Positions 1 through 64,000 of a stretch of 64,000 nucleotides of DNA are shown here, in pieces. This stretch comes from Panopea generosa (taxonomy: Eukaryota > Mollusca > Bivalvia > Adapedonta > Hiatellidae), in the NCBI GenBank assembly GCA_029582155.1, contig CM055909.1, positions 42,468,967 through 42,532,966 of the forward strand, read 5' to 3'. The position numbers and the translations under genes were made by a program. The stretch's first letter is position 1, and the number at the start of each line of letters is the position of its first letter. The notes below the pieces were generated by a model. That model saw nothing but the letters and a program-made list of their open reading frames with translations. It was not told the DNA's origin and ran no database searches.

Positions 1-687
1 TTGTTTACCTAAAAATAATGTGTGATAAATGAGTGTGATTCGCTTGTTAGAAATAAAGTATATTTCATGAAATAGTGTTCAACGTCTTTTTTGTTGCCAC
101 AGCCCGTACTTCTAGACTTTGCAGTGCAAGCCGATTTGTAAATGTATCAAAAGCTAAATTACTACTCAGCACGGTTAAACATGTTTACTCTGTTTATAAA
201 CGCAAACGGTGACCTAACGAACGAAAAGTGCGCGGAATTCGGTCAACTCGGCGTTGTTCCTGCACTTTCCATTTAGTCACGTGATTAAACACACACAAGC
301 AAACAACTCGCGGAGGTGTTTAATCTGTTAGCAAACGTTCAGTTTACTTCTGTTATCAAACGTTTCCAAACAAATTAAACGTTTAAGCGATCTGAACGCA
401 GCCCTGTTTCACATGAGTGCGTGTATTAAATTAAAACTTTCTGTTTCGGGTAAGATAATACTTGGGGTCTGGGTGTACGTTTTTGGGAACTAAAATACAA
501 TAAAAAACATTACTGTTCCAGAAGAGTATTTCAATCAGAAAAAAACGAAGGAAAATATGAATTTGCATAGAATTGTGTTCGCTTACTTTGGACTACATTG
601 TATATATTTGTGTTATTTGCATAGTATAATTTAGGTCTACTGGCTAAGATAGTACATTTAGCATCTAAGAGGACAGAATCCCTTATA
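1..687. other. Intergenic, nothing recognised
   Basis: AT-rich sequence without a long open frame or recognisable exon. I see no RNA gene or clear repeat here. Confidence 0.5.
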
Positions 688-870
688 TACAGTCAAACCT
701 GTCTTAAGCAACTAGTCAAGGGAAGGAGCAAAAGTGGCCTTTTAAGACAGGCTGTTGCTTAAAACAGGTTAATTTACTATGGAAGCATAGAAATGGGAGT
801 TAGAAAAATATGGTTGCTTAAGACAGGTGGCTGCTTAATAGAGGTGACCACTTACACAGGTTTGACTGTA
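688..870. mobile_element. Short MITE with perfect 15-bp terminal inverted repeats
   Basis: The element begins tacagtcaaacctgt and ends acaggtttgactgta, an exact 15-bp inverted repeat at its two edges. It is 183 bp long and has no coding capacity. Interior segments (cttaagacaggtggctgctt and relatives) repeat the end motif in both orientations, so the whole could fold into a long hairpin. TA-rich flanks would fit a TA target duplication, as used by Tc1/mariner-like elements, but I cannot assign the superfamily. Confidence 0.75.
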
Positions 871-1472
871 TTTACGAAATAACTCTGGAACTGCGAATGT
901 CTCTCAAAGTTAACTAATCGTTTTAAAACATTCGTTTGATTTCACCCACCCAAGAAACAAGCTTTCAGTCCAATATATTTTATCCATAGACATGTGATTT
1001 TATTGAAACTTGGCAGAGAGATGTTTCGATTTTAAAGCTGTAGTTGTAGTTTTAACAGTACATCTCTTCCTTAAAATGAAAAATATCACTTTCAAATTTT
1101 CAGATAGATAAGTTTTGCTTCCCTTCCTATATGATTGTGAACTGACTTTGCAAAGTTTGTCTTAAGGTCCACCATTGTCGCTTACATAAATAGCTAGTAT
1201 CAAACAGCGTAAATATGTATGTGTCCATTGTATGTTCATATTGATACACTAACTGGTTATGAAATATAAACACAAAAATAAACAGACATAACAAAAAAAT
1301 AACGATTAAAAACTACATTTCATGATGAAAGTTGACAGGTAGGTTTCTCCTGTGTCTATATAACAAGCGAAAACTGCCAAGAAAATGACCTTCGGCAACC
1401 GCGTAGAAGGCTTTTTTGTCCAGGGTTTCCCTTCATGTAGTATGTTATAAATACTTTGGAGTTCAATTATTG
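871..1472. other. Intergenic, nothing recognised
   Basis: No exon-like or repeat-like structure recognised. The short open frames here are low-complexity or have no recognisable content. Confidence 0.4.
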
Positions 1473-1548
1473 TTATTATTTTATTATTATTATTATCATT
1501 ATCATTATTGTTATTATCATCATCATCATCATCATCATTATTATTACT
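1473..1548. repeat. Trinucleotide (TTA/TCA)n microsatellite
   Basis: Imperfect run of TTA, TTG and TCA triplets. Read on the minus strand it gives poly-Asp/Asn open frames, which are spurious. Confidence 0.9.
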
Positions 1549-1731
1549 TTCCTGTTGTACTTTATTCTTCTTGTACAACAAAGTATAATCAGTAGTAGGT
1601 TTGTCGGATAATTGTAAATGCTCCCAACGAAATGAAATGGAATGGGGTTCAACGACATTTACAATACATGGCAGGTTTTAAATGGTAACTCAAGCTTTAT
1701 TGTTGAAGGAAAACCTCCGAATGAATCTGAG

Positions 1732-1969
1732 TAGAGCCCATGGCCGCGAAGGACGTGGGTGCAATCCCCGACCGGGTCATACCAAAGACTTGAAAATCGT
1801 ACTGGAAGCTTCATTACTTGGCGCTCAGTATTTAGAGGATACTTCTAGGTCGGTCCTGTGTCAGTCATAATGATAATGGGACTGGATGGGCAACAAACCA
1901 TGTATCTGTGACAATTTATTTCAGTGTGGACACCGCTGCGATAAGACTGAAACTTCGCTGACAGCGACG

Positions 1970-2018
<49 letters not shown>
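1732..2018 (+). mobile_element. tRNA-derived SINE with (CAA)n tail
   Basis: A B-box-like stretch (gggtgcaatcccc) lies near the 5' end. It is followed by a body containing cttggcgctcagtatttaga and a tail of about 15 CAA units (1974-2018). The body matches the reverse complement of 59822-60005, which shows the same order of blocks, so two copies of one family lie in this window. Bivalve genomes are rich in such SINEs; I do not assign the superfamily. Confidence 0.7.
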
Positions 2019-2529
2019 TTGACCTGAAAAATGATAGGCTTCGCAAGCAGAGGATCGCATGAAAGTTTAATTAATATTGTAAATACTTGCATTTTATTGC
2101 CAACTTGTATTCTGGCAGGATGTTTATCGACGTTTGTTTACTATTGTAGACTGCTACTCTGTATGAATAATAAACGATGTTTATCTTTTATTACACCAGG
2201 GGAGGTATTTTATTAAAACATTGCATGTATGACAATGTTACAGAGTTAATAAACAAACTCGATAATAAATTATTGGTTTTCAGTCTCCCTATCTATTCTA
2301 TGAAATAACTTTTCATTTATTCACAGCTTTTAAAAATAAGAAAGAAAATATAATTACAAATAAGACAACAGTTTGAAACAGAGAAATGCTCGGGCATTTC
2401 TGTATAAGTCGATTAAACATTTAACATTCTTTTAACACATGTTTTCCAATGCTGTAAACGTTCATAGTGTTTTTGTTTTTTTAAACTTCGTAATTTTTTT
2501 AAAGTTCGATTACGAAGTCAGCGCAGCCA
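2019..2529. other. Intergenic, nothing recognised
   Basis: AT-rich sequence with homopolymer runs and no supported feature. Confidence 0.4.
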
Positions 2530-2705
2530 TCCGGTCGGACCGAGAATCGAACCCGCAGACTCAGTCCAACGCGGCAGTCATCTAAAGAGTGGCGTGTGTG
2601 GTCCAGTGGTAGAGCATCGGACGCGTGGGTTCGATCCTCCATCACGCGGGCTTTGTGTTGTGTTCTTGAGCAAGACACTTTATCCGCATGTGCTTAGTTC
2701 TGGTT
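2530..2705. mobile_element. Two tRNA-like segments head to head, SINE remnants
   Basis: At about 2535-2590 the minus strand reads like the anticodon and T-arm part of a tRNA (gggttcgattctcgg). At 2595-2645 the plus strand has an A-box-like tggtccagtggtagagca and a B-box-like gggttcgatcctcc, but the anticodon arm is missing. The segment after it contains cttgagcaagacacttta, a block resembling the central domain of some SINEs. Neither half is a complete tRNA, so both are read as SINE heads. Confidence 0.5.
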
Positions 2706-3774
2706 CTATCCAGAAATGCTGCGAGCCTGATTTGTCTAAGTTTCAAAACTCCTTTTTTCACAGTCGAAGTAAAATAAACAAGATTAAAACACTCTATCCA
2801 CTGCACTACCTTCCCGCTTCACACAAACGTGATCAATATTTGTTTTTGCGAACAGACAGCAATTGTTTATTTATGACCGGAAAACGACTCAGTAATTAAC
2901 AAATAAAAACGCTATCAAACAAACGGTTAATTTTATATAACATGGTGACGTAATCTTTATAAACAGACAGCTAACAATGGAGCTTCAAATGCACGAGAGC
3001 AGACTCGTCGGATGACAACATACACCGGAAGTTGTGAAAATTGTGAAATAACGTGATTATTGCAAATAAATTACAGCTAGAGTCAATTAAACTGATACAA
3101 TGTATATATTTTGGCCTTTATTATAATTTTACATTTCTGAATCGATAATTAAGGGTCATTTGAACGTTTAAAGCCGCAACTGCCATATACAAGCCGCAAG
3201 ATGGCGTTATGACAGGTTTTGTATAATTCAGTACATGTTTCAAATCAGAGAAACCTTTTTCATAATTCTTATGGCTAAAAAGCCTCAAATTGGATATTTT
3301 TAACCTTTGAAAAAAAAAACACTACACCTAGCATATTGTCTTTAAGAGGAGTTTTGCATTTTAAATGTCTGATAGACGGTTTAAGTTTCAGGATGAATCT
3401 CCGCGAAGCAAGCACAACATATATATATAGTTTTACTTTATATCTCAAGGGCATCGACTGCAAGTTACAGTACAGTTACTGAACAATATCAATAGTTTGT
3501 CAAATACACCAGAGCGTTAAAATAAGCCCCGCTTGTCAATTAAAACTCGTACAATTATAATGATAAAAATCTAAATACTTAATCTACAACAATGAAATAG
3601 ACTTCAATTGTAATTTTAACGCATCACTTTGTATGCAATTTCCGGTGTACATTGTCATCCCAGGTGAGAATGGTCAATTCAAACAAACTTTCTGTACGTA
3701 TTGAAAGAGTTACACGCACGAAGGAAGAGTTTATTTTGTATATAGGGTTAATATTAATATTTCATCAGTTAATC
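2706..3774. other. Intergenic, nothing recognised
   Basis: No coherent coding frame, RNA gene or repeat family recognised across this kilobase. Confidence 0.4.
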
Positions 3775-5950
3775 TTTATTACTGTTTGACAATCTACTAA
3801 TGTTTGACATGAGTTATGTAATAATATTCATTATAGTTTATCATGAGTAATGTTATATCTAGTAATGTTTGTCATGAGAAATGTAATAATATTCATTTCT
3901 GTTTGTCATGAGTAATGTAATATCTAGCAATGTTTAACATGAGTTAAGTAATAATATTCATTATTGTTTGCCACGAGTAATGTAATATCTAGTAATGTTT
4001 GACATGAGTAATGTAATTATATTCATTACTGTTTGTCCAGAGCAACGTTATCATCGTAAGTGTATGTCCAGAGAAATTTATTCATGGGTACTGTATATTC
4101 AGAGAATTGAAAACACCATTACTGTATATCCAGATAAATATAACCATCGTAACTGTTTATCCAGAGAAATGTAATCATCGTTACTGTATAGTCAGAGCAA
4201 TGTAACCATCGTTACTGTATAACAAGAGCAATGTAATCATCTTTACTGTATATTCAGAGCAATGTAACCATTGTTACTGTATATTTAGAGCAATGTAAGC
4301 ATCGTTACTGTATATTCAGAGCAATGTTCTCACTGTAACTGTATATTCAGAGTAATGTAATCATCGTTACTGTATATTCAGAGAAATGTTATCATCCTTA
4401 CTGTATATCCAGAGCACCGAACCATCGTTACTGTATATCAAGAGAAATGTAATCATCGCTACTGTATATCCAGAGCACCGAACCATCGTTACTGTATATC
4501 TAGAGCAATGTAACCATCGTTACTGTATATCCATAGAATCGTGACCATCTTTAATGTATATTCAGAGCAATGTAATCATCGTCACTGTATATTCAGAGAA
4601 ATGCTATCATCCTTACTGTATATCCGAGCACCGAACCATCGTTACTGTATATCCAGAGAAATATAACCATCTCTACTGTATATCAAGAGAAATGTAACCA
4701 TCTTTACTGTATATTCAGTGCAATGTAATCATCGTTACTGTATATCCAGAGCAATGTAATCATCGCTACTGTATATCTAGAGCAATGTAACCATCGTTAC
4801 TGTATATCCAGAGACACGTGACCATCTTTAATGTATATTCAGAGCAATGTGATTATCGTTATTGTATATCTAGAGCAATGTGATCATCGTTACTGTATGT
4901 CCAGAGCAATGTGATCATCGTTACTGTATGTCCAGAGCAATGTAATCATCGTTACTGTATGTCCAGAGCAAGGTAATCGTCGTTACTGTATATTTAGAGA
5001 AATGAAAACATCATTACTGTATATACAGATCAATTTAAGCATCGCTACTGTATGTCCAGAGATATGTAATCATAGTTTATATACATGTCCAGAGCAATGT
5101 AAGCATCGTCACTGTACATGTATATCCAGAGAAATGTAATCATTGTTACTGTATATCCAGAGCAATATAATCATCGTTACTGTATATCCAGAGCAATGTA
5201 ATAATCGTTACTGTATATCCAGAGCAATGTAATAATCGTTACTGTATATCCAGAGCAATATAATCATCATTTCTGTATATCCAGAGCAATATAATCATCG
5301 TTACTGTATTTCCAGAGCAATATAATAATCGTTACTGTATATCCAGATAAATATAATCATCGAAACTGTATATAAAGAGAAATGTAACCATCGTTACTGT
5401 ATATCCAGAAAAATGAAACAATCGCTACAGTATATCCAGAGCAATGTAATCATCACAACCTTTATATTCAACGCAATGTAATCATCGTAACTGTATATCC
5501 AGAGAAATGTAATCATCATTACTGTATATCAAGAGCAATGTAATCTACATTACTGTATAGTTATAGCAATGTAAACATCGTTACTGTATATCCAGAGCAA
5601 TGTAATTATCGTTACTGTATATCCAGAGCAATGTAATCATCGTTACTGTATACCCAGAACAATGTAATTATCGTTACTGTATATCCAGAGAAATGTAACC
5701 ATCGTTACTGTATATCCAGAGCAATGTAATCATCATTACTGTATATCTAGAGCAATGTAACCATCGTTACTGTATATCCAGCCAGAGCAATGTAATCATC
5801 GTTACTGTATACCCAGAGCAATGTAATCATCATAACTGTATATCTAGAGCAATTTAACCATCGTTACTGTATATCCAGAGCAATGTAATCATCGCTACTG
5901 TATATCCGGAGTAATGTAATCATCGTTACTCTGTATCAAAAGAAATGTAA
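3775..5950 (+). repeat. Long 31-bp minisatellite array
   Basis: Tandem units of the form tgtaatcatcgttactgtat followed by atccagagcaa (31 bp), roughly 65-70 copies with substitutions and small indels. The left edge (3775-4020) uses an older variant built on gtttgacatgagtaatgtaa in a dimer pattern of about 65 bp. Units become homogeneous toward the centre, as expected where unequal exchange is most active there. There are no unique spacers between units. Confidence 0.92.
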
Positions 5951-6590
5951 TGAAAAAAGCACTTCATATAAACACATCTACATACTATAATGGTTAATGT
6001 ACATAATATAATAAAGAATGTACATCAAATAATGACAAATCTACATCATATAATGACATGTTTACACAATATAATGGTTAATGTACATCATATAATGACA
6101 AATCTACATAATATAAAGACAAAACTCCATAACATAATAAATATTCACAGCATATAATGATTAAAGCACATAATATAATGAAAAACACAATCATATAATG
6201 ACACATCTACATAATATAATGATTAATGTACATAATATAACAAAAAATGTACATTATATAATGATACATGTACATAATATAATGACAAATCTACAGCATA
6301 CAATGACACATCTACATAATATAATGATTAATGTACATAATATAACAAAAAATGTACATTATATAATGATACATGTACATAATATAATGACAAATCTACA
6401 GCATACAATTACAAATCTACATAATATAATGAAGAATGAACATCATATAATGATAAGTCTACCTAATATAATGACAAATCTACACAATATAAAAGTAAAT
6501 CTATATCGTATAATAAAGAATGCATAGCATATAAAGATAAGTCTACATAATATAATGAAGAAGCACATAATATAAGGGGAGAGTATATCT
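5951..6590 (+). repeat. 21-bp minisatellite with a 105-bp higher-order unit
   Basis: Units resemble acataatataatgacaaatct. Because 21 is a multiple of three, one frame stays open from 6198 to 6527 and reads as heptapeptides such as HNIMTNL. Positions 6198-6302 and 6303-6407 are a near-perfect duplication of a five-unit block (105 bp). The array directly abuts the 31-bp array. Confidence 0.88.
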
Positions 6591-6974
6591 ACGATTAAAT
6601 AAAATCTACATATAGAAGTATTTCTAAAGCAGTAATGTATCCGCTTGCAAAAGTACACAATAATTGGCCGGTTGGTTCATTTTAACGACAGAGCAATGAA
6701 AACCCGAAGTTTCTTTAAAAAAAATAGTCATCAAATGCTCTAAAATACGTATATATGTTATATACAATAAAAGTCACTTTTTAACACCACTTGCGTCTTT
6801 TTGCAATTTATGCTGTGTCAGCATTTGCTATACTCGTGTGCAGCAACAAATCACAGCCTGACCCTATAAACCATTTTAAAAAAAGTTCGAAGCACAAGAA
6901 TCGTGATGCCGTCATAAAAAGGGACGCAACTGTGTAATGTAAGCTTATTCTGTGGTTGCAGAGTAGTTGTCACG
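6591..6974. other. Intergenic, nothing recognised
   Basis: No supported feature other than a possible splice acceptor (attctgtggttgcag) at about 6947-6961, just before the candidate exon that follows. Confidence 0.35.
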
Positions 6975-7044
6975 ATGTTACGTCATCGGGCATTACTGCT
7001 GTACTGCACTGCCTGTGTTTTTGGATCTATAAATGGAAATGGAG
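6975..7044 (+). CDS. Candidate first coding exon with signal peptide
   Basis: Starts at an ATG and encodes about 23 residues that resemble a secretion signal: basic MLRHR, hydrophobic ALLLYCTACVFG, then small and polar SINGNG. It ends at a possible donor (gag then gtaata) in phase 1, the same phase as the intron of the array genes downstream. An acceptor-like tract lies just upstream. No continuing exon is recognised nearby, so this could be the 5' end of another secreted-protein gene, a relic, or chance. No family is recognised. Confidence 0.22.
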
Positions 7045-8960
7045 GTAATAGTTATTCCTTTATTTGTCTCCATATGTATTACTATTTTAATACTGATAGA
7101 GACAACATTATAGGCAGTACTTATCTAAATGCTCATTTTTATTTGAATGACATAAGGCCATTATAAATTAATTGCTAGATTATCATCCATTTTTTCTTAA
7201 AAAGGAGGAAGACGGGAGGATTTTATTTTTTTATTTTTTTATTTTTATGTTTAAAGTTTTGATGTTTTTTTTAATATATTTTTTAATGAAAATAAAAAGG
7301 ATCGGGGCGGCATGAAAATTAGGGAGCGGGCGGGGATGATAATCTAGCAATTCATTTATTATGGCCTTATTTATTTATTTTGAACAGTATGTAAGCATTC
7401 CCTATTTCGATTGTAAATTTAGAAAAAAAAAGTTGACGCTTGGAAATTGGGTTATGAATACTAGTACATTATTTCGAAAGTCTACTTTCACTTTGTCAAC
7501 AGTACACACCGAACATAAAACAACTCTCTTATATGCTATATGACCTCTTCATTTCTCATCCTATTCTGGTATTGTAGACGTTGACAGACAATAAAATGTA
7601 AGTTTTTACTTCTTTTTCATGACAAGCATGGAAACTATTTATATATCATAGAATAACAAACGAAACTCAATGGTGGACTTACTAGTTCCAGAACTTGGGG
7701 GTGGGGGTGGTGGTGGTTGGGGTAGGGTTGTTTATTTACTTTTTAAGTCCAAAAGGAAAAGGTTTGATACTTGTTTCTAGAGGTAAAATGTTTGCTGAGT
7801 CTGAAAATTCATTTCTTACTAAAGGCTGTTGGTGCGTTTGTTCACAAATCCCAGATGGCCACCAAAATGGCCGCCATATATTGAAATTCATGTATTAAAA
7901 TGTATTTTGATACAAGACTCTACAAAGTGTTACAATTTAGATTTATTGTATTTTTGTTTGTTGTATGACATATTTTTGTTAAAATAAGTAAAAATATGGT
8001 TTATTCGTGTACTACAAGTCTAAATAATGGACAAAATGGCCTCCAAAATACGAATTTAAATGATTTTTTGTGTGCAAATATTCACATTTTGTTGAATGCT
8101 TTTGCTTTATTTTTATTTCTGAATGGTTCTGGAAATACTGAACATGTAAAAGGACCATACTTTGCTACTTCTACTTAATACAAACCGGAAAATCTGTATC
8201 TTCCACACCATGCTTCTTTCAATCTAAAATGATGAATATCAATATGTGGCGGCCATTTTTGCGACCACTATGGATTTGTGACCAAGCGTATTTTTTTAGT
8301 GGAGTCATGCCAATATTTCTGCGACTGATTGCTTGACTCCAATAATGGAGTCGTTCCAATATTACTGCAAATGATTGCTTACCAAATGACAAGCGTATGG
8401 TAATAAGTGGTGCAATTTACAAAATACGCCATTGTTCTTTTTTGCAAAAAATACGAGTTGTATATGGTCACTTGATAGGACTGATGTTTCGTTTCTATAC
8501 ACAGACGGCGTCTGTCTTTGTTATGTGATTGTTCAGGAAAGTTATGTGCAAAAATGTTACCAGAAGCGAGCACTTCACCCTCCCCCTCCCCTACCCCCTC
8601 TCACGACCCCCATACCCGAATTTAACATCGCTCTTTGTATGTAGTTCGGATCCAGCTCTCCCGCGTGGATCCGTTAAATAGCAATGTTGGTAAAGCCCCA
8701 TTTGAGCACTTTGATTAGTCAGTAGCTTCAACTGAAAGTTGGATGACGTCACAGTTTAGTAAGCGTTCAATTGCTATGAATTGTGGGACAGGCATAGAAT
8801 TCCCTGCTTATTCGGGAGATATCAGGTTCTGGGATAGACTACACCACTCTATGAACAGCATTATGCGGGTTCGCAACCGTGAGAATGATAGTACATGTAC
8901 ATATCGCTCACGAAACTAACAATACAATGCCCTTTATTTACGCATTTCACATACATCCAT
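7045..8960. other. Intergenic, nothing recognised
   Basis: Contains A/T homopolymers (about 7220-7300), a GT/GGT-rich tract (7695-7735), a C-rich pyrimidine tract (8577-8610) and several aaatggccgccat-like words between 7855 and 8265. No gene is supported. Confidence 0.4.
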
Positions 8961-9068
8961 GAACTCATCAGGGATAAAAAATATTACAGTACCATAGTCC
9001 CCATACCTTGCTAATAATAAACATACAATAACAAACTCCCACATAACTTGCATTGTGAACATTGCCAC
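8961..9068 (+). promoter_or_regulatory. Decayed upstream block of the array genes
   Basis: The segment with ataccttgctaataataaac and cacataacttgcattg matches the last ~120 bp before the start codon of the live copies (for example 18621-18730). It shows that the exon relic at 9069 was copied together with its 5' flank. Confidence 0.55.
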
Positions 9069-9270
9069 TGGGAAGTTCGTTTGTTGCTGTAGTGTGTGTT
9101 TATATAAACAGTGGGAAACAAAGTTGAGCCACACAATCAGTCTAGGTTTGATTATGATGACCAAGTGCTCCAGAAGCTTGTCGCCTTGCAACAACAGCAG
9201 ACAGAGTTAAGAGAGACGATTATCACTCACCAAAATGATATTATGGAGCAAATAAGGTTACGCACTCAAG
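9069..9270 (+). pseudogene. Decayed exon 1 of the secreted coiled-coil family
   Basis: Aligns by eye to exon 1 of the live copies from gggaagttcgtttgttgctg through the conserved aggtttgattatgat block and the Gln-rich coil (caacaacagcagacagag), up to a donor after actcaag at 9270. The start codon is gone: the live copies have gccatcatggg and this one has gccactggg. The signal-peptide part is scrambled and the coil end has diverged (attatggagcaaataaggtt). No exon 2 start follows before 10191. This is the leftmost trace of the family in the window. Confidence 0.85.
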
Positions 9271-10004
9271 GTGAATATATATATTCTTAATATCTTTAAT
9301 TTTCAAGGTGAAAATATATATATTCTTAATATCTGTAATTCTTTAACAATTAACAAATGGTTAATTATCATGACATTAAATTAGATACACAGCACGTTTT
9401 GCATTATATTCAAAACAATTATTACATCATACATCCACGTTAGTAATGTTTGTCCGTGTATGATCAAATATTAATTACAATAGTGGCATAAAATACAATG
9501 TGTTGAACACGGCGTTAAATGATAACACGCCAAGCGCTGCGCATATTAAACATATTTTGATTAAAACCTGGCCGAAAAATCTTACAACTTTGTAAAACTC
9601 TTTAAATATACAATTATAGGTAGTAATGTGATCCTGTAACAATTTCTGTTGAATAGACATTAAAACTGTTTGTTTTTTAAAAATGAATATAACAATATGC
9701 CTGTTTTATAAATGTAATTTGAATCTTAAATATTTTGAGGATTTGAGTCTTAGTCTAAATTCCAGACTCAAAATATTGATAAATTTAGGTCCAGGTCTCA
9801 TATAATACTTTTTATGTGATCGCAGTTGCGTAGTATTATATACACATCGACTCATATTTTTGATGTGACTTGATGGAGAAGAGCGAGGTTAGATGTACTT
9901 ACTTAGGTTTAAGCTCCACATTAGCCTAGTTTCTACCATAAACTGTTCAAACATGTGAAAACCTATCGTGTCTTCGTGTTCTGTATGTATGTATTATTGG
10001 TGTC
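9271..10004. other. Probable relic intron, nothing else recognised
   Basis: Lies between the decayed exon 1 and a truncated exon 2, so it is probably a worn intron. No clear repeat or gene inside it. Confidence 0.35.
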
Positions 10005-10190
10005 ATACTGAACGAAACAGCTAACCCGCCATTAATGTATTTCCAATAGCTTCGTCAAACTATTGAGTAACGTTTTTAAAATGTGTATTCGACATTAACA
10101 GACAATTATGTATTCATTTTACATAGCCTAAATGTTATTTCTTATTCAAGTCCAAATATCAAGGAAATTGCTTTGATACTTTTTGAGAAC
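10005..10190 (-). mobile_element. Truncated MITE of the GAACAGCTAAC family
   Basis: Starts with cgaaacagctaacccgcc and runs as the reverse complement of the complete copy at 17460-17704, including the caagtccaaatatcaagg block. It stops short of the other terminal repeat, directly against the broken exon-2 relic at 10191. Confidence 0.65.
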
Positions 10191-10388
10191 ATTGAAATAC
10201 AAAGGATACCTTATAGCAGGTCACAAGTCACAGCAAGCGACGGAATTCATCTGTTTGGATGACAATCGAGAAACAATAGCTAGAGGACATGGCACCTGCT
10301 TCACTTCGCAGAAGTAAGATGCGGCTCTCTGAAATGTCCGCCATATGTGAATGGGTGGGAACTGACATGCGCAGTATGCACAAAATAA
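10191..10388 (+). pseudogene. Orphan 3' part of exon 2 (relic)
   Basis: Corresponds to roughly residues 187-255 of the 255-residue protein, from gaaatacaaaggataccttatagc to the stop at 10386-10388. Recognisable peptides are GYL, AGHKS, ATEF, CLDD, RCGSLKCPPYVNG and ELTCAVCT. A deletion within ggacatggcacctgcttcac shifts the frame. The 5' two thirds of exon 2 is missing, and a MITE remnant abuts the break. The 3' flank (aatgtatttatagattatga) is shared with the relics at 24825 and 46677, so the three descend from one dead copy. Confidence 0.88.
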
Positions 10389-11546
10389 TGTATTTATAGA
10401 TTATGAGAATATGTTATGCGTGTGAGTGTGGACAGTTACCGGATTATGGTATTAAGATACTAACGTATTGCGCATTTCATTGGAAACAATCGTACACCGG
10501 ATTCTGACAGCAAGTTGGTAATGTACTACGCATGTCATGGAAGACAGGCCATTGAAGACAAGTTCATACTACAATTTAATTTTAGCGCCGCGCATATTTC
10601 AAGCATTGGATACAACCGCGAAAAGACATGCTCCTTAGATTAAATGCTTATCATTTACATTTGCTTATAAAATATAATAAACATATGGAGATTGGTCAGC
10701 TTATAGGCCACATTTTCTCTAATGTCTTATGGCTAATATTAATCTGAATACTAAATATATTTACCAATCCAATCATGTTTGTTGCATGGTACCGTTATAA
10801 GCATCGTCGGATCCTTTCCGTTACCCTCAATTTATCACCGGTTGGATATTACACTAGCTATGCGTCGTGTCTACCAAGCCATGATACAACCTTATACTTG
10901 GTTCCTTCCAATCGTGAAATATCGGGTATTTCCGCCGTATAATTCAGTAGCATAAAGGTCGAGGTGATCAAATTGGGTTCCTTCACGATTTCATGAAGGT
11001 AACATAACCAATCGCAACGCTAGTTTCATGCAAACGCCGTATTGATAAGACGTTGTTAACGTTGGCTATATTTTGTTCTGTTCTGTTCAAATAAAACGAC
11101 ACAGAACTAGCGTAATTTCCCACGGGTGATCGATAGAGAGTACCGGAGCTGACACCCGTGGGTATCCGACAATGCGCCATGAGAAAAAACAACACATGAC
11201 TGTTTTTAATAAATCCATTAACCTCCATCAAAAAACGATTACAATATTTAGTATTTCTGTGACGTATCTAAAAATAAAGTGTCCTCTGTCGTATTTAAAA
11301 ATTTCTTCGTGATAAGAGACATATAAACACTAGTTACACGATGATTAAGTCACTGGTATACCATGCTCGTATATGAAATTGTTTTACAAAAGATAATCGA
11401 GATTTTGAGTCATCTATCTACACATTGATATGACAACAAAACTGTTTTGTTTAAAGACTGTTTTGTTCAAGATTATATTGTATTGTTTTGTGTTATTATG
11501 TGTTGTGAAGCGTTGTCTTGCTTTGCTGCTTTACTCTTCTTTGCAT
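10389..11546. other. Spacer upstream of the first 43-bp array
   Basis: Left part is the 3' flank of the exon-2 relic, also seen after 24951 and 46804 (aaactataataaatatatgg-like). A perfect 10-bp inverted repeat, cccacgggtg and cacccgtggg, lies at 11119-11162 with a 24-base loop. Positions 11280-11546 match the spacers before the other 43-bp arrays (gtgattaagtcactg, ctgttttgttcaagattat). No gene. Confidence 0.55.
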
Positions 11547-14390
11547 TGTAGTGTATGGTAGTATACTGGGCTGCGTGTTGTATTGGTATTGCAGCGCATG
11601 GTAGTATACTGGACTGCGTGCTGTATCGGTATTGTAGTGTGTGGTAGTGTACTGTGCTGCGTGTTGTATTAGTATTGTAGCGTATGGTAGTATACTAAGC
11701 TGCGTGCTGTATTGGTATTGTAGTGTGCAGTAGTGTACTGTGCTGTGTGTTGTATTGGTATTGTAGCGTATGGAAGTGTACTGTGCTGGGTGTTGTATTG
11801 TATTGTAGTGTATGGTAGTATGCTGTATTGCGTGTTGTATTCCAATTGTAGTGTTTGGGTGTATACTGTGCTGCGTGTTGTATTGGTATTGTAGCGTATG
11901 GTATTATACTGGGCTGCGTGTTGTATTCGTATTGTAGTGTGCAGTAGTGTAGTGTGCTACCTGTTGTATTGGTATTGTAGCGTATGGTAGTATACTGTGC
12001 TGCGTGTTGTATTGGTATTGTAACGTATGGTTGTGTACTGGGCTGCGTGTTGTATTGGTATTGCAGTGTATTGTAGTATACTGTGTTGCGTGTTTTTTTT
12101 GGTTTGTAGTGTATGGTAGTATACTGTGTTGCGTATTTTATTTGTTTTGCAGTCTATGGTTGTGTACAGTGCTGCGTGTTGTATTGGTATTGTAGTGTAT
12201 GGTTACGTATTGTGATGCGTGTTGTATAGGTATTGTAGCATATGGTAGTGTACTGTGATGATTGTTGTATTGTTATTGTAGTGTATGGAAGTGTACTGTG
12301 CTGCGTGTTACATTCGTATTGTAGTGTATGGTTGTATACTGTTGTGCGTGTTGTATTGATATTGTAGTGTATGGTAGTGTATTGTAGCGTATGGTTGTGA
12401 ACTGTGCTGCGTGATGTATTGGTATTGCAGTGTATTGTAGTATACTGTGTCGCGTTTTATTTTTGGTTTTGTAGTGTATGGTAGTATACAGTGTTGCGTT
12501 TTGTATTTGTTTTGCAGTGTATGGTTGTGTACTGTGCTGCGTGTTATATTGATATTGTAATGTATGGCTGCGTATTGTGCTGCGTGTTGTATTGGTATTG
12601 CAGCGTATTGTATTGTACTGTGCGGTGTGTTGTATTGTTATTGTAGTGTATGGAAGTGTACTGTGCTGCGTGTAACATTGGTATTGTAACGTTTTGTTGT
12701 GTACTGTGCTGCGTGTTGTATTGGTATTGCAGTGTATTGTAGTATACTGTGTTGCGTGTTTTATTGGTATTGTAGTGTATTGTAGTATACTGTTTTGCGT
12801 AGTGTATTGGTTTTGCAGTGTATGGTGGTGTACTGTGCTGCGTGCTGTATTGGTATTGTAGTGTATGGTTGCGTATTGTGCTGCAGGTTGTATTGGTATT
12901 GTAGTGTATGGTAGTGTACTGTGCTGTGTGTTGTATTGTTTTTGTAGTGTATGAAAATGTACAGTGCTGCGTGTTACATTGGTATTGTAGTGTATGGGTG
13001 TACACTGTTGTGCTTGTTGTATTGATATTGGAGTACATGGTAGTGTATTTGTAGCGTATGGTTGTGTACTGTGCTGCGTGATGTATTGGTATTCCAGTGT
13101 ATTGTAGTATACTGTGTCGCGTTTTGTTGTTTGTTTTTTTGATTTTGTAGTTTATTTTAGTATACTGTGTTTTGTATTTACTTTGCAGTATATGGCTGTG
13201 TACTGTGCTGCGTGTTGTTTTGGTATTGTAACGTATGGTTGTGTACTGTGCTGCTTGTTGTATTGGCATTGCAGTGCATTGTAGTATACTGTGTAGCGTG
13301 TTTTATTCGTATTGTAGTGTATTGTAGTATACTGTGTTGCGTTGTGTAGTGTATTGTAGTATACTGTGTTGCGTAGTGTATTGGTTATGCAGTGTATGGT
13401 GGTGTACTGTACTGCATGTTGTATTGGTATTGTAGTGTATGGTTGCGTATTGTGCTGCGTGTGGTATTGGTTTTGTAGCCTATGGTAGTGTACTGTGCTG
13501 TGTGTGTGTGTTTTTGTAGTGCATGGAAATGTACAGTACTGCGTGTTACATTGGTATTGTAGTGTATGGTTTTACACTGTTGTACGTGTTGTATTGATAT
13601 TGTAGTGTATGGTTGTGTACTGTGCTGCGTGTTGTATTTGTATTGTAGTGTATGGTAGTTTACTGTGCTGCATGTTGTATTGATATTTTAGTGTATGGAA
13701 GTACACTGTGCTGCGTGCTGTATTGGTATTGTTGTTTATGGAAATATTCTGTGATACGTGTTGTATTGGTATTGTAGTATATGGTAGTGTACTGTGCTGC
13801 GTGTTGTATTAGTAATGAAGTGTATGGTAGTGTACTGTGCTGTATGTTGTTTTGTTTTTGTAGTGTATGGAAATGTACTGTGCTGCGTGCTACATTGGTG
13901 TTGTAGTTTATGGTTGCACACTGTTGTGCGTGTTGTATTGATATTGTAGTGTATGGTAGTGTATGGTAGTGTACTGTGCTGCGTGTTGTATTGGTATTGT
14001 AGCTTATGATAGTGTACTTTTTCGCGTGTTGTATAATTATTTCAGTGAATTGTAGTGTACTGTGCTGCTTGTTGTATTGGTATTGTAGTGTATGGTAGTA
14101 TACTGTGCTGCGTGTTGTATTGGTATTGTTGTTTATGGAAGTATACTGTGATTCGTGTTGTATTGGTATTGTAGTGTATGTTAGTATATTGTGCTGCGTG
14201 TTCTATTGGTATTGTAGTGTATGGTAGTATATTGTGCTGCGTGTTGTATTGGTATTGTAGTATATTGTAGTGTACTGTACTGCATGTTGTATTGGTAATG
14301 TAGTGTATGGTAGTGTACTGTGCTGCGTGTTATTTGGTATTGTAGTGTATGGTAGTGTACTGTACTGCGTGTTTTGCTGGTATTGTAGTT
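11547..14390 (+). repeat. 43-bp minisatellite, largest array (about 66 units)
   Basis: Unit is close to gtagtgtatggtagtgtact, gtgctgcgtg, ttgtattggtatt (43 bp). Because 43 is not a multiple of three, the long minus-strand frames rotate through TTIHYNT, QHAAQY and TRSTV-like words and are not genes. The array ends at gtagttaatctcagca, as in the three sister arrays (26106, 31861, 48143), and sits about 550 bp before a start codon like all of them. Confidence 0.95.
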
Positions 14391-14937
14391 AATCTCAGCA
14401 AACTTTCTGTCACGATTTTGACTCTTGTATAAATGATCGAAACGTGCCATACATTGTACTTTTCTGTTCGTCTCTATCGGAGCGATGACAATAAATCCAG
14501 CGCAATATTAAGTTGTACTTTTATTTCAATCATATTTGTCACGACCATCGTGGCAACATTATTTGTTTCATAATGTATCAGTGTCATTACTATATTTTTA
14601 TGCTTGTCGTAAAAATGTATAAAACAGAAGGTCATTTTCATTGCAATATGTCCCTTTAATTTAAATAACGTCATGATAACATGGCGCTTGTTTTGATCCA
14701 TCAGATTTCCTGTGAGAAACAAGACAGCAGGCACCAGAATTGAGGCAAAATGATTAAGAATTAACACAGTTTAAAATGTTTAACTATTTCTCTAGAAATA
14801 ACACTTGATTTACGATAACATGTTCCACATACCTTGCTTATAACAAGCACGCAGTAGCAACTTCCACATAACTTGTATTGAAAAGTGCTAGAGTGTATAT
14901 TCTGGAAAGCCGTTATATTATATATTCGAACGGCATC
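14391..14937 (+). promoter_or_regulatory. Alpha-type upstream module of copy A
   Basis: Block from the array end to the start codon, shared with copies C, D and F (gttaatctcagca; atttctctagaaataacat; ttgcttataacaagcacg). Its last ~120 bp (acataacttgtattg, gagtgtatattctgg) is also shared with the beta modules, so it probably includes the promoter and 5' UTR. The transcription start is not visible. The start context atcATGG has A at -3 and G at +4. Confidence 0.5.
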
Positions 14938-16775
14938 ATGGGAAGATTAGTTGTTATTGCATTGTGTTTTATATCATCTGTGGGAGCCTTCAGTATAGAC
15001 AAAGATGAACCACAATGTCTGTCTAGGTTTGATTATGATTACAAAGTGCTTCAGAAGCTTGTCGCGTTGGAACAACAGCAGACAGAGTTAAGAGAGACGA
15101 TAACAAAACAAAAGGATTTAATAGAACAACTGAGGCAAGGCACTAAAGGTGAGTACATATAATACTGTATCTATTTCCCTATACAATTAACACATGGTGC
15201 ATTGTCTAAATCTATAGAAGATACGACCTTTAATAAAGATAACCATGCCTATATTTTTTTATGCAAAATCATTACAAATATAAAAGTTAAAAAAGAAACA
15301 TATTTGTATTGTTTTAGTGATGATTAATGTAATATTAAAGATACCCAATTAAAGGAAGCTGTGACATTATTCATAACAAAAAATGTCACTGCTAAGTTTC
15401 ACATACCCGCCAAGTGGTCTAAACAAAAAAAGAGATTACATGTACTTGTAATTTCCGAGTAGGTAGTTAAATATATTAATATATATTAATAGTTATGGAC
15501 TAAAGTTACAGCCTGGACACACAATTTCATATTTTTATAAGCTAAAAGTGTGACCTTTATCTTTGTGTTACCTTGACCTTGACATTATGGTATACAGGCC
15601 TGCAAAGCACAGGTGACATATCATCATGTCATGCCGATGACTTTGGTCAAGTTATTTCAATATCATTCCATGATATATAAATTAAAACAGACGCAAAGTG
15701 TTGTCAAACAATTTTAAAGTGTGACCTTGACCTCTAAGGGAATAGTCTGGTACGTACGGCAAGAAATCGTTATGTTATGTTGATCTTTTCAGCTAAGTCA
15801 TTTAATATTCATCCATATATGATAAACTACAGACCGGGCACAAAATCTCAAACTTAAAATGTGACGTTTGACCTTTGAGCTACGGGTCCTGTTCATACGC
15901 ACGACACGTCATCACACCATGTTCACTATTTGTGCCAATTCTGTTTGAAAATCCAGTTATGTATTACAAAGTTACAAATATGACATTAAATTCGGACAGA
16001 CGGGCGGAAACACAGACACTACGATTATCATATGTCCCACAAATAAATCGGGGCTTAAAACACTGCTTCATGAATAGGTCAATGCATTTTACATAACTAA
16101 TTTAAAGAATAGCCAATTATAGAAGATGAATTCGATCATAGATTTCTTAAACAAAGCTCTATACTGTCGTCAGTGTGCTGATGTTGTGTAACAAACTTAA
16201 TAGTATGTTTGATTTCAGATAAATGGGCTGGATCAACATACGTAAGATGGGGAAGGACGTCATGTTCAGGGAATGGATCAGAACTGGTTTACCATGGCTA
16301 TACTGCCGGATCAATGTACGACCATAGTGGCAGTGCGGCAAACTTTCTTTGTCTCCCAACTGAACCATTGTGGGGTCATTATGAAGATGCGGTACAATCT
16401 AGTGCAGAAGTATGGGGAGCAGAATATCAACTGAATGAAAGAAACTTAAATCGTTTCTTCGGTGGAAACATATATAACGAAGATGTTCCTTGTGCTGTCT
16501 GCAGAACAACACGGACAAGCATCCTGATGATCCCGGGAAGGAACGCTTGTTATCCAGGATGGACTTTGGAATACAAAGGATACCTAACAGCAGGACACAA
16601 GTCACACAAAGCGACGGAATTCGTTTGTTTGGATGACAAACCAGAAACAATAGCTGGAGGACATGCCGACCAGAATGGACACCTCCTCTATTTTGCCGAA
16701 GTAAGATGCGGCTCTCTGAAATGTCCGCCATATGTGAATGGTCGGGAACTGACATGTGCAGTATGTACGTTTTAA
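14938..16775 (+). CDS. Copy A: secreted coiled-coil, C4-like Cys-rich domain protein (exons 14938-15148, 16219-16775)
   Basis: Predicted 255 residues after splicing at aaag/gtgagt and ttgatttcag/at (phase 1). Residues 1-17 are a signal peptide (cleavage likely after VGA). Cys27 follows. Residues 35-67 form a coiled coil with a-positions L41, Q48, I55, I62 and d-positions V37, L44, L51, Q58, L65. Residues 75-255 are the globular domain, starting AGSTYVRWGRTSC, with ten Cys (86, 115, 162, 165, 181, 207, 234, 239, 250, 253) and the sequon N89-G-S. I recognise this domain from bivalve proteins annotated 'short-chain collagen C4-like', but there is no Gly-X-Y tract here. Inferred role: an extracellular disulfide-linked oligomer; ligand unknown. 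MGR was chosen as start because it is common to all copies, whereas upstream in-frame ATGs are not. Body is type 1 (GYTAGSMYDHSGS, ending CTF). Confidence 0.88.
15530..16035 (+). repeat. Type-1 intron repeat with TGACCTTGACCT words
   Basis: Dispersed-repeat-like sequence within intron A, with gtgacctttatctttgtgtt, accttgaccttgacat, gtgaccttgacctct and a terminal cggacagacgggcggaaaca. The same block fills the introns of D, F and G. Repeats ending in stacked ggacagacggacgg words are common in bivalve genomes, so this is likely an old mobile element that marks the type-1 gene body. Confidence 0.6.
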
Positions 16776-17459
16776 TGTATGTAAGCTAGGCTGATAGTAC
16801 AGTGTTAAATGTTATGCGAGTGTGTCTCATTGTTGGAGGATTGTGCTCGTTAGAAAATAATGTATTTTACATATTGCAAAATGAAGTATATTAATCTAAA
16901 GGGACACACGGACATGTTAAATGTTCAATTCTAATCTACGCATGTTCAAGCATCACTATTATATCTGTGACAGTGTTTTAATCTCGAAGTGTTACTATCT
17001 CAATAATTCATATTTAACAAATTTCTTTAAAATTAGTAGTGTTACTTAATTTTGAAAAAATGAGTTAAATGTTTTGAAAAATAGTTTTTTTTAGAGTTTT
17101 CCTTGATATGTTAAAAATAAGAACTGATGGAATCAAAACAGTACATGGCATGGCTAAAAAACGATGTGTGGGCACAGTTGTAAGGGGTCCGGGGCTTCCC
17201 TCTCCGAAAAAAAATTCAGCTGGGTCGCAGGTGTTTTGTTGTGTATTTCTTATTTTAGGGCCTATAGTTATCATTAATATTAACCTTGAATTTACTGTTT
17301 TATAACCAAATAAATGTAATGTTTTAGGTTTGTTCACTTCAATAAAGCTAAAATGAAATAGCATAGTAGTAATATTTTATTGCATTTTTGGGCATTTCTC
17401 AGAAAAGAAGTGTAGCACGTGCCTTCAGTGCATATGGCGAGCTACGCCACGATCAAAAT
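16776..17459. other. Type-1 3' flank of copy A
   Basis: Shared with the flanks of D, F and G over aaagggacacacggacatgt and gtgacagtgttttaatct. Positions 17095-17459 (aagaactgatggaatcaa, aaggggtccgggg, cgagctacgccacg) recur only after copy G, at 55245-55590. No AATAAA is seen close to the stop codon. Confidence 0.6.
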
Positions 17460-17704
17460 ATACTGAGCGGAACAGCTAACCCGCCATCTGACGTTTTATG
17501 TACCTGACATTTTAGGTATTTTCTTGAAAATTAGTAACACAATCTCCTTGAAATTTGGACTTGAATACGAAAGAATATTAAGGTTATATAAAAAATTCAA
17601 TTAAAAACTGTTAATGTCGTATACAAATTTTGAAAACACTACTCGGTCTATAGACAAAACTATTGCAAATACAAAAGCGGCGTGTTAGCTGTTCTGTTCA
17701 ATAT
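17460..17704 (+). mobile_element. MITE of the GAACAGCTAAC family
   Basis: About 245 bp. Left end is tactgagcggaacagctaac and the right end, reverse-complemented, is tattgaacagaacagctaac, giving imperfect terminal inverted repeats of at least 26 bp. TA repeats at both edges suggest a TA target. No coding capacity. Other copies are at 55593-55836 (same orientation) and 10005-10190 (opposite, truncated). Confidence 0.75.
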
Positions 17705-18016
17705 ATATTTCACATTATCTCTCATTAATGACCACATATGTGCGATATTGAATGACTTTTAATATTTTATATGCATTCTGTCTCTTTCCAAAACTAAAAT
17801 GAAATGAAGGTTTGCATACATATTGTTGTATTTTCATATCCTATATGAATCATGTACATTTTTTTCAGAAATAGGGCTATCATTGTTATAAGAATTGTGA
17901 TTCGGGAGATCTTGATTCGACGCCCGGTGCAAGATTATTTTTAATTTACCTTTTTTTCTTACAGTACCCCATAATAGCTTCTCATAGATCCTGATTCGAC
18001 GCCAAATATCAATGTA
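17705..18016. other. Spacer with tRNA-like fragment
   Basis: Contains gattcgggagatcttgattc then gacgcccggtg (17899-17929). This resembles a tRNA T-arm or B box and recurs at about 36115 and 56032. It is probably a SINE remnant carried in the duplicated unit. Confidence 0.35.
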
Positions 18017-18730
18017 TGTCGTGTACCTTCATTAAAATGACGTGTAACAATTTAATATCAAAGCCGATTTCCAGAACAAAACAAATGAAAATTAACTTAG
18101 CTAATCAAAATAAAACGTCGCTTTAATCAATAATGTATTGTTTTATATAGAAAACTCATCAAACTAGAAATGACATTATAACATGTCGCATGTTTGGTCC
18201 ATTATTGGTTCAGTTTTAAAAGCGTTAAACCAACCTTTAATTTCCATACCTTTTTATAGTAAACTAGATTTAAAGTTACAAATATTCCAACATTACAATG
18301 TAATTTAAGTCCACGTCACAAAGTTTGTGTCACGCCCATCAGAACTAAATGTTGATCATATAATTTTATGTTAAGTTTCAAGTCAATCGCCTCGAAACTG
18401 TGAAAGACGTTCGATCCACAAAAATTGAAATTTGATTATTTGCACAACTTCTACTCAGTGCAAGGGCAAAATAGTGTTGCTCACTCCTGCTTTATCTGTG
18501 AATGACTGCACTACAAACAGCAAAATAACGGTACGTGCAAAACGAAAGGGGATAAAAATGGTTTCACTGTTGCAACTATTTCTTTCTTAACTAACAGCTG
18601 CTTACAACAACACAATCCACATACCGTGCTAATAACAAACAAACAATGCCAATTTTCACATAACTTGTATTGCCAAAGTGCCAGAGTGTATATTCTGGCA
18701 AACTGTATTATTCTATCTCCGAACGCCATC
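18017..18730 (+). promoter_or_regulatory. Beta-type upstream module of copy B
   Basis: Shared almost base for base with copies E, G and H: gcaaaataacggtacgtgca, aaaacgaaaggggataaaaa, taacagctgcttacaacaac. The ataaaaa at 18552-18558, about 180 bp before the ATG, could be a TATA-like element; this is inference. The 3' ~120 bp is homologous to the alpha module. Confidence 0.5.
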
Positions 18731-21589
18731 ATGGGAAGATTTGTTGTTGCTGTATTGTGTTTTATATCATCTGTGGGAGCCTACAGTATAGAAAAAAATG
18801 AGCCACAATGCCTGTCTAGGTTTGATTATGATTACAAAGTGCTCCAGAAGCTTGTTGCGTTGGAACAACAGCAAACAGAGTTAAGAGAGACGATAACTAA
18901 ACAAAAGGATTTAATAGAACAACTGAGGCAAGGCACCAAAGGTGAGTTTATATACTCATGTATATATTTCGTTAATAATTAACACATGGTGCATTGTCTA
19001 AATGTAAAGAAGATGATGTTTTACAAGGTTAATGTTGATACAGCAAACGTTAGTTGTTTAATTACGTTAATACATTTAACATGTAAACAACCCGCGGTAT
19101 GCATTACATTAAATAAAAACAATAACACTATACATTACCGTTAGTATTCTACGCCAATATTTACCTGGCACTCATGAATATTCCGTGTAGGTCCGTAAAT
19201 TAATGTCGGTGTCCAAACGTAAATAGTGATATTACTGTTGATAAACCGATACCAATGCATTAAATTGGAATCATTCACGAATAGCTGCACGGAACATGCG
19301 TTTAAACGTCCCACCATGTAGGTATAGATTAGTGAGTGGCAGGTAAATACTTACGCACAATGATATTGTGTTCAAGTATGATCTATGGTGACAATATTAG
19401 GACGAGGGCTGTGCTTGTTAAGTGTATTTTGAGAATAAGCATTTCTCTATTAGCAGTTTTGATGTGAACGCTGTTCCATTTGTAGAACAATAATCTCACA
19501 GTGTTAATTTTATTCACGGCGGCGTTTCGTTGTAATAATGTAACGGGAGAGGAAAGAGCGAGGTTATTTACTGTTTTGTACCTGCCACCACATATCTATT
19601 TAGCTAACTGAATAACTAGATAATGTTTGTGTTACCAACTATTTAATATTCGGACCAGATTAGCTCAGTCGGTTACGCGTCTGACTATCAATCCAGGGGT
19701 GGTGAGTTCGAATCCCCCGCCCGGCAACGGTCTCCGTGATGATTGATATACGACATTGAGTCTCATTATCATTCGTCTCTCACCACTGATTCAAGTGGGA
19801 AAGTTATCAGTTACTTGCGAAGATGGGGTGTGCTCGAGTACTGGTTAATCCCAGGAAACAGTGGTTAGGTTAATTGATCGTCTGTTAGCCCTCGATGGCA
19901 TAAAAATGACGCTTAATATTCAAATAATCAATCGGAATATTTCGTTTATATTCAATAAGCGCTAACCATTCTCTATTCCTCAGAAAGGACCGAGTGGTAA
20001 TGATTTGTTTGTACTGTAACGGATGTGGATAAGGGAAGTTCAAATATAACTAAGGATGTTTATGTTCATTTTAGTATATCTTCTAATTTTCTTTGCCAAA
20101 TTAGCTTGGTTTATATTGCCATTAGCCGGTATCTGTTGTTTTGGGGATATAGTTTATATACATGTTTATTGTTAAACAGGTCAAAAGAAAGTTTGACTAG
20201 TTTGGACAAAAATCTCCACATAGTAATTTCGCATTTACCAAACTACCATACTAATGTCCTGTAAATGGCAAACGCCAATTTAGGACTTTCTGTCTGACAA
20301 AGCTTATTTTTATCTAAAGTACCATTATAAAGTCTGGTTGATAAATAACGACTAAACAATCAACTGTATACTTTTTACCAATAACTAACTACTCTATAAA
20401 CTATAGCAGAAATGTGTTTATTGACAAGAATGCCCTCGCTTTATATGCGCAATTAGACGTTGTACTAATATTTTCAACCAAGTATTCTCAAATTCTGTTA
20501 TGGAGTAGTCTTGACAAGAATTATATTCGTCAATTGAACGTATTTAAAGGGCAATAAGTCCGCTAAAATCTGATGAACATAAACATCCCGACAACACGTG
20601 CAATTCGCCTTCATACAGCTATTTCCTACCAAGTTCTATTAAAATCTGACAAGTACCTAAGCCCGAAAGTCTTGCATACAAATTAGCGTTCTCACGAATG
20701 TATCATGAGAGGCGTTTCTTTTGTTTACAAAAGCCACACAATGTTAACAAAATAAACACAAAAATAACAGAATAAAACAAGATCTATAGTTTTCAAAGTC
20801 CAAGAACAGGTCTAGACACCAACTTTTTGAACGGATAGCCAGAAGGACTACCAAGTCCTACCAAGTCCTGATTTCATTGATAATAAAAGTGTCAACATAA
20901 TTGAGAATTAATAACAATTACTTAAAAAGGCAATAATTATTTATCACGAACGCTAAGCATTTGTGGTATTGTTTAAAGAATCAATACCAAAAGAAATTTA
21001 AAAAAATCAGCACCGAAAAGGTTCTGTATTAATCCCCATATATCCACAAAAATGAAACAAAACAATAGAAAGCTATATCCCAAAAATATGGGTACCGGCT
21101 ACCAAGCTAAATTGGCTAAGAACATTAGAAAATATACTAGACAGCACATAAACTACATGTATATGGTCTCGACATTGAAAATGTAAGTAAGCATCCGTAC
21201 TTCCCTCAACCATCTGCGCTTCTTTACAACCAATCCTAACCACTCGGCCCTTTCTGAGGAAAAGAAAACGATAAGTGATTTATTGAGTAAAAAAACCAAA
21301 GTATTCCGAATATCAAATAACTGGTTACACGTACATTATCTAGTTATTATTTTATTATATCTTAATTAGAAATTTATCATGTTAGTTAACTAGATAACTA
21401 AATAATTTTCGAAAACATTAAGTGGTTAACTAGATACTTATCGCGTTAGTTAAGTGTATAACTGGTGGCAGAACTATGCCACTATAAAGAGGTCAACCTC
21501 TATCGGTTTTTTTTATTTCTGTATGCAGAACAATGATCTCAGTGTATTTTTATTCACGGCGGCGCTTCGATTTTATGATGTGACTCGAA

Positions 21590-21631
<42 letters not shown>

Positions 21632-22432
21632 AGGGTACTTGTATTATGTTTGTGGCTGTGTAATTTTAATCTCACATCTCCTGTTCGAACTCTAATTTCA
21701 TTTGTGTTACTTCTAAAAGATTCCATAATTATGTCGGAGTCAATCATTCACTTCAGATAAAGATGCCGGGTCAACATACGTACGATGGGGACGGACATCT
21801 TTCTCATTTTTGTGATGCCTTTGTTGAACTTCTCACATATTTCATAACTATGTCAGAATCTATTATTTACTTCAGATAATGGTGCCGGGTCAACATACGT
21901 ACGATGGGGACGGACATCTTGTCCAGGTAATGGTTCAGAACTGGTTTACCATGGTAACGCCGCTGGATCACAACATAACCACCAAGGGAGCGCTGCCAAT
22001 TTTTTATGTCTCCCAACTGAGCCATTGTGGGGACATTATGAAGACGCGGAACAATCTAGTGCTTTAGTTTGGGGAGCAGAATATGAACTAGATGGAAGGA
22101 ACTTAAATCGTTTCTTCGGTGGCAACATACATAACGATGACGTTCCTTGTGCTGTATGCAGAACAACACGGACAAGCGACCTGATGATTCCGGGAAGGAA
22201 CGCTTGTTATCCAGGATGGACTTTGGAATATAAAGGATATCTAACAGCTGGTCATACCACGCAATATGCTACAGAATTTATCTGTTTGGATGACAAACCG
22301 GAAACAATACCTGGAGGACATGCCGACCAGAATGGACACCTGCTCTACTTTGCAGAAGTAAGATGCGGCTCTCTGAACTGCCCACCCTATGTGAATGGTC
22401 GGGAACTGACATGTGCAGTTTGCACAAAATAA
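18731..22432 (+). CDS. Copy B: secreted coiled-coil, C4-like domain protein (exons 18731-18941, 21876-22432)
   Basis: 255 residues, same exon lengths and splice phase as copy A. Exon 1 reads MGRFVVAVLCFISSVGAYSI then EKNEPQC before the coil. The type-2 exon 2 starts DNGAGSTYVRWGRTSCPG, with GNAAGSQHNHQGS in place of the type-1 GYTAGSMYDHSGS, and it ends VCTK. All ten domain Cys are kept. Copy-specific changes include ALVWG (for AEVWG or AQVWG), TSDLM and ETIPGG. Its intron, 2934 nt, is the longest in the array because of a foreign element with inverted repeats. A second exon-2-like acceptor lies 119 nt before the true one. The likely poly(A) hexamer is AATAAG at 22474-22479, where C and E have AATAAA. 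Confidence 0.85.
19582..21480. mobile_element. Long-TIR element in intron B, interrupted by a SINE
   Basis: Left arm (19582-19651 plus about 19940-20045) pairs with the right arm (about 21215-21471, reversed). Shared blocks are ctgccacca, ataactagataatgt, atattcgga, and cctcagaaaggaccgagtgg against cctcagaaagggccgagtgg. The right arm carries extra taactagata subrepeats. The other type-2 introns run straight from the gcgaggtt region to the ggtcaacctctatcg region, so the element is an insertion private to copy B. No transposase frame is seen, so it is probably a non-autonomous DNA transposon. Confidence 0.68.
19652..19936 (+). mobile_element. tRNA-derived SINE, complete-looking, nested in the left arm
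   Basis: The head resembles a tRNA with A box tagctcagtcgg and B box gagttcgaatccc. It is followed by ctctcaccactgattcaagt, agttacttgcgaagatgggg, and a tail ending in aatattcaaataatcaat. It is not an isolated tRNA gene, because the downstream body is shared with the minus-strand copies at 25521, 31261 and 47531. It interrupts the element's left inverted repeat next to attcgga, with a possible short duplication (cgga). Confidence 0.75.
21590..21630 (+). repeat. Poly-G run of 41 bases
   Basis: An uninterrupted G tract replaces the gaggggaaagagcg segment seen at the same place in other type-2 introns (for example 57673-57684). It may be a real slippage expansion or a base-calling or assembly fault. 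Confidence 0.95.
21757..21800 (+). pseudogene. Partial duplicate of the exon-2 start inside intron B
   Basis: 44 nt identical in kind to the first 44 nt of exon 2 (ataaagatgccgggtcaaca onward), preceded by its own acceptor cacttcag. It breaks off after acggacatct and rejoins intron sequence (ttctcatttttgtgatgcc). It encodes DKDAGSTYVRWGRTS and would then run into a stop within a few codons, so its use as an acceptor would truncate the protein. Confidence 0.85.
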
Positions 22433-23090
22433 TGTTTTTAGGTGTAAGCCATTGATTTTACTTTTTTATAGTTAATAAGCAGTTTGCATGCTTGTCATTC
22501 ATAGAAAGACCCGAATGAAAGAAGTGAGTCTTTTGTCAGGCACTGCACTAAAATATGATGTGAAATGCTGAGAGAATGTGTCATCCAAGAGATTTTGGTT
22601 TTTGTCAATTTGAAAAATTTCGGAAGTAAACTTCCCAAATATTGTGTTTATATTTCCATTTCAAATTTCTTTTTTTTTCAAAATAAACAGTTTAAAATAA
22701 CAATGCTTTTGAAATGTTTCAAATAGAATTAAAAAATGCTATCACAACCAAAACTTGATCATGAAATGTGAAAATACATTTTTTAGAGAAAAGGAAACTA
22801 CGATTATATATGGCATCTCTCATTGCTCACTGTCCCGTGCAAGCACTTCCTGTTTTGCAATGGTGATATTATGCCTAAGGTTCGCAAGTGAGTCTGGGTT
22901 TAACTTGATTCTGACAAGAATATTCTAATCGACCCTGCCTGATGTTGAAAACAATTTAAATCATCATGTACTCTGTCTATAAGATACGCACGTGAATCTG
23001 GGTGTAACCTGATTTTGACCTACCTCGCCTGTGTTGAAAACGATTTAAATAATTTAGTATTTAATTGACGATACGGACATTTTCGATTTA

Positions 23091-23470
23091 ATCATCTGTT
23101 ACGTACATGTTACAATGGACACAGTAGTGTATGTAGTACAACTCGGCCAACGCTTGAGGCGTGACTACATGAGTCACTCACCTGTATGTTAATATTTGGT
23201 ATGAGATAACATGAAGCTGGAGAGTTGTTCAAAACAAGTTTGAATTTTAATGGAATTTAATAGACGTATATAATCGTTTTGATAATTTGTAACGTGCATG
23301 TTATAGCCGTCACAGAAGTGTTTGTAGTACATCCCAGCCAACGCTTGTTTCGTGACAACACATTGATGTGGTTATTCCTCTGTATATTAATATTTTGTAT
23401 GAGACTACACGGAGCTGGAGAGTTGATATTAATTATCCAAACACTACAGTTCATAAAACAAATATTGAGT
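23091..23470 (+). repeat. 190-bp tandem duplication in the type-2 flank (copy B)
   Basis: Two diverged units about 190 bp apart share gttacgtacatg or gtaacgtgcatg, gtatgtagtacaac-like and gccaacgctt words. The same pair exists at 29621-30000, 39655-40040 and 59071-59430, so the duplication predates the gene duplications. Confidence 0.75.
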
Positions 23471-23631
23471 TCGTTTATTTAACTCCAAAGACATTAATGT
23501 TATAAAACTTATTTTGAGAAATATTGGAAATTATTATTTCTATCCCCATGTACAACCACATTCTGCTAACCAAACTGAGTCATGCTGTCATCGATGTTTA
23601 AACTAACATTAGAGTAAGTAAGTGTTGTTGT

Positions 23632-23641
23632 TGTTGTTGTT

Positions 23642-23677
<36 letters not shown>

Positions 23678-23692
23678 GCTGTTATTGTTGTT
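23632..23692 (+). repeat. (GTT)n microsatellite
   Basis: About 20 GTT triplets with few interruptions. Sister loci are at 30154-30200, 40190-40206 and 59601-59668, with different lengths. Confidence 0.95.
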
Positions 23693-24279
23693 AAAACAAT
23701 ATTTCCAAAAATATCCAATTATAAACGTCATTGGTATGACAGTCGTGCACCTTCTTATCAATGCCATGTAACAATTTAATATATACGTCATTTTCTTGAA
23801 CAAAAACAACTTAAAAATGAACTCACCAACTGCACAAATATAAGAGAAGATGATTTTTTTATCTAATTAATACTATATTGGTATGTGCAGAAGACTCTTC
23901 AATATAATAACATATTTCATGTTAGAATCATTATCATTTCGTTATTACAAGTGTAAAACCAAGTTGCAGTTGTTATTTACTATTTCAGTAGTAAACTACA
24001 CTGACCTCTGTAGGTCAATGATATTCCCGCTTTAATTAAGTCAGCGTCACAAAATATATCACGCTCATCTACACTCAAAGTGGTGAACCTCTATCGTGTT
24101 TTATTTCTGTATATATGTTTGTATTGCTGCTATTACAATTATTGTATGTACAGGTTTCGTTTGTGTTGTTGTTGTGGTTGTATTTTGAATCCTGTTTGAT
24201 ATGTACTTTCTTATTTTGGCCATTCATTTGTTGAACTTCTCAAGTATTTCATGTAAGAATCAAATACAGTACATACGCC

Positions 24280-24348
24280 AGCAGGCACATGCATGCACGC
24301 ATACGATGCATATACAAACATTGACACGCCCATAGACTACACACATAG

Positions 24349-24411
<63 letters not shown>

Positions 24412-24560
24412 CGAACAAATAAATATACACGCTCACTCACACAAGTACATATGCTGCATTAACATACAAACGCACGCACTCACGCATGCCCTTAACCACA
24501 TGCACACGTACCTTCTCGGCATTCACATACAGACGCACGCATGTACACGTATACACGCAT
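24280..24560 (+). repeat. CA-rich block with (CA)n
   Basis: Perfect (CA)n at about 24352-24408 inside a wider tract of acacgcatac-like words. The same tract occurs at 46070-46400, partly at 30840-30940, and at 61850-62060. Confidence 0.9.
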
Positions 24561-24824
24561 TATATTATACTATCTACTTGTTATAATGTATTCCTATTGC
24601 ATATAAAATGTATATTCCATGAATATAATCACCTAATTGGACTTTTGATTTTCCAATTAGAAATCTAACCTATCAATAGAATCTATCAGTAGAATCTTCC
24701 AACTGGACTCTTTATATTCCGCTTAATATCGACCGCTTTGAAATTGTAATTTCCCCTTGGAAACTAAAGCCAATCGGAATATTTGCATGGTGTTTTTTTA
24801 CTACTTAGAATGAATTTAGCTAGT

Positions 24825-24951
24825 AATAGCTGGAGGACATGCCGACCAGAATGGGCACCTGCTCTTATTCGCAGAAGTAAGATGCGGCTCTCTGAAATGT
24901 CGCCATAAGTGAATGGTTGGGAACAGACATGTACATTTTTGCACAAAATAA
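24825..24951 (+). pseudogene. Orphan exon-2 end (relic)
   Basis: Matches the last ~42 codons of exon 2 (AGGHADQNGHLL, then RCGSLKC) with a one-base deletion in gtcgccataag and further changes before the stop at 24949-24951. No exon 1 or exon-2 start belongs to it. It has the same 3' flank as the relics at 10191 and 46677. Confidence 0.88.
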
Positions 24952-26105
24952 TGTATTGATAGATTATGAGAAAATGTGATGCGCGTGAGTTTGGACGGTT
25001 ACCGTATTCTGATTGTAAGATAGTAATGTACTGCATATGTCATGTTACTCAAATTAAATGCTTATAATTTACAATTGCTTATTAAACTATAATAAATATA
25101 CGGAGTTTGTTCTGCTTATTGACTACTTTCTCTGGCTTATGGTTAATACTTAATGTGAATATTAGATATATTAACACATTAAATCAAACGTATTGTAGGA
25201 TACATTCGTGAGAACAAAACAACAAATGACTCTTTCTTATAAATCCACAAACCTCCATCAAATAACACTTACAATATATATTTATTTGTATCTCTGAGAC
25301 CTATTTAAAAATAAAGTGTCGTCTGTCGTATTTGAATAATTTTCTTCGTGATATTGTTCGACAATTCTTTGGCATCTCCCTTGCCTATTAGAGTGTTATG
25401 ATCTTGTGTTCTTATATCCCTAAACGTTACGTCCATTGTTGAGGTAATGTATTTGGTATAAAGAAAGGACAGGACATTTTTTTTTCTCAACCTCAACCAA
25501 TACAGTTTTATACCATTAGTATATTGATTAATTGGATATTTAGCCTCATTCTTATGCCATCGAGAAGTAACAGACGACCATGACCAGTCTTTTCTGGGAT
25601 ACGGGAAGATTACCAATTCTCGAACACACATTTCCGCAAGTAACTGGTAACATTTCCACTTGAATCAGAGCTGAGAGACGAATTATTTAAGTTCACAGAG
25701 ACTGTATTCGGGCATGAATTTGAACTCACCCCTGGAGCGGAGCTAACCGTGCCCGACAATTTGGGACCAAAAATTCAAGGATATATAACTTCTTTATTTA
25801 TTGATTGAAATTGTCTCTATAAAAGACCTGGATCAATGTCTACTAAGAGACATATAAACACTAATTACACGGTGATTAAGTCACTGAGCTACTATGCTTG
25901 TATATGGAATTATTTTACAAAAGATAATCAAGATTTTTAGTCATAGATAGCATCTATCTCTACATCGATGTTACAACACAGCTGTTTTGTTTAAAGGCTG
26001 TTTTGTTCATTATTATGTTGTATTGTTTTGTGTTTTATGTGTTGCGTTGCGTTGTGTTGTGTTGTGCAGTGTTATCTTGCTATGCTGCATTGCTCTTCTT
26101 TGTAT
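24952..26105. other. Spacer between relic and 43-bp array
   Basis: Holds the relic's 3' flank, a minus-strand SINE (25521-25767) and the pre-array block (cggtgattaagtcactg, ctgttttgttcattatta). No gene. Confidence 0.6.
25521..25767 (-). mobile_element. tRNA-derived SINE (minus strand)
   Basis: Reverse complement of the 19652 family: the tRNA-like head is at the right (ggttagctccg-like, B-box-like gagttcaaattc) and the body contains gattcaagtggaaatgttac. A deletion has removed most of the anticodon region present in the sister at 47531. It occupies the same position relative to the 43-bp array as the copies at 31261 and 47531. Confidence 0.72.
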
Positions 26106-26892
26106 TGTAGTGTATGGTAGTGTATGATAGTATACTGTGTTGCGTGCTGTATTGGTATTGTAGTGTATGGTAATGTACTGTGCTGCACGTTGTATTGGTA
26201 TTTAAGTGTATGGTAATACACTGTGCTGCGTATTGTTCTGGTATTGTAGTGTATGGTAGTGTAATGCCATGCGTGTTGTATTGGTATTGCAGTCTAAGGC
26301 AGTGTACTGTGCTGTGCGATGTATTGGCATTGCAGTGTATGGTTATGAACAGTACTGCGTGTTGTACTGGTATTGCTGTGTATGGTTGTGTACTGTGCTG
26401 CGTGTTGTATTGGTATTGTAGTGTATGGTTGTGTACTGTGATGCGTGTTGTATTGACATTGTAGTGTATGGTTGTGTACTGTGCTTCGTGTTGTATTTGT
26501 ATTGTAGTGTATGGTTGTGTACTGTGCTTCGTGTTGTATTTGTATTGTAGTGTTTTTTGTGTACTGTGCTGCGTGTTGTATTGGTATTACAGTTTATGTA
26601 AGTATACTGTGCTGCTTGTTGTATTGGTATTGTAGTATGTGGTTGTACATTATGCTACGTGTTGTATTGGTATTGCATTGTATGGCATTACACTGTGCTG
26701 CGTGTTGTATTGGTATTGCAGTGAATGGTAGTGTCATGTGCTGCTAGTTGTATTGGTATTGTAGTGTATGGTTGTGTACTGTGCTGCGTGTTGTAATGAC
26801 ATTGTGGCGTATGGTAGTTTACTGTGCTGAGTGTTGTGTTGGTATTGTAGTGTATGGTAGTATACTGTGTTGCGTGTTGTATTGGTATTGTA
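26106..26892 (+). repeat. 43-bp minisatellite upstream of copy C (about 18 units)
   Basis: Same unit and same right-hand boundary (gtagttaatctcagca) as the array at 11547, but about a quarter of its length. Confidence 0.94.
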
Positions 26893-27445
26893 GTTAATCT
26901 CAGCAACATTTCAGTCAAGATGCTGACTGCCGTATAAATGATAGAAACATGTCATACATTGTACTTTTCTGCACGTCTTTATCTGAGCAATGAAAATAAA
27001 TCCAGTCCAATATTAAGGTGTACTTTTATTTCATTCATATTTATCAAGACCAGCGTTGCAACAGTAGTTGTTTTCTAATATATAAGGGGGGGGGGGGTTA
27101 ATATATTTTTTTGCTTGTAAACATTAATGAAACCGAGGATCTTTGTCTTTGCAATAAGTCCCTTTAATTTGAATAACGTCATGATAACATGTCGCTTGTT
27201 TGGATCCATCAGATTTCCTGTGAGAACAAAACAGCAGGCACCAGAATTGACGCAAAATTAATATGAATTCACTCGGTTTAAAATGTTTAACTATTTCTCT
27301 AGAAAAAACATTAGATTTACGATAACGTATTCCACATGCCTTGCTTGTAACAAGCACGCACTAGTAACTTCCATATAACTCGCGTTGCAAAAGTTGTTAA
27401 GTGTATAGTCATGCAAGCTGTGTTATTATATCTGCGAACGTCATC
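26893..27445 (+). promoter_or_regulatory. Alpha-type upstream module of copy C
   Basis: Same block as upstream of A, D and F (cagtcaagatgctgactgcc; caataagtccctttaattt). It contains a short G run at 27087-27097. In this copy it drives a type-2 body. Confidence 0.5.
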
Positions 27446-29057
27446 ATGGGAAGATTTGTTGTTGCTGTATTGTGTTTTATATCATTTGTGGGAGCCTTCA
27501 TTATAGACAAAGATGAACCACAATGTCTGTCTAGGTTTGATTATGATTACAAAGTGCTTCAGAAGCTTGTCGCGCTGGAACAACAGCAGACAGAGTTACG
27601 AGAGACGATAACTAAACAAAAGGATTTAATAGAACAACTGAGGCAAGGCACCAAATGTGAGTTTATATACTCATGTATATATTTCGCTAATAATTAACAC
27701 ATGGCGCATTGTCTAAATCTAAAGAAGAAAATGTTTTACAATTTATATGACAGTAACGTAGATAGTTTACCCGCGGTATGCAACAATAAATACAATGTAC
27801 ATTCACATTAGTATTCTATGTCAGTATATACCTAGCACTCGTGCATATTCCGGGTAGATCCGTCCATTAATTTCGGTGTCCAAACATAAATTGTGATATT
27901 ACTGTTGATATACGGATACCAATGCATTAAATTGCCATCATTCACGAATAGCTGCACAGAACATGCGTTTAAACGTCCCAACATGTTGGTGTAGATTAAT
28001 GAGTGCCAGGTAAATACTCACGCACAATAATGTTCTGGTCAAGTATGAACTATGGTGACAATATTAGGACGAGGGCTGTGCTTATCAAGTCTATTTTGAG
28101 AATTAGTAATTCTCTATTTGAAGTTTTGATGTGAACGCTGTCCCATTTGTAGAACAATTATCTCAATGTGTTAATTTTATTCACGGCAGCGTTTCGTTGT
28201 TATAATGTGACGGGAGAGGAAAGAGCGAGGTTGGGAATCCTGCAAACCAGGTTTAAGGCTCAGAGTTGAGGTTTATTGCTATTTCAACTGTTCAAAGTGG
28301 TCAGCCTCTATCGTGTTGTTTTTCTGTATGTATATTTGTATTTGTGTTATTATAATTATAACTATTATGTGTTTTGTGTTGTGGCTGTGTACTTTGAATC
28401 ATACATCTCCTGTTTAAACTGTACTTTCTCATTTTTGTGATGCCTTTGTTGAACTTCTCACATATTTCATAACTATGTCAGAATCTATTATTTACTTCAG
28501 ATAATGGTGCCGGGTCAACATACGTACGATGGGGACGGACATCTTGTCCAGGTAATGGCTCAGAACTGGTTTACCATGGTAACGCCGCTGGATCACAACA
28601 TGACCACCAGGGGAGTGCTGCCAATTTTTTATGTCTCCCAACTGAGCCATTGTGGGGACATTATGAAGACGGGGAACAATCTAGTGCTCAAGTTTGGGGA
28701 GCAGAATATCAACTAAGTGGAAGGAACTTAAATCGTTTCTTCGGCGGCAACATACATAACGATGACGTTCCTTGTGCCGTATGCAGAACAACACGGACAA
28801 GCGTCCTGATGATCCCGGGAAGGAACGCTTGTTATCCAGGATGGACCTTGGAATATAAAGGATACCTAACAGCAGGTCATACCAGCCATTATGCTACAGA
28901 ATTCATATGTTTGGATGACAAACCGGAAACAATATCTGGAGGACATGACGACCAGAATGGACACCTGCTCTACTTCGCAGAAGTAAGATGCGGCTCTCTG
29001 AACTGCCCACCCTATGTGAATGGTCGGGAACTGACATGCACAGTTTGCACAAAATAA
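27446..29057 (+). CDS. Copy C: secreted coiled-coil, C4-like domain protein (exons 27446-27656, 28501-29057)
   Basis: 255 residues if spliced like its sisters. Exon 1 has ISFVGAFIIDKDEPQC. The last exon-1 base is T rather than the G found in every other intact exon 1, so the donor reads aaat/gtgagt and residue 71 becomes Tyr instead of Asp (TAT for GAT). Loss of G at -1 could weaken splicing, although gtgagt itself is intact. Exon 2 is type 2 (GNAAGSQHDHQGS, QLSGRNL, HTSHYATEF, ending CTK), with all ten Cys. AATAAA lies at 29105-29110. It is the only copy here that pairs an alpha upstream module with a type-2 body, which suggests a recombinant. Confidence 0.83.
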
Positions 29058-31260
29058 TGTTTTCAGGTGTAAGCCATTGATTTTACTTACTTTTTTCTAT
29101 AGTTAATAAACAGTTTGCATGCTCGTCATTCATAGAAATACCCGAATGAAAGAAGTGAGATTTAGTCAGTCACCGCAATACTAATACAGTATGTGAAATG
29201 CTTAGAGAATGTGTCATCCAAGAGATTTTGTTTTTGTCAATTTGAAAAATAACGGAAGTAAACTTCCGAAATATTGTGTTTATATCCCCATTTCAATTTT
29301 CATTTTTTTTTTCAAAATAAACAGCTTAAAATAACAATGCTTTTGAAATGTTTCAAATAGGATTAACAATGCCATCAAAACCAAAACTTGAATGTGAAAA
29401 TACATTTTTAGAGAAAAGGAAACTACGATTATCTATGGCATCTCTCATTGCTCACTGTCCCATGGAAGCATTTCCTGATTTGCAATGGTGGTACTATAAG
29501 ATACGCAGGTGAGTCTGGGTGTAACCTGTTTCTGATAAGAATATACTAATCGACCATGCCTTGTGATGAAAACAATTTAAATTATTATGTAATTTAATTG
29601 ACGTTACGGACATTTTCGTTTTAATCATTTGTTACGTACATGTTTCAATGAACACAGTAGTGTATGTAGTACAACATGGCCAACGCTTGAGGCGTGACTA
29701 CATGAGTCACTAAACTGTATGTTAATAATTGGTATGAGATAACATGAAGCTAAAGAGTTATTCAAAACAAGTTTGATTTATTATGGAATTTAATTGACGT
29801 ATATAATCGTTTTAATAATTTGTAACGTGCATGTAATAGCGGTCACAGAAGTGATTGTGGTACAACCCAGCCAACGTTTGTCTCGTGACTACACATTGAT
29901 GAGGTTATTCCTCTTTATATTATTATTTTGTATGAGACTACACGGAGCTGGAGAGTTGATATTAATTAACCAAACGCTACAGTTCATAAACCAATCTTTT
30001 GTTCGTTTATTTAACTTCAAAGACATTAAAGTTATAAAACTTATTTTCAGAAATATTGTAAATTATTATTTCTCTCCCAATATACAACCACATTTTGCTA
30101 ACCAAACTGTGTCAAGCTTTCACCGATTTTTAAACTAACATTAGAATAAGTAAGTGTTGTTGTTGTTGTTGTTGTTGTTGTCGTGTTGTTGTTGTTGTTG
30201 AAACAACATTTCCAAAAATATCCAATTATAAACATCATTCGTAAGACAGTCGTGCACCTTCTTAGCAATACCACGTAACAATTTAATATATACGTCATTT
30301 TCTAGAACAAAAACAACTGAAAATTAACTCACCAACTGCACAAATATAAGTACAGAGTTGTTATGTAATTAATACTATATTGGTATGTGCAGAAGACTCA
30401 TCAATTTTATAAAAAAATTCATGTTAGAATCATTATCATTCTGTTATTACAAGTGTAAAACCAAGTTGCAGTTGTTATTTACTATTTCAGTAGTAAACTA
30501 GACTGACCCCTGTAGGTCAATGATATTCCCGAATTAATTAAGTCAGCGTCACAAAATGTATCACGCACGTCTACCCTCGATATTGTTGTATGATTTAAGC
30601 TCCACAATAATTATTGCGGTTTATTCCTATTTCAACTGTCTGTTCAAAGTGGTGAACCTCTATTGTGTTTTTATTTCTGTATGTATGTTTGTATTGTTGC
30701 TATTATAATTATTGTATGTACAGGCTACGTCTGTGATGTTGTTGTGGTTGTATTTTGACTCCTGTTTGATATGTACTTTCTTATTTTCGCCATGCTTTTG
30801 TTGAACTTCTCGAATACTTCATGTAACAATCAAATACAGTACACACGCCAGCAGGAACATGCATGCACGCATACGCTACATATACAAACATTGACATGCC
30901 CGCACACACATGCGAACAAATAAACGTTCACGCTCACTTTTCGTGATATTGTTAGCCAATTCTTTGGCATCTCCATTGCCTATTAGAGTGCTATGTTCTT
31001 GTGTTTTTATATCCGTAAACGTACCGTTCACCGTTGAGGTGATGTATTTCGTATAACGACATTATGTGAGAAAGTGTGTTAGTTACTTGCGGAAGGACAG
31101 TTTTATTCTCAACCAATACAGTTTGATGCCATGTATATAATTTATTTGGTTGAAAACGGATTATATAATCAAAATTGCTGACATTTTTAAACGTATTTCA
31201 GGTAAAACAAATCTTACATTGCAACTTAAGTGTGACAAAAAAAATCAGCAATTTTTAATA
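29058..31260. other. Type-2 3' flank of copy C
   Basis: Contains AATAAA at 29105, the 190-bp tandem duplication (29621-30000), GTT run (30154-30200) and a shortened CA-rich tract (30840-30940). The tract joins directly to ttcgtgatattgtt, so the orphan exon-2 relic present after copies B and E has been deleted here. A SINE-body fragment (gttacttgcggaaggacag) lies near 31090. Confidence 0.65.
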
Positions 31261-31530
31261 CATTGATTAATTGATATTTAGCCTAATTTTTATACCTTCA
31301 GGAAGTAACAGACATCATGGCCACTCTTTTCTGGGATAAGGGAAGATTAACCAGTACTCGAACACACATTTCCGCAAGCAACTGGTAACATTTCCACTTG
31401 AATCAGAGCTGAGAGACGAAGTATTTAAGATCACAGAGACTGTATCCGGGCATGGATTCGAACTCATCCCTGGATCAATAGTCATAGGCGCTACCACCTG
31501 AGCTAACCGTGCCCGACAATTTGGGACTAA
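31261..31530 (-). mobile_element. tRNA-derived SINE (minus strand)
   Basis: Same family and same relative place as 25521 and 47531. The tRNA-like head at the right contains gctcaggtggtagcgcctat read on the minus strand, and the B box gagttcgaatcc is nearly canonical. Confidence 0.78.
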
Positions 31531-31860
31531 AAAATTAAGGATATATAACTTCTTTATTTATTGATTGATATTCTCTCTGTAAAAGCTCTGGACCAATGTC
31601 TACTAAGAGACTTATAAACACTAATTACACGGTGATTAAGTCACTGATCTACTATGCTTGTATATGACATTATTTTACAAAAGATAATCGAGATTTTTAG
31701 TCATCAATAGCATTTATCTATACATTGATGTTACAACAGAGCTGTTTTTTTAAAGGCTGTTTTGTTCATTATTTTATTGTATTGTTTTGTGTTTCTATGT
31801 GTTACGTTGCGTTGTGTTGTGTAGCGTTGTCTCGCTATGCTGCGTTGCTCATTTTTGTTT
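31531..31860. other. Pre-array spacer
   Basis: Same spacer as before the other 43-bp arrays (gtgattaagtcactgatct; gttgcgttgtgttgtgta). Nothing else seen. Confidence 0.5.
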
Positions 31861-32510
31861 TGCAGTGTATGGTAGTGTATTGTAATACACTATGCTGCGT
31901 GCTGTATTGGTGTTGTAGTGTATGGTTATGTACTGTGGAGCTCGTTGTATTGGTATTGTAGTGTATGGTAATACACTGTGCTGCGTACTGAAGTGGTATT
32001 GTAGTGTAATGTGCTGCGTGTTGTTTTGGTATTGCAGTGTAAGGTAGTGCACTGTGCTGTGCGTTGCATTAGCATTGCAGTGTATGGTTTGGTATAGTTA
32101 TGTGCGTTGTATTGGTATTGTAGTGCATGGTTGTGTACTGTGCTTCGTGTTGTATAGGTATTGTAGTGCATGGTTGTGTATTGTGCTGCGTGTTGTATTG
32201 GTATGACAGTATATGGTAGTATACTGTGCTGCGTGTTGTATTGGTATTGTAGTATGTGGTAATACACTGTGCTGCGTATTGTAGAGGTATTGTAGTGTAT
32301 GATAGTGTAATGTGCCGAGTGTTGTATTGGTATTGCAGTGTAAGGTAATATACTGTGCTGCGTGTTGTATTGGTATTGTAGTGTATGGTTGTGTACTGTG
32401 CTGCGTGTTGTATTGACATTGTAGCGTATGATAGTTTACTGTGCTGCATGTTGTATTGGTATTGTAGTGTATGGTAGAATACTGTGTTGCGTTTTGTATT
32501 GGTATTGTAG
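31861..32510 (+). repeat. 43-bp minisatellite upstream of copy D (about 15 units)
   Basis: Same unit family and boundary as the array at 11547. Confidence 0.94.
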
Positions 32511-33062
32511 TTAATCTCAGCAGTATTTCAGTCACGATGCTGACTGCCGTATAGATGATAGAAAAATGTCATACATTGTACTGTTCTGCACGTCTTTATC
32601 TTAGCGATGGAAATAAATCCAATGCAATATTAAGGTGTACTTTTATTTCATTCGTATTTTTCAAGACCATCGTGGCAACATTAGTTGTTTTCTAATATAT
32701 CACTTTTTTAATATATATATTCTTGATTGTTGTAAAAATGAATAAAACCGAGGGTCTTTATCTTTGCAATAAGTCCCTTTAATCTAAATAACGTCATGAT
32801 GACATGTCGCTTGTTTGGATCCATCATATTTCCTGTGAGAAACAAGACAGCAGGCACCAGATTTTGAAGCAAAATGAATATGAATTCACACAGTTTAAAA
32901 TGTTTAACTATTTCTCTAGAAATAACGTTAGATTTACGATAACGTATTCCACATGCCTTGCTTGTAACAAGCACGCACTAGCAACTTCCACATAACTTGT
33001 ATTGCAAAAGTGCTAGAGTGTATGTTCTGGCAAGCTGTTTTATTCTATCTGCGAACGCCATC
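32511..33062 (+). promoter_or_regulatory. Alpha-type upstream module of copy D
   Basis: Same order of blocks as upstream of A, C and F, ending tctgcgaacgccatc before the ATG. Confidence 0.5.
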
Positions 33063-33289
33063 ATGGGAAGATTTGTTGTTACTGCATTGTGTTTTATATC
33101 ATCTGTGGGAGCCTTCAGTAAAGACAAAGATGAATCACAATGTCTGTCTAGGTTTGATTATGATTACAAAGTGCTTCAGAAGCTTGTCGCGTTGGAACAA
33201 CAGCAGACAGAGTTAAGGGAGACGATAACTCAACAAAAGGATTTAATAGAACAACTGAGGCAAGGTACTAAAGGTGAGTACATGTAATA

Positions 33290-33323
<34 letters not shown>

Positions 33324-34924
33324 ACATACAATCAACACATGGTGTATTGTCTATATTTATAGAAGATAAGACCTTTAATACAGATAACCATGCCTATATT
33401 TCTTTATGCAAAATTATTACAAAATATAAAAGTTAAAAAAGAAACATATTTGCATTATTGTTTCAGTGATGATTAATGCATTATTAAAGCTACTGAATTA
33501 ATGAAAGATGTTTTACAAATATAAACGATGTCACATTATTCATAACAAAAATGTCACTGCTTAGTTACACATACCCGCCAAGTGGGCTAAACAAAAACGG
33601 TAAACATGTACTTGTAATTTTCGAGTAGGTACTTAAATATATTTAGATATATTAATAGTTATGGACTAAAGTTACACGCAATTTCATATTTTTACAACCT
33701 AAAATTGTGACCTTTATCTTTGTGTTACCTTGACCTTGACATATGGTATACAGGCCTGAAATACATAGGTGACAGATCACCATGTCATGCCGATGACTTT
33801 GGTCAAGTTATTTCAATATCTCTACATGATATACAAATTAAAACAGACGCAAAGAGTTGTCAAACAATCTTAACGTGTGATCTTGACCGCTGAGGCAATA
33901 GTTTGGGTCTTACGGCGACAAATCATTATGTTATGTTGATCAATTCAGCTAAGTGATTTACTATTCATCCATGTATGATAAACTACAGACCGGACACAAA
34001 ATCTCAAACTTATAATGTGACGTTTGACCTTTGAGGTACGGGTCCTGTTAATATGCACGACACGTCGTCACACCATGTTCACTATTTGTGCCAAAAAATC
34101 CAGTTAGGTATTACAAAGTAACAAATATGACACTAAACTCGGACAGACGGACGGAAACACAGACACTACGATTACCATATGTCCCACAACAAATTAGGGG
34201 CATAAAACACATTGCTGTATGAATAGGTCAAGGCATTTTACATGAGTGAATTAAAGAAAAGCCAATTATAGAAGATAGTTTCGATGATAGATGTCTTATA
34301 GAAAGTTCTGTACTGTCTTCAGTTGGCTGTTGTTGTGTAACAAGCTTTATTGTATGTTTACTTTCAGATAAATTGGCTGGATCGACATACGTAAGATGGG
34401 GAAGGACGTCATGTCCATGTAATGGATCAGAACTGGTTTACCATGGTTACACTGCAGGATCAATGTACGACCACAGTGGCAGTGCGGCAAACTTTCTTTG
34501 TCTCCCAAATGAACCATTGTGGGGTCATTATGATGATGCGGTACAATCTAGTGCAGAAGTTTGGGGAGCAGAATATGAACTAGATGGAAGGGACTTAAAC
34601 CGTTTCTTCGGTGGCAACATAAAAAACGAAGATGTTCCTTGTGCCGTCTGCAGAACAACACGGACAAGCATCCTGATAATCCCGGGAAGGAACGTTTGTT
34701 ATCCAGGATGGACTTTGGAATACAAAGGATACCTAACAGCAGGTCACAAGTCACACAAAGCAACGGAATTCGTTTGTTTGGATGACAAACCAGAAACAAT
34801 AGCTGGAGGACATGCCGACCAGAATGGACACCTCCTCTACTTTGCCGAAGTAAGATGCGGCTCTCTGAAATGTCCGCCATATGTGAATGGTCGGGAACTG
34901 ACATGTGCAGTGTGTACATATTAA
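33063..34924 (+). CDS. Copy D: secreted coiled-coil, C4-like domain protein (exons 33063-33273, 34368-34924)
   Basis: 255 residues. Exon 1 has AFSKDKDESQC and TITQQKDLIEQL. The 1094-nt type-1 intron carries the TGACCTTGACCT repeat and an early (TA)n run (33292-33320). Exon 2 is type 1 (GYTAGSMYDHSGS, ELDGRDL, HKSHKATEF, ending CTY). Residue 88 is Cys (TSCPCNGS), where A, B, C and E have Gly and F has Tyr, so the domain has eleven Cys, an odd number. RNVCYPGW replaces RNACYPGW and ILIIPG replaces ILMIPG. The extra Cys could form an intermolecular bridge; this is inference. Confidence 0.87.
33680..34180 (+). repeat. Type-1 intron repeat (copy D)
   Basis: Same repeat block as 15530-16035, ending in cggacagacggacggaaaca. 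Confidence 0.6.
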
Positions 34925-36708
34925 TATATGTAAGCTAGGCTGATAGCGCACTGTTGAAATGTGATGCGACTGTGTCTCAGTGTTGAAGGATTGTCATCGT
35001 TAGAAAATAATGCATTTTACATATCGCAAAATGAAGTATATATTAATCTAAAGGGACACACGGACATGTTAAATGTTCAATTCTAATCTACGCATGTTCA
35101 AGCATCTCTGTTATATCTGTGACAGTGTTTTAATCTGGAAGTGTTACTATCTCAAGAATTCATATATAACAAATAACACTTTCTGTAAAATTAGTAGTGG
35201 TATTTTATTTTGAAAATATGAGTTAAATGTCTTACTTAATAGTTTTCTTAGGTTTTCCCTTGGTATGGGAACAGATTGAATTAAACTATGTTTCACATTA
35301 TCTCTTATTTATGACCACATTTGTGCGATATTGAATGTATTTTAATCCTTTGTATGCATTTTGTCTCTTTCCAAAACTGAAACGAATTGAAGATTAGAAT
35401 ACATACTGTTGTATTTTAATTTCATATATGCATCATGTACATTTTTCAGAAATAGGTCTAAGTGAAAACATCAGGATTGCCACGAGTCACTTTAACTGAT
35501 GAAATGTATTTAAGTCAATCTGCAGAAACTTACATGGCAAAATGGTAACATAAATATAACTCTTACTGTGGGAAATATAATTGTAATTTAAGATGTAGCG
35601 TCATTGTCTGTTTATCAAAACGGCACGAATGTGCAAACATATGAATGTCAGCCAATTACCAGAGTCTTGCTCGTTTCAAAATTGGAAACAAAATAAAAGA
35701 TCTGCATAAATGAAATGCATATTGTGCATTATACGGATATTCATTGATACCGAAAGACCGTTACAGCAACATAATCAGTAATTTCTTCGATTTCACTTCG
35801 ATAAAATAACTGGTATAATTGTAATATTTATCTTAAATTGTGGCGCTTTCTGGATCATATCTGGTGCAAATACCGTTGTTTCTCGTTAAAAACATGTATT
35901 TAAACTCGTTAGTATCGTTTATATTTGAATTACACATGCCCGTGGAATAACGTTAATGATTTAGAATATGTTATAACTAAAGTTATATCCGTAAACGTTC
36001 CGAACTTCCGGTAAACATCGATTAAACCCGACAAAGCGGTTGAGTTTAAACATAGATTTCTACGTCTAATAGTGGTGTATTCCTTCAAGTCGCAGTGGTT
36101 GTCATAAGGATTATGGTTCGGGAGATCCTGATTCGATGCCCGGTGAAAGATTATTTTCAATAATCCTTTTTTTCTTACAGTGCCCCATAATAGCTTCTCA
36201 TATCCAAGATATGCTTTCAAACAAAATAGATTAGCAGTCCATGTATGCATTTTTATCTTTGCATATATCTAGCGACCGTTCTAATACTGAGGGATGACGG
36301 AATTAGCCGAGTCTTTACGATTGAAGCGAAATATAACGATAATTTCCGTTATACAAGACGCTAATTTCAATATTAGAATTACTGATCAGTAAGTATAGAT
36401 TTAAAACCCGCTTTATTCGCGTTTTAGAGAGGTATCGGTCGTTATGGATGCATCGACGGCCATGAAAATTCTTGAAAAAATGTTTCTTTCTTTATGAAAG
36501 ATCAATCTACAGATACTGGTTATGCTGCTTTATATCAGTGAAAATCCATAAAATTCCAAAGTCTTCCTTCATCAACTTTCAGTTCTCAGTTAATAACCAA
36601 ACTAAATGTTGAGCGAATGACCTGTGCGGTTACTGTGCTAAACAAACTTTGCAAAACTGCCCAATTATAAATGTCACTGGCCCATCATTCGTGCGCACGT
36701 CGTGTACC
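34925..36708. other. Type-1 3' flank of copy D and spacer
   Basis: Shares aaagggacacacggacatgt with A and F. The tRNA-like fragment ggttcgggagatcctgattc lies at about 36113. The block from about 36245 to 36430 (accgttctaatactgaggga, aaacccgctttattcgcgtt) recurs after copy F at 51355-51510. No gene seen. Confidence 0.55.
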
Positions 36709-37397
36709 TTCTTTAAAATGACCTGTAACAATTAAATATCAACGCCGATTTCCAAAACAAAACAACTGAAAATTAACTTCACTAATCCCACAAAAACGTC
36801 GCTTTAATCAATAATATATTGGTTTATATAGAAAACTCATGAAATTGGAAATGACATTATAACATGTATCTTGTTCTGTCCATTCTTGGTTCGGTTTTAA
36901 AAGCGTTAAACCAACATTTAATTTCCATACCTTTTTTATAGTAAACTAGATTTGAAGTTACTAATATTCCAACATTAATTAAGTCCGCGTCACAAAGTTT
37001 GTGTCACGCACACCAAAACAAAATGTTGATCATATATGTAAAGTTTTAAGCCAATCGCCTCGAAACTGTGAAAGACGTTCCACCACAAAAATTGAAATTT
37101 GATTATAAGCACAACTTCTACTCAGTGAAAGGGCAAACTAGTGGTGATCACTCCTACTGTATCTGCTAATGACTGCACTACAAACAGCAAAATAACGGTA
37201 CGTGTAAAACGAAAGGGGATAAAAATGGTTTCACCGTTGCAACTATTTCTTACTAAACTAACAGTTGCTTACAGCAACACAATCCGCATACCTTGCTAAT
37301 AACAAACAAACAATGCCAATTTTCACATAACTTGTATTGCCAAAGTGCCAGAGTGTATATTCTAGCAAGCTGTATTATTCTATCTCCGAACGCCATC
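36709..37397 (+). promoter_or_regulatory. Beta-type upstream module of copy E
   Basis: Near-identical to the B module (ataacggtacgtgtaaaacg; gataaaaatggtttcaccg). Confidence 0.5.
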
Positions 37398-39078
37398 ATG
37401 GGAAGATTTGTTGTTGCTGTATTGTGTTTTATATCATTTGTGGGAGCCTACAATATAGACAAGGATGAGCCACAATGCCTGTCTAGGTTTGATTATGATT
37501 ACAAAGTGCTTCAGAAGCTTGTCGCGTTGGAACAACAGCAAAAAGAGTTAAGAGAGACAGTTACTCAACAAAAGGATTTAATAGAACAACTGAGGCAAGG
37601 CACCAAAGGTGAGTGTATATAATGGTATCTATATGTCGTTAATATTTAACACATGGTGCATTGTCTAAATCTAAAGAAGATGATGTTTTACAATGTATAT
37701 GACATTAATGTAGATACAGCAAACGTTAGTTGTGTAATTACGTTAAAACATTTAACATGTAAACAACCCGCGGTATGCATTACATTAAACAAAAACAATT
37801 ACACTGTAAATTACCGTTAGTATTCTACGTCAATATTTACCTGGCACTCATGAATGTGCCGTGTAGATCCTTAAATTAATGTCGGTGTCCAAACGTAAAT
37901 AGTGATATTACTGTTGATAAACCGATAATAATGCATTACATTGGAATCATTCACGAATAGCTGTACGGAACATGCGTTTAACGTCCCAATATGTTGGCGA
38001 AGATTAATGAGTGGCAGGTAAATATTTACGCTTTGTAATGTTCTGGTCAAGTGTGATATATGTTGACACTATTAGGACGAGGGCCGTGCTATTAAGTGTA
38101 TTTTGAGAATAAGCAATTCTCTATTAGGAGTTTTGATGTGAACGCTGTCCCATTTGTAGAACAATAATCTCTCAGTGTTAATTTATTCACGGCTTGTGTC
38201 GTTGTATTTTTATGATGTGACGGGAGAGGAAAGAGTGAGGTTAGGTGTCCTGCAGACCAGGGTTTTAAAAGCTCCACAAAAAATTAATACGGTTTATTGC
38301 TATTGCAACTGTTCAAAGGGGTCAACCACTATCGTGTTTTATTTCAGTATGTATATTTGTATTTGTGTTATTATAATTATAACTATTATGTGTGTTGTGT
38401 TGTGGCTGTGTAATTTGAATCATACATCTCCTGTTTGAACTGTACTTTCTCATTTTTGTTATGTCTTTGTTGAAGTTCTCTGATATTCCATCACTATGTC
38501 AGAATCAATTATTTACTTCAGATAATGGTGCCGGGTCAACATACGTACGATGGGGACGGACATCTTGTCCAGGTAATGGCTCAGAATTGGTTTACCATGG
38601 TAACGCCGCTGGATCACAACATGACCACCAGGGAAGTGCTGCCAATTTTTTATGTCTCCCAACTGAGCCATTGTGGGGACATTATGAAGACGCGGAACAA
38701 TCTAGTGCTCAAGTTTGGGGAGCAGAATATCAACTAGATGGAAGGAACTTAAATCGTTTCTTCGGCGGCAACATACATGACGATGATGTACCTTGTGCTG
38801 TCTGCAGAACAACACGGACAAGCGTCCTGATGATCCCGGGAAGGAACGCTTGTTATCCAGGATGGACTTTGGAATATAAAGGATACCTAACAGCAGGTCA
38901 TACCACGCATTATGCTACAGAATTTATCTGTTTGGATGACAAACCGGAAATAATAGCAGGAGGACATGCCGACCAGAATGGACACCTGCTCTACTTCGCA
39001 GAAGTAAGATGCGGCTCTCTGAACTGCCCACCCTATGTGAATGGTCGGGAACTGACATGCGCAGTTTGCACAAAATAA
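37398..39078 (+). CDS. Copy E: secreted coiled-coil, C4-like domain protein (exons 37398-37608, 38522-39078)
   Basis: 255 residues. Signal peptide MGRFVVAVLCFISFVGA, then YNIDKDEPQC. The coil varies slightly (EQQQKELRETVTQQKDL), with the I-to-V change at the core a-position 55 being conservative. The 913-nt type-2 intron lacks the insertion seen in copy B and so serves as its empty reference. Exon 2 is type 2 (GNAAGSQHDHQGS, QLDGRNL, NIHDDDVPC, HTTHYATEF, ending CTK) with ten Cys. AATAAA is at 39125-39130. This is the cleanest beta/type-2 gene in the window. Confidence 0.9.
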
Positions 39079-40284
39079 TGTTTTTGTGTGTAAGCCATTG
39101 ATTTGACTTGTTTTTTCTATAGTTAATAAACAGTTTGCATGCTCGTCATTCATAGAAAGACCCGAATGAAAGAAGTGAGACTTTTGTAAATCACTGCACT
39201 ACCAAAATATGATGTGAAATGCTGAGAGAATGTGTCATCCAAGAGATTTTGTTTTTGTCAATTTGAAAAATAACGGAAGTAAACTTCCGAAATATTGTGT
39301 TTATATCCCCATTTCAATTTTCTTTTTTTGTTTTTAAATTAACAGTTTAAAATAACAATGCTTTTGAAATGTTTCAAATAGGATTAACAATGCCATCAAA
39401 ACCAAAACTTGACCATAAAATGTGAAAATACACTTTTAGAGAAAAGGAAACTACGATTATCTATGGCATCTCTCATTGCTCACTGTCCCGTGGAAGCACT
39501 TCCTGTTTTGCAATGGTTGTAATATGCCTATAAGATACCCAAGTGAGTTTGGGTGCAACCTGATTCTGACAAGAATATACTAATCGACCCTGCCTGGTGT
39601 TTGAAAACAATTTAAATTATTATGTAATTTAATTGACGTTACGGACATTTTCGTTTTAATCATTTGTTACGTACATGTTTCAATGAACACAGTAGTGTAT
39701 GTAGTACAACTCGGCCAACGCTTGAGGCGTGACTACATGAGTCACTCAACTGTATGTTAATATTTGGTATGAGATAACATGAAGCTGGAAAGTTGTTCAA
39801 AATAAATTTGAATTATAATGGAATTTAATAGACGTATATAATCGTTTTGATAATTTGTAACGTGCATGTAATAGCAGTCACAGAAGTGTTTGTAGTACAA
39901 CACAGCCAACGCTTGTCTCGTGACTACACATTGATGAGGTTATTCCTCTGTATATTTATATTTTGTATTAGACTACACGGAGCTGGAGAGTTGATATTAA
40001 TTATCCAAACATTATAGTTTATAAACCAATATTTTGTTCGTTTATTTCACTCCAAAGACATTAAAGTTATAAAACTTATTTTGAGAAATATTGGAAATTA
40101 TCATGTCTGCCCCCATGTACAACCACATTATGCTAACCAAACTATGTCATGCTGTCACCGATGTTTAAATTAACATTAATACAAGTAAGTGTTGTTGTTG
40201 TTGTTAAAAAAAAATTTCCAAAAATATCCAATTATAAACGTCATTCGTAAGACAGTCGTGCACCTTCATATCAATACCACGTAA

Positions 40285-40287
<3 letters not shown>
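39079..40287. other. Type-2 3' flank of copy E up to the LINE
   Basis: Contains AATAAA (39125), the 190-bp tandem duplication (39655-40040) and a short GTT run (40190-40206). It is interrupted at 40290 by the LINE and resumes at 45501. Confidence 0.75.
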
Positions 40288-40321
<34 letters not shown>

Positions 40322-43300
40322 GTAACTCATTTATTCTCCCCGTCAATGAGTGTGTTGTGGGTCGAGGAGGAACATCCCACCGCACACTTTACACTGTCAG
40401 CATATAAATATAGAAAAAACAATGACTTGCACGCAACACTCTCATTCTTAAAAAGAACTTATTACATATATAAATATATATTATATCTAATACACATGTG
40501 TATTTGTATTTTGTTCTTTTATGTTTCTCTATGGTCCTTAATATTCTAAAAATAAGACCTTCAGTGAACTTAATATCATACAATATATATTTTTATATGT
40601 ATTTTGTCTTTGTTTCTACATTTCTATATTTCTTTAATATAATAAAATAAGGCAAAGGGAAATATAAATGAGTTTTCAGGTAAAAACGTCTCTTTTTTTT
40701 TTTTTTTTATAGCTTGACATATTTGTCGATGAGAGAAGATAATGGATAAAAGAAAAAAAATATATATACATGTGTCTGTGTGGGTTTTGAATATATTATA
40801 TTTTTTTATTACTTTAAACTAAGTTATTTTATGGTATCATTTCTGACTAACTGGCCAAGTATCTGTACATCTTACAGAAAAATAATTAACTAACTGCTTG
40901 CATAATTGGTTGCCAATCTTTTTCAAAACATTGTAAGTTGTTGTTTTTTATTGCAAGGTGTTTATATGTTTTAAAAGCCCAAGCTACCTTATTTTTAAAA
41001 GCATTTATGGATAGAGGGGTATCTAATCTTTTTGAGGAGAATATATAATACTTAATTTGGAGTGAAAAAAAACAGGTCTGCCTCACAAAAATGCTTTCCA
41101 ATATTAAAAATGAACTCTTCTTCATTGAATATATATGGTATATTTTTCGACAGTAGGGTTTCTTTTATTTCTTGAAGAAATATTTTAGTTTCGGGACAGG
41201 TCCACAGCATATGCGTAACTGTCTCTACCTGTTGACAGGAACTGCAAAGGGGACTTTCTTTAACTTTAATTTTATATAAAAAAGCTTTAGTTGGCAATAG
41301 TCTATGGTTAATTCTCACTTGGAACCACTGTAATTGAGAAGCTATTGCAAACTTAAATGGTGAGTAATATATCTCTTTCCAGGTGTTGTCTTCAATATTA
41401 TAGAGTTCTTTCCATTTATTTTTTGATGTTGGGATTTCATTATTTTTATTAAGCAGTTCATAAAATTCATAACAGCCTTTAGAACTTTTGAAAAATAGCC
41501 AACAATAATTTGGTCTGAAAGGATATTTCATTTTTTTAAAGTCTAAAATATTTGGTACTAATGATTTAAATGAATTTATGGCTGCAATCAGCCCATTGTA
41601 TGTTAGGAAATTTGTTTTAATTCCATATATGTCTTGAAGCTCTTGCATAGAGTACCATGACCCATTGTCTTTGTAAATGTCATTTACATATATTAACCCT
41701 TTTTCATACCACAGTTTATAGAAAATATGTGACCCTCCAATAAGGATATTATTATTATAATATAAAGGACTTGATAAAAATTCTTCTGCGCTTTGGGGAA
41801 CACAAACTTTAAGCAGTTGTACATAAGATATTAAGACATCTTTCCAGAATTTGTTTGATAATGTATTTATAATAGATTCACCATACCCTTGTCCAAAATT
41901 AACTAGTTTATTTAAATTAATACAATTATCAAACAGTAATTTCCATGAACTGTTATTTGTAAATGCTCTTCTTATCCATGTTAATTTTAGACTTTGTATA
42001 AAGGCATTTATGTTAATCATTCTAAGCCCACCATCTATGTATTGTTTTACAATAATTGTTCTTTTGATTTTTGCTGGACCTTCCCATAGAAAGTTATAGA
42101 AAATATTGTTTAGGTTTGTTATAATGTTTTTATTGGGATTTGGTAGAGAAAAAAAAAGGTGATTTAATCTGGAAAGGAGTAGAGATTTAATTACTGTTAT
42201 TTTTCCTAATGGAGTTAGGTATCGTCTCTTCCAAATTTTGATCAAATTTTCTATTTTATCTAGTTTTTCTTTATAATTTAAGTCAATCATTTTATCTAGG
42301 TTAACATGAAAAGTTAATCCCAACAACTTAAAAGTTATTTTTTCCCCAAACTAATTTCCACTTTGTCTTTATAGTTTCTGTACTGTATTTTTTCCTCCCT
42401 ATCCATACCACTTGTGTCTTATCAAAATTAATATTTAGACCAGAATATTTTGCAAATTTAGATAGTTCTGAAAGAGAAGCATTAAGTGAAGACTCAGATC
42501 CATCCAAGACTATTGATGTATCATCAGCATATTGAGACAGCTTAATTTCCTGATTATTAATTGAAATGCCTTTTATAGATGTATTATTTCGAATATTTAT
42601 GGCTAGTATTTCGGCACATAAAATAAATATATATGGAGACAGTGGATCGCCCTGACGACAGCCACGCCCTATATTAAAAAAATTAGAAAGTTTACCATTT
42701 TGGTTAACTGCTAACATTGCATTTTTATATAAAACTTTTATCCAAGTTATTAATGACTCACCAAACTTAAAAAATTTCAATACTTTAAAGATAAAACTCC
42801 AAGATACGGAATCGAATGCTTTTTCAAAATCTATTAATAAAATAAGACCTGGAATATCATTAACCTCAGTATATTGCATAATATCATATATGAGACGTGT
42901 ATTTTCCCCCATATATCTTCCGGAGATAAAACCAGATTGGTCCCTATTTATTAGTTTATCTAAAGTGTTTTTAATCCTATTTGAAATCGTGCTGGATGCA
43001 ATTTTATATACACAATTAAGCAAAGATATTGGCCTATAATTTTTAAGTAAAATTCTATCCTTACCATCTTTTGGTAAACAAGTAATAACACCTTCTTTTT
43101 GAGATATTGATAGTTCTCCTATTGAATAGCCGTAGTTGATAGACCTAACAACAAAATGTCCAATATATTTCCAAAATGTTTTAAAAAAATCTGCTCCAAA
43201 TCCTGAGCTGCCAGGGCTGCGGTTGTTCGCCATCGATTTTAATGATTTTGAGACTTCTTCATACATTAATAACCCCTCCAAAGAATTGGACTCATCCATG

Positions 43301-45500
43301 CTAAGTTTTGGAATATCATAATTACTAAGTTCATTATCCAAGTCGATATCTTGAAGTTCGTTATCTTTGCTCGAATATAAATTTTCATAAAAGATCTTAG
43401 TTTCGTCAAGTATCTCATTTTGATCAGTGATTATATCACCATTTGACTTCTGTAATTTTGTAATTAGTTTAGATGTATAATTGTGAGTTTCCAGGTTACA
43501 AAAAAAAGTAGTTGGTTTTTCCCCATCTTCAATAATTTGTGCCCGAGACCTAATTAAGTATCCATTTAATTTGTGTTTACGAATTTGTAATAGTTCTTCT
43601 TTTAAAGTATCTAGGTTTTGAACATTGTTTTGATTTAAGTTTTGTTCTATTTTTTCTATTTGTGAAATAAGTACTTTCTCTCTGTTATCTGTCTGTTTCT
43701 TTTTGTAACAAGAGTAAGATATGGATTTGCCACGTATTTCCATCAAGAGAACTTCTAGAAACAACTGGTCATTTATGACAAATTGGATTTCATGATTAGG
43801 AATATTATCTATGTTATCTAAATTATAAATAGGTAGTGCATACTGAGTTTTAATTTCCATTATTTTTTTATTAATTAAGTTTAGATAGTTAACATCACTT
43901 AATAGGCTATTGTTATGCTTCCAGATTGGTTTATATTTAATGAATTTATCAAATTTTAAGCCTAATATTACCATTGAATGATCTGAACGGTAACTTGATT
44001 CTATTGAACATTTGGTTACAGAAGGAATAATATTTTCTGAAATTAAAAAAAAGTCAAGACGAGCTTGCTTTAAAGGTTTTTTTTTCCTCCAGGTATATCT
44101 CTTTAATTCTGGATGTAATTCTCGAAATGGGTCAACTAAATTACATTGAATCTTCAAATCTTTAGTTCTGTCATGTGTTTTTTTATTGTTGATATTCTTA
44201 TAATTATAGTAATCCAGTGCAATGTCTTGCACGCAGTTAAAGTCCCCGCATATCACTCGTGTATCATTGTTAAATTGGTGCGATTTATCTATCAGGCTTT
44301 CAAAAAATTTAGGTGAGTCATTATTTGGGCCATACAGTGTGATTAAAGTAAATTGTTTATTATTAACAGTTATATCTGCAATTATGTAGTTACCATCATT
44401 ATCCCCAATATAGTCATGTACTTTGTAATCTACATTTTTGTTGAAAAGTATACCAACCCCCCTTGAATTTGATGACTTTGAACTTAAAATACATTCACTG
44501 CCCCATTGAGTGCGAATAAAATTTTCTGATTCACTTGTGCAATGTACATCTTGAAGACAATATATATCGCATTTTTTTGATTTCAGGTAATTAAAAACAT
44601 CAATACGTTTTTCTGGAGAGCCCAGACCTTGACAGTTTACAGACAATATTTTAATTTCAGTCATTACCAATAATAGTACAGTAAATTTGAACCAACACAC
44701 ACATATGCATTTTATGAAAAAAACTAAATATATGCAGATAGAAATATATCGGCATTTAATCTAAAAATCTATTTAAAACACACTTTTGGCAAAGTCTCTT
44801 AGAAATAATGCAAACAAATGTTATTGACAGATAATAAATAATTTTGTTATGTTCAATTCAGAACTTATTGTCTAATTATAATAACCAAATATTTACATTG
44901 ACTGTTTTTATGTTTAATTTGGAAAAATGCTATTGGCCTGTACACACACTTGCATGAATTCACTTACTCATATACATATGCACTCTGTGAAGCAATCAAA
45001 CATCTTATTAAATGTATTTATCATGTACTATACATTTAAAAAGGATAGCAACTTAGCAATTGTTCTGGTATTTACATTATTTACAAAAGGTAATAACTCA
45101 CCTATGGATATATTTTATAATGATTAAATCCATTTACCCGGTAATCCTTATAATGTACATATATTTAAATATATTCCGTATATCAACACTTTAATGTAGG
45201 CTGCTTTGCATATGGTGCATGAAAGTCCCACTGAGTTCTAATGCAGCTACAATGGTTCAAAATCCAAACTTAAAACTATATTACCACCATAAAATTATCA
45301 TGAGATGTATCTAAAAAATGATTACACTTCTTCATGGGGTTGTCACTGTCCACAGAATATTAACAAGCTACAGCTGTATATATTTTTATTATATTCTGTA
45401 GATCATTATTTTAAATTTAGGCTGCTTAATGTATGGTGCATGAAAGTCCCATCAAGTTCTAATGCAGCAACAACGGTTAAAAAAAACCCAAAAAACTGTA
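40288..45500 (-). mobile_element. Tx1/L1-like LINE with poly(A) and 15-bp TSD
   Basis: The 3' end is a poly(T) run on the + strand (40288-40318), i.e. a poly(A) tail. The element is flanked by accacgtaacaattt at 40276-40290 and 45501-45515, a 15-bp target-site duplication. The same flank is uninterrupted after copy C (taccacgtaacaatttaata near 30270), which gives an empty site. Body: ~570-bp 3' UTR, ORF2 (40886-44664) and an ~830-bp 5' region. No ORF1 is recognised. The 5' region has two diverged units about 221 bp apart (near 45150-45280 and 45371-45497, sharing atggtgcatgaaagtccca). The order endonuclease, reverse transcriptase, Cys-rich end and the A-tail fit the L1/Tx1 group. Confidence 0.93.
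40886..44664 (-). pseudogene. LINE ORF2: APE endonuclease and reverse transcriptase, two frameshifts
   Basis: Start taken at MTEIKILSVNCQGLG (44664), where the endonuclease fold begins. Endonuclease motifs include YCLQDVH, GVGILFN, TLYGPNND, GDFNCVQD, RLDFFLIS and SDHSMV. Reverse-transcriptase motifs include LPKDGKDR, NYRPISLLN, GFISGRY, IDFEKAFDSV, GCRQGDPLSPYIF and the catalytic YADD (LSQYADDTS). A Cys/His segment (CSSCQQVETVTHMLWTCPE) lies near the C-terminus, as in L1 ORF2. The frame is broken near 42327-42345 and again in an A8 run at 41065-41072, after which the last ~60 residues (to WQPIMQAVS) continue in a third frame. Total is about 1260 codons. Both breaks lie in or beside homopolymers, so they may be real decay or sequencing indels. 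Confidence 0.93.
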
Positions 45501-46676
45501 ACCACGTAACAATTTAATATATACGTCATTTTCTAGAACAAAAACAACTGAAACTTAACTCACCAACTGCACAAATATAAGTACAGATTTTTTATCTAAT
45601 TAATACTATATTGGTATGTGCAGAAGACTCATCAATATTATAACATATTGCATGTTAGAATCGTTATCATTCCGTTATTACAAGTGTAAAACCAAGTTGC
45701 AGTTGTTGTTTACTATTTCAGTAGTAAACTAGACTGACCCTTGTAGGTCAATGATATTCCCGGATTAATTAAGTCATCGTCACAAAATGTATCACGCACA
45801 TCTACACTCGATGTTGTTGTATGGTTTAAGCTCCACAATTGCGGTTTATTCCTATTTCAACTGTTCAAAGTGGTGATACTCTATCGTGTTTTATTTCTGT
45901 ATGTATGTTTGTATTGCTGCTAGTATAATTATTGTATGTACAGGTTACGTCTGTGATGTTGTTGTGGTTGTATTTTGAATCCTGTTTGATATGTACTTTT
46001 TTATTTTCGCCTTGAATTTGTTGAACTTCTCAAATACTTCATGTAAGAATCAAATACAGTACACACGCCAGCAGGCACGTGCATCCACGCATACGCTGCA
46101 TATACAAACATTGACACGCCCATAGACTACACACACACAAACACACACACACACACACACACACATGCGAACAAATAAACGTACACTCTCACTCACACAA
46201 GTACATATGCTGCATTAACATTGATACGCCCGCACACACACACACACATGCCAACAAATAAACGTACACGCTCACTCACACAAGTACATATGCTGCATTA
46301 ACATAGAAACGCACGCGCTCACGCATGCACTCAACCACATGCACACGTACCTACTCTGCATTCATATACAAACGCACGCATGTATACGTATACACGCAAT
46401 ATATTACACTATTTACTTGTTATAATGTATTCCTATTGCATATAAAATGTATATTCCATGAATAGAATCAACTAATTGGACTTTTGATATTCCAATTAGA
46501 AATCTAATCTATAAATAGAATGTATCAATATAATCTTCCAAATGGACTCTTTATATTCCGCTTTATATTGACCGCTTTGAAATTGTAATTTCCCCTTGGA
46601 AACTAAAGCTAATTGGAATATTTGATTTCCAATTTGACATGGTGGTTTTTTACTACTTAAAATAAATTTATCTAGT
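45501..46676. other. Rest of the copy E 3' flank after the LINE
   Basis: Continues the type-2 flank exactly where it was split, with the same order as after copy B (gtgcagaagactcatcaat; ccaagttgcagttgttg). The CA-rich tract is at 46070-46400. Confidence 0.75.
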
Positions 46677-46804
46677 TATAGCTGGAGGACATGCCGACCA
46701 GAATGGGCACCTGCTCTTCTTCGCAGAATTAAGATGCGGCTCTCTGAAATGTCCGCCATACGTGAATGGTCGGGAACAGACATGCACAGTTTTGCACAAA
46801 ATAA
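46677..46804 (+). pseudogene. Orphan exon-2 end (relic)
   Basis: The last ~42 codons of exon 2, still close to intact (AGGHADQNGHLLFFAELRCG, then SLKCPPYVNG) but reading GREQTCTVLH toward the end, with an extra T before the stop region at 46802-46804. It lacks all upstream exon parts. Counterpart of 24825. Confidence 0.88.
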
Positions 46805-48142
46805 TGTATTTATAGATTATACGAAAATGTGATTCGCGTGAGTCTGGACGGTTACCGTATTCTGATAGTAAGATAGAAATGTACTACGCATGTCATGTTA
46901 CTCAAATTAAATGCTTATAATTTACATTTGATTATTAAACTATAATAAATATATGGAGTTTGGTCTGCTTATTGACTACTTTCTCTACTGGCTGATGGTT
47001 AATACTTAATGTGAATATTAGATATATTAACACATTAAATCAAATATATTGTATGATAGCTTCATGAGAAAAACAACAACAAATAACTCTTTTTAATCAA
47101 TCCACTAACCTCCACCAAAAGACAATTGCAATATTTATTTATTTATATCTCTGAGACCTATTTAAAAATAAAGTGTCGTCTGTCGTTTTTGAATAATTTT
47201 CTTCGTGATATTGTTCAACAATTCTTTGGCATCTCCCTTGCCTATTAGAGTGTTATGTTCTAGTGTTTTTATATCCGTAAACGTACCGTTCACCGTTGAG
47301 GTAATGTATTTTGTATAAAGACATTATGTGAAAAATGTGTCTGTTACTTGTGGAAGGACAGTTTTTTATCTCAATCTCAACCAATACAGTTTTATACCAT
47401 GTATATAATTTATTTGGTTGAAAACGGATTATATAATCAAAATTGCTGACATTTTAAAACTTATTTTAGGTCATGCAAGTCTTATATTGCAATTTAAGTG
47501 TGACAATAAAAAACATCAGCAATTTTTAGAATATTGATTAATTAGATATTTAGCCTCATTCTGATGCCATCGAGAAGTAACAGACGACCATGACCAGTCT
47601 TTTCTGGTATACGGGAAGATTAACCAGTACTCGAACACACATTTCCACAAGTAACTGGTAACATTTCCACTTGAATCAGAGCTGAGAGACGAATTATTTA
47701 AGATCACAGAGACTGTATCCGGGCATGGATTAGAACTCACCCCTGGATCAATAGTCAAAGGCGCTACCGCCGGAGCTAACCGTACCCGACAATTTGGGAC
47801 AAAAAAATCAAGGGTATATAACTTCTTTATGTATTGATTAATACTCTCTCTGTAAAAGCCCTTGATCAATGTCCACTAAGAGACATATACACATTAATTA
47901 CACGGTGATTAAGTCACTGGTCTACTATACTTTATATGAAATTATTTTACAAAAGATAATCGAGCATTTTAGTCATAGATAGCATCTACCTACACATTTA
48001 TGTTACAACACAGCTGTTTTGTTTAATGGCGGTTTAGTTCATTATAATATTGTATTGTTTTGTGTTTTTATGTGTTGCGTTGCGTTGTGTAGTGTTGTGT
48101 TGTGTAGCGTTGTCTTGCTATAATGCGTAGCTCTTTTTTGTA
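46805..48142. other. Spacer between relic and 43-bp array
   Basis: Holds the relic's 3' flank, a SINE-body fragment (gttacttgtggaaggacagt at about 47344), a minus-strand SINE (47531-47798) and the pre-array spacer. No gene. Confidence 0.6.
47531..47798 (-). mobile_element. tRNA-derived SINE (minus strand)
   Basis: Same family and position as 25521 and 31261. It keeps the anticodon-region segment (tttgactattgatccaggg on the minus strand), which gives the best view of the head. Confidence 0.78.
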
Positions 48143-48706
48143 TTGTAGTGTATGGTAGTGTACTGTGCTGCTCGTTGTATTGGTATTTTAGTGTATGGTA
48201 ATACACTGTGCTCGTATTGTACTTGTATTGTAGTGTATGGTAGTGTAATGTGCTGCGTGTTGTATCGGTATTGCAGTATAAGGTAGTGTACTGTGCTGTG
48301 CGTTGCATTGGCATTGCAGTGAATGGTTCTGCACAGTACTGCGTGTTGTACTGGTATTACAGTGTATGGTTGTGTACTGTGCTGCGTGTTGTATTGATAT
48401 TGTAGTGCATGGCTCTGTACTGTGCTTTGTGTTGTACTGGTATTGTAGTGCATTGTTGTGTACTGTGCTGCGTGTTATATTGGTATTACAATATATGGTA
48501 GTATACTGTGCTGCGTGTTGTATTGGTATTGTAGTATGTGGTTGTACACTGTGCTACGTGTTGTATTAGTATTGTATTGTATGGTAGTATACTGTGTTGC
48601 GTGTTGTATTGGTATTGCAGTGAATGGTAGTATACTGTGTTGCGTGTTGTATTGGTATTGCAGTGAATGGTAGTGTACTGTGCTGCGTGTTGTATTGGTA
48701 TTGTAG
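48143..48706 (+). repeat. 43-bp minisatellite upstream of copy F (about 13 units)
   Basis: The shortest of the four arrays, same unit and boundary. The last units carry a local duplication (cagtgaatggtag twice). Confidence 0.94.
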
Positions 48707-49259
48707 TTAATTTCAGCAATATTTCAATCACGATGCTGACTGCTGTATAAATGATAAAAACATGTCATACATTGTACATTTCGGCACGTCTTTATCTGAG
48801 CGATAAAAATGAATCCAGTGCAATATTAAGGTGTACTTTTATTTCATTAATATTTTTCAGGACCAGTGTGGCAACATTAGTTGTTTTCTTATATATCAGG
48901 GTTTTTTTTATATATTTTTTTGCTTGTTGTAAAAATGAATAAAACCGAGGACCTTTGTCTTTGCAATAGGTCCCTATAATTTAAATAACGTCATGATAAC
49001 ATGTCGCTTGTTTGGATCCATCAGATTTCCTGTGAGAAACAAGACAGCAGGCACCAGAATTGTGGCAAAATGAATATGAATTCACACAGTTTAAGATGTT
49101 TAACTATTTCTCTAGAAATAATATTAGATATACGATAACGTGTTCCACATGCCTTGCTTTGTAAGAAGCATGCACTAGCAACTTCCATATAACTTGTGTT
49201 GCAAAAGTTGTTGAGTGTATATTCTGGCAAGCTGTGTTATTCTATCTGCGAACGCCATC
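48707..49259 (+). promoter_or_regulatory. Alpha-type upstream module of copy F
   Basis: Same blocks as upstream of A, C and D (caatcacgatgctgactgc; tctctagaaataatattag). Confidence 0.5.
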
Positions 49260-50908
49260 ATGGGAAGATTTGTTGTTACTGTATTGTGTTTTATATCATC
49301 TGTGGGAGCCTTCAGTAAAGACAAAGACGAAACACAATGTCTGTCTAGGTTTGATTATGATTACAAAGTGCTTCAGAAGCTTGTCGCATTGGAACAACAG
49401 CAGACAGAGTTAAGAGAGGCGATCACTAAACAAAGGGATTTAATAGAACAACTGAGACAAGGCACTAAAGGTGAGTACATAATTATAATAGTGTATATAT
49501 TTCCCTATACAATTAACACATGGTGCATTGTCTAAATCTATAGAAGATACGACCTTAAATACAGATAACCATGCCTATATTTCTTTAAGCAAAATTATTA
49601 CAAAAATAAAATATAAAAAATAAACATATTTGTTTTACTGTTTCAGTGATGATTAATGCAATATTAAAGCTACCCAATTAAAGGAAGCTGTTTTACAAAT
49701 ATATACGATGTGACATTATTCATAACAAAAATGTCACTGCTAAGTTTCACATACCCGCCAAGTGGTCTAAACAAAAACAGCGATTACATGTACTTGTAAT
49801 TTCCGAGTAGGTAGTTAAATATATTAATATATATTAATAGTTATGGACTAAAGGTACAGTCTGGACACACAATTTCACATTTTTACAAGCTAAAACTGTG
49901 ACCTTTATCTTTGTGTTACCTTGACCTTGACATATGGTATACAGGCCTGCAAAGCACAGGTGACATATCACCATGTCATGTCGATGACTTTGGTCAAGTT
50001 ATTTCAATATCTCTCCATGATATACAAGTTAAAACAGACACAAAGTGTTGTCAAACAATCTGAAAATGTGACCTTGACCTCTGAGGCAATAGTCTGGTAC
50101 TTACGTCGACAAATCATTATGTTATGTTGATCAATTCAGCTAAGTGATTTAATAGTCATCCATGTATGATAAACTTAAGACCAGACACAAAATCTCAAAC
50201 TTAAAATGTGACGTTTGACCTTTGAGCTACGGGCCCTGTTCATACGAACGACACGTTGTCACACCATGTTCACTATTTGTGCAAAAAAATATCAAATTAC
50301 TTATTACAAAGTAACAAATATGACACTAAATACTAGTATGTTTACTTTCAGATAAATGGGCTGCATCGACATACGTAAGATGGGGAAGGACGTCATGTCC
50401 ATATAATGGATCAGAACTGGTTTACCATGGCTACACTGCAGGATCGATGTACGACCACAGTGGCAGTGCGGCAAACTTTCTTTGTCTCCCAACTGAACCA
50501 TTGTGGGGTCATTATGAAGATGCGATACAATCTAGTGCAGAAGTTTGGGGAGCAGAATATGAATTAGGTGGAAGGGACTTTAACCGTTTCTTCGGTGGCA
50601 ACATACATAACGAAGATGTTCCTTGTGCTGTCTGCAGAACAACACGGACAAGCGTCCTGATGATCCCGGGAAGGAACGCTTGTTATCCAGGATGGACTTT
50701 GGAATACAAAGGATACCTAACAGCAGGTCATAAGTCACACAAAGCAACGGAATTCGTTTGTTTGGATGACAAACCAGAAACAATAGCTGGAGGACATGCC
50801 GACCAGAATGGACACCTCCTCTACTTTGCCGAAGTAAGATGCGGCTCTCTGAAATGTCCGCCATATGTGAATGGTCGGGAACTGACATGTGCAGTGTGTA
50901 CATATTAA
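49260..50908 (+). CDS. Copy F: secreted coiled-coil, C4-like domain protein (exons 49260-49470, 50352-50908)
   Basis: 255 residues. Exon 1 has AFSKDKDETQC and LREAITKQRDL. The type-1 intron is 881 nt, shorter than in A, D and G because the segment with cggacagacggacgg up to gtaacaagctttattgtatg has been lost. The acceptor tttactttcag is intact. Exon 2 is type 1 but begins DKWAASTYVRWG, with Ala in place of the Gly75 kept in every other copy, and has TSCPYNGS with Tyr at 88. Other signatures are GYTAGSMYDHSGS, ELGGRDF, HKSHKATEF and ending CTY. All ten Cys are present. Confidence 0.86.
49880..50330 (+). repeat. Type-1 intron repeat (copy F), right end deleted
   Basis: Same repeat as 15530-16035. 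It stops after atatgacactaaat and lacks the cggacagacggacgg end. Confidence 0.58.
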
Positions 50909-51761
50909 TATATGTAAGCTAGGCTGATAGCGCACTATTGAAATGTGATGCGATTGTGTCTCAGTGTTGAAGGATTGTCATCGTTAGAAAATAATGCATT
51001 TTACATTAGCAAATGAAGTATATATTAATCTAAAGGGACACACGGACATGTTAAATGTTCAATTTTAATCTATGCATGTTCAAACACCACTATTAAATCT
51101 GTGACAGTGTTTTAACCTCGAAGTGTTACTATCTCAAGAATTCATATATAACAAATAACACTTTCTGTAAAATTAGTAGTGGTATTTTATTTGAAAATAT
51201 GAGTTAAATGTCTTTCTTAATAGTTTTCTTATGGTTTTCCTTGGTAAGCTAACCATGAAACAAATTGAATTAAACTATGTTTCATATTATCTCTCATCAT
51301 CTCTCATTAATGACCACATATGTGCGATATTGCATTTTTATCTTTGCATAAATCTTGCGACCGTTCTAATACTGAAGGATGACGGAATTAGCCGAGTCTT
51401 TACGATTGAAGCGAAATAAAACGATAATTTCTGGTATCCAAGCTGCTAATTTACATCTTAGAATTACTGATCTGTAAGTATAGATTTAAAACCCGCTTTA
51501 TTCGCGTTTAAGAGAGGTACCAGTCGTCATGGATACATATAAGGCCATGAGAATTCTTGAAAAGTTGTTTATTTCTTTATGAAAGATCAATCTACAGATA
51601 ATGAAAATTCATAAAATTGCAAAGTCTTTCTTCCTCAACTTTCAGTTCTCAGTTAATAACCAAACAAAATGTTGAGCTAATGTCCTGTGCGGTTATTGTT
51701 CTAAAACAAACTTTGCAAAACTGACCAATTATAAATGTCATTGGCCCATCACTCGTGCGCA
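50909..51761. other. Type-1 3' flank of copy F
   Basis: Shares aaagggacacacggacatgt with A and D and the accgttctaatactgaagga block with 36270. No gene seen. Confidence 0.55.
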
Positions 51762-52445
51762 CGTCGTGCATCTTCTTATAAATAACCTGTAACAATTTAA
51801 TATATACGCCGATTTCGAGCATAAAACAACTAAAAATTATTTCACTTATCCCACAAAAAAAGTCGCTCTAATTAATAATGTATTGGTATATATAGAAATC
51901 TCATCAAATTGGAAATGACATTTTAACATGTCGCATGTTCGGATCATTCTTGTTTCGGTTTTAAAAGTGTAAAACCAACACATAATTTCCATACATTTTT
52001 ATAGTCAACTAGATCTAAAGTTACTAATAACATTAATTAAGTTTGTGTCAAGCCCATCAAAACTAAATGGTGATTATATAATTTTGTAAAGTTTTAAGTC
52101 AATCGCCTCGAAACTGTGAAAGACGTTCGCTCCACAAAAATTGAAATTTGATTATTTGCACAACTTCTACTCAGTGCAAGGGCAAAATAGTGATGCCCTC
52201 TCCTGCTAAATATGTGAATGACTGCACTACAAACAGCAAAATAACGGTACGTGCAAAACGAAAGGGGATAAAATGGTTCCACCGTTGCAACTATTTCTTA
52301 CTGAACTAACAGCTGCTTACAACAACACAATCCGCATACCTTGCTAATAAAAAACAAACAATGCCAATTTTCACATAACTTGCATTGCCAAAGTGCTCGA
52401 GTGTATATTCTGACAAGCTGTATTATTCTATCTCTGAACGCCATC
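51762..52445 (+). promoter_or_regulatory. Beta-type upstream module of copy G
   Basis: Same module as B, E and H (ataacggtacgtgcaaaacg), here joined to a type-1 body. The TATA-like word is shorter by one A (ggggataaaatgg). Confidence 0.48.
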
Positions 52446-54297
52446 ATGGGAAGATTTGTTGTTACTGCATTGTGTTTTATATCATCTGTGGGAGCCTTCA
52501 GTATAGACAAAGATGAACCACAATGTCTGTCTAGGTTTGATTATGATTACAAAGTGCTTCAGAAGCTTGTCGCATTGGAACAACAGCAGACAGAGTTAAG
52601 AGAGACGATAACTAAACAAAAGGATTTAATAGAACAACTGAGGCAAGGCACTAAAGGTGAGTACATATAATATTGTATATATTTCCCTGTATAATTAACA
52701 CATGGTGCATTGTCTAAATCTATAAAGATAATGCCTTTAATACAGATAACCACGCCTATATTTCTTTATGCAAAATTATTACAAATATAAAAGTTAAATA
52801 AAAAACATATTTGTATTACTGTTTCAGTGATGATTAATGCAATATTAAAGCTACCCAATTAAAGAAAGCTGTTTTACAAATATATACGATGTGACATTAT
52901 TCATAACAAAAAATGTCACTGCTAAGTCACATACCCGCCAAGTGGTCTAAACAAAAAAAAGCGATATGCATGTACTTGTAATTTCCGAGTAGGTAGTTAA
53001 ATATATTAATATATATATTAATAGTTATGGATTAAAGTTACAGCCTGGACACGCAATTTCATAGTTTTACAAGCTAAAAGTGTGACCTTTATCTTTGTGT
53101 TACCTTGACCTTGACATATGGTATACAGGCCTGAAAAGGACAGGTGACATATCACCATGTCATGTCGATGACTTTGGTCAAGTTATTTCAATATCTCTCC
53201 ATGATATACAAATTCAAACAGACGCAAAGTGTTGTCAAACAATGTTAACGTGTGACCTTGACCTCTGAGGCAATAGTCTGGTACTTACGGCGACAAATCA
53301 TTATGTTATGTTGATAAATTCAGCTAAGTGATTTAATATTCATCCATGTATGATAAACTACAGACCGGACACAAAATCCCAAACTTAAAATGTGACGTTT
53401 GACCTTTGAGGTACGGGTCCTGTTCATACGCACGACATGTCGTCACACCATGTTCACTATTTGTGCAAAAAAATCCAGTACGTATTACAAAGTAACAAAT
53501 ATGACACTAAATTCGGACAGACGGACGGAAACACAGACACTACGATCACCATATGTCCCACTAAAAATTAGGAGCATAAAAAACATTGCTGTATGAATAG
53601 GTCAAATCATTTTACACGACTGAATTAAAGAAAAGCCAATTATAGAAGATAGTTTCGATGATAGATGTCTTATAGAAAGTTCTGTACTGTCTTCAGTTTG
53701 CTGTTGTTGTGTAACAAGCTTTATTGTATGTTTAATTTTAGATAAAAGGGCTGGATCGACATACGTAAGATGGGGAAGGACGTCATGTCCATGTAATGGA
53801 TCAGAACTGGTTTACCATGGCTACACTGCAGGATCAATGTACGTCCACAGTGGCAGTACGGCAAACTTTCTTTGTCTCCCAGCTGAACCATTGTGGGGTC
53901 ATTATGAGATGCGGTACAATCTAGTGCAGAAGTTTGGGGAGCAGAATATGAACTAGATGGAAGGGACTTAAACCGTTTCTTCGGTGGCAACATAAAAAAC
54001 GAAGATGTTCCTTGTGCCGTCTGCAGAACAACACGGACAACCATCCTGATGATCCCGGGAAGGAACGCTTGTTATCCAGGATGGACTTTGGAATGCAAAG
54101 GATACTTAACAGCAGGTCACACGTTACACAAAGCGACGGAATTCGTTTGTTTGGATGACAAACCAGGAACAATAGCTGGAGGACATGCCGACAAGAATGG
54201 ACACCTCTTCTATTTTGCCAAAGTAAGATGCGGCTCTCTGAAATGTCCGCCATACGTAAATGGGCGGGAACTGACATGTGCAGTGTGTACATTTTAA
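52446..54297 (+). pseudogene. Copy G: frameshifted member of the secreted C4-like family (exons 52446-52656, 53742-54297)
   Basis: Exon 1 is intact (211 nt, AFSIDKDEPQC, full coil, donor aaag/gtgagt), and the acceptor is a slightly altered tttaattttag. Exon 2 is 556 nt instead of 557. One base is missing in cattatgagatgcgg (sisters: cattatgaagatgcgg) near 53907, which leads to a stop about 15 codons later. The frame after the break is otherwise open to CTF at 54297. Further oddities are Cys88 (TSCPCNGS), YVHSGST for YDHSGSA, and LECKGY for LEYKGY, which adds another Cys. The truncated product would keep signal peptide, coil and the first ~55 residues of the domain. A sequencing error cannot be excluded, but the other changes suggest relaxed constraint. 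Confidence 0.87.
53060..53575 (+). repeat. Type-1 intron repeat (copy G)
   Basis: Same block as 15530-16035, complete with the cggacagacggacggaaaca end. Confidence 0.6.
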
Positions 54298-54385
54298 TGT
54301 ATTTAAGCCAGACTGATAATACACTGTTAAATGTGATGCGAGTATTGAAGGATTGTGCTCGTTAGAAAATAATCGCAAAATGAAA

Positions 54386-55029
54386 TATATCTCGATATCG
54401 CTTGAGTCGATATTCTGGTATTGTCGATATTTTTCGCCAGTATAAACTTTTCGCCTTATTTGCTTATATAAATAAATTCCTTTTATCTTGATATTGTCTG
54501 TGCCGATATTCCGGATATCGTTATCCCAGTTTTAGTCCCCGATTGATTATTTCATTTAATTAAATATATGTCTCGATATATTTATTGTTGACATAATATT
54601 GTGTGTTTTTCCATGCTGTTTGAAAATCTACGCATGCCATTTTTCACAGTTTGTTTTAGACGCAACACTAATTTCCGGTCAACGACAAAGGTGTCAGTTT
54701 TAATGACTGACAGTACGTTGCATACATCTTGTAATCGAATTGGGTGATTGCATGTAAAAAAAAAATTAATACAATTTGATTCAATCAATCAGCCTCAACT
54801 TATATCTCACACTGCCGAGAAATTCAAAGAAGGACCCGTTAATTAGCATTTAATACGACAGTGTAATTCTACTGCACGGACCGTAGTATGAAAGCTAAAG
54901 TACAATTGATATACGACAGTTATCAGGTGATGAATATAATATTGATTTTGAGACGAAATCTATGTCGATATTCGGATATCTCGAGATTTTGGCAGTCCAT
55001 CCAATATCGAGATAAGGAGTTTCGAATGT
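54386..55029. mobile_element. AT-rich insertion with tatctcgatat ends
   Basis: The flanks of A, D and F read straight from gcaaaatgaa into gtatattaatct; here about 640 bp intervene. The left end carries tatctcgatatcgc, and the right end carries it inverted (ccaatatcgagata). Internal cgatatt and ggatatc words recur. No coding capacity and no clear target duplication. It could be a MITE; the family is unknown. Confidence 0.5.
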
Positions 55030-55592
55030 ATATTAATCTAAACGGACATATTAAATGTTAAATTCTAATCAACGCATGTTCAAGTATCACTATTATACCT
55101 GTGACAGTGTTTTAATCTCGAAGTGTCACTATTTCAAGAATTGATATTGAACAAATTTCTTTAAAATTAGTAGTGCTACATAATTTTGAAAATATGAGTT
55201 AAATGTCTTGAAAAATAGTTTTTTTTAGGGTTTTCCTTGATAGGCTAATAATACGAACTGATGGAATCAAGACAGGACGTAGCTTGGCCTAAAACGATGT
55301 GTGGGTACAATTGTAAGGGGTCCGGGGGCATGCCTCTCTGAAAAAAATTCAGCTAGGTCGCAGGTGTTTTGATGTATATTTCTTATTTTAGGGCCTATAG
55401 TTATCATTAGTATTAACCTTGAATTTACTGTTTTTTACCCAATAAATGTAATGTTTTAGGTTTGTTCACTTCAATAAAGCTAAAAATGAAATAGCATAGT
55501 GATAAGATTTTATTGCATTTTGGGCATATCTCAGAAAAGAAGTGTAGGCACGTGCCTTCAGTGCCTATAGCGAGCTACGCCACGGTCAAAAT

Positions 55593-55836
55593 ATACTGAG
55601 CGGAACAGCTAACCCGCGAACTGACGTTTTATGTACCAGGCATTTTAGGTATTTTCTTGAAAATTAGTAACGCAATCTCCTTGAAATTTGGACTTGAATA
55701 CGAAAGAATATTAAGGTTATATAAAAAATTCAATTAAAAACTGTTAATGTCGTATACAAATTTTGAAAACACTACTCAATATATCGACAAAACTATTGCA
55801 AATACAAAAGCGGCGTGTTAGCTGTTCCGTTCAATA
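55593..55836 (+). mobile_element. MITE of the GAACAGCTAAC family
   Basis: Nearly identical to 17460-17704, at the corresponding place in the flank, so it was copied along with the gene rather than inserted twice. Confidence 0.75.
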
Positions 55837-56149
55837 TATATTTCACATTATCTCTCATTAATGACCACATATGTGCGATATTGAATGACTTTTAATATTT
55901 TATATGCATTCTGTCTCTTTCCAAAACTAAAATGAAATGAAGGTTTGCATACATATTGTTGTATTTTCATTTCCTATATGAACCATGTACATTTTTTTCA
56001 GAAATAGGGCTATCATTGCCATAAGAATTATGATTCGGGAGATCCTGATTCGACGCCCGGTGCAAGATTATTTTTAATTTCCCTATTTTTCTTACAGTGC
56101 CCATAATAGCTTCTCATAAATCCTGAATCGACACCCAATATCAATGTAC

Positions 56150-56847
56150 GTCGTGTACCTTCTTTAAAATGACCTGTAACAATTTAATATCAAAGCCGAT
56201 TTCCAGAACAAAACAACTGAAAATTAACTTCAATAATTAAAAAAAAACGTCGCTTTAATCAATTATTTATTGGTTTATATAGAAAACTCATCAAACTGGA
56301 AATGACATTATAACATGTCGCATGTTTGGTCCATTATTGGTTCGGTTTTAAAAACGTTAAACCAACATTTAATTTCCATACCTTTTTATAGTAAACTAGA
56401 TTTAAAGTTACTAATATTCTAACATTAATTAAGTCCGCGTCACAAAGTTTGTGTCACGCACACCAAAACAAAATGTTGATCATATATGTAAAGTTTTAAG
56501 TCAATCGCCTCGAAACTGTGAAGACTTTCACTCCACAAAAATTGAAATTTGATTATAAGCACAACTTCTACTCAGTGCAAGGGCAAAATAGTGGTGCCCT
56601 CTCCTGCTATATCTTGGAATGACTGCACTACAAACAGCAAAATAACGGTACATGCAAAACGAAAGGGAATAAAAATGGTTTCACCGTTGCAACTATTTCT
56701 TACTTAACTAACAGCTGCTTACAACAACACAATCCACATACCTTGCTAATAACAAACAAACAATGCCAATTTTCACATAACTTGTATTGCCAAAGTGCTC
56801 GAGTGTATATTCTGGCAAGCTGTATTATTCTGTCTCCGAACGCCATC
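56150..56847 (+). promoter_or_regulatory. Beta-type upstream module of copy H
   Basis: Same module as B, E and G. Confidence 0.48.
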
Positions 56848-58476
56848 ATGGGAAGATTTGTTGTTGCTGTATTGTGTTTTATATCATCTGTGGGAGCCTA
56901 CAGTATAGGCAAAGATGAACCACAATGTCTGTCTAGGTTTGATTATGATTACAAAGTGCTTCAGAAGCTTGTCGCGTTGGAACAACAGCAGACAGAGTTA
57001 AGAGAGACGATAACTAAACAAAAGGATTTAATAGAACAACTGAGGCAAGGCACCAAAGGTGAGTATAAATTATGTACTCATGTATTTATTTCGTTAATAA
57101 TTAACACATTGTGTATTTTCTAAATCTAAAGAAGAAAATGTTTTGCATGTAAATGACATTAATGTAGATACAGCAAACGTTAGTTGTTTAATTACGTTAA
57201 TGCATTTAACATGTTAACAACTCGCGGGATGCATTACATTAAACAATAACAATTACACTGTACATTCACGTTAATACGCGAGTATTTACGTGGAAATCAT
57301 GAATATTCCGTGTAGATCCGGAAATTAATGTCAGTGTCCAAACGTAAATAGTGATATTACTGTTAGTGAACCGATACCATTGCATTAAATTGCCATCATA
57401 CGCGAATAGCTGCCCGGAACATGCGTTTAAACGTCCCAATCTATTGGTGTAGATTAATGAATGCCAGGTAAATACTCACGCACAATAATGTTCAGGTCAA
57501 GTATGAAATATGGTGACAATATTAGTACGAGGGTTGTGCTTATCAAGTCTATTTTGAGAATTAGAAATTCTCTATTTGCAGTTTTGATGTGAACGCTGCC
57601 CCATTTGTAGAACAGTAATCTCACAATGTTAATTTTATTCACGGCAGCGTTTCATTTTTATGATGTGACTCGAGGGGAAAGAGCGTGTTTTGGTGTCCTG
57701 CAAACCAGGGTTAAACTTCACAATTGTGGTTTATTGCTATTTCAACTGTTTAAAGGGGCCAACCGTGTTTGTTTTTCTGTATGTACATTTGTATTGGTGT
57801 TATTATAATTATAATTATTATTATTCTTTGTGTTGTGTTTTTGAACTGTACTTTCTCATTTTTGTTATGCCCTTGTTGAACATATTTCATAACTATGTCA
57901 GAATCAATTATTTACTTCAGATAATGGTGCCGGGTCAACATACGTACGATGGGGACGGACATCTTGTCCATGTAATGGCTCAGAACTGGTTTACCATGGT
58001 AACGCCGCTGGATCACAACATAACCACCATGGGAGCGCTGCCAATTTTTTATGTCTCCCAACTGAGCCATTGTGGGGACATTATGAAGACGCGGAACAAT
58101 CTAGTGCTCAAGTTTGGGGAGCAGAATATGAACTAGATGGAAGAACTTAGATCGTTTCTTTGGTGGCAACATACATAACGAGGACGTTCCTTGTGCCGTC
58201 TGCAGAACAACACGGACAAGCGTCCTGATGATCCCGGGGAGGAACGCTTGTTATCCTGGATGGACTTTGGAATATAAAGGATACCTAACAGCTGGTCATA
58301 CCACGCAATATACTACAGAATTTATCTGTTTGGATGACAAACCGGAAATAATAGCTGGAGGACATGACAATGTGAATGGGCACCTGCTCTACTTTGCAGA
58401 AGCAAGATGCGGCTCTCTGAACTGCCCACCCTATGTGAATGGTCGGGAACTGACATGCGCAGTTTGCACAAAATAA
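56848..58476 (+). pseudogene. Copy H: frameshifted member of the secreted C4-like family (exons 56848-57058, 57921-58476)
   Basis: Exon 1 is intact (AYSIGKDEPQC; Gly where sisters have Asp or Glu). The type-2 intron is 862 nt with normal splice sites. Exon 2 is 556 nt: gatggaagaacttag lacks one base against gatggaaggaactta, giving DGRT then a stop at 58148-58150, close to residue 147. The rest remains open in the next frame to VCTK at 58476, with HTTQYTTEF and GGHDNVNGHL. It also has Cys88 (TSCPCNGS), as in D and G. AATAAA remains at 58523-58528. Only the single lesion is obvious, so it is a young pseudogene or a base-call error. Confidence 0.86.
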
Positions 58477-59608
58477 TGTTTTCAGGTGTAAGCCATTGAT
58501 TTTACTTCTTTTTTCTATAGGTAATAAAACAGTTTGCTTGCTCGTCATTCATAGAAAGACCCAAATGAAAGAATTGAGACATACATTTTGTTGTTTGTCA
58601 ATCTCTGCACTACCAAAATATGATGTGAAATGCTGAGGGAATGTGTCATCAAAGAGATTTTGTTTTTGTCAATTTGAAAAATAACGGAAGAAAACTTCCG
58701 AAATATTGTGTTTATATCCCTGTTTCCAATTTCTATTTTTTTTTTTCAAAGTTAACAGTTGAAAATAACAATGCTTTTGAAATGTTTCAAATAGGATTAA
58801 CAATGCCATCAAAACCATAACTTGACCATAAAATGTGAAAATACATTTTTAGAGAAAAGGAAACTACGATTATCTATGGCATCTCTCATTGCTCACTGTC
58901 TCGTGGAAGCACTTCCTGTTTTGCTATGGTGGTACTATACCTATAAGATACGCAAGTGAGTCTGGATGTTGCCTGATTCTGATAGGAATATACTAATCTA
59001 CCCCGCCTGGTGTTCAAAACAATTTAAATTATTATGTAATTTAAATGGTGTTACAAATATTTTCGTTTTAATCATCTGTTACGTGCATGTAACAATGAAC
59101 ACAGTAGTCTATGTAGTACAACTCGACCAACGCTTGAGGCTTGACTACATGAGTCACTCAACTGTATGTTAATATTTTGTATGAGATAACATGAAGCTGG
59201 AGAGTTGCTCAAAACAAGTTTGAATTATAATGGAATTTAATAGACGTATATAATCGTTTTGATAATTTGTAACGTGCATGTAACAGTGGTCACGGAAGTG
59301 TTTGTAGGACAACCCAGCCTAAGCTTGTCTCGTGACTACACATTGATGAGGTTATTCCTCTGTATATTTATATTTTGTATGAGACTACACGGAGCTGGAG
59401 TTGATATTAATTATCCAAACACTACAGTTCATAAACCAATATTTTGTTCGTTTATTTAACTCCAAAGACATTAAAGTTATAAAACTTATTTTGAGAAATA
59501 TTGGAAATTATTATTTCTATCCCCATGTACAACCACATTCTGCTAACCAAACTGAGTCCTGCTGTAACCGATGTTTAAACTAACATTAATACAAGTAAGT
59601 GTTGTTGG

Positions 59609-59648
<40 letters not shown>

Positions 59649-60419
59649 GGTTGTTGTTGTTGTTGTTAAAACAACATTTCCAAAAATATCCAATTATAAA
59701 CGTCATTCGTAAGACGGTCGTGTACCTTCTTATCAATACCACGTTTAATATAATTTAATATATACGTTGTTTTCTAGAACAAAAACAACTGAAACTTAAC
59801 TTCACCAACTGCAAAAAAATTAGCATACTGGAGTATCATGCCGCAGACACATGGTATGATACCCCACCAAGACACATTATACTGACACCAGGCCGACCAG
59901 ATCTACAACAATTCTCTAAATGCTGAGTACAAAGAGAGGAAGCTTCTAGTTCCATTTTCAATTATTGAGGATCGAACCCACGACCTTCCGCGTGTGAGGT
60001 TTGATAGACAAAAAAAGTCAAATCGCCTTGAAGCTGTTGAAGTACTAGAGGTTCGCTCCACAAGTTGCGTACAGACCGACCGACAAACATACCGACCAAC
60101 CGATGGGTAACATACTACCCGACACAGTTACTCCTAATGCCCCCTCTCAAACTTCGTTTGCAGGGTAAAATTAACCATTGTATACGATTTCCTTTTGCAA
60201 AAAAACTCCAAGAACTAAAACGCTAATATGTTTTTGTTTGTTTACATATGTAGTGTCAAAATAGCATAAGAAATGTAAGGGTCATGTTTCATTCATTATA
60301 TCATTTTTCAGCAGATCAATGATTTAATTCAAATCACAAAATCACAATTAAAGTAAGGAAAATGTATTTTGAAATAATAATGAGCCAGGATTATTTTTGT
60401 CCGCCATTGTGTATCTAAC
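58477..60419. other. Type-2 3' flank of copy H
   Basis: Contains AATAAA (58523), the 190-bp tandem duplication (59071-59430) and a GTT run (59601-59668). A minus-strand SINE and unrelated sequence follow. The flank breaks from its sisters at about 59815, where the SINE begins. Confidence 0.65.
59822..60005 (-). mobile_element. tRNA-derived SINE (minus strand)
   Basis: Same family as 1732-2018: the reversed body reads tactcagcatttagag and gtcagtataatgtg, and its B-box-like gtgggttcgatcctc is at the right. It lacks the CAA tail. Confidence 0.7.
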
Positions 60420-60692
60420 CCGCGGAAGATCTTCCTGTGTCTAATATTAGTGATATTCATTGGCGAATGAATACACTACACGCAGTAGAATAATAGTATA
60501 TGTAAAACGAAAACGGATAAAAATAGTTTTCACATTGCAACAATTTCCAACGAAACTGACAGATATTGACAATAACATTTCTCGCATTCCTTGCTAATAA
60601 CAAACATACAATAACAATATCCAAATAAATTGTATTGCCAGAGTGAAGTAGAGATTTTGGCAAGCTGTTTTATTTTATCTTTGAACATCACC
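60420..60692 (+). promoter_or_regulatory. Diverged beta-like upstream block of copy I
   Basis: Recognisable gtatatgtaaaacgaaaacg, gataaaaatagttttcac and ttgctaataacaaaca, more diverged than the other modules. Confidence 0.4.
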
Positions 60693-60960
60693 ATGGGAAC
60701 GTGAGCCACATTGTCTCTCTAGGTTTGATTATGATTACAAAGTGCTACAGAAGCTTGTCGCGTTGGAACAACAGCAGACAGATTTAAGAGAGACGATAAC
60801 TAAACAAAAGGATTTAACAGAACAACTGAGGCAAGGCACTAAAGGTTAGTATATAATCATATCTATATTTAACTAAATATGGTGTATTGTCTAAATATCA
60901 AGACCGCGGCATGCGTTACATTAAACAACAATAATTACAATGAGCATTCAGGTAAATATT

Positions 60961-61150
60961 TATCTCTCACCACTAAGGTCGCAGGTTCGAGTCCCGCTCG
61001 CTCCAAAAACTTTATGTGAGAAAGTTTCCAGTTACTTGCGGAAGGACGGTGGTTCTACTCAGTCTGACTCATTCTGGGCTCTTCCTCCACCGGTAAAACT
61101 GAATATGCCATATATAATATAAAATGTGTTGAAAATGGCGTTAAACCATT
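60961..61150 (+). mobile_element. SINE 3' part in intron I
   Basis: Starts in a B-box-like aggtcgcaggttcgagtccc, then gttacttgcggaaggacggt, cttcctccaccggtaaaact and an end in ggcgttaaaccat. This body layout is typical of bivalve tRNA-derived SINEs. Fragments of the same body lie near 31085, 47340 and 63480-63560. Confidence 0.7.
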
Positions 61151-61849
61151 AAAGCCATTAAAAAAGTGTTTTTTCTTTGTTAGTATTTACCTGGAACTTG
61201 TGAATATTCCGTGTATATCCGTAAATTATTTTTTGATGTCCGAACTAACTATTGGTAGTTCTGTTGATAAACAGATATCAATTATTAATTAGCATTATTC
61301 ACGAATAGCTGTACGGAGAATGCCTTTAAATGCCCCAACATGTTGGCGAAGATAAATTAATGCCAGGTTAAGACTTACGCACAATAATGTTTTGTCCCTG
61401 AATAATCTATGTTGACAAAATAGCAGTCACAGTTACTGTAAAACGTGTTGAAACGTGTTGAATATGGTGTTAAGTATTTAAATGTCAAGTTCTATGTACG
61501 AGTAATATGCATATTAAGCTTATTTTGAGAAATTGCAAGTCTCGTTTTTGACGTGACGGGAGGGGTAATAGCGAGGTTTGGTGTCCTGCAAACCAAGTTT
61601 AAGCTCCACAATTGCGATTTATTGATATTTCAACTGTTCAAAGGGGTCAATCTCTATCGTGTTTTATTTCTGTATGTTTGTCAGTATTGGTGTTATTATA
61701 ATTATTGTATGTACTGATTACGTTTGTACTAATATGGTGGTTGTAATTTTGATTCCATCCTACACCTCCTTTTTGATATGCACTTTCTTATTTTTGCAAT
61801 GCCTTTGTTGAACTTCTCAGATACTTCATAAGTACTTCAAATACATACA

Positions 61850-62060
61850 CATTCCATTCGCTTCATATACAAACATTGACACGCACGTAGACTAAACTCA
61901 CACACTGACGAACACACAAATGTACATGCATACAAACACCTACGATGCATCAATATACATACGCACCCGCGCACGCATGCACTCACACACATGCACACGT
62001 ACTTACTCTGCATTCACATACAAACGCATGCATGTACACGTGCACACGCATTATATTTTA
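61850..62060 (+). repeat. CA-rich block in intron I
   Basis: Same acacgcatac-type low-complexity tract seen after copies B, C and E, here inside an intron. It shows that intron I and those 3' flanks share sequence. Confidence 0.75.
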
Positions 62061-62897
62061 CTATTTACTTGTTTATAATGTATTCTAATTGGACAATTGC
62101 ATATAAAATATTCAGTCTATAAATATAATCATCCAGTTGGACTTTTGTTATTCCAAATGGAAACCTGTTCCATAAATAGAATCTATCAATAGAATTTTCC
62201 AATTGGACCCTTTATATTCCAAAACTACATGTATATAATAGTTATCGTTATCCAAAAATACTAAGTTTGTAATATCAAAGCGCATAATAAAAAAACTTTT
62301 TTCCATCAGAAATTCACTCTGTTGTGTTTACTAACTTCAGATCAAGATGCCGGGTCAACATACGTACGATGGGGACGGACATCTTGTCCAGGTAATGGCT
62401 CATAACTGGTTTATCATGGTAACGCCGCTGGATCACAACATAACCACCAGGGAAGTGCTGCCAATTTTTTATGTCTCCCAACTGAGCCACTGTGGGGTCA
62501 TTACGAAGACGCGGAACAATCTAGTGCTCAAGTTTGGGGAGCAGAATATGAACTTGATGGAAGGAATTTAAACCGTTTCTTCGGTGGTAACATACGTGAG
62601 GATAACGTTCCTTGTGCAGTCTGCAGAACAACACGGACAAGCGTCCTGATGATCCCTGGAAGGAACGCTTGTTATCCAGGATGGACCTTGGAATATAAAG
62701 GATACCTAACAGCTGGTCATACCAGCCATTATGCTACAGAATTCATATGTTTGGATGACAAACCGGAAGTAATACTTGGAGGACATGACAACCAGAATGG
62801 TCACCTGCTCTACTTCGCAGAAGTAAGATGCGGTTCTCTAAACTGCCCACCCTACGTGAATGGGCGGGAACTGACATGCGCAGTTTGCACACTATGA

Positions 62898-64000
62898 TGT
62901 ACGCTATGTGATGCTGTGCATTGCACAATTCAGACGTAACTGTCGTAATGTAGTCCACGTGTCATAAAGACTACAGCGCAATTTAAGTGGTGTTGTTTGT
63001 GAATCTGCATTTTCGTACATGTTACCATGGTTACACAAATATAACATTTAGTGTGGGAAATTTATCCGTTACCAAAGGCGCCAATACTTAGGCTCTGCAG
63101 ATATTTCAAATATCGGCTTCAACCATGAAAAGATGTTTGTCTCAAATCAGATATTTATCATTTACTTTGGCTTTTAATAATATATTAGATACAACGTGTT
63201 CGATCTAAATATCGACAACTTGAGTTTTCTGGATTAGGGATAACATTTATATATATAGTGGATATCAAAGGACTAATATCGGTCATGTAAAATGTATTTC
63301 TTTAAAATACTCATTTTCAACAAAGTTTGGTGTGTTTGTTTCAAATATACTTTATTCCCCTAAAATAATATTATGTTAATTTTGTCTCTTAATTGTCTGT
63401 GTTTTTTTTTTATTCTAACTTCCTTCCATTTTCGGTGGTGTTGTTTCTGTAGTTTTTGTTTTCATACCTACCACCACTGAGGTCGCAGCGTCCTACAAAC
63501 TTCTTAAGATATCATGCGAGAAAATGTGTCAGTAACTTCCGAAAGGACGGTTTTTCTTTTAACATTTTATACAAAGATCTTCTTCCAACAATAACACCAA
63601 TAAAACAGGTTCCATATAAGGCCTGTAATTTGTTGAAAGTTGCGTAAAACAGAATAATTAAAATTGCTAAAATGCACTTTAACATTTTAAACGTATTCAT
63701 AATAAATGCAATTCTGATATAGCAATTCAAAAGTGGCAAAACGAAAGTCAGCATTTCTTTGCAATTCGACTCCAATACGTTTACCGCGTCTGCGTCGTTG
63801 TGTACAATAGTGTTAAGCGTGAAACATCGGGTATTTCCGTACCCTCCATACATCCGTGTTTTTCTTCCTCCCAGACAGTAAATAATAGTCTCTGGCACAA
63901 CTTCCACAAAGTTGACATAAGGTGGCCGCCATTTTATTTTATCATGTGACTGAAAGACTTATTTTTAAATACATGTATAATTTCTTTCGTGATACTAATT
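62898..64000. other. Right-edge sequence, no gene recognised
   Basis: Diverged 3' flank of copy I, then a SINE-body fragment (ccaccactgaggtcgcagcg to about 63570). Near 63820 it has gtgaaacatcgggtatttcc, also found at about 10913. No open frame is convincing. Confidence 0.45.

Follow-up and report, generated by a model that had tools for sequence, protein, structure and literature searches.

Predicted coil-stemmed secreted proteins with an NC1-like head encoded by a tandem gene array of Panopea generosa

What kind of protein is encoded by a gene family that combines a head recalling the 'short-chain collagen C4-like' proteins with a coiled-coil stem? The question is raised by a stretch of 64,000 nt from Panopea generosa, which was analyzed as a whole and is referred to here as the window. 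A repeat search revealed nine regions each for exon 1 and exon 2, and every one lies on the plus strand (Table 1). The tandem array of two-exon genes for secreted proteins described in an earlier note on this DNA is thus real, with nine copies that form conserved coding islands between 14938 and 62897, although relics extend further upstream, from 9096. Upon joining of the exons (211 and 557 nt, with GT donor, AG acceptor and phase-1 intron), genes 1-6 afford six open 255-aa proteins, as had been proposed, and each joined model displays the expected module of signal peptide, Cys27 and coil. From the signal peptide in the sequence, we infer that the array proteins are secreted. The exact exon sizes formerly ascribed to all nine copies apply to eight exons 1 and to seven exons 2 (genes 1-6 and 9). 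In genes 7 and 8, exon 2 comprises 556 nt and is frame-shifted, whereas exon 2 of gene 9 is interrupted by a stop and the ATG of this gene meets another after three codons. Similarly, the ten cysteines claimed for the domain are present in five of the six open copies, while gene 4 has eleven. Exon 1 of gene 3 ends in T instead of G. Scans for tRNAs and Rfam families gave no matches.

Table 1. Positions of the array genes and their relics within the window.
Feature	Positions	Strand	Remarks
Exon-1 relic of a decayed copy before gene 1	9096..9257	+	
Exon-2 relic of the decayed copy before gene 1	10177..10385	+	
Gene 1 exon 1 (signal peptide, Cys27, coil)	14938..15148	+	upstream type A
Gene 1 exon 2 (NC1-like head, K type)	16219..16775	+	open
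Gene 2 exon 1	18731..18941	+	upstream type B
Gene 2 exon 2 (N type)	21876..22432	+	open; intron 2934 nt
Exon-2 fragment	24823..24900	+	
Gene 3 exon 1	27446..27656	+	recombinant: type A upstream, intron and head of N type
Gene 3 exon 2 (N type)	28501..29057	+	open
Gene 4 exon 1	33063..33273	+	upstream type A
Gene 4 exon 2 (K type)	34368..34924	+	open, 11 Cys
Gene 5 exon 1	37398..37608	+	upstream type B
Gene 5 exon 2 (N type)	38522..39078	+	open
Exon-2 fragment	46675..46800	+	
Gene 6 exon 1	49260..49470	+	upstream type A
Gene 6 exon 2 (K type)	50352..50908	+	open
Gene 7 exon 1	52446..52656	+	reciprocal recombinant: type B upstream, intron and head of K type
Gene 7 exon 2 (K type)	53742..54297	+	frame shift, broken
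Gene 8 exon 1	56848..57058	+	upstream type B
Gene 8 exon 2 (N type)	57921..58476	+	frame shift, broken
Gene 9 exon 1 relic	60652..60843	+	signal-peptide stretch deleted
Gene 9 exon 2 (N type)	62341..62897	+	internal stop

The array protein is not a collagen. As the earlier note had stated, a coiled-coil stem is present and the collagenous tract is absent: AlphaFold2 (AF2) predicts a single helix for exon 1 (residues 3-68; mean pLDDT 80-89 over residues 31-70), and the window genes and introns contain no Gly-X-Y run apart from a poly-G stretch in the intron of gene 2. As this is the sole run, we rejected the idea that the introns conceal a Gly-X-Y exon. Gly-X-Y was likewise found in none of 20 paralogue loci fetched, each examined over the 5.7-8.8 kb that precede the head ORF. 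The nearest scored collagen piece lies 275 kb from any head piece (138 scored collagen pieces against 140 head pieces, with scoring of 150 among 1031 collagen candidates), and the collagen IV of this genome is encoded by two head-to-head genes on contig C14, separate from the array contig.

The head is internally duplicated into two units of about 90 aa that are 27% identical and match each other at the profile level (probability 94.5%, E 8e-8). In a 29-row family alignment, from which six loci were left out (L046, L047 and L048 as short or disrupted; L011, L020 and L028 with unjoined domain pieces) and which does not include L039, eight of the ten Cys columns are invariant where a residue is present, and the other two hold Cys in 26 of 28 and 26 of 29 rows. 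A 24-aa peptide of an octopus short-chain collagen C4-like protein scores 80 and 81 against the window heads, which was equaled by none of 500 shuffles. The HSQ motif, whose lack has been described for the spongin NC1 (PMC5395295), is absent from all six open copies, and the Cys number agrees by count with that of the spongin NC1. Pfam scans of the window proteins returned no model for the head, neither PF01413 (C4) nor PF00386 (C1q). With collagen IV NC1 it shares two tandem subdomains ending in CxVC as well as a weak collinear similarity (hhalign probability 39%, E 3e-4, over only 39 columns) that was not reached in 150 column shuffles under either of two schemes, yet fell to a probability of 1% with the window alignment alone; the array head differs by having ten rather than twelve Cys and no HSQ. 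Together, the octopus peptide, the Cys number, the missing HSQ and this weak but shuffle-resistant match support the earlier assignment of the domain as short-chain collagen C4-like. Judged by its sequence, the head, with its internal duplication and ten Cys, belongs to the kind of NC1 known from spongin and short-chain collagen C4-like proteins (Aouacheria et al. 2006, cited through PMC5395295). In contrast to those proteins, the array combines a coil stem with two-exon genes in tandem and has no collagenous tract. An AF2 head model built from nine near-identical sequences reached a pLDDT of 31. PDB sequence searches with the window proteins gave no credible relative, weak Pfam and PDB matches (LINE-1 ORF1 coil, serum amyloid A, ZAP, GLEYA, Rio2) were dismissed as random similarity, and prokaryote and viral contigs yielded no relatives with the patterns used.

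Relatives of the head occur in other animals. The array-type domain covers most of the printed mature peptides of the cuttlefish 'sex pheromone precursors' SP-alpha and SP-beta, which are likewise secreted and of similar length (248-252 aa), but are expressed in the oviduct gland, show no coil stem in the printed peptides and were read by their authors as peptide precursors (PMC3484142). Ctenophores possess standalone NC1 genes that also encode a secreted NC1 without a collagen tail, albeit of the collagen IV type and with no mention of a coil in the excerpted text (PMC5395295). As regards expression, the best-documented case found for this head is the cuttlefish egg-capsule gland, not immune tissue; four spongin-like proteins of Nematostella are mostly restricted to neuroglandular cells, again not immune tissue (PMC12549020).

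Beyond the array, a genome search located the head at about 103 places on 15 contigs. The stem exon, which comprises signal peptide, Cys, a coil of the form FxYDYKVxQKL and a phase-1 donor, elsewhere precedes C1q domains and TSP1-like exons. Among 27 exon-1-like places (E <= 1.3e-5), 15 lie before an array-type head, six before a C1q match that follows in the same orientation at no more than 3.4 kb, and two before a TSP1-like exon; at four, the downstream head is unread. Two of the six C1q-headed loci were read directly (Pfam C1q, 76 and 80 bits), and the phase-1 donor is present in the window copies as well as in six of six other stems checked by eye. In the genome, 621 C1q candidates were counted at first look, and all 150 that were scored matched; this number, like the range of the head family given in PMC5395295, is compatible with a bivalve. 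Relative to the stem of gene 1, identities amount to 27/47 and 25/47 for C1q-headed stems, 22/47 and 24/47 for TSP1-like-headed stems, and 35/47, 28/47, 21/46 and 18/45 for stems with an array-type head. Eight shared stems gave z values of 6.4-9.7; part of this score must reflect a generic coil, since the unrelated coil of LINE-1 ORF1 reaches 4.8. In a stem tree of 17 rows, which excludes L057, L067 and L068 with unread heads and lacks L064 because its stem gave no row, the AU test returned p values of 0.013 and 0.025 under two models, and of 0.17 without long-branch rows, for a group named after the identities had been seen. A repeated exchange of the stem between heads thus has no more than modest support. 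A limited literature search on coiled-coil/C1q exon shuffling in molluscs found no account of such stem sharing, which may nevertheless be published. Since the head occurs at about 103 places, none of the 20 loci has Gly-X-Y and C1q- as well as TSP1-like-headed genes use this stem exon too, the coil is not peculiar to the array. Hence, the former notion of a coil in place of collagen is right in that a coil stem exists without a tract, but not as a substitution specific to the array.

The stem segment K40-L-V-A-L-E45 resembles the trimer motif R-hxxhE, with K replacing R; the strict form occurs in seven of 15 stems examined, and the motif is also found in some dimers (PMC3653964). The array proteins are probably trimeric. 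Following signal peptide removal, Cys27 and about four coil heptads could join chains, likely three, into a short stem that would present the disulfide-rich, duplicated head of spongin / short-chain-collagen NC1 type. By analogy with bivalve C1q-like type II proteins, which share the signal peptide, the coil stem, a head in a separate exon and tandem arrays (PMC6835236), such oligomers may bind sugars or surfaces multivalently in mucus or hemolymph. The same stem exon occurs with C1q heads in P. generosa, and in C. virginica the coil type accounts for 262 of 476 C1q genes, whereas the collagen type is lacking (PMC6835236); the array differs in its head, which is NC1-like instead of C1q. We therefore regard as fairly probable, and as our preferred reading, that the array encodes small secreted, coil-stemmed oligomers with an NC1-like head and a C1q-like type II build, diversified by tandem duplication and stem-exon recombination. 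Lectin-like binding is favored over matrix or egg secretion, though unproven.

Alternatively, the products could be structural proteins of the extracellular matrix (shell, byssus or gill support), in which the head polymerizes like the NC1 of spongin or collagen IV and the coil merely aligns the chains. The spongin kind of the head would fit, as would a 'short-chain collagen C4-like' transcript from oyster gill that declines on plastic along with genes for shell formation and was linked to biomineralization by the authors of that study (PMC12040131), and two anemone relatives with raised expression in the adhesive pedal disc (PMC6626399). Yet, the lack of a Gly-X-Y tract in the window genes and the 20 paralogue loci, a stem common to C1q-headed genes, and about 103 divergent places, which are many for a scaffold, render this rather unlikely. 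A secretion of reproductive glands, i. e. egg capsule material or a waterborne signal as described for the cuttlefish SP precursors, seems less likely still. SP-alpha and SP-beta carry the array head, and SP precursors account for 268 of 560 accessory-gland ESTs (PMC3484142), but the coil stem of the window proteins is not evident in the printed SP peptides, and a Mytilus relative, 'Short-chain collagen C4 (Fragment)', appears in a gill list (top 25, non-shared) beside C1q, apextrin and fucolectin, as well as fibroin and collagen XII (PMC4581086).

That the array is largely dead or neutral and maintained by unequal crossing over is very improbable: damage affects three of the nine copies as well as at least three relics, and exon 2 of the pair 4-6 shows a dN/dS (NG86) of 0.75, but six copies are open with intact splice sites, the other 14 of 15 pairs lie at 0.12-0.26, and the coding islands are conserved amid dissimilar flanks. 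The head is under purifying selection in these 14 pairs. Because exon 2 dN/dS is low while introns and flanks compared between the two types align at 38-65%, conservation of the array exceeds chance. Between the types, exon-1 dS amounts to 0.10-0.28 compared with 0.46-0.64 for exon 2, and genes 3 and 7 represent the two reciprocal products of a recombination at exon 1. Under the preferred reading of secreted coil-stemmed oligomers, the array would have diversified through tandem duplication combined with recombination in the region of the stem exon, by which either promoter (A or B) becomes coupled to either head (K or N).

Taken together, the array seems to belong to an extensive, modular repertoire of proteins that are secreted for binding or as matrix. 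More tentatively, one oligomerizing stem exon could be a common base for unrelated heads (C1q, spongin-type NC1, TSP1-like), with recombination reshuffling promoters against heads; the NC1-like heads would then constitute a second large secreted recognition repertoire beside C1q, and the cuttlefish 'pheromone precursors' a reproductive offshoot. Such a repertoire would have been hidden because no Pfam model searched recognizes the head and database names say collagen. This raises the questions of whether a shared stem permits co-assembly of unrelated heads and whether a collagen NC1 became a recognition head. The cuttlefish pheromone precursors are now placed within a known domain family. Moreover, 'short-chain collagen' entries in mollusc studies may often be coil-stemmed non-collagens that are linked through the stem to C1q proteins of the immune type. 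The expression of 'short-chain collagen' in gill, mantle and glands would then have to be interpreted differently.

The nine copies that the earlier note had claimed for the array were all found in the window (G000:C16:42468967-42532966; genome size 1.47 Gb, 39 contigs), all on the + strand, and six are open as stated there (genes 1-6), each encoding a 255-aa protein. Exon 2 carries a frame shift in each of genes 7 and 8, while that of gene 9 contains a stop and its signal-peptide stretch is deleted. The proposed span of 14938..62897 holds for the nine copies but is too short in extent, as a decayed copy lies outside it; this copy and two fragments extend the array (see table). Among the 150 of 168 candidates scored in the head search, the next matches along this contig are those at 40.86 Mb and at 49.94 Mb. 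In gene 3, the last base of exon 1 (window 27656) is T, not G, and the junction codon is Tyr, not Asp. In the retrotransposon between genes 5 and 6, the endonuclease and reverse transcriptase domains pass the Pfam cut-off, and a zf-RVT region narrowly misses it.

Coordinates of array remnants, repeats and a mobile element in the window
Feature	Window position	Remark
Tandem repeat	4026-5951	31-bp unit, ~62 copies
Decayed further copy	9096-10385	outside coordinates first given for array
43-bp minisatellite array	11545-14389	one per A-flank gene
Decayed gene-copy fragment	24823-24900	extends array
43-bp minisatellite array	26105-26894	one per A-flank gene
43-bp minisatellite array	31867-32511	one per A-flank gene
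Non-LTR retrotransposon	41052-44760 (-)	between genes 5 and 6; two overlapping frames
Decayed gene-copy fragment	46675-46800	extends array
43-bp minisatellite array	48140-48707	one per A-flank gene

The head is a tandem duplication. Its halves are 27% identical and exceed shuffled sequences by a wide margin (z 7-9); compared as family profiles, they match with a probability of 94.5% (E 8e-8). The ten Cys positions are conserved across the family alignment of 29 rows, and a Pfam scan of the window heads returned no model at its cut-off. According to PMC5395295, spongin NC1 has seven Cys in common with collagen IV and three of its own, and lacks HSQ. The window heads resemble it: they carry ten Cys, with an eleventh in gene 4, and the HSQ motif is absent. 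PMC10142993 describes a peptide from octopus ink under the name short-chain collagen C4-like; this peptide aligns to the head, and 0 of 500 shuffles score as high.

Pairwise comparison of the head with collagen IV NC1 gave z 4-5 for human alpha 1 and -0.7 to 2.9 for the six other chains. With hhalign, the match was 1% using the window alignment and 39% using the paralogue alignment, the latter being reached by 0 of 150 column shuffles in each of two schemes. These values suggest a weak sequence link, and common ancestry of the two domains is probable. The collagenous tract is indeed absent, as the earlier note had it: apart from poly-G in one intron, the window holds no Gly-X-Y run of ≥4, and none was found on the gene strand in any of 20 paralogue loci (5.7-8.8 kb upstream of the head ORF). 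The two genes of collagen IV itself lie head to head on contig C14 (8.20 Mb, -; 8.33 Mb, +), and in them Gly-X-Y adjoins the NC1. Of 138 scored collagen pieces, the one closest to a head piece is 275 kb away; as scoring covered 150 of 1031 collagen candidates, a collagenous family member may exist elsewhere in the genome.

With 150 of 152 candidates scored, a genome search with exon 1, which encodes the stem, yielded at least 119 places at E ≤ 1. Among the best 27 (E ≤ 1.3e-5), 15 lie ahead of an NC1-like head, 6 ahead of a same-strand C1q match and 2 ahead of a TSP1-like exon scoring below the Pfam cut-off, with 4 heads not read. Eight stem loci outside the head family were fetched. In five of them a C1q exon that passes the Pfam cut-off lies within ~4.6 kb downstream, and two others have a TSP1-like exon; at the stem locus L057 no head was found when frames of ≥75 aa were read over the following 4.3 kb. 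By eye, the end phase of exon 1 is identical in all six stems inspected. Heptad-preserving shuffles gave z 6.4-9.7 for eight stems versus 4.8 for an unrelated coil. The closest stems (35/47 and 28/47 identities) are NC1-like-headed and the next (27/47 and 25/47) C1q-headed. A single clade of NC1-like-headed stems was rejected (p 0.013 and 0.025; 17 rows, two models), with no rejection once long-branch rows were removed (p 0.17). On these results, it is firm that NC1-like-headed and C1q-headed genes have the stem exon in common, whereas the number and direction of its moves are not firm.

Contig C19 holds, at 11.0-12.5 Mb, dozens of closely packed stem-like exons whose coil is longer; the single one read (L051/L058) is C1q-headed. 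At L052 (C16:13.38 Mb) and L053 (C3:47.99 Mb), the shared stem exon is followed by a TSP1-like exon and by another frame rich in Cys; that of L052 matched no Pfam family.

The head search gave at least 140 pieces, corresponding to ~103 places on 15 contigs with relics counted, a rough figure obtained by merging pieces ≤3 kb apart, in which one gene may count twice. Among the matches listed, arrays comprise 13, 12, 11 (the window array), 10 and 8 places. Single-exon paralogues on contigs C10 (open frames of 305 aa) and C7 (279 aa) have a Met, a hydrophobic start and heptads ahead of the head, and by eye their stems look coil-like. An exon 1 resembling that of the window passed the script threshold in 3 of 20 loci (L009, L010 and L027).

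Within the array, the K head occurs in genes 1, 4, 6 and 7 and the N head in genes 2, 3, 5, 8 and, by sequence, 9, while genes 1, 3, 4 and 6 have upstream type A and genes 2, 5, 7 and 8 type B. Each A-type gene has a 43-bp minisatellite ~550 bp upstream, with no further such arrays among the repeats listed for the window. Gene 3 thus combines A with N and gene 7 B with K, the switch falling within a ~400-bp island around exon 1 over which the types resemble each other, the DNA outside it being dissimilar. Between types, dS is lower in exon 1 (0.10-0.28) than in exon 2 (0.46-0.64). Five of 15 fixed K/N differences fall at residues 27-36 (permutation p 0.026), and differences recur at 127 and 130, the corresponding loop of the second half; this pattern, spotted after the fact, hints at a contact surface.

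Signal peptide, Cys27 and coil would yield a short oligomeric stem, in which K40LVALE45 comes near the R-hxxhE trimer motif. C1q heads are trimers, and the window stem is like that of C1q-headed genes, the same stem serving both. According to PMC6835236, bivalve C1q proteins carry coils instead of collagen tails (C. virginica: 262 of 476 of coil type, 0 of collagen type), and the type II genes shown have an exon 1-intron-exon 2 layout. By analogy with these coil-type proteins, the NC1-like heads may be multivalent binders. In PMC4581086, the gill top-25 non-shared list contains Mytilus 'short-chain collagen C4' along with C1q, apextrin, fucolectin, fibroin and collagen XII, and oyster, pearl-oyster and anemone papers tie relatives to shell, growth, adhesion or neuroglandular cells. 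Matrix, reproductive secretion and recognition are therefore all candidate functions, of which recognition is favoured.

A reproductive setting is represented by SP-alpha and SP-beta, cuttlefish proteins described as 'sex pheromone precursors' (PMC3484142). On the gene-6 head, peptides alpha2-alpha6 align in order to residues 3-46, 49-105, 110-122, 134-138 and 141-183, and beta3-beta5 cover residues 15-72, 89-129 and 156-182. For each of these peptides 0 of 500 shuffles reached the score, though alpha5 is just 12 aa long. The N-terminal alpha1 and beta1 do not match this head (equalled by 18 and 23 of 500 shuffles), and the alignment of beta2 breaks the order (1 of 500). Both precursors are thus made up largely of the ten-Cys domain encoded in window 50352-50908. 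The dibasic cuts predicted in them would sit within a single disulfide-bonded domain, and the peptides proposed from SP-alpha and SP-beta would be pieces of one folded domain.
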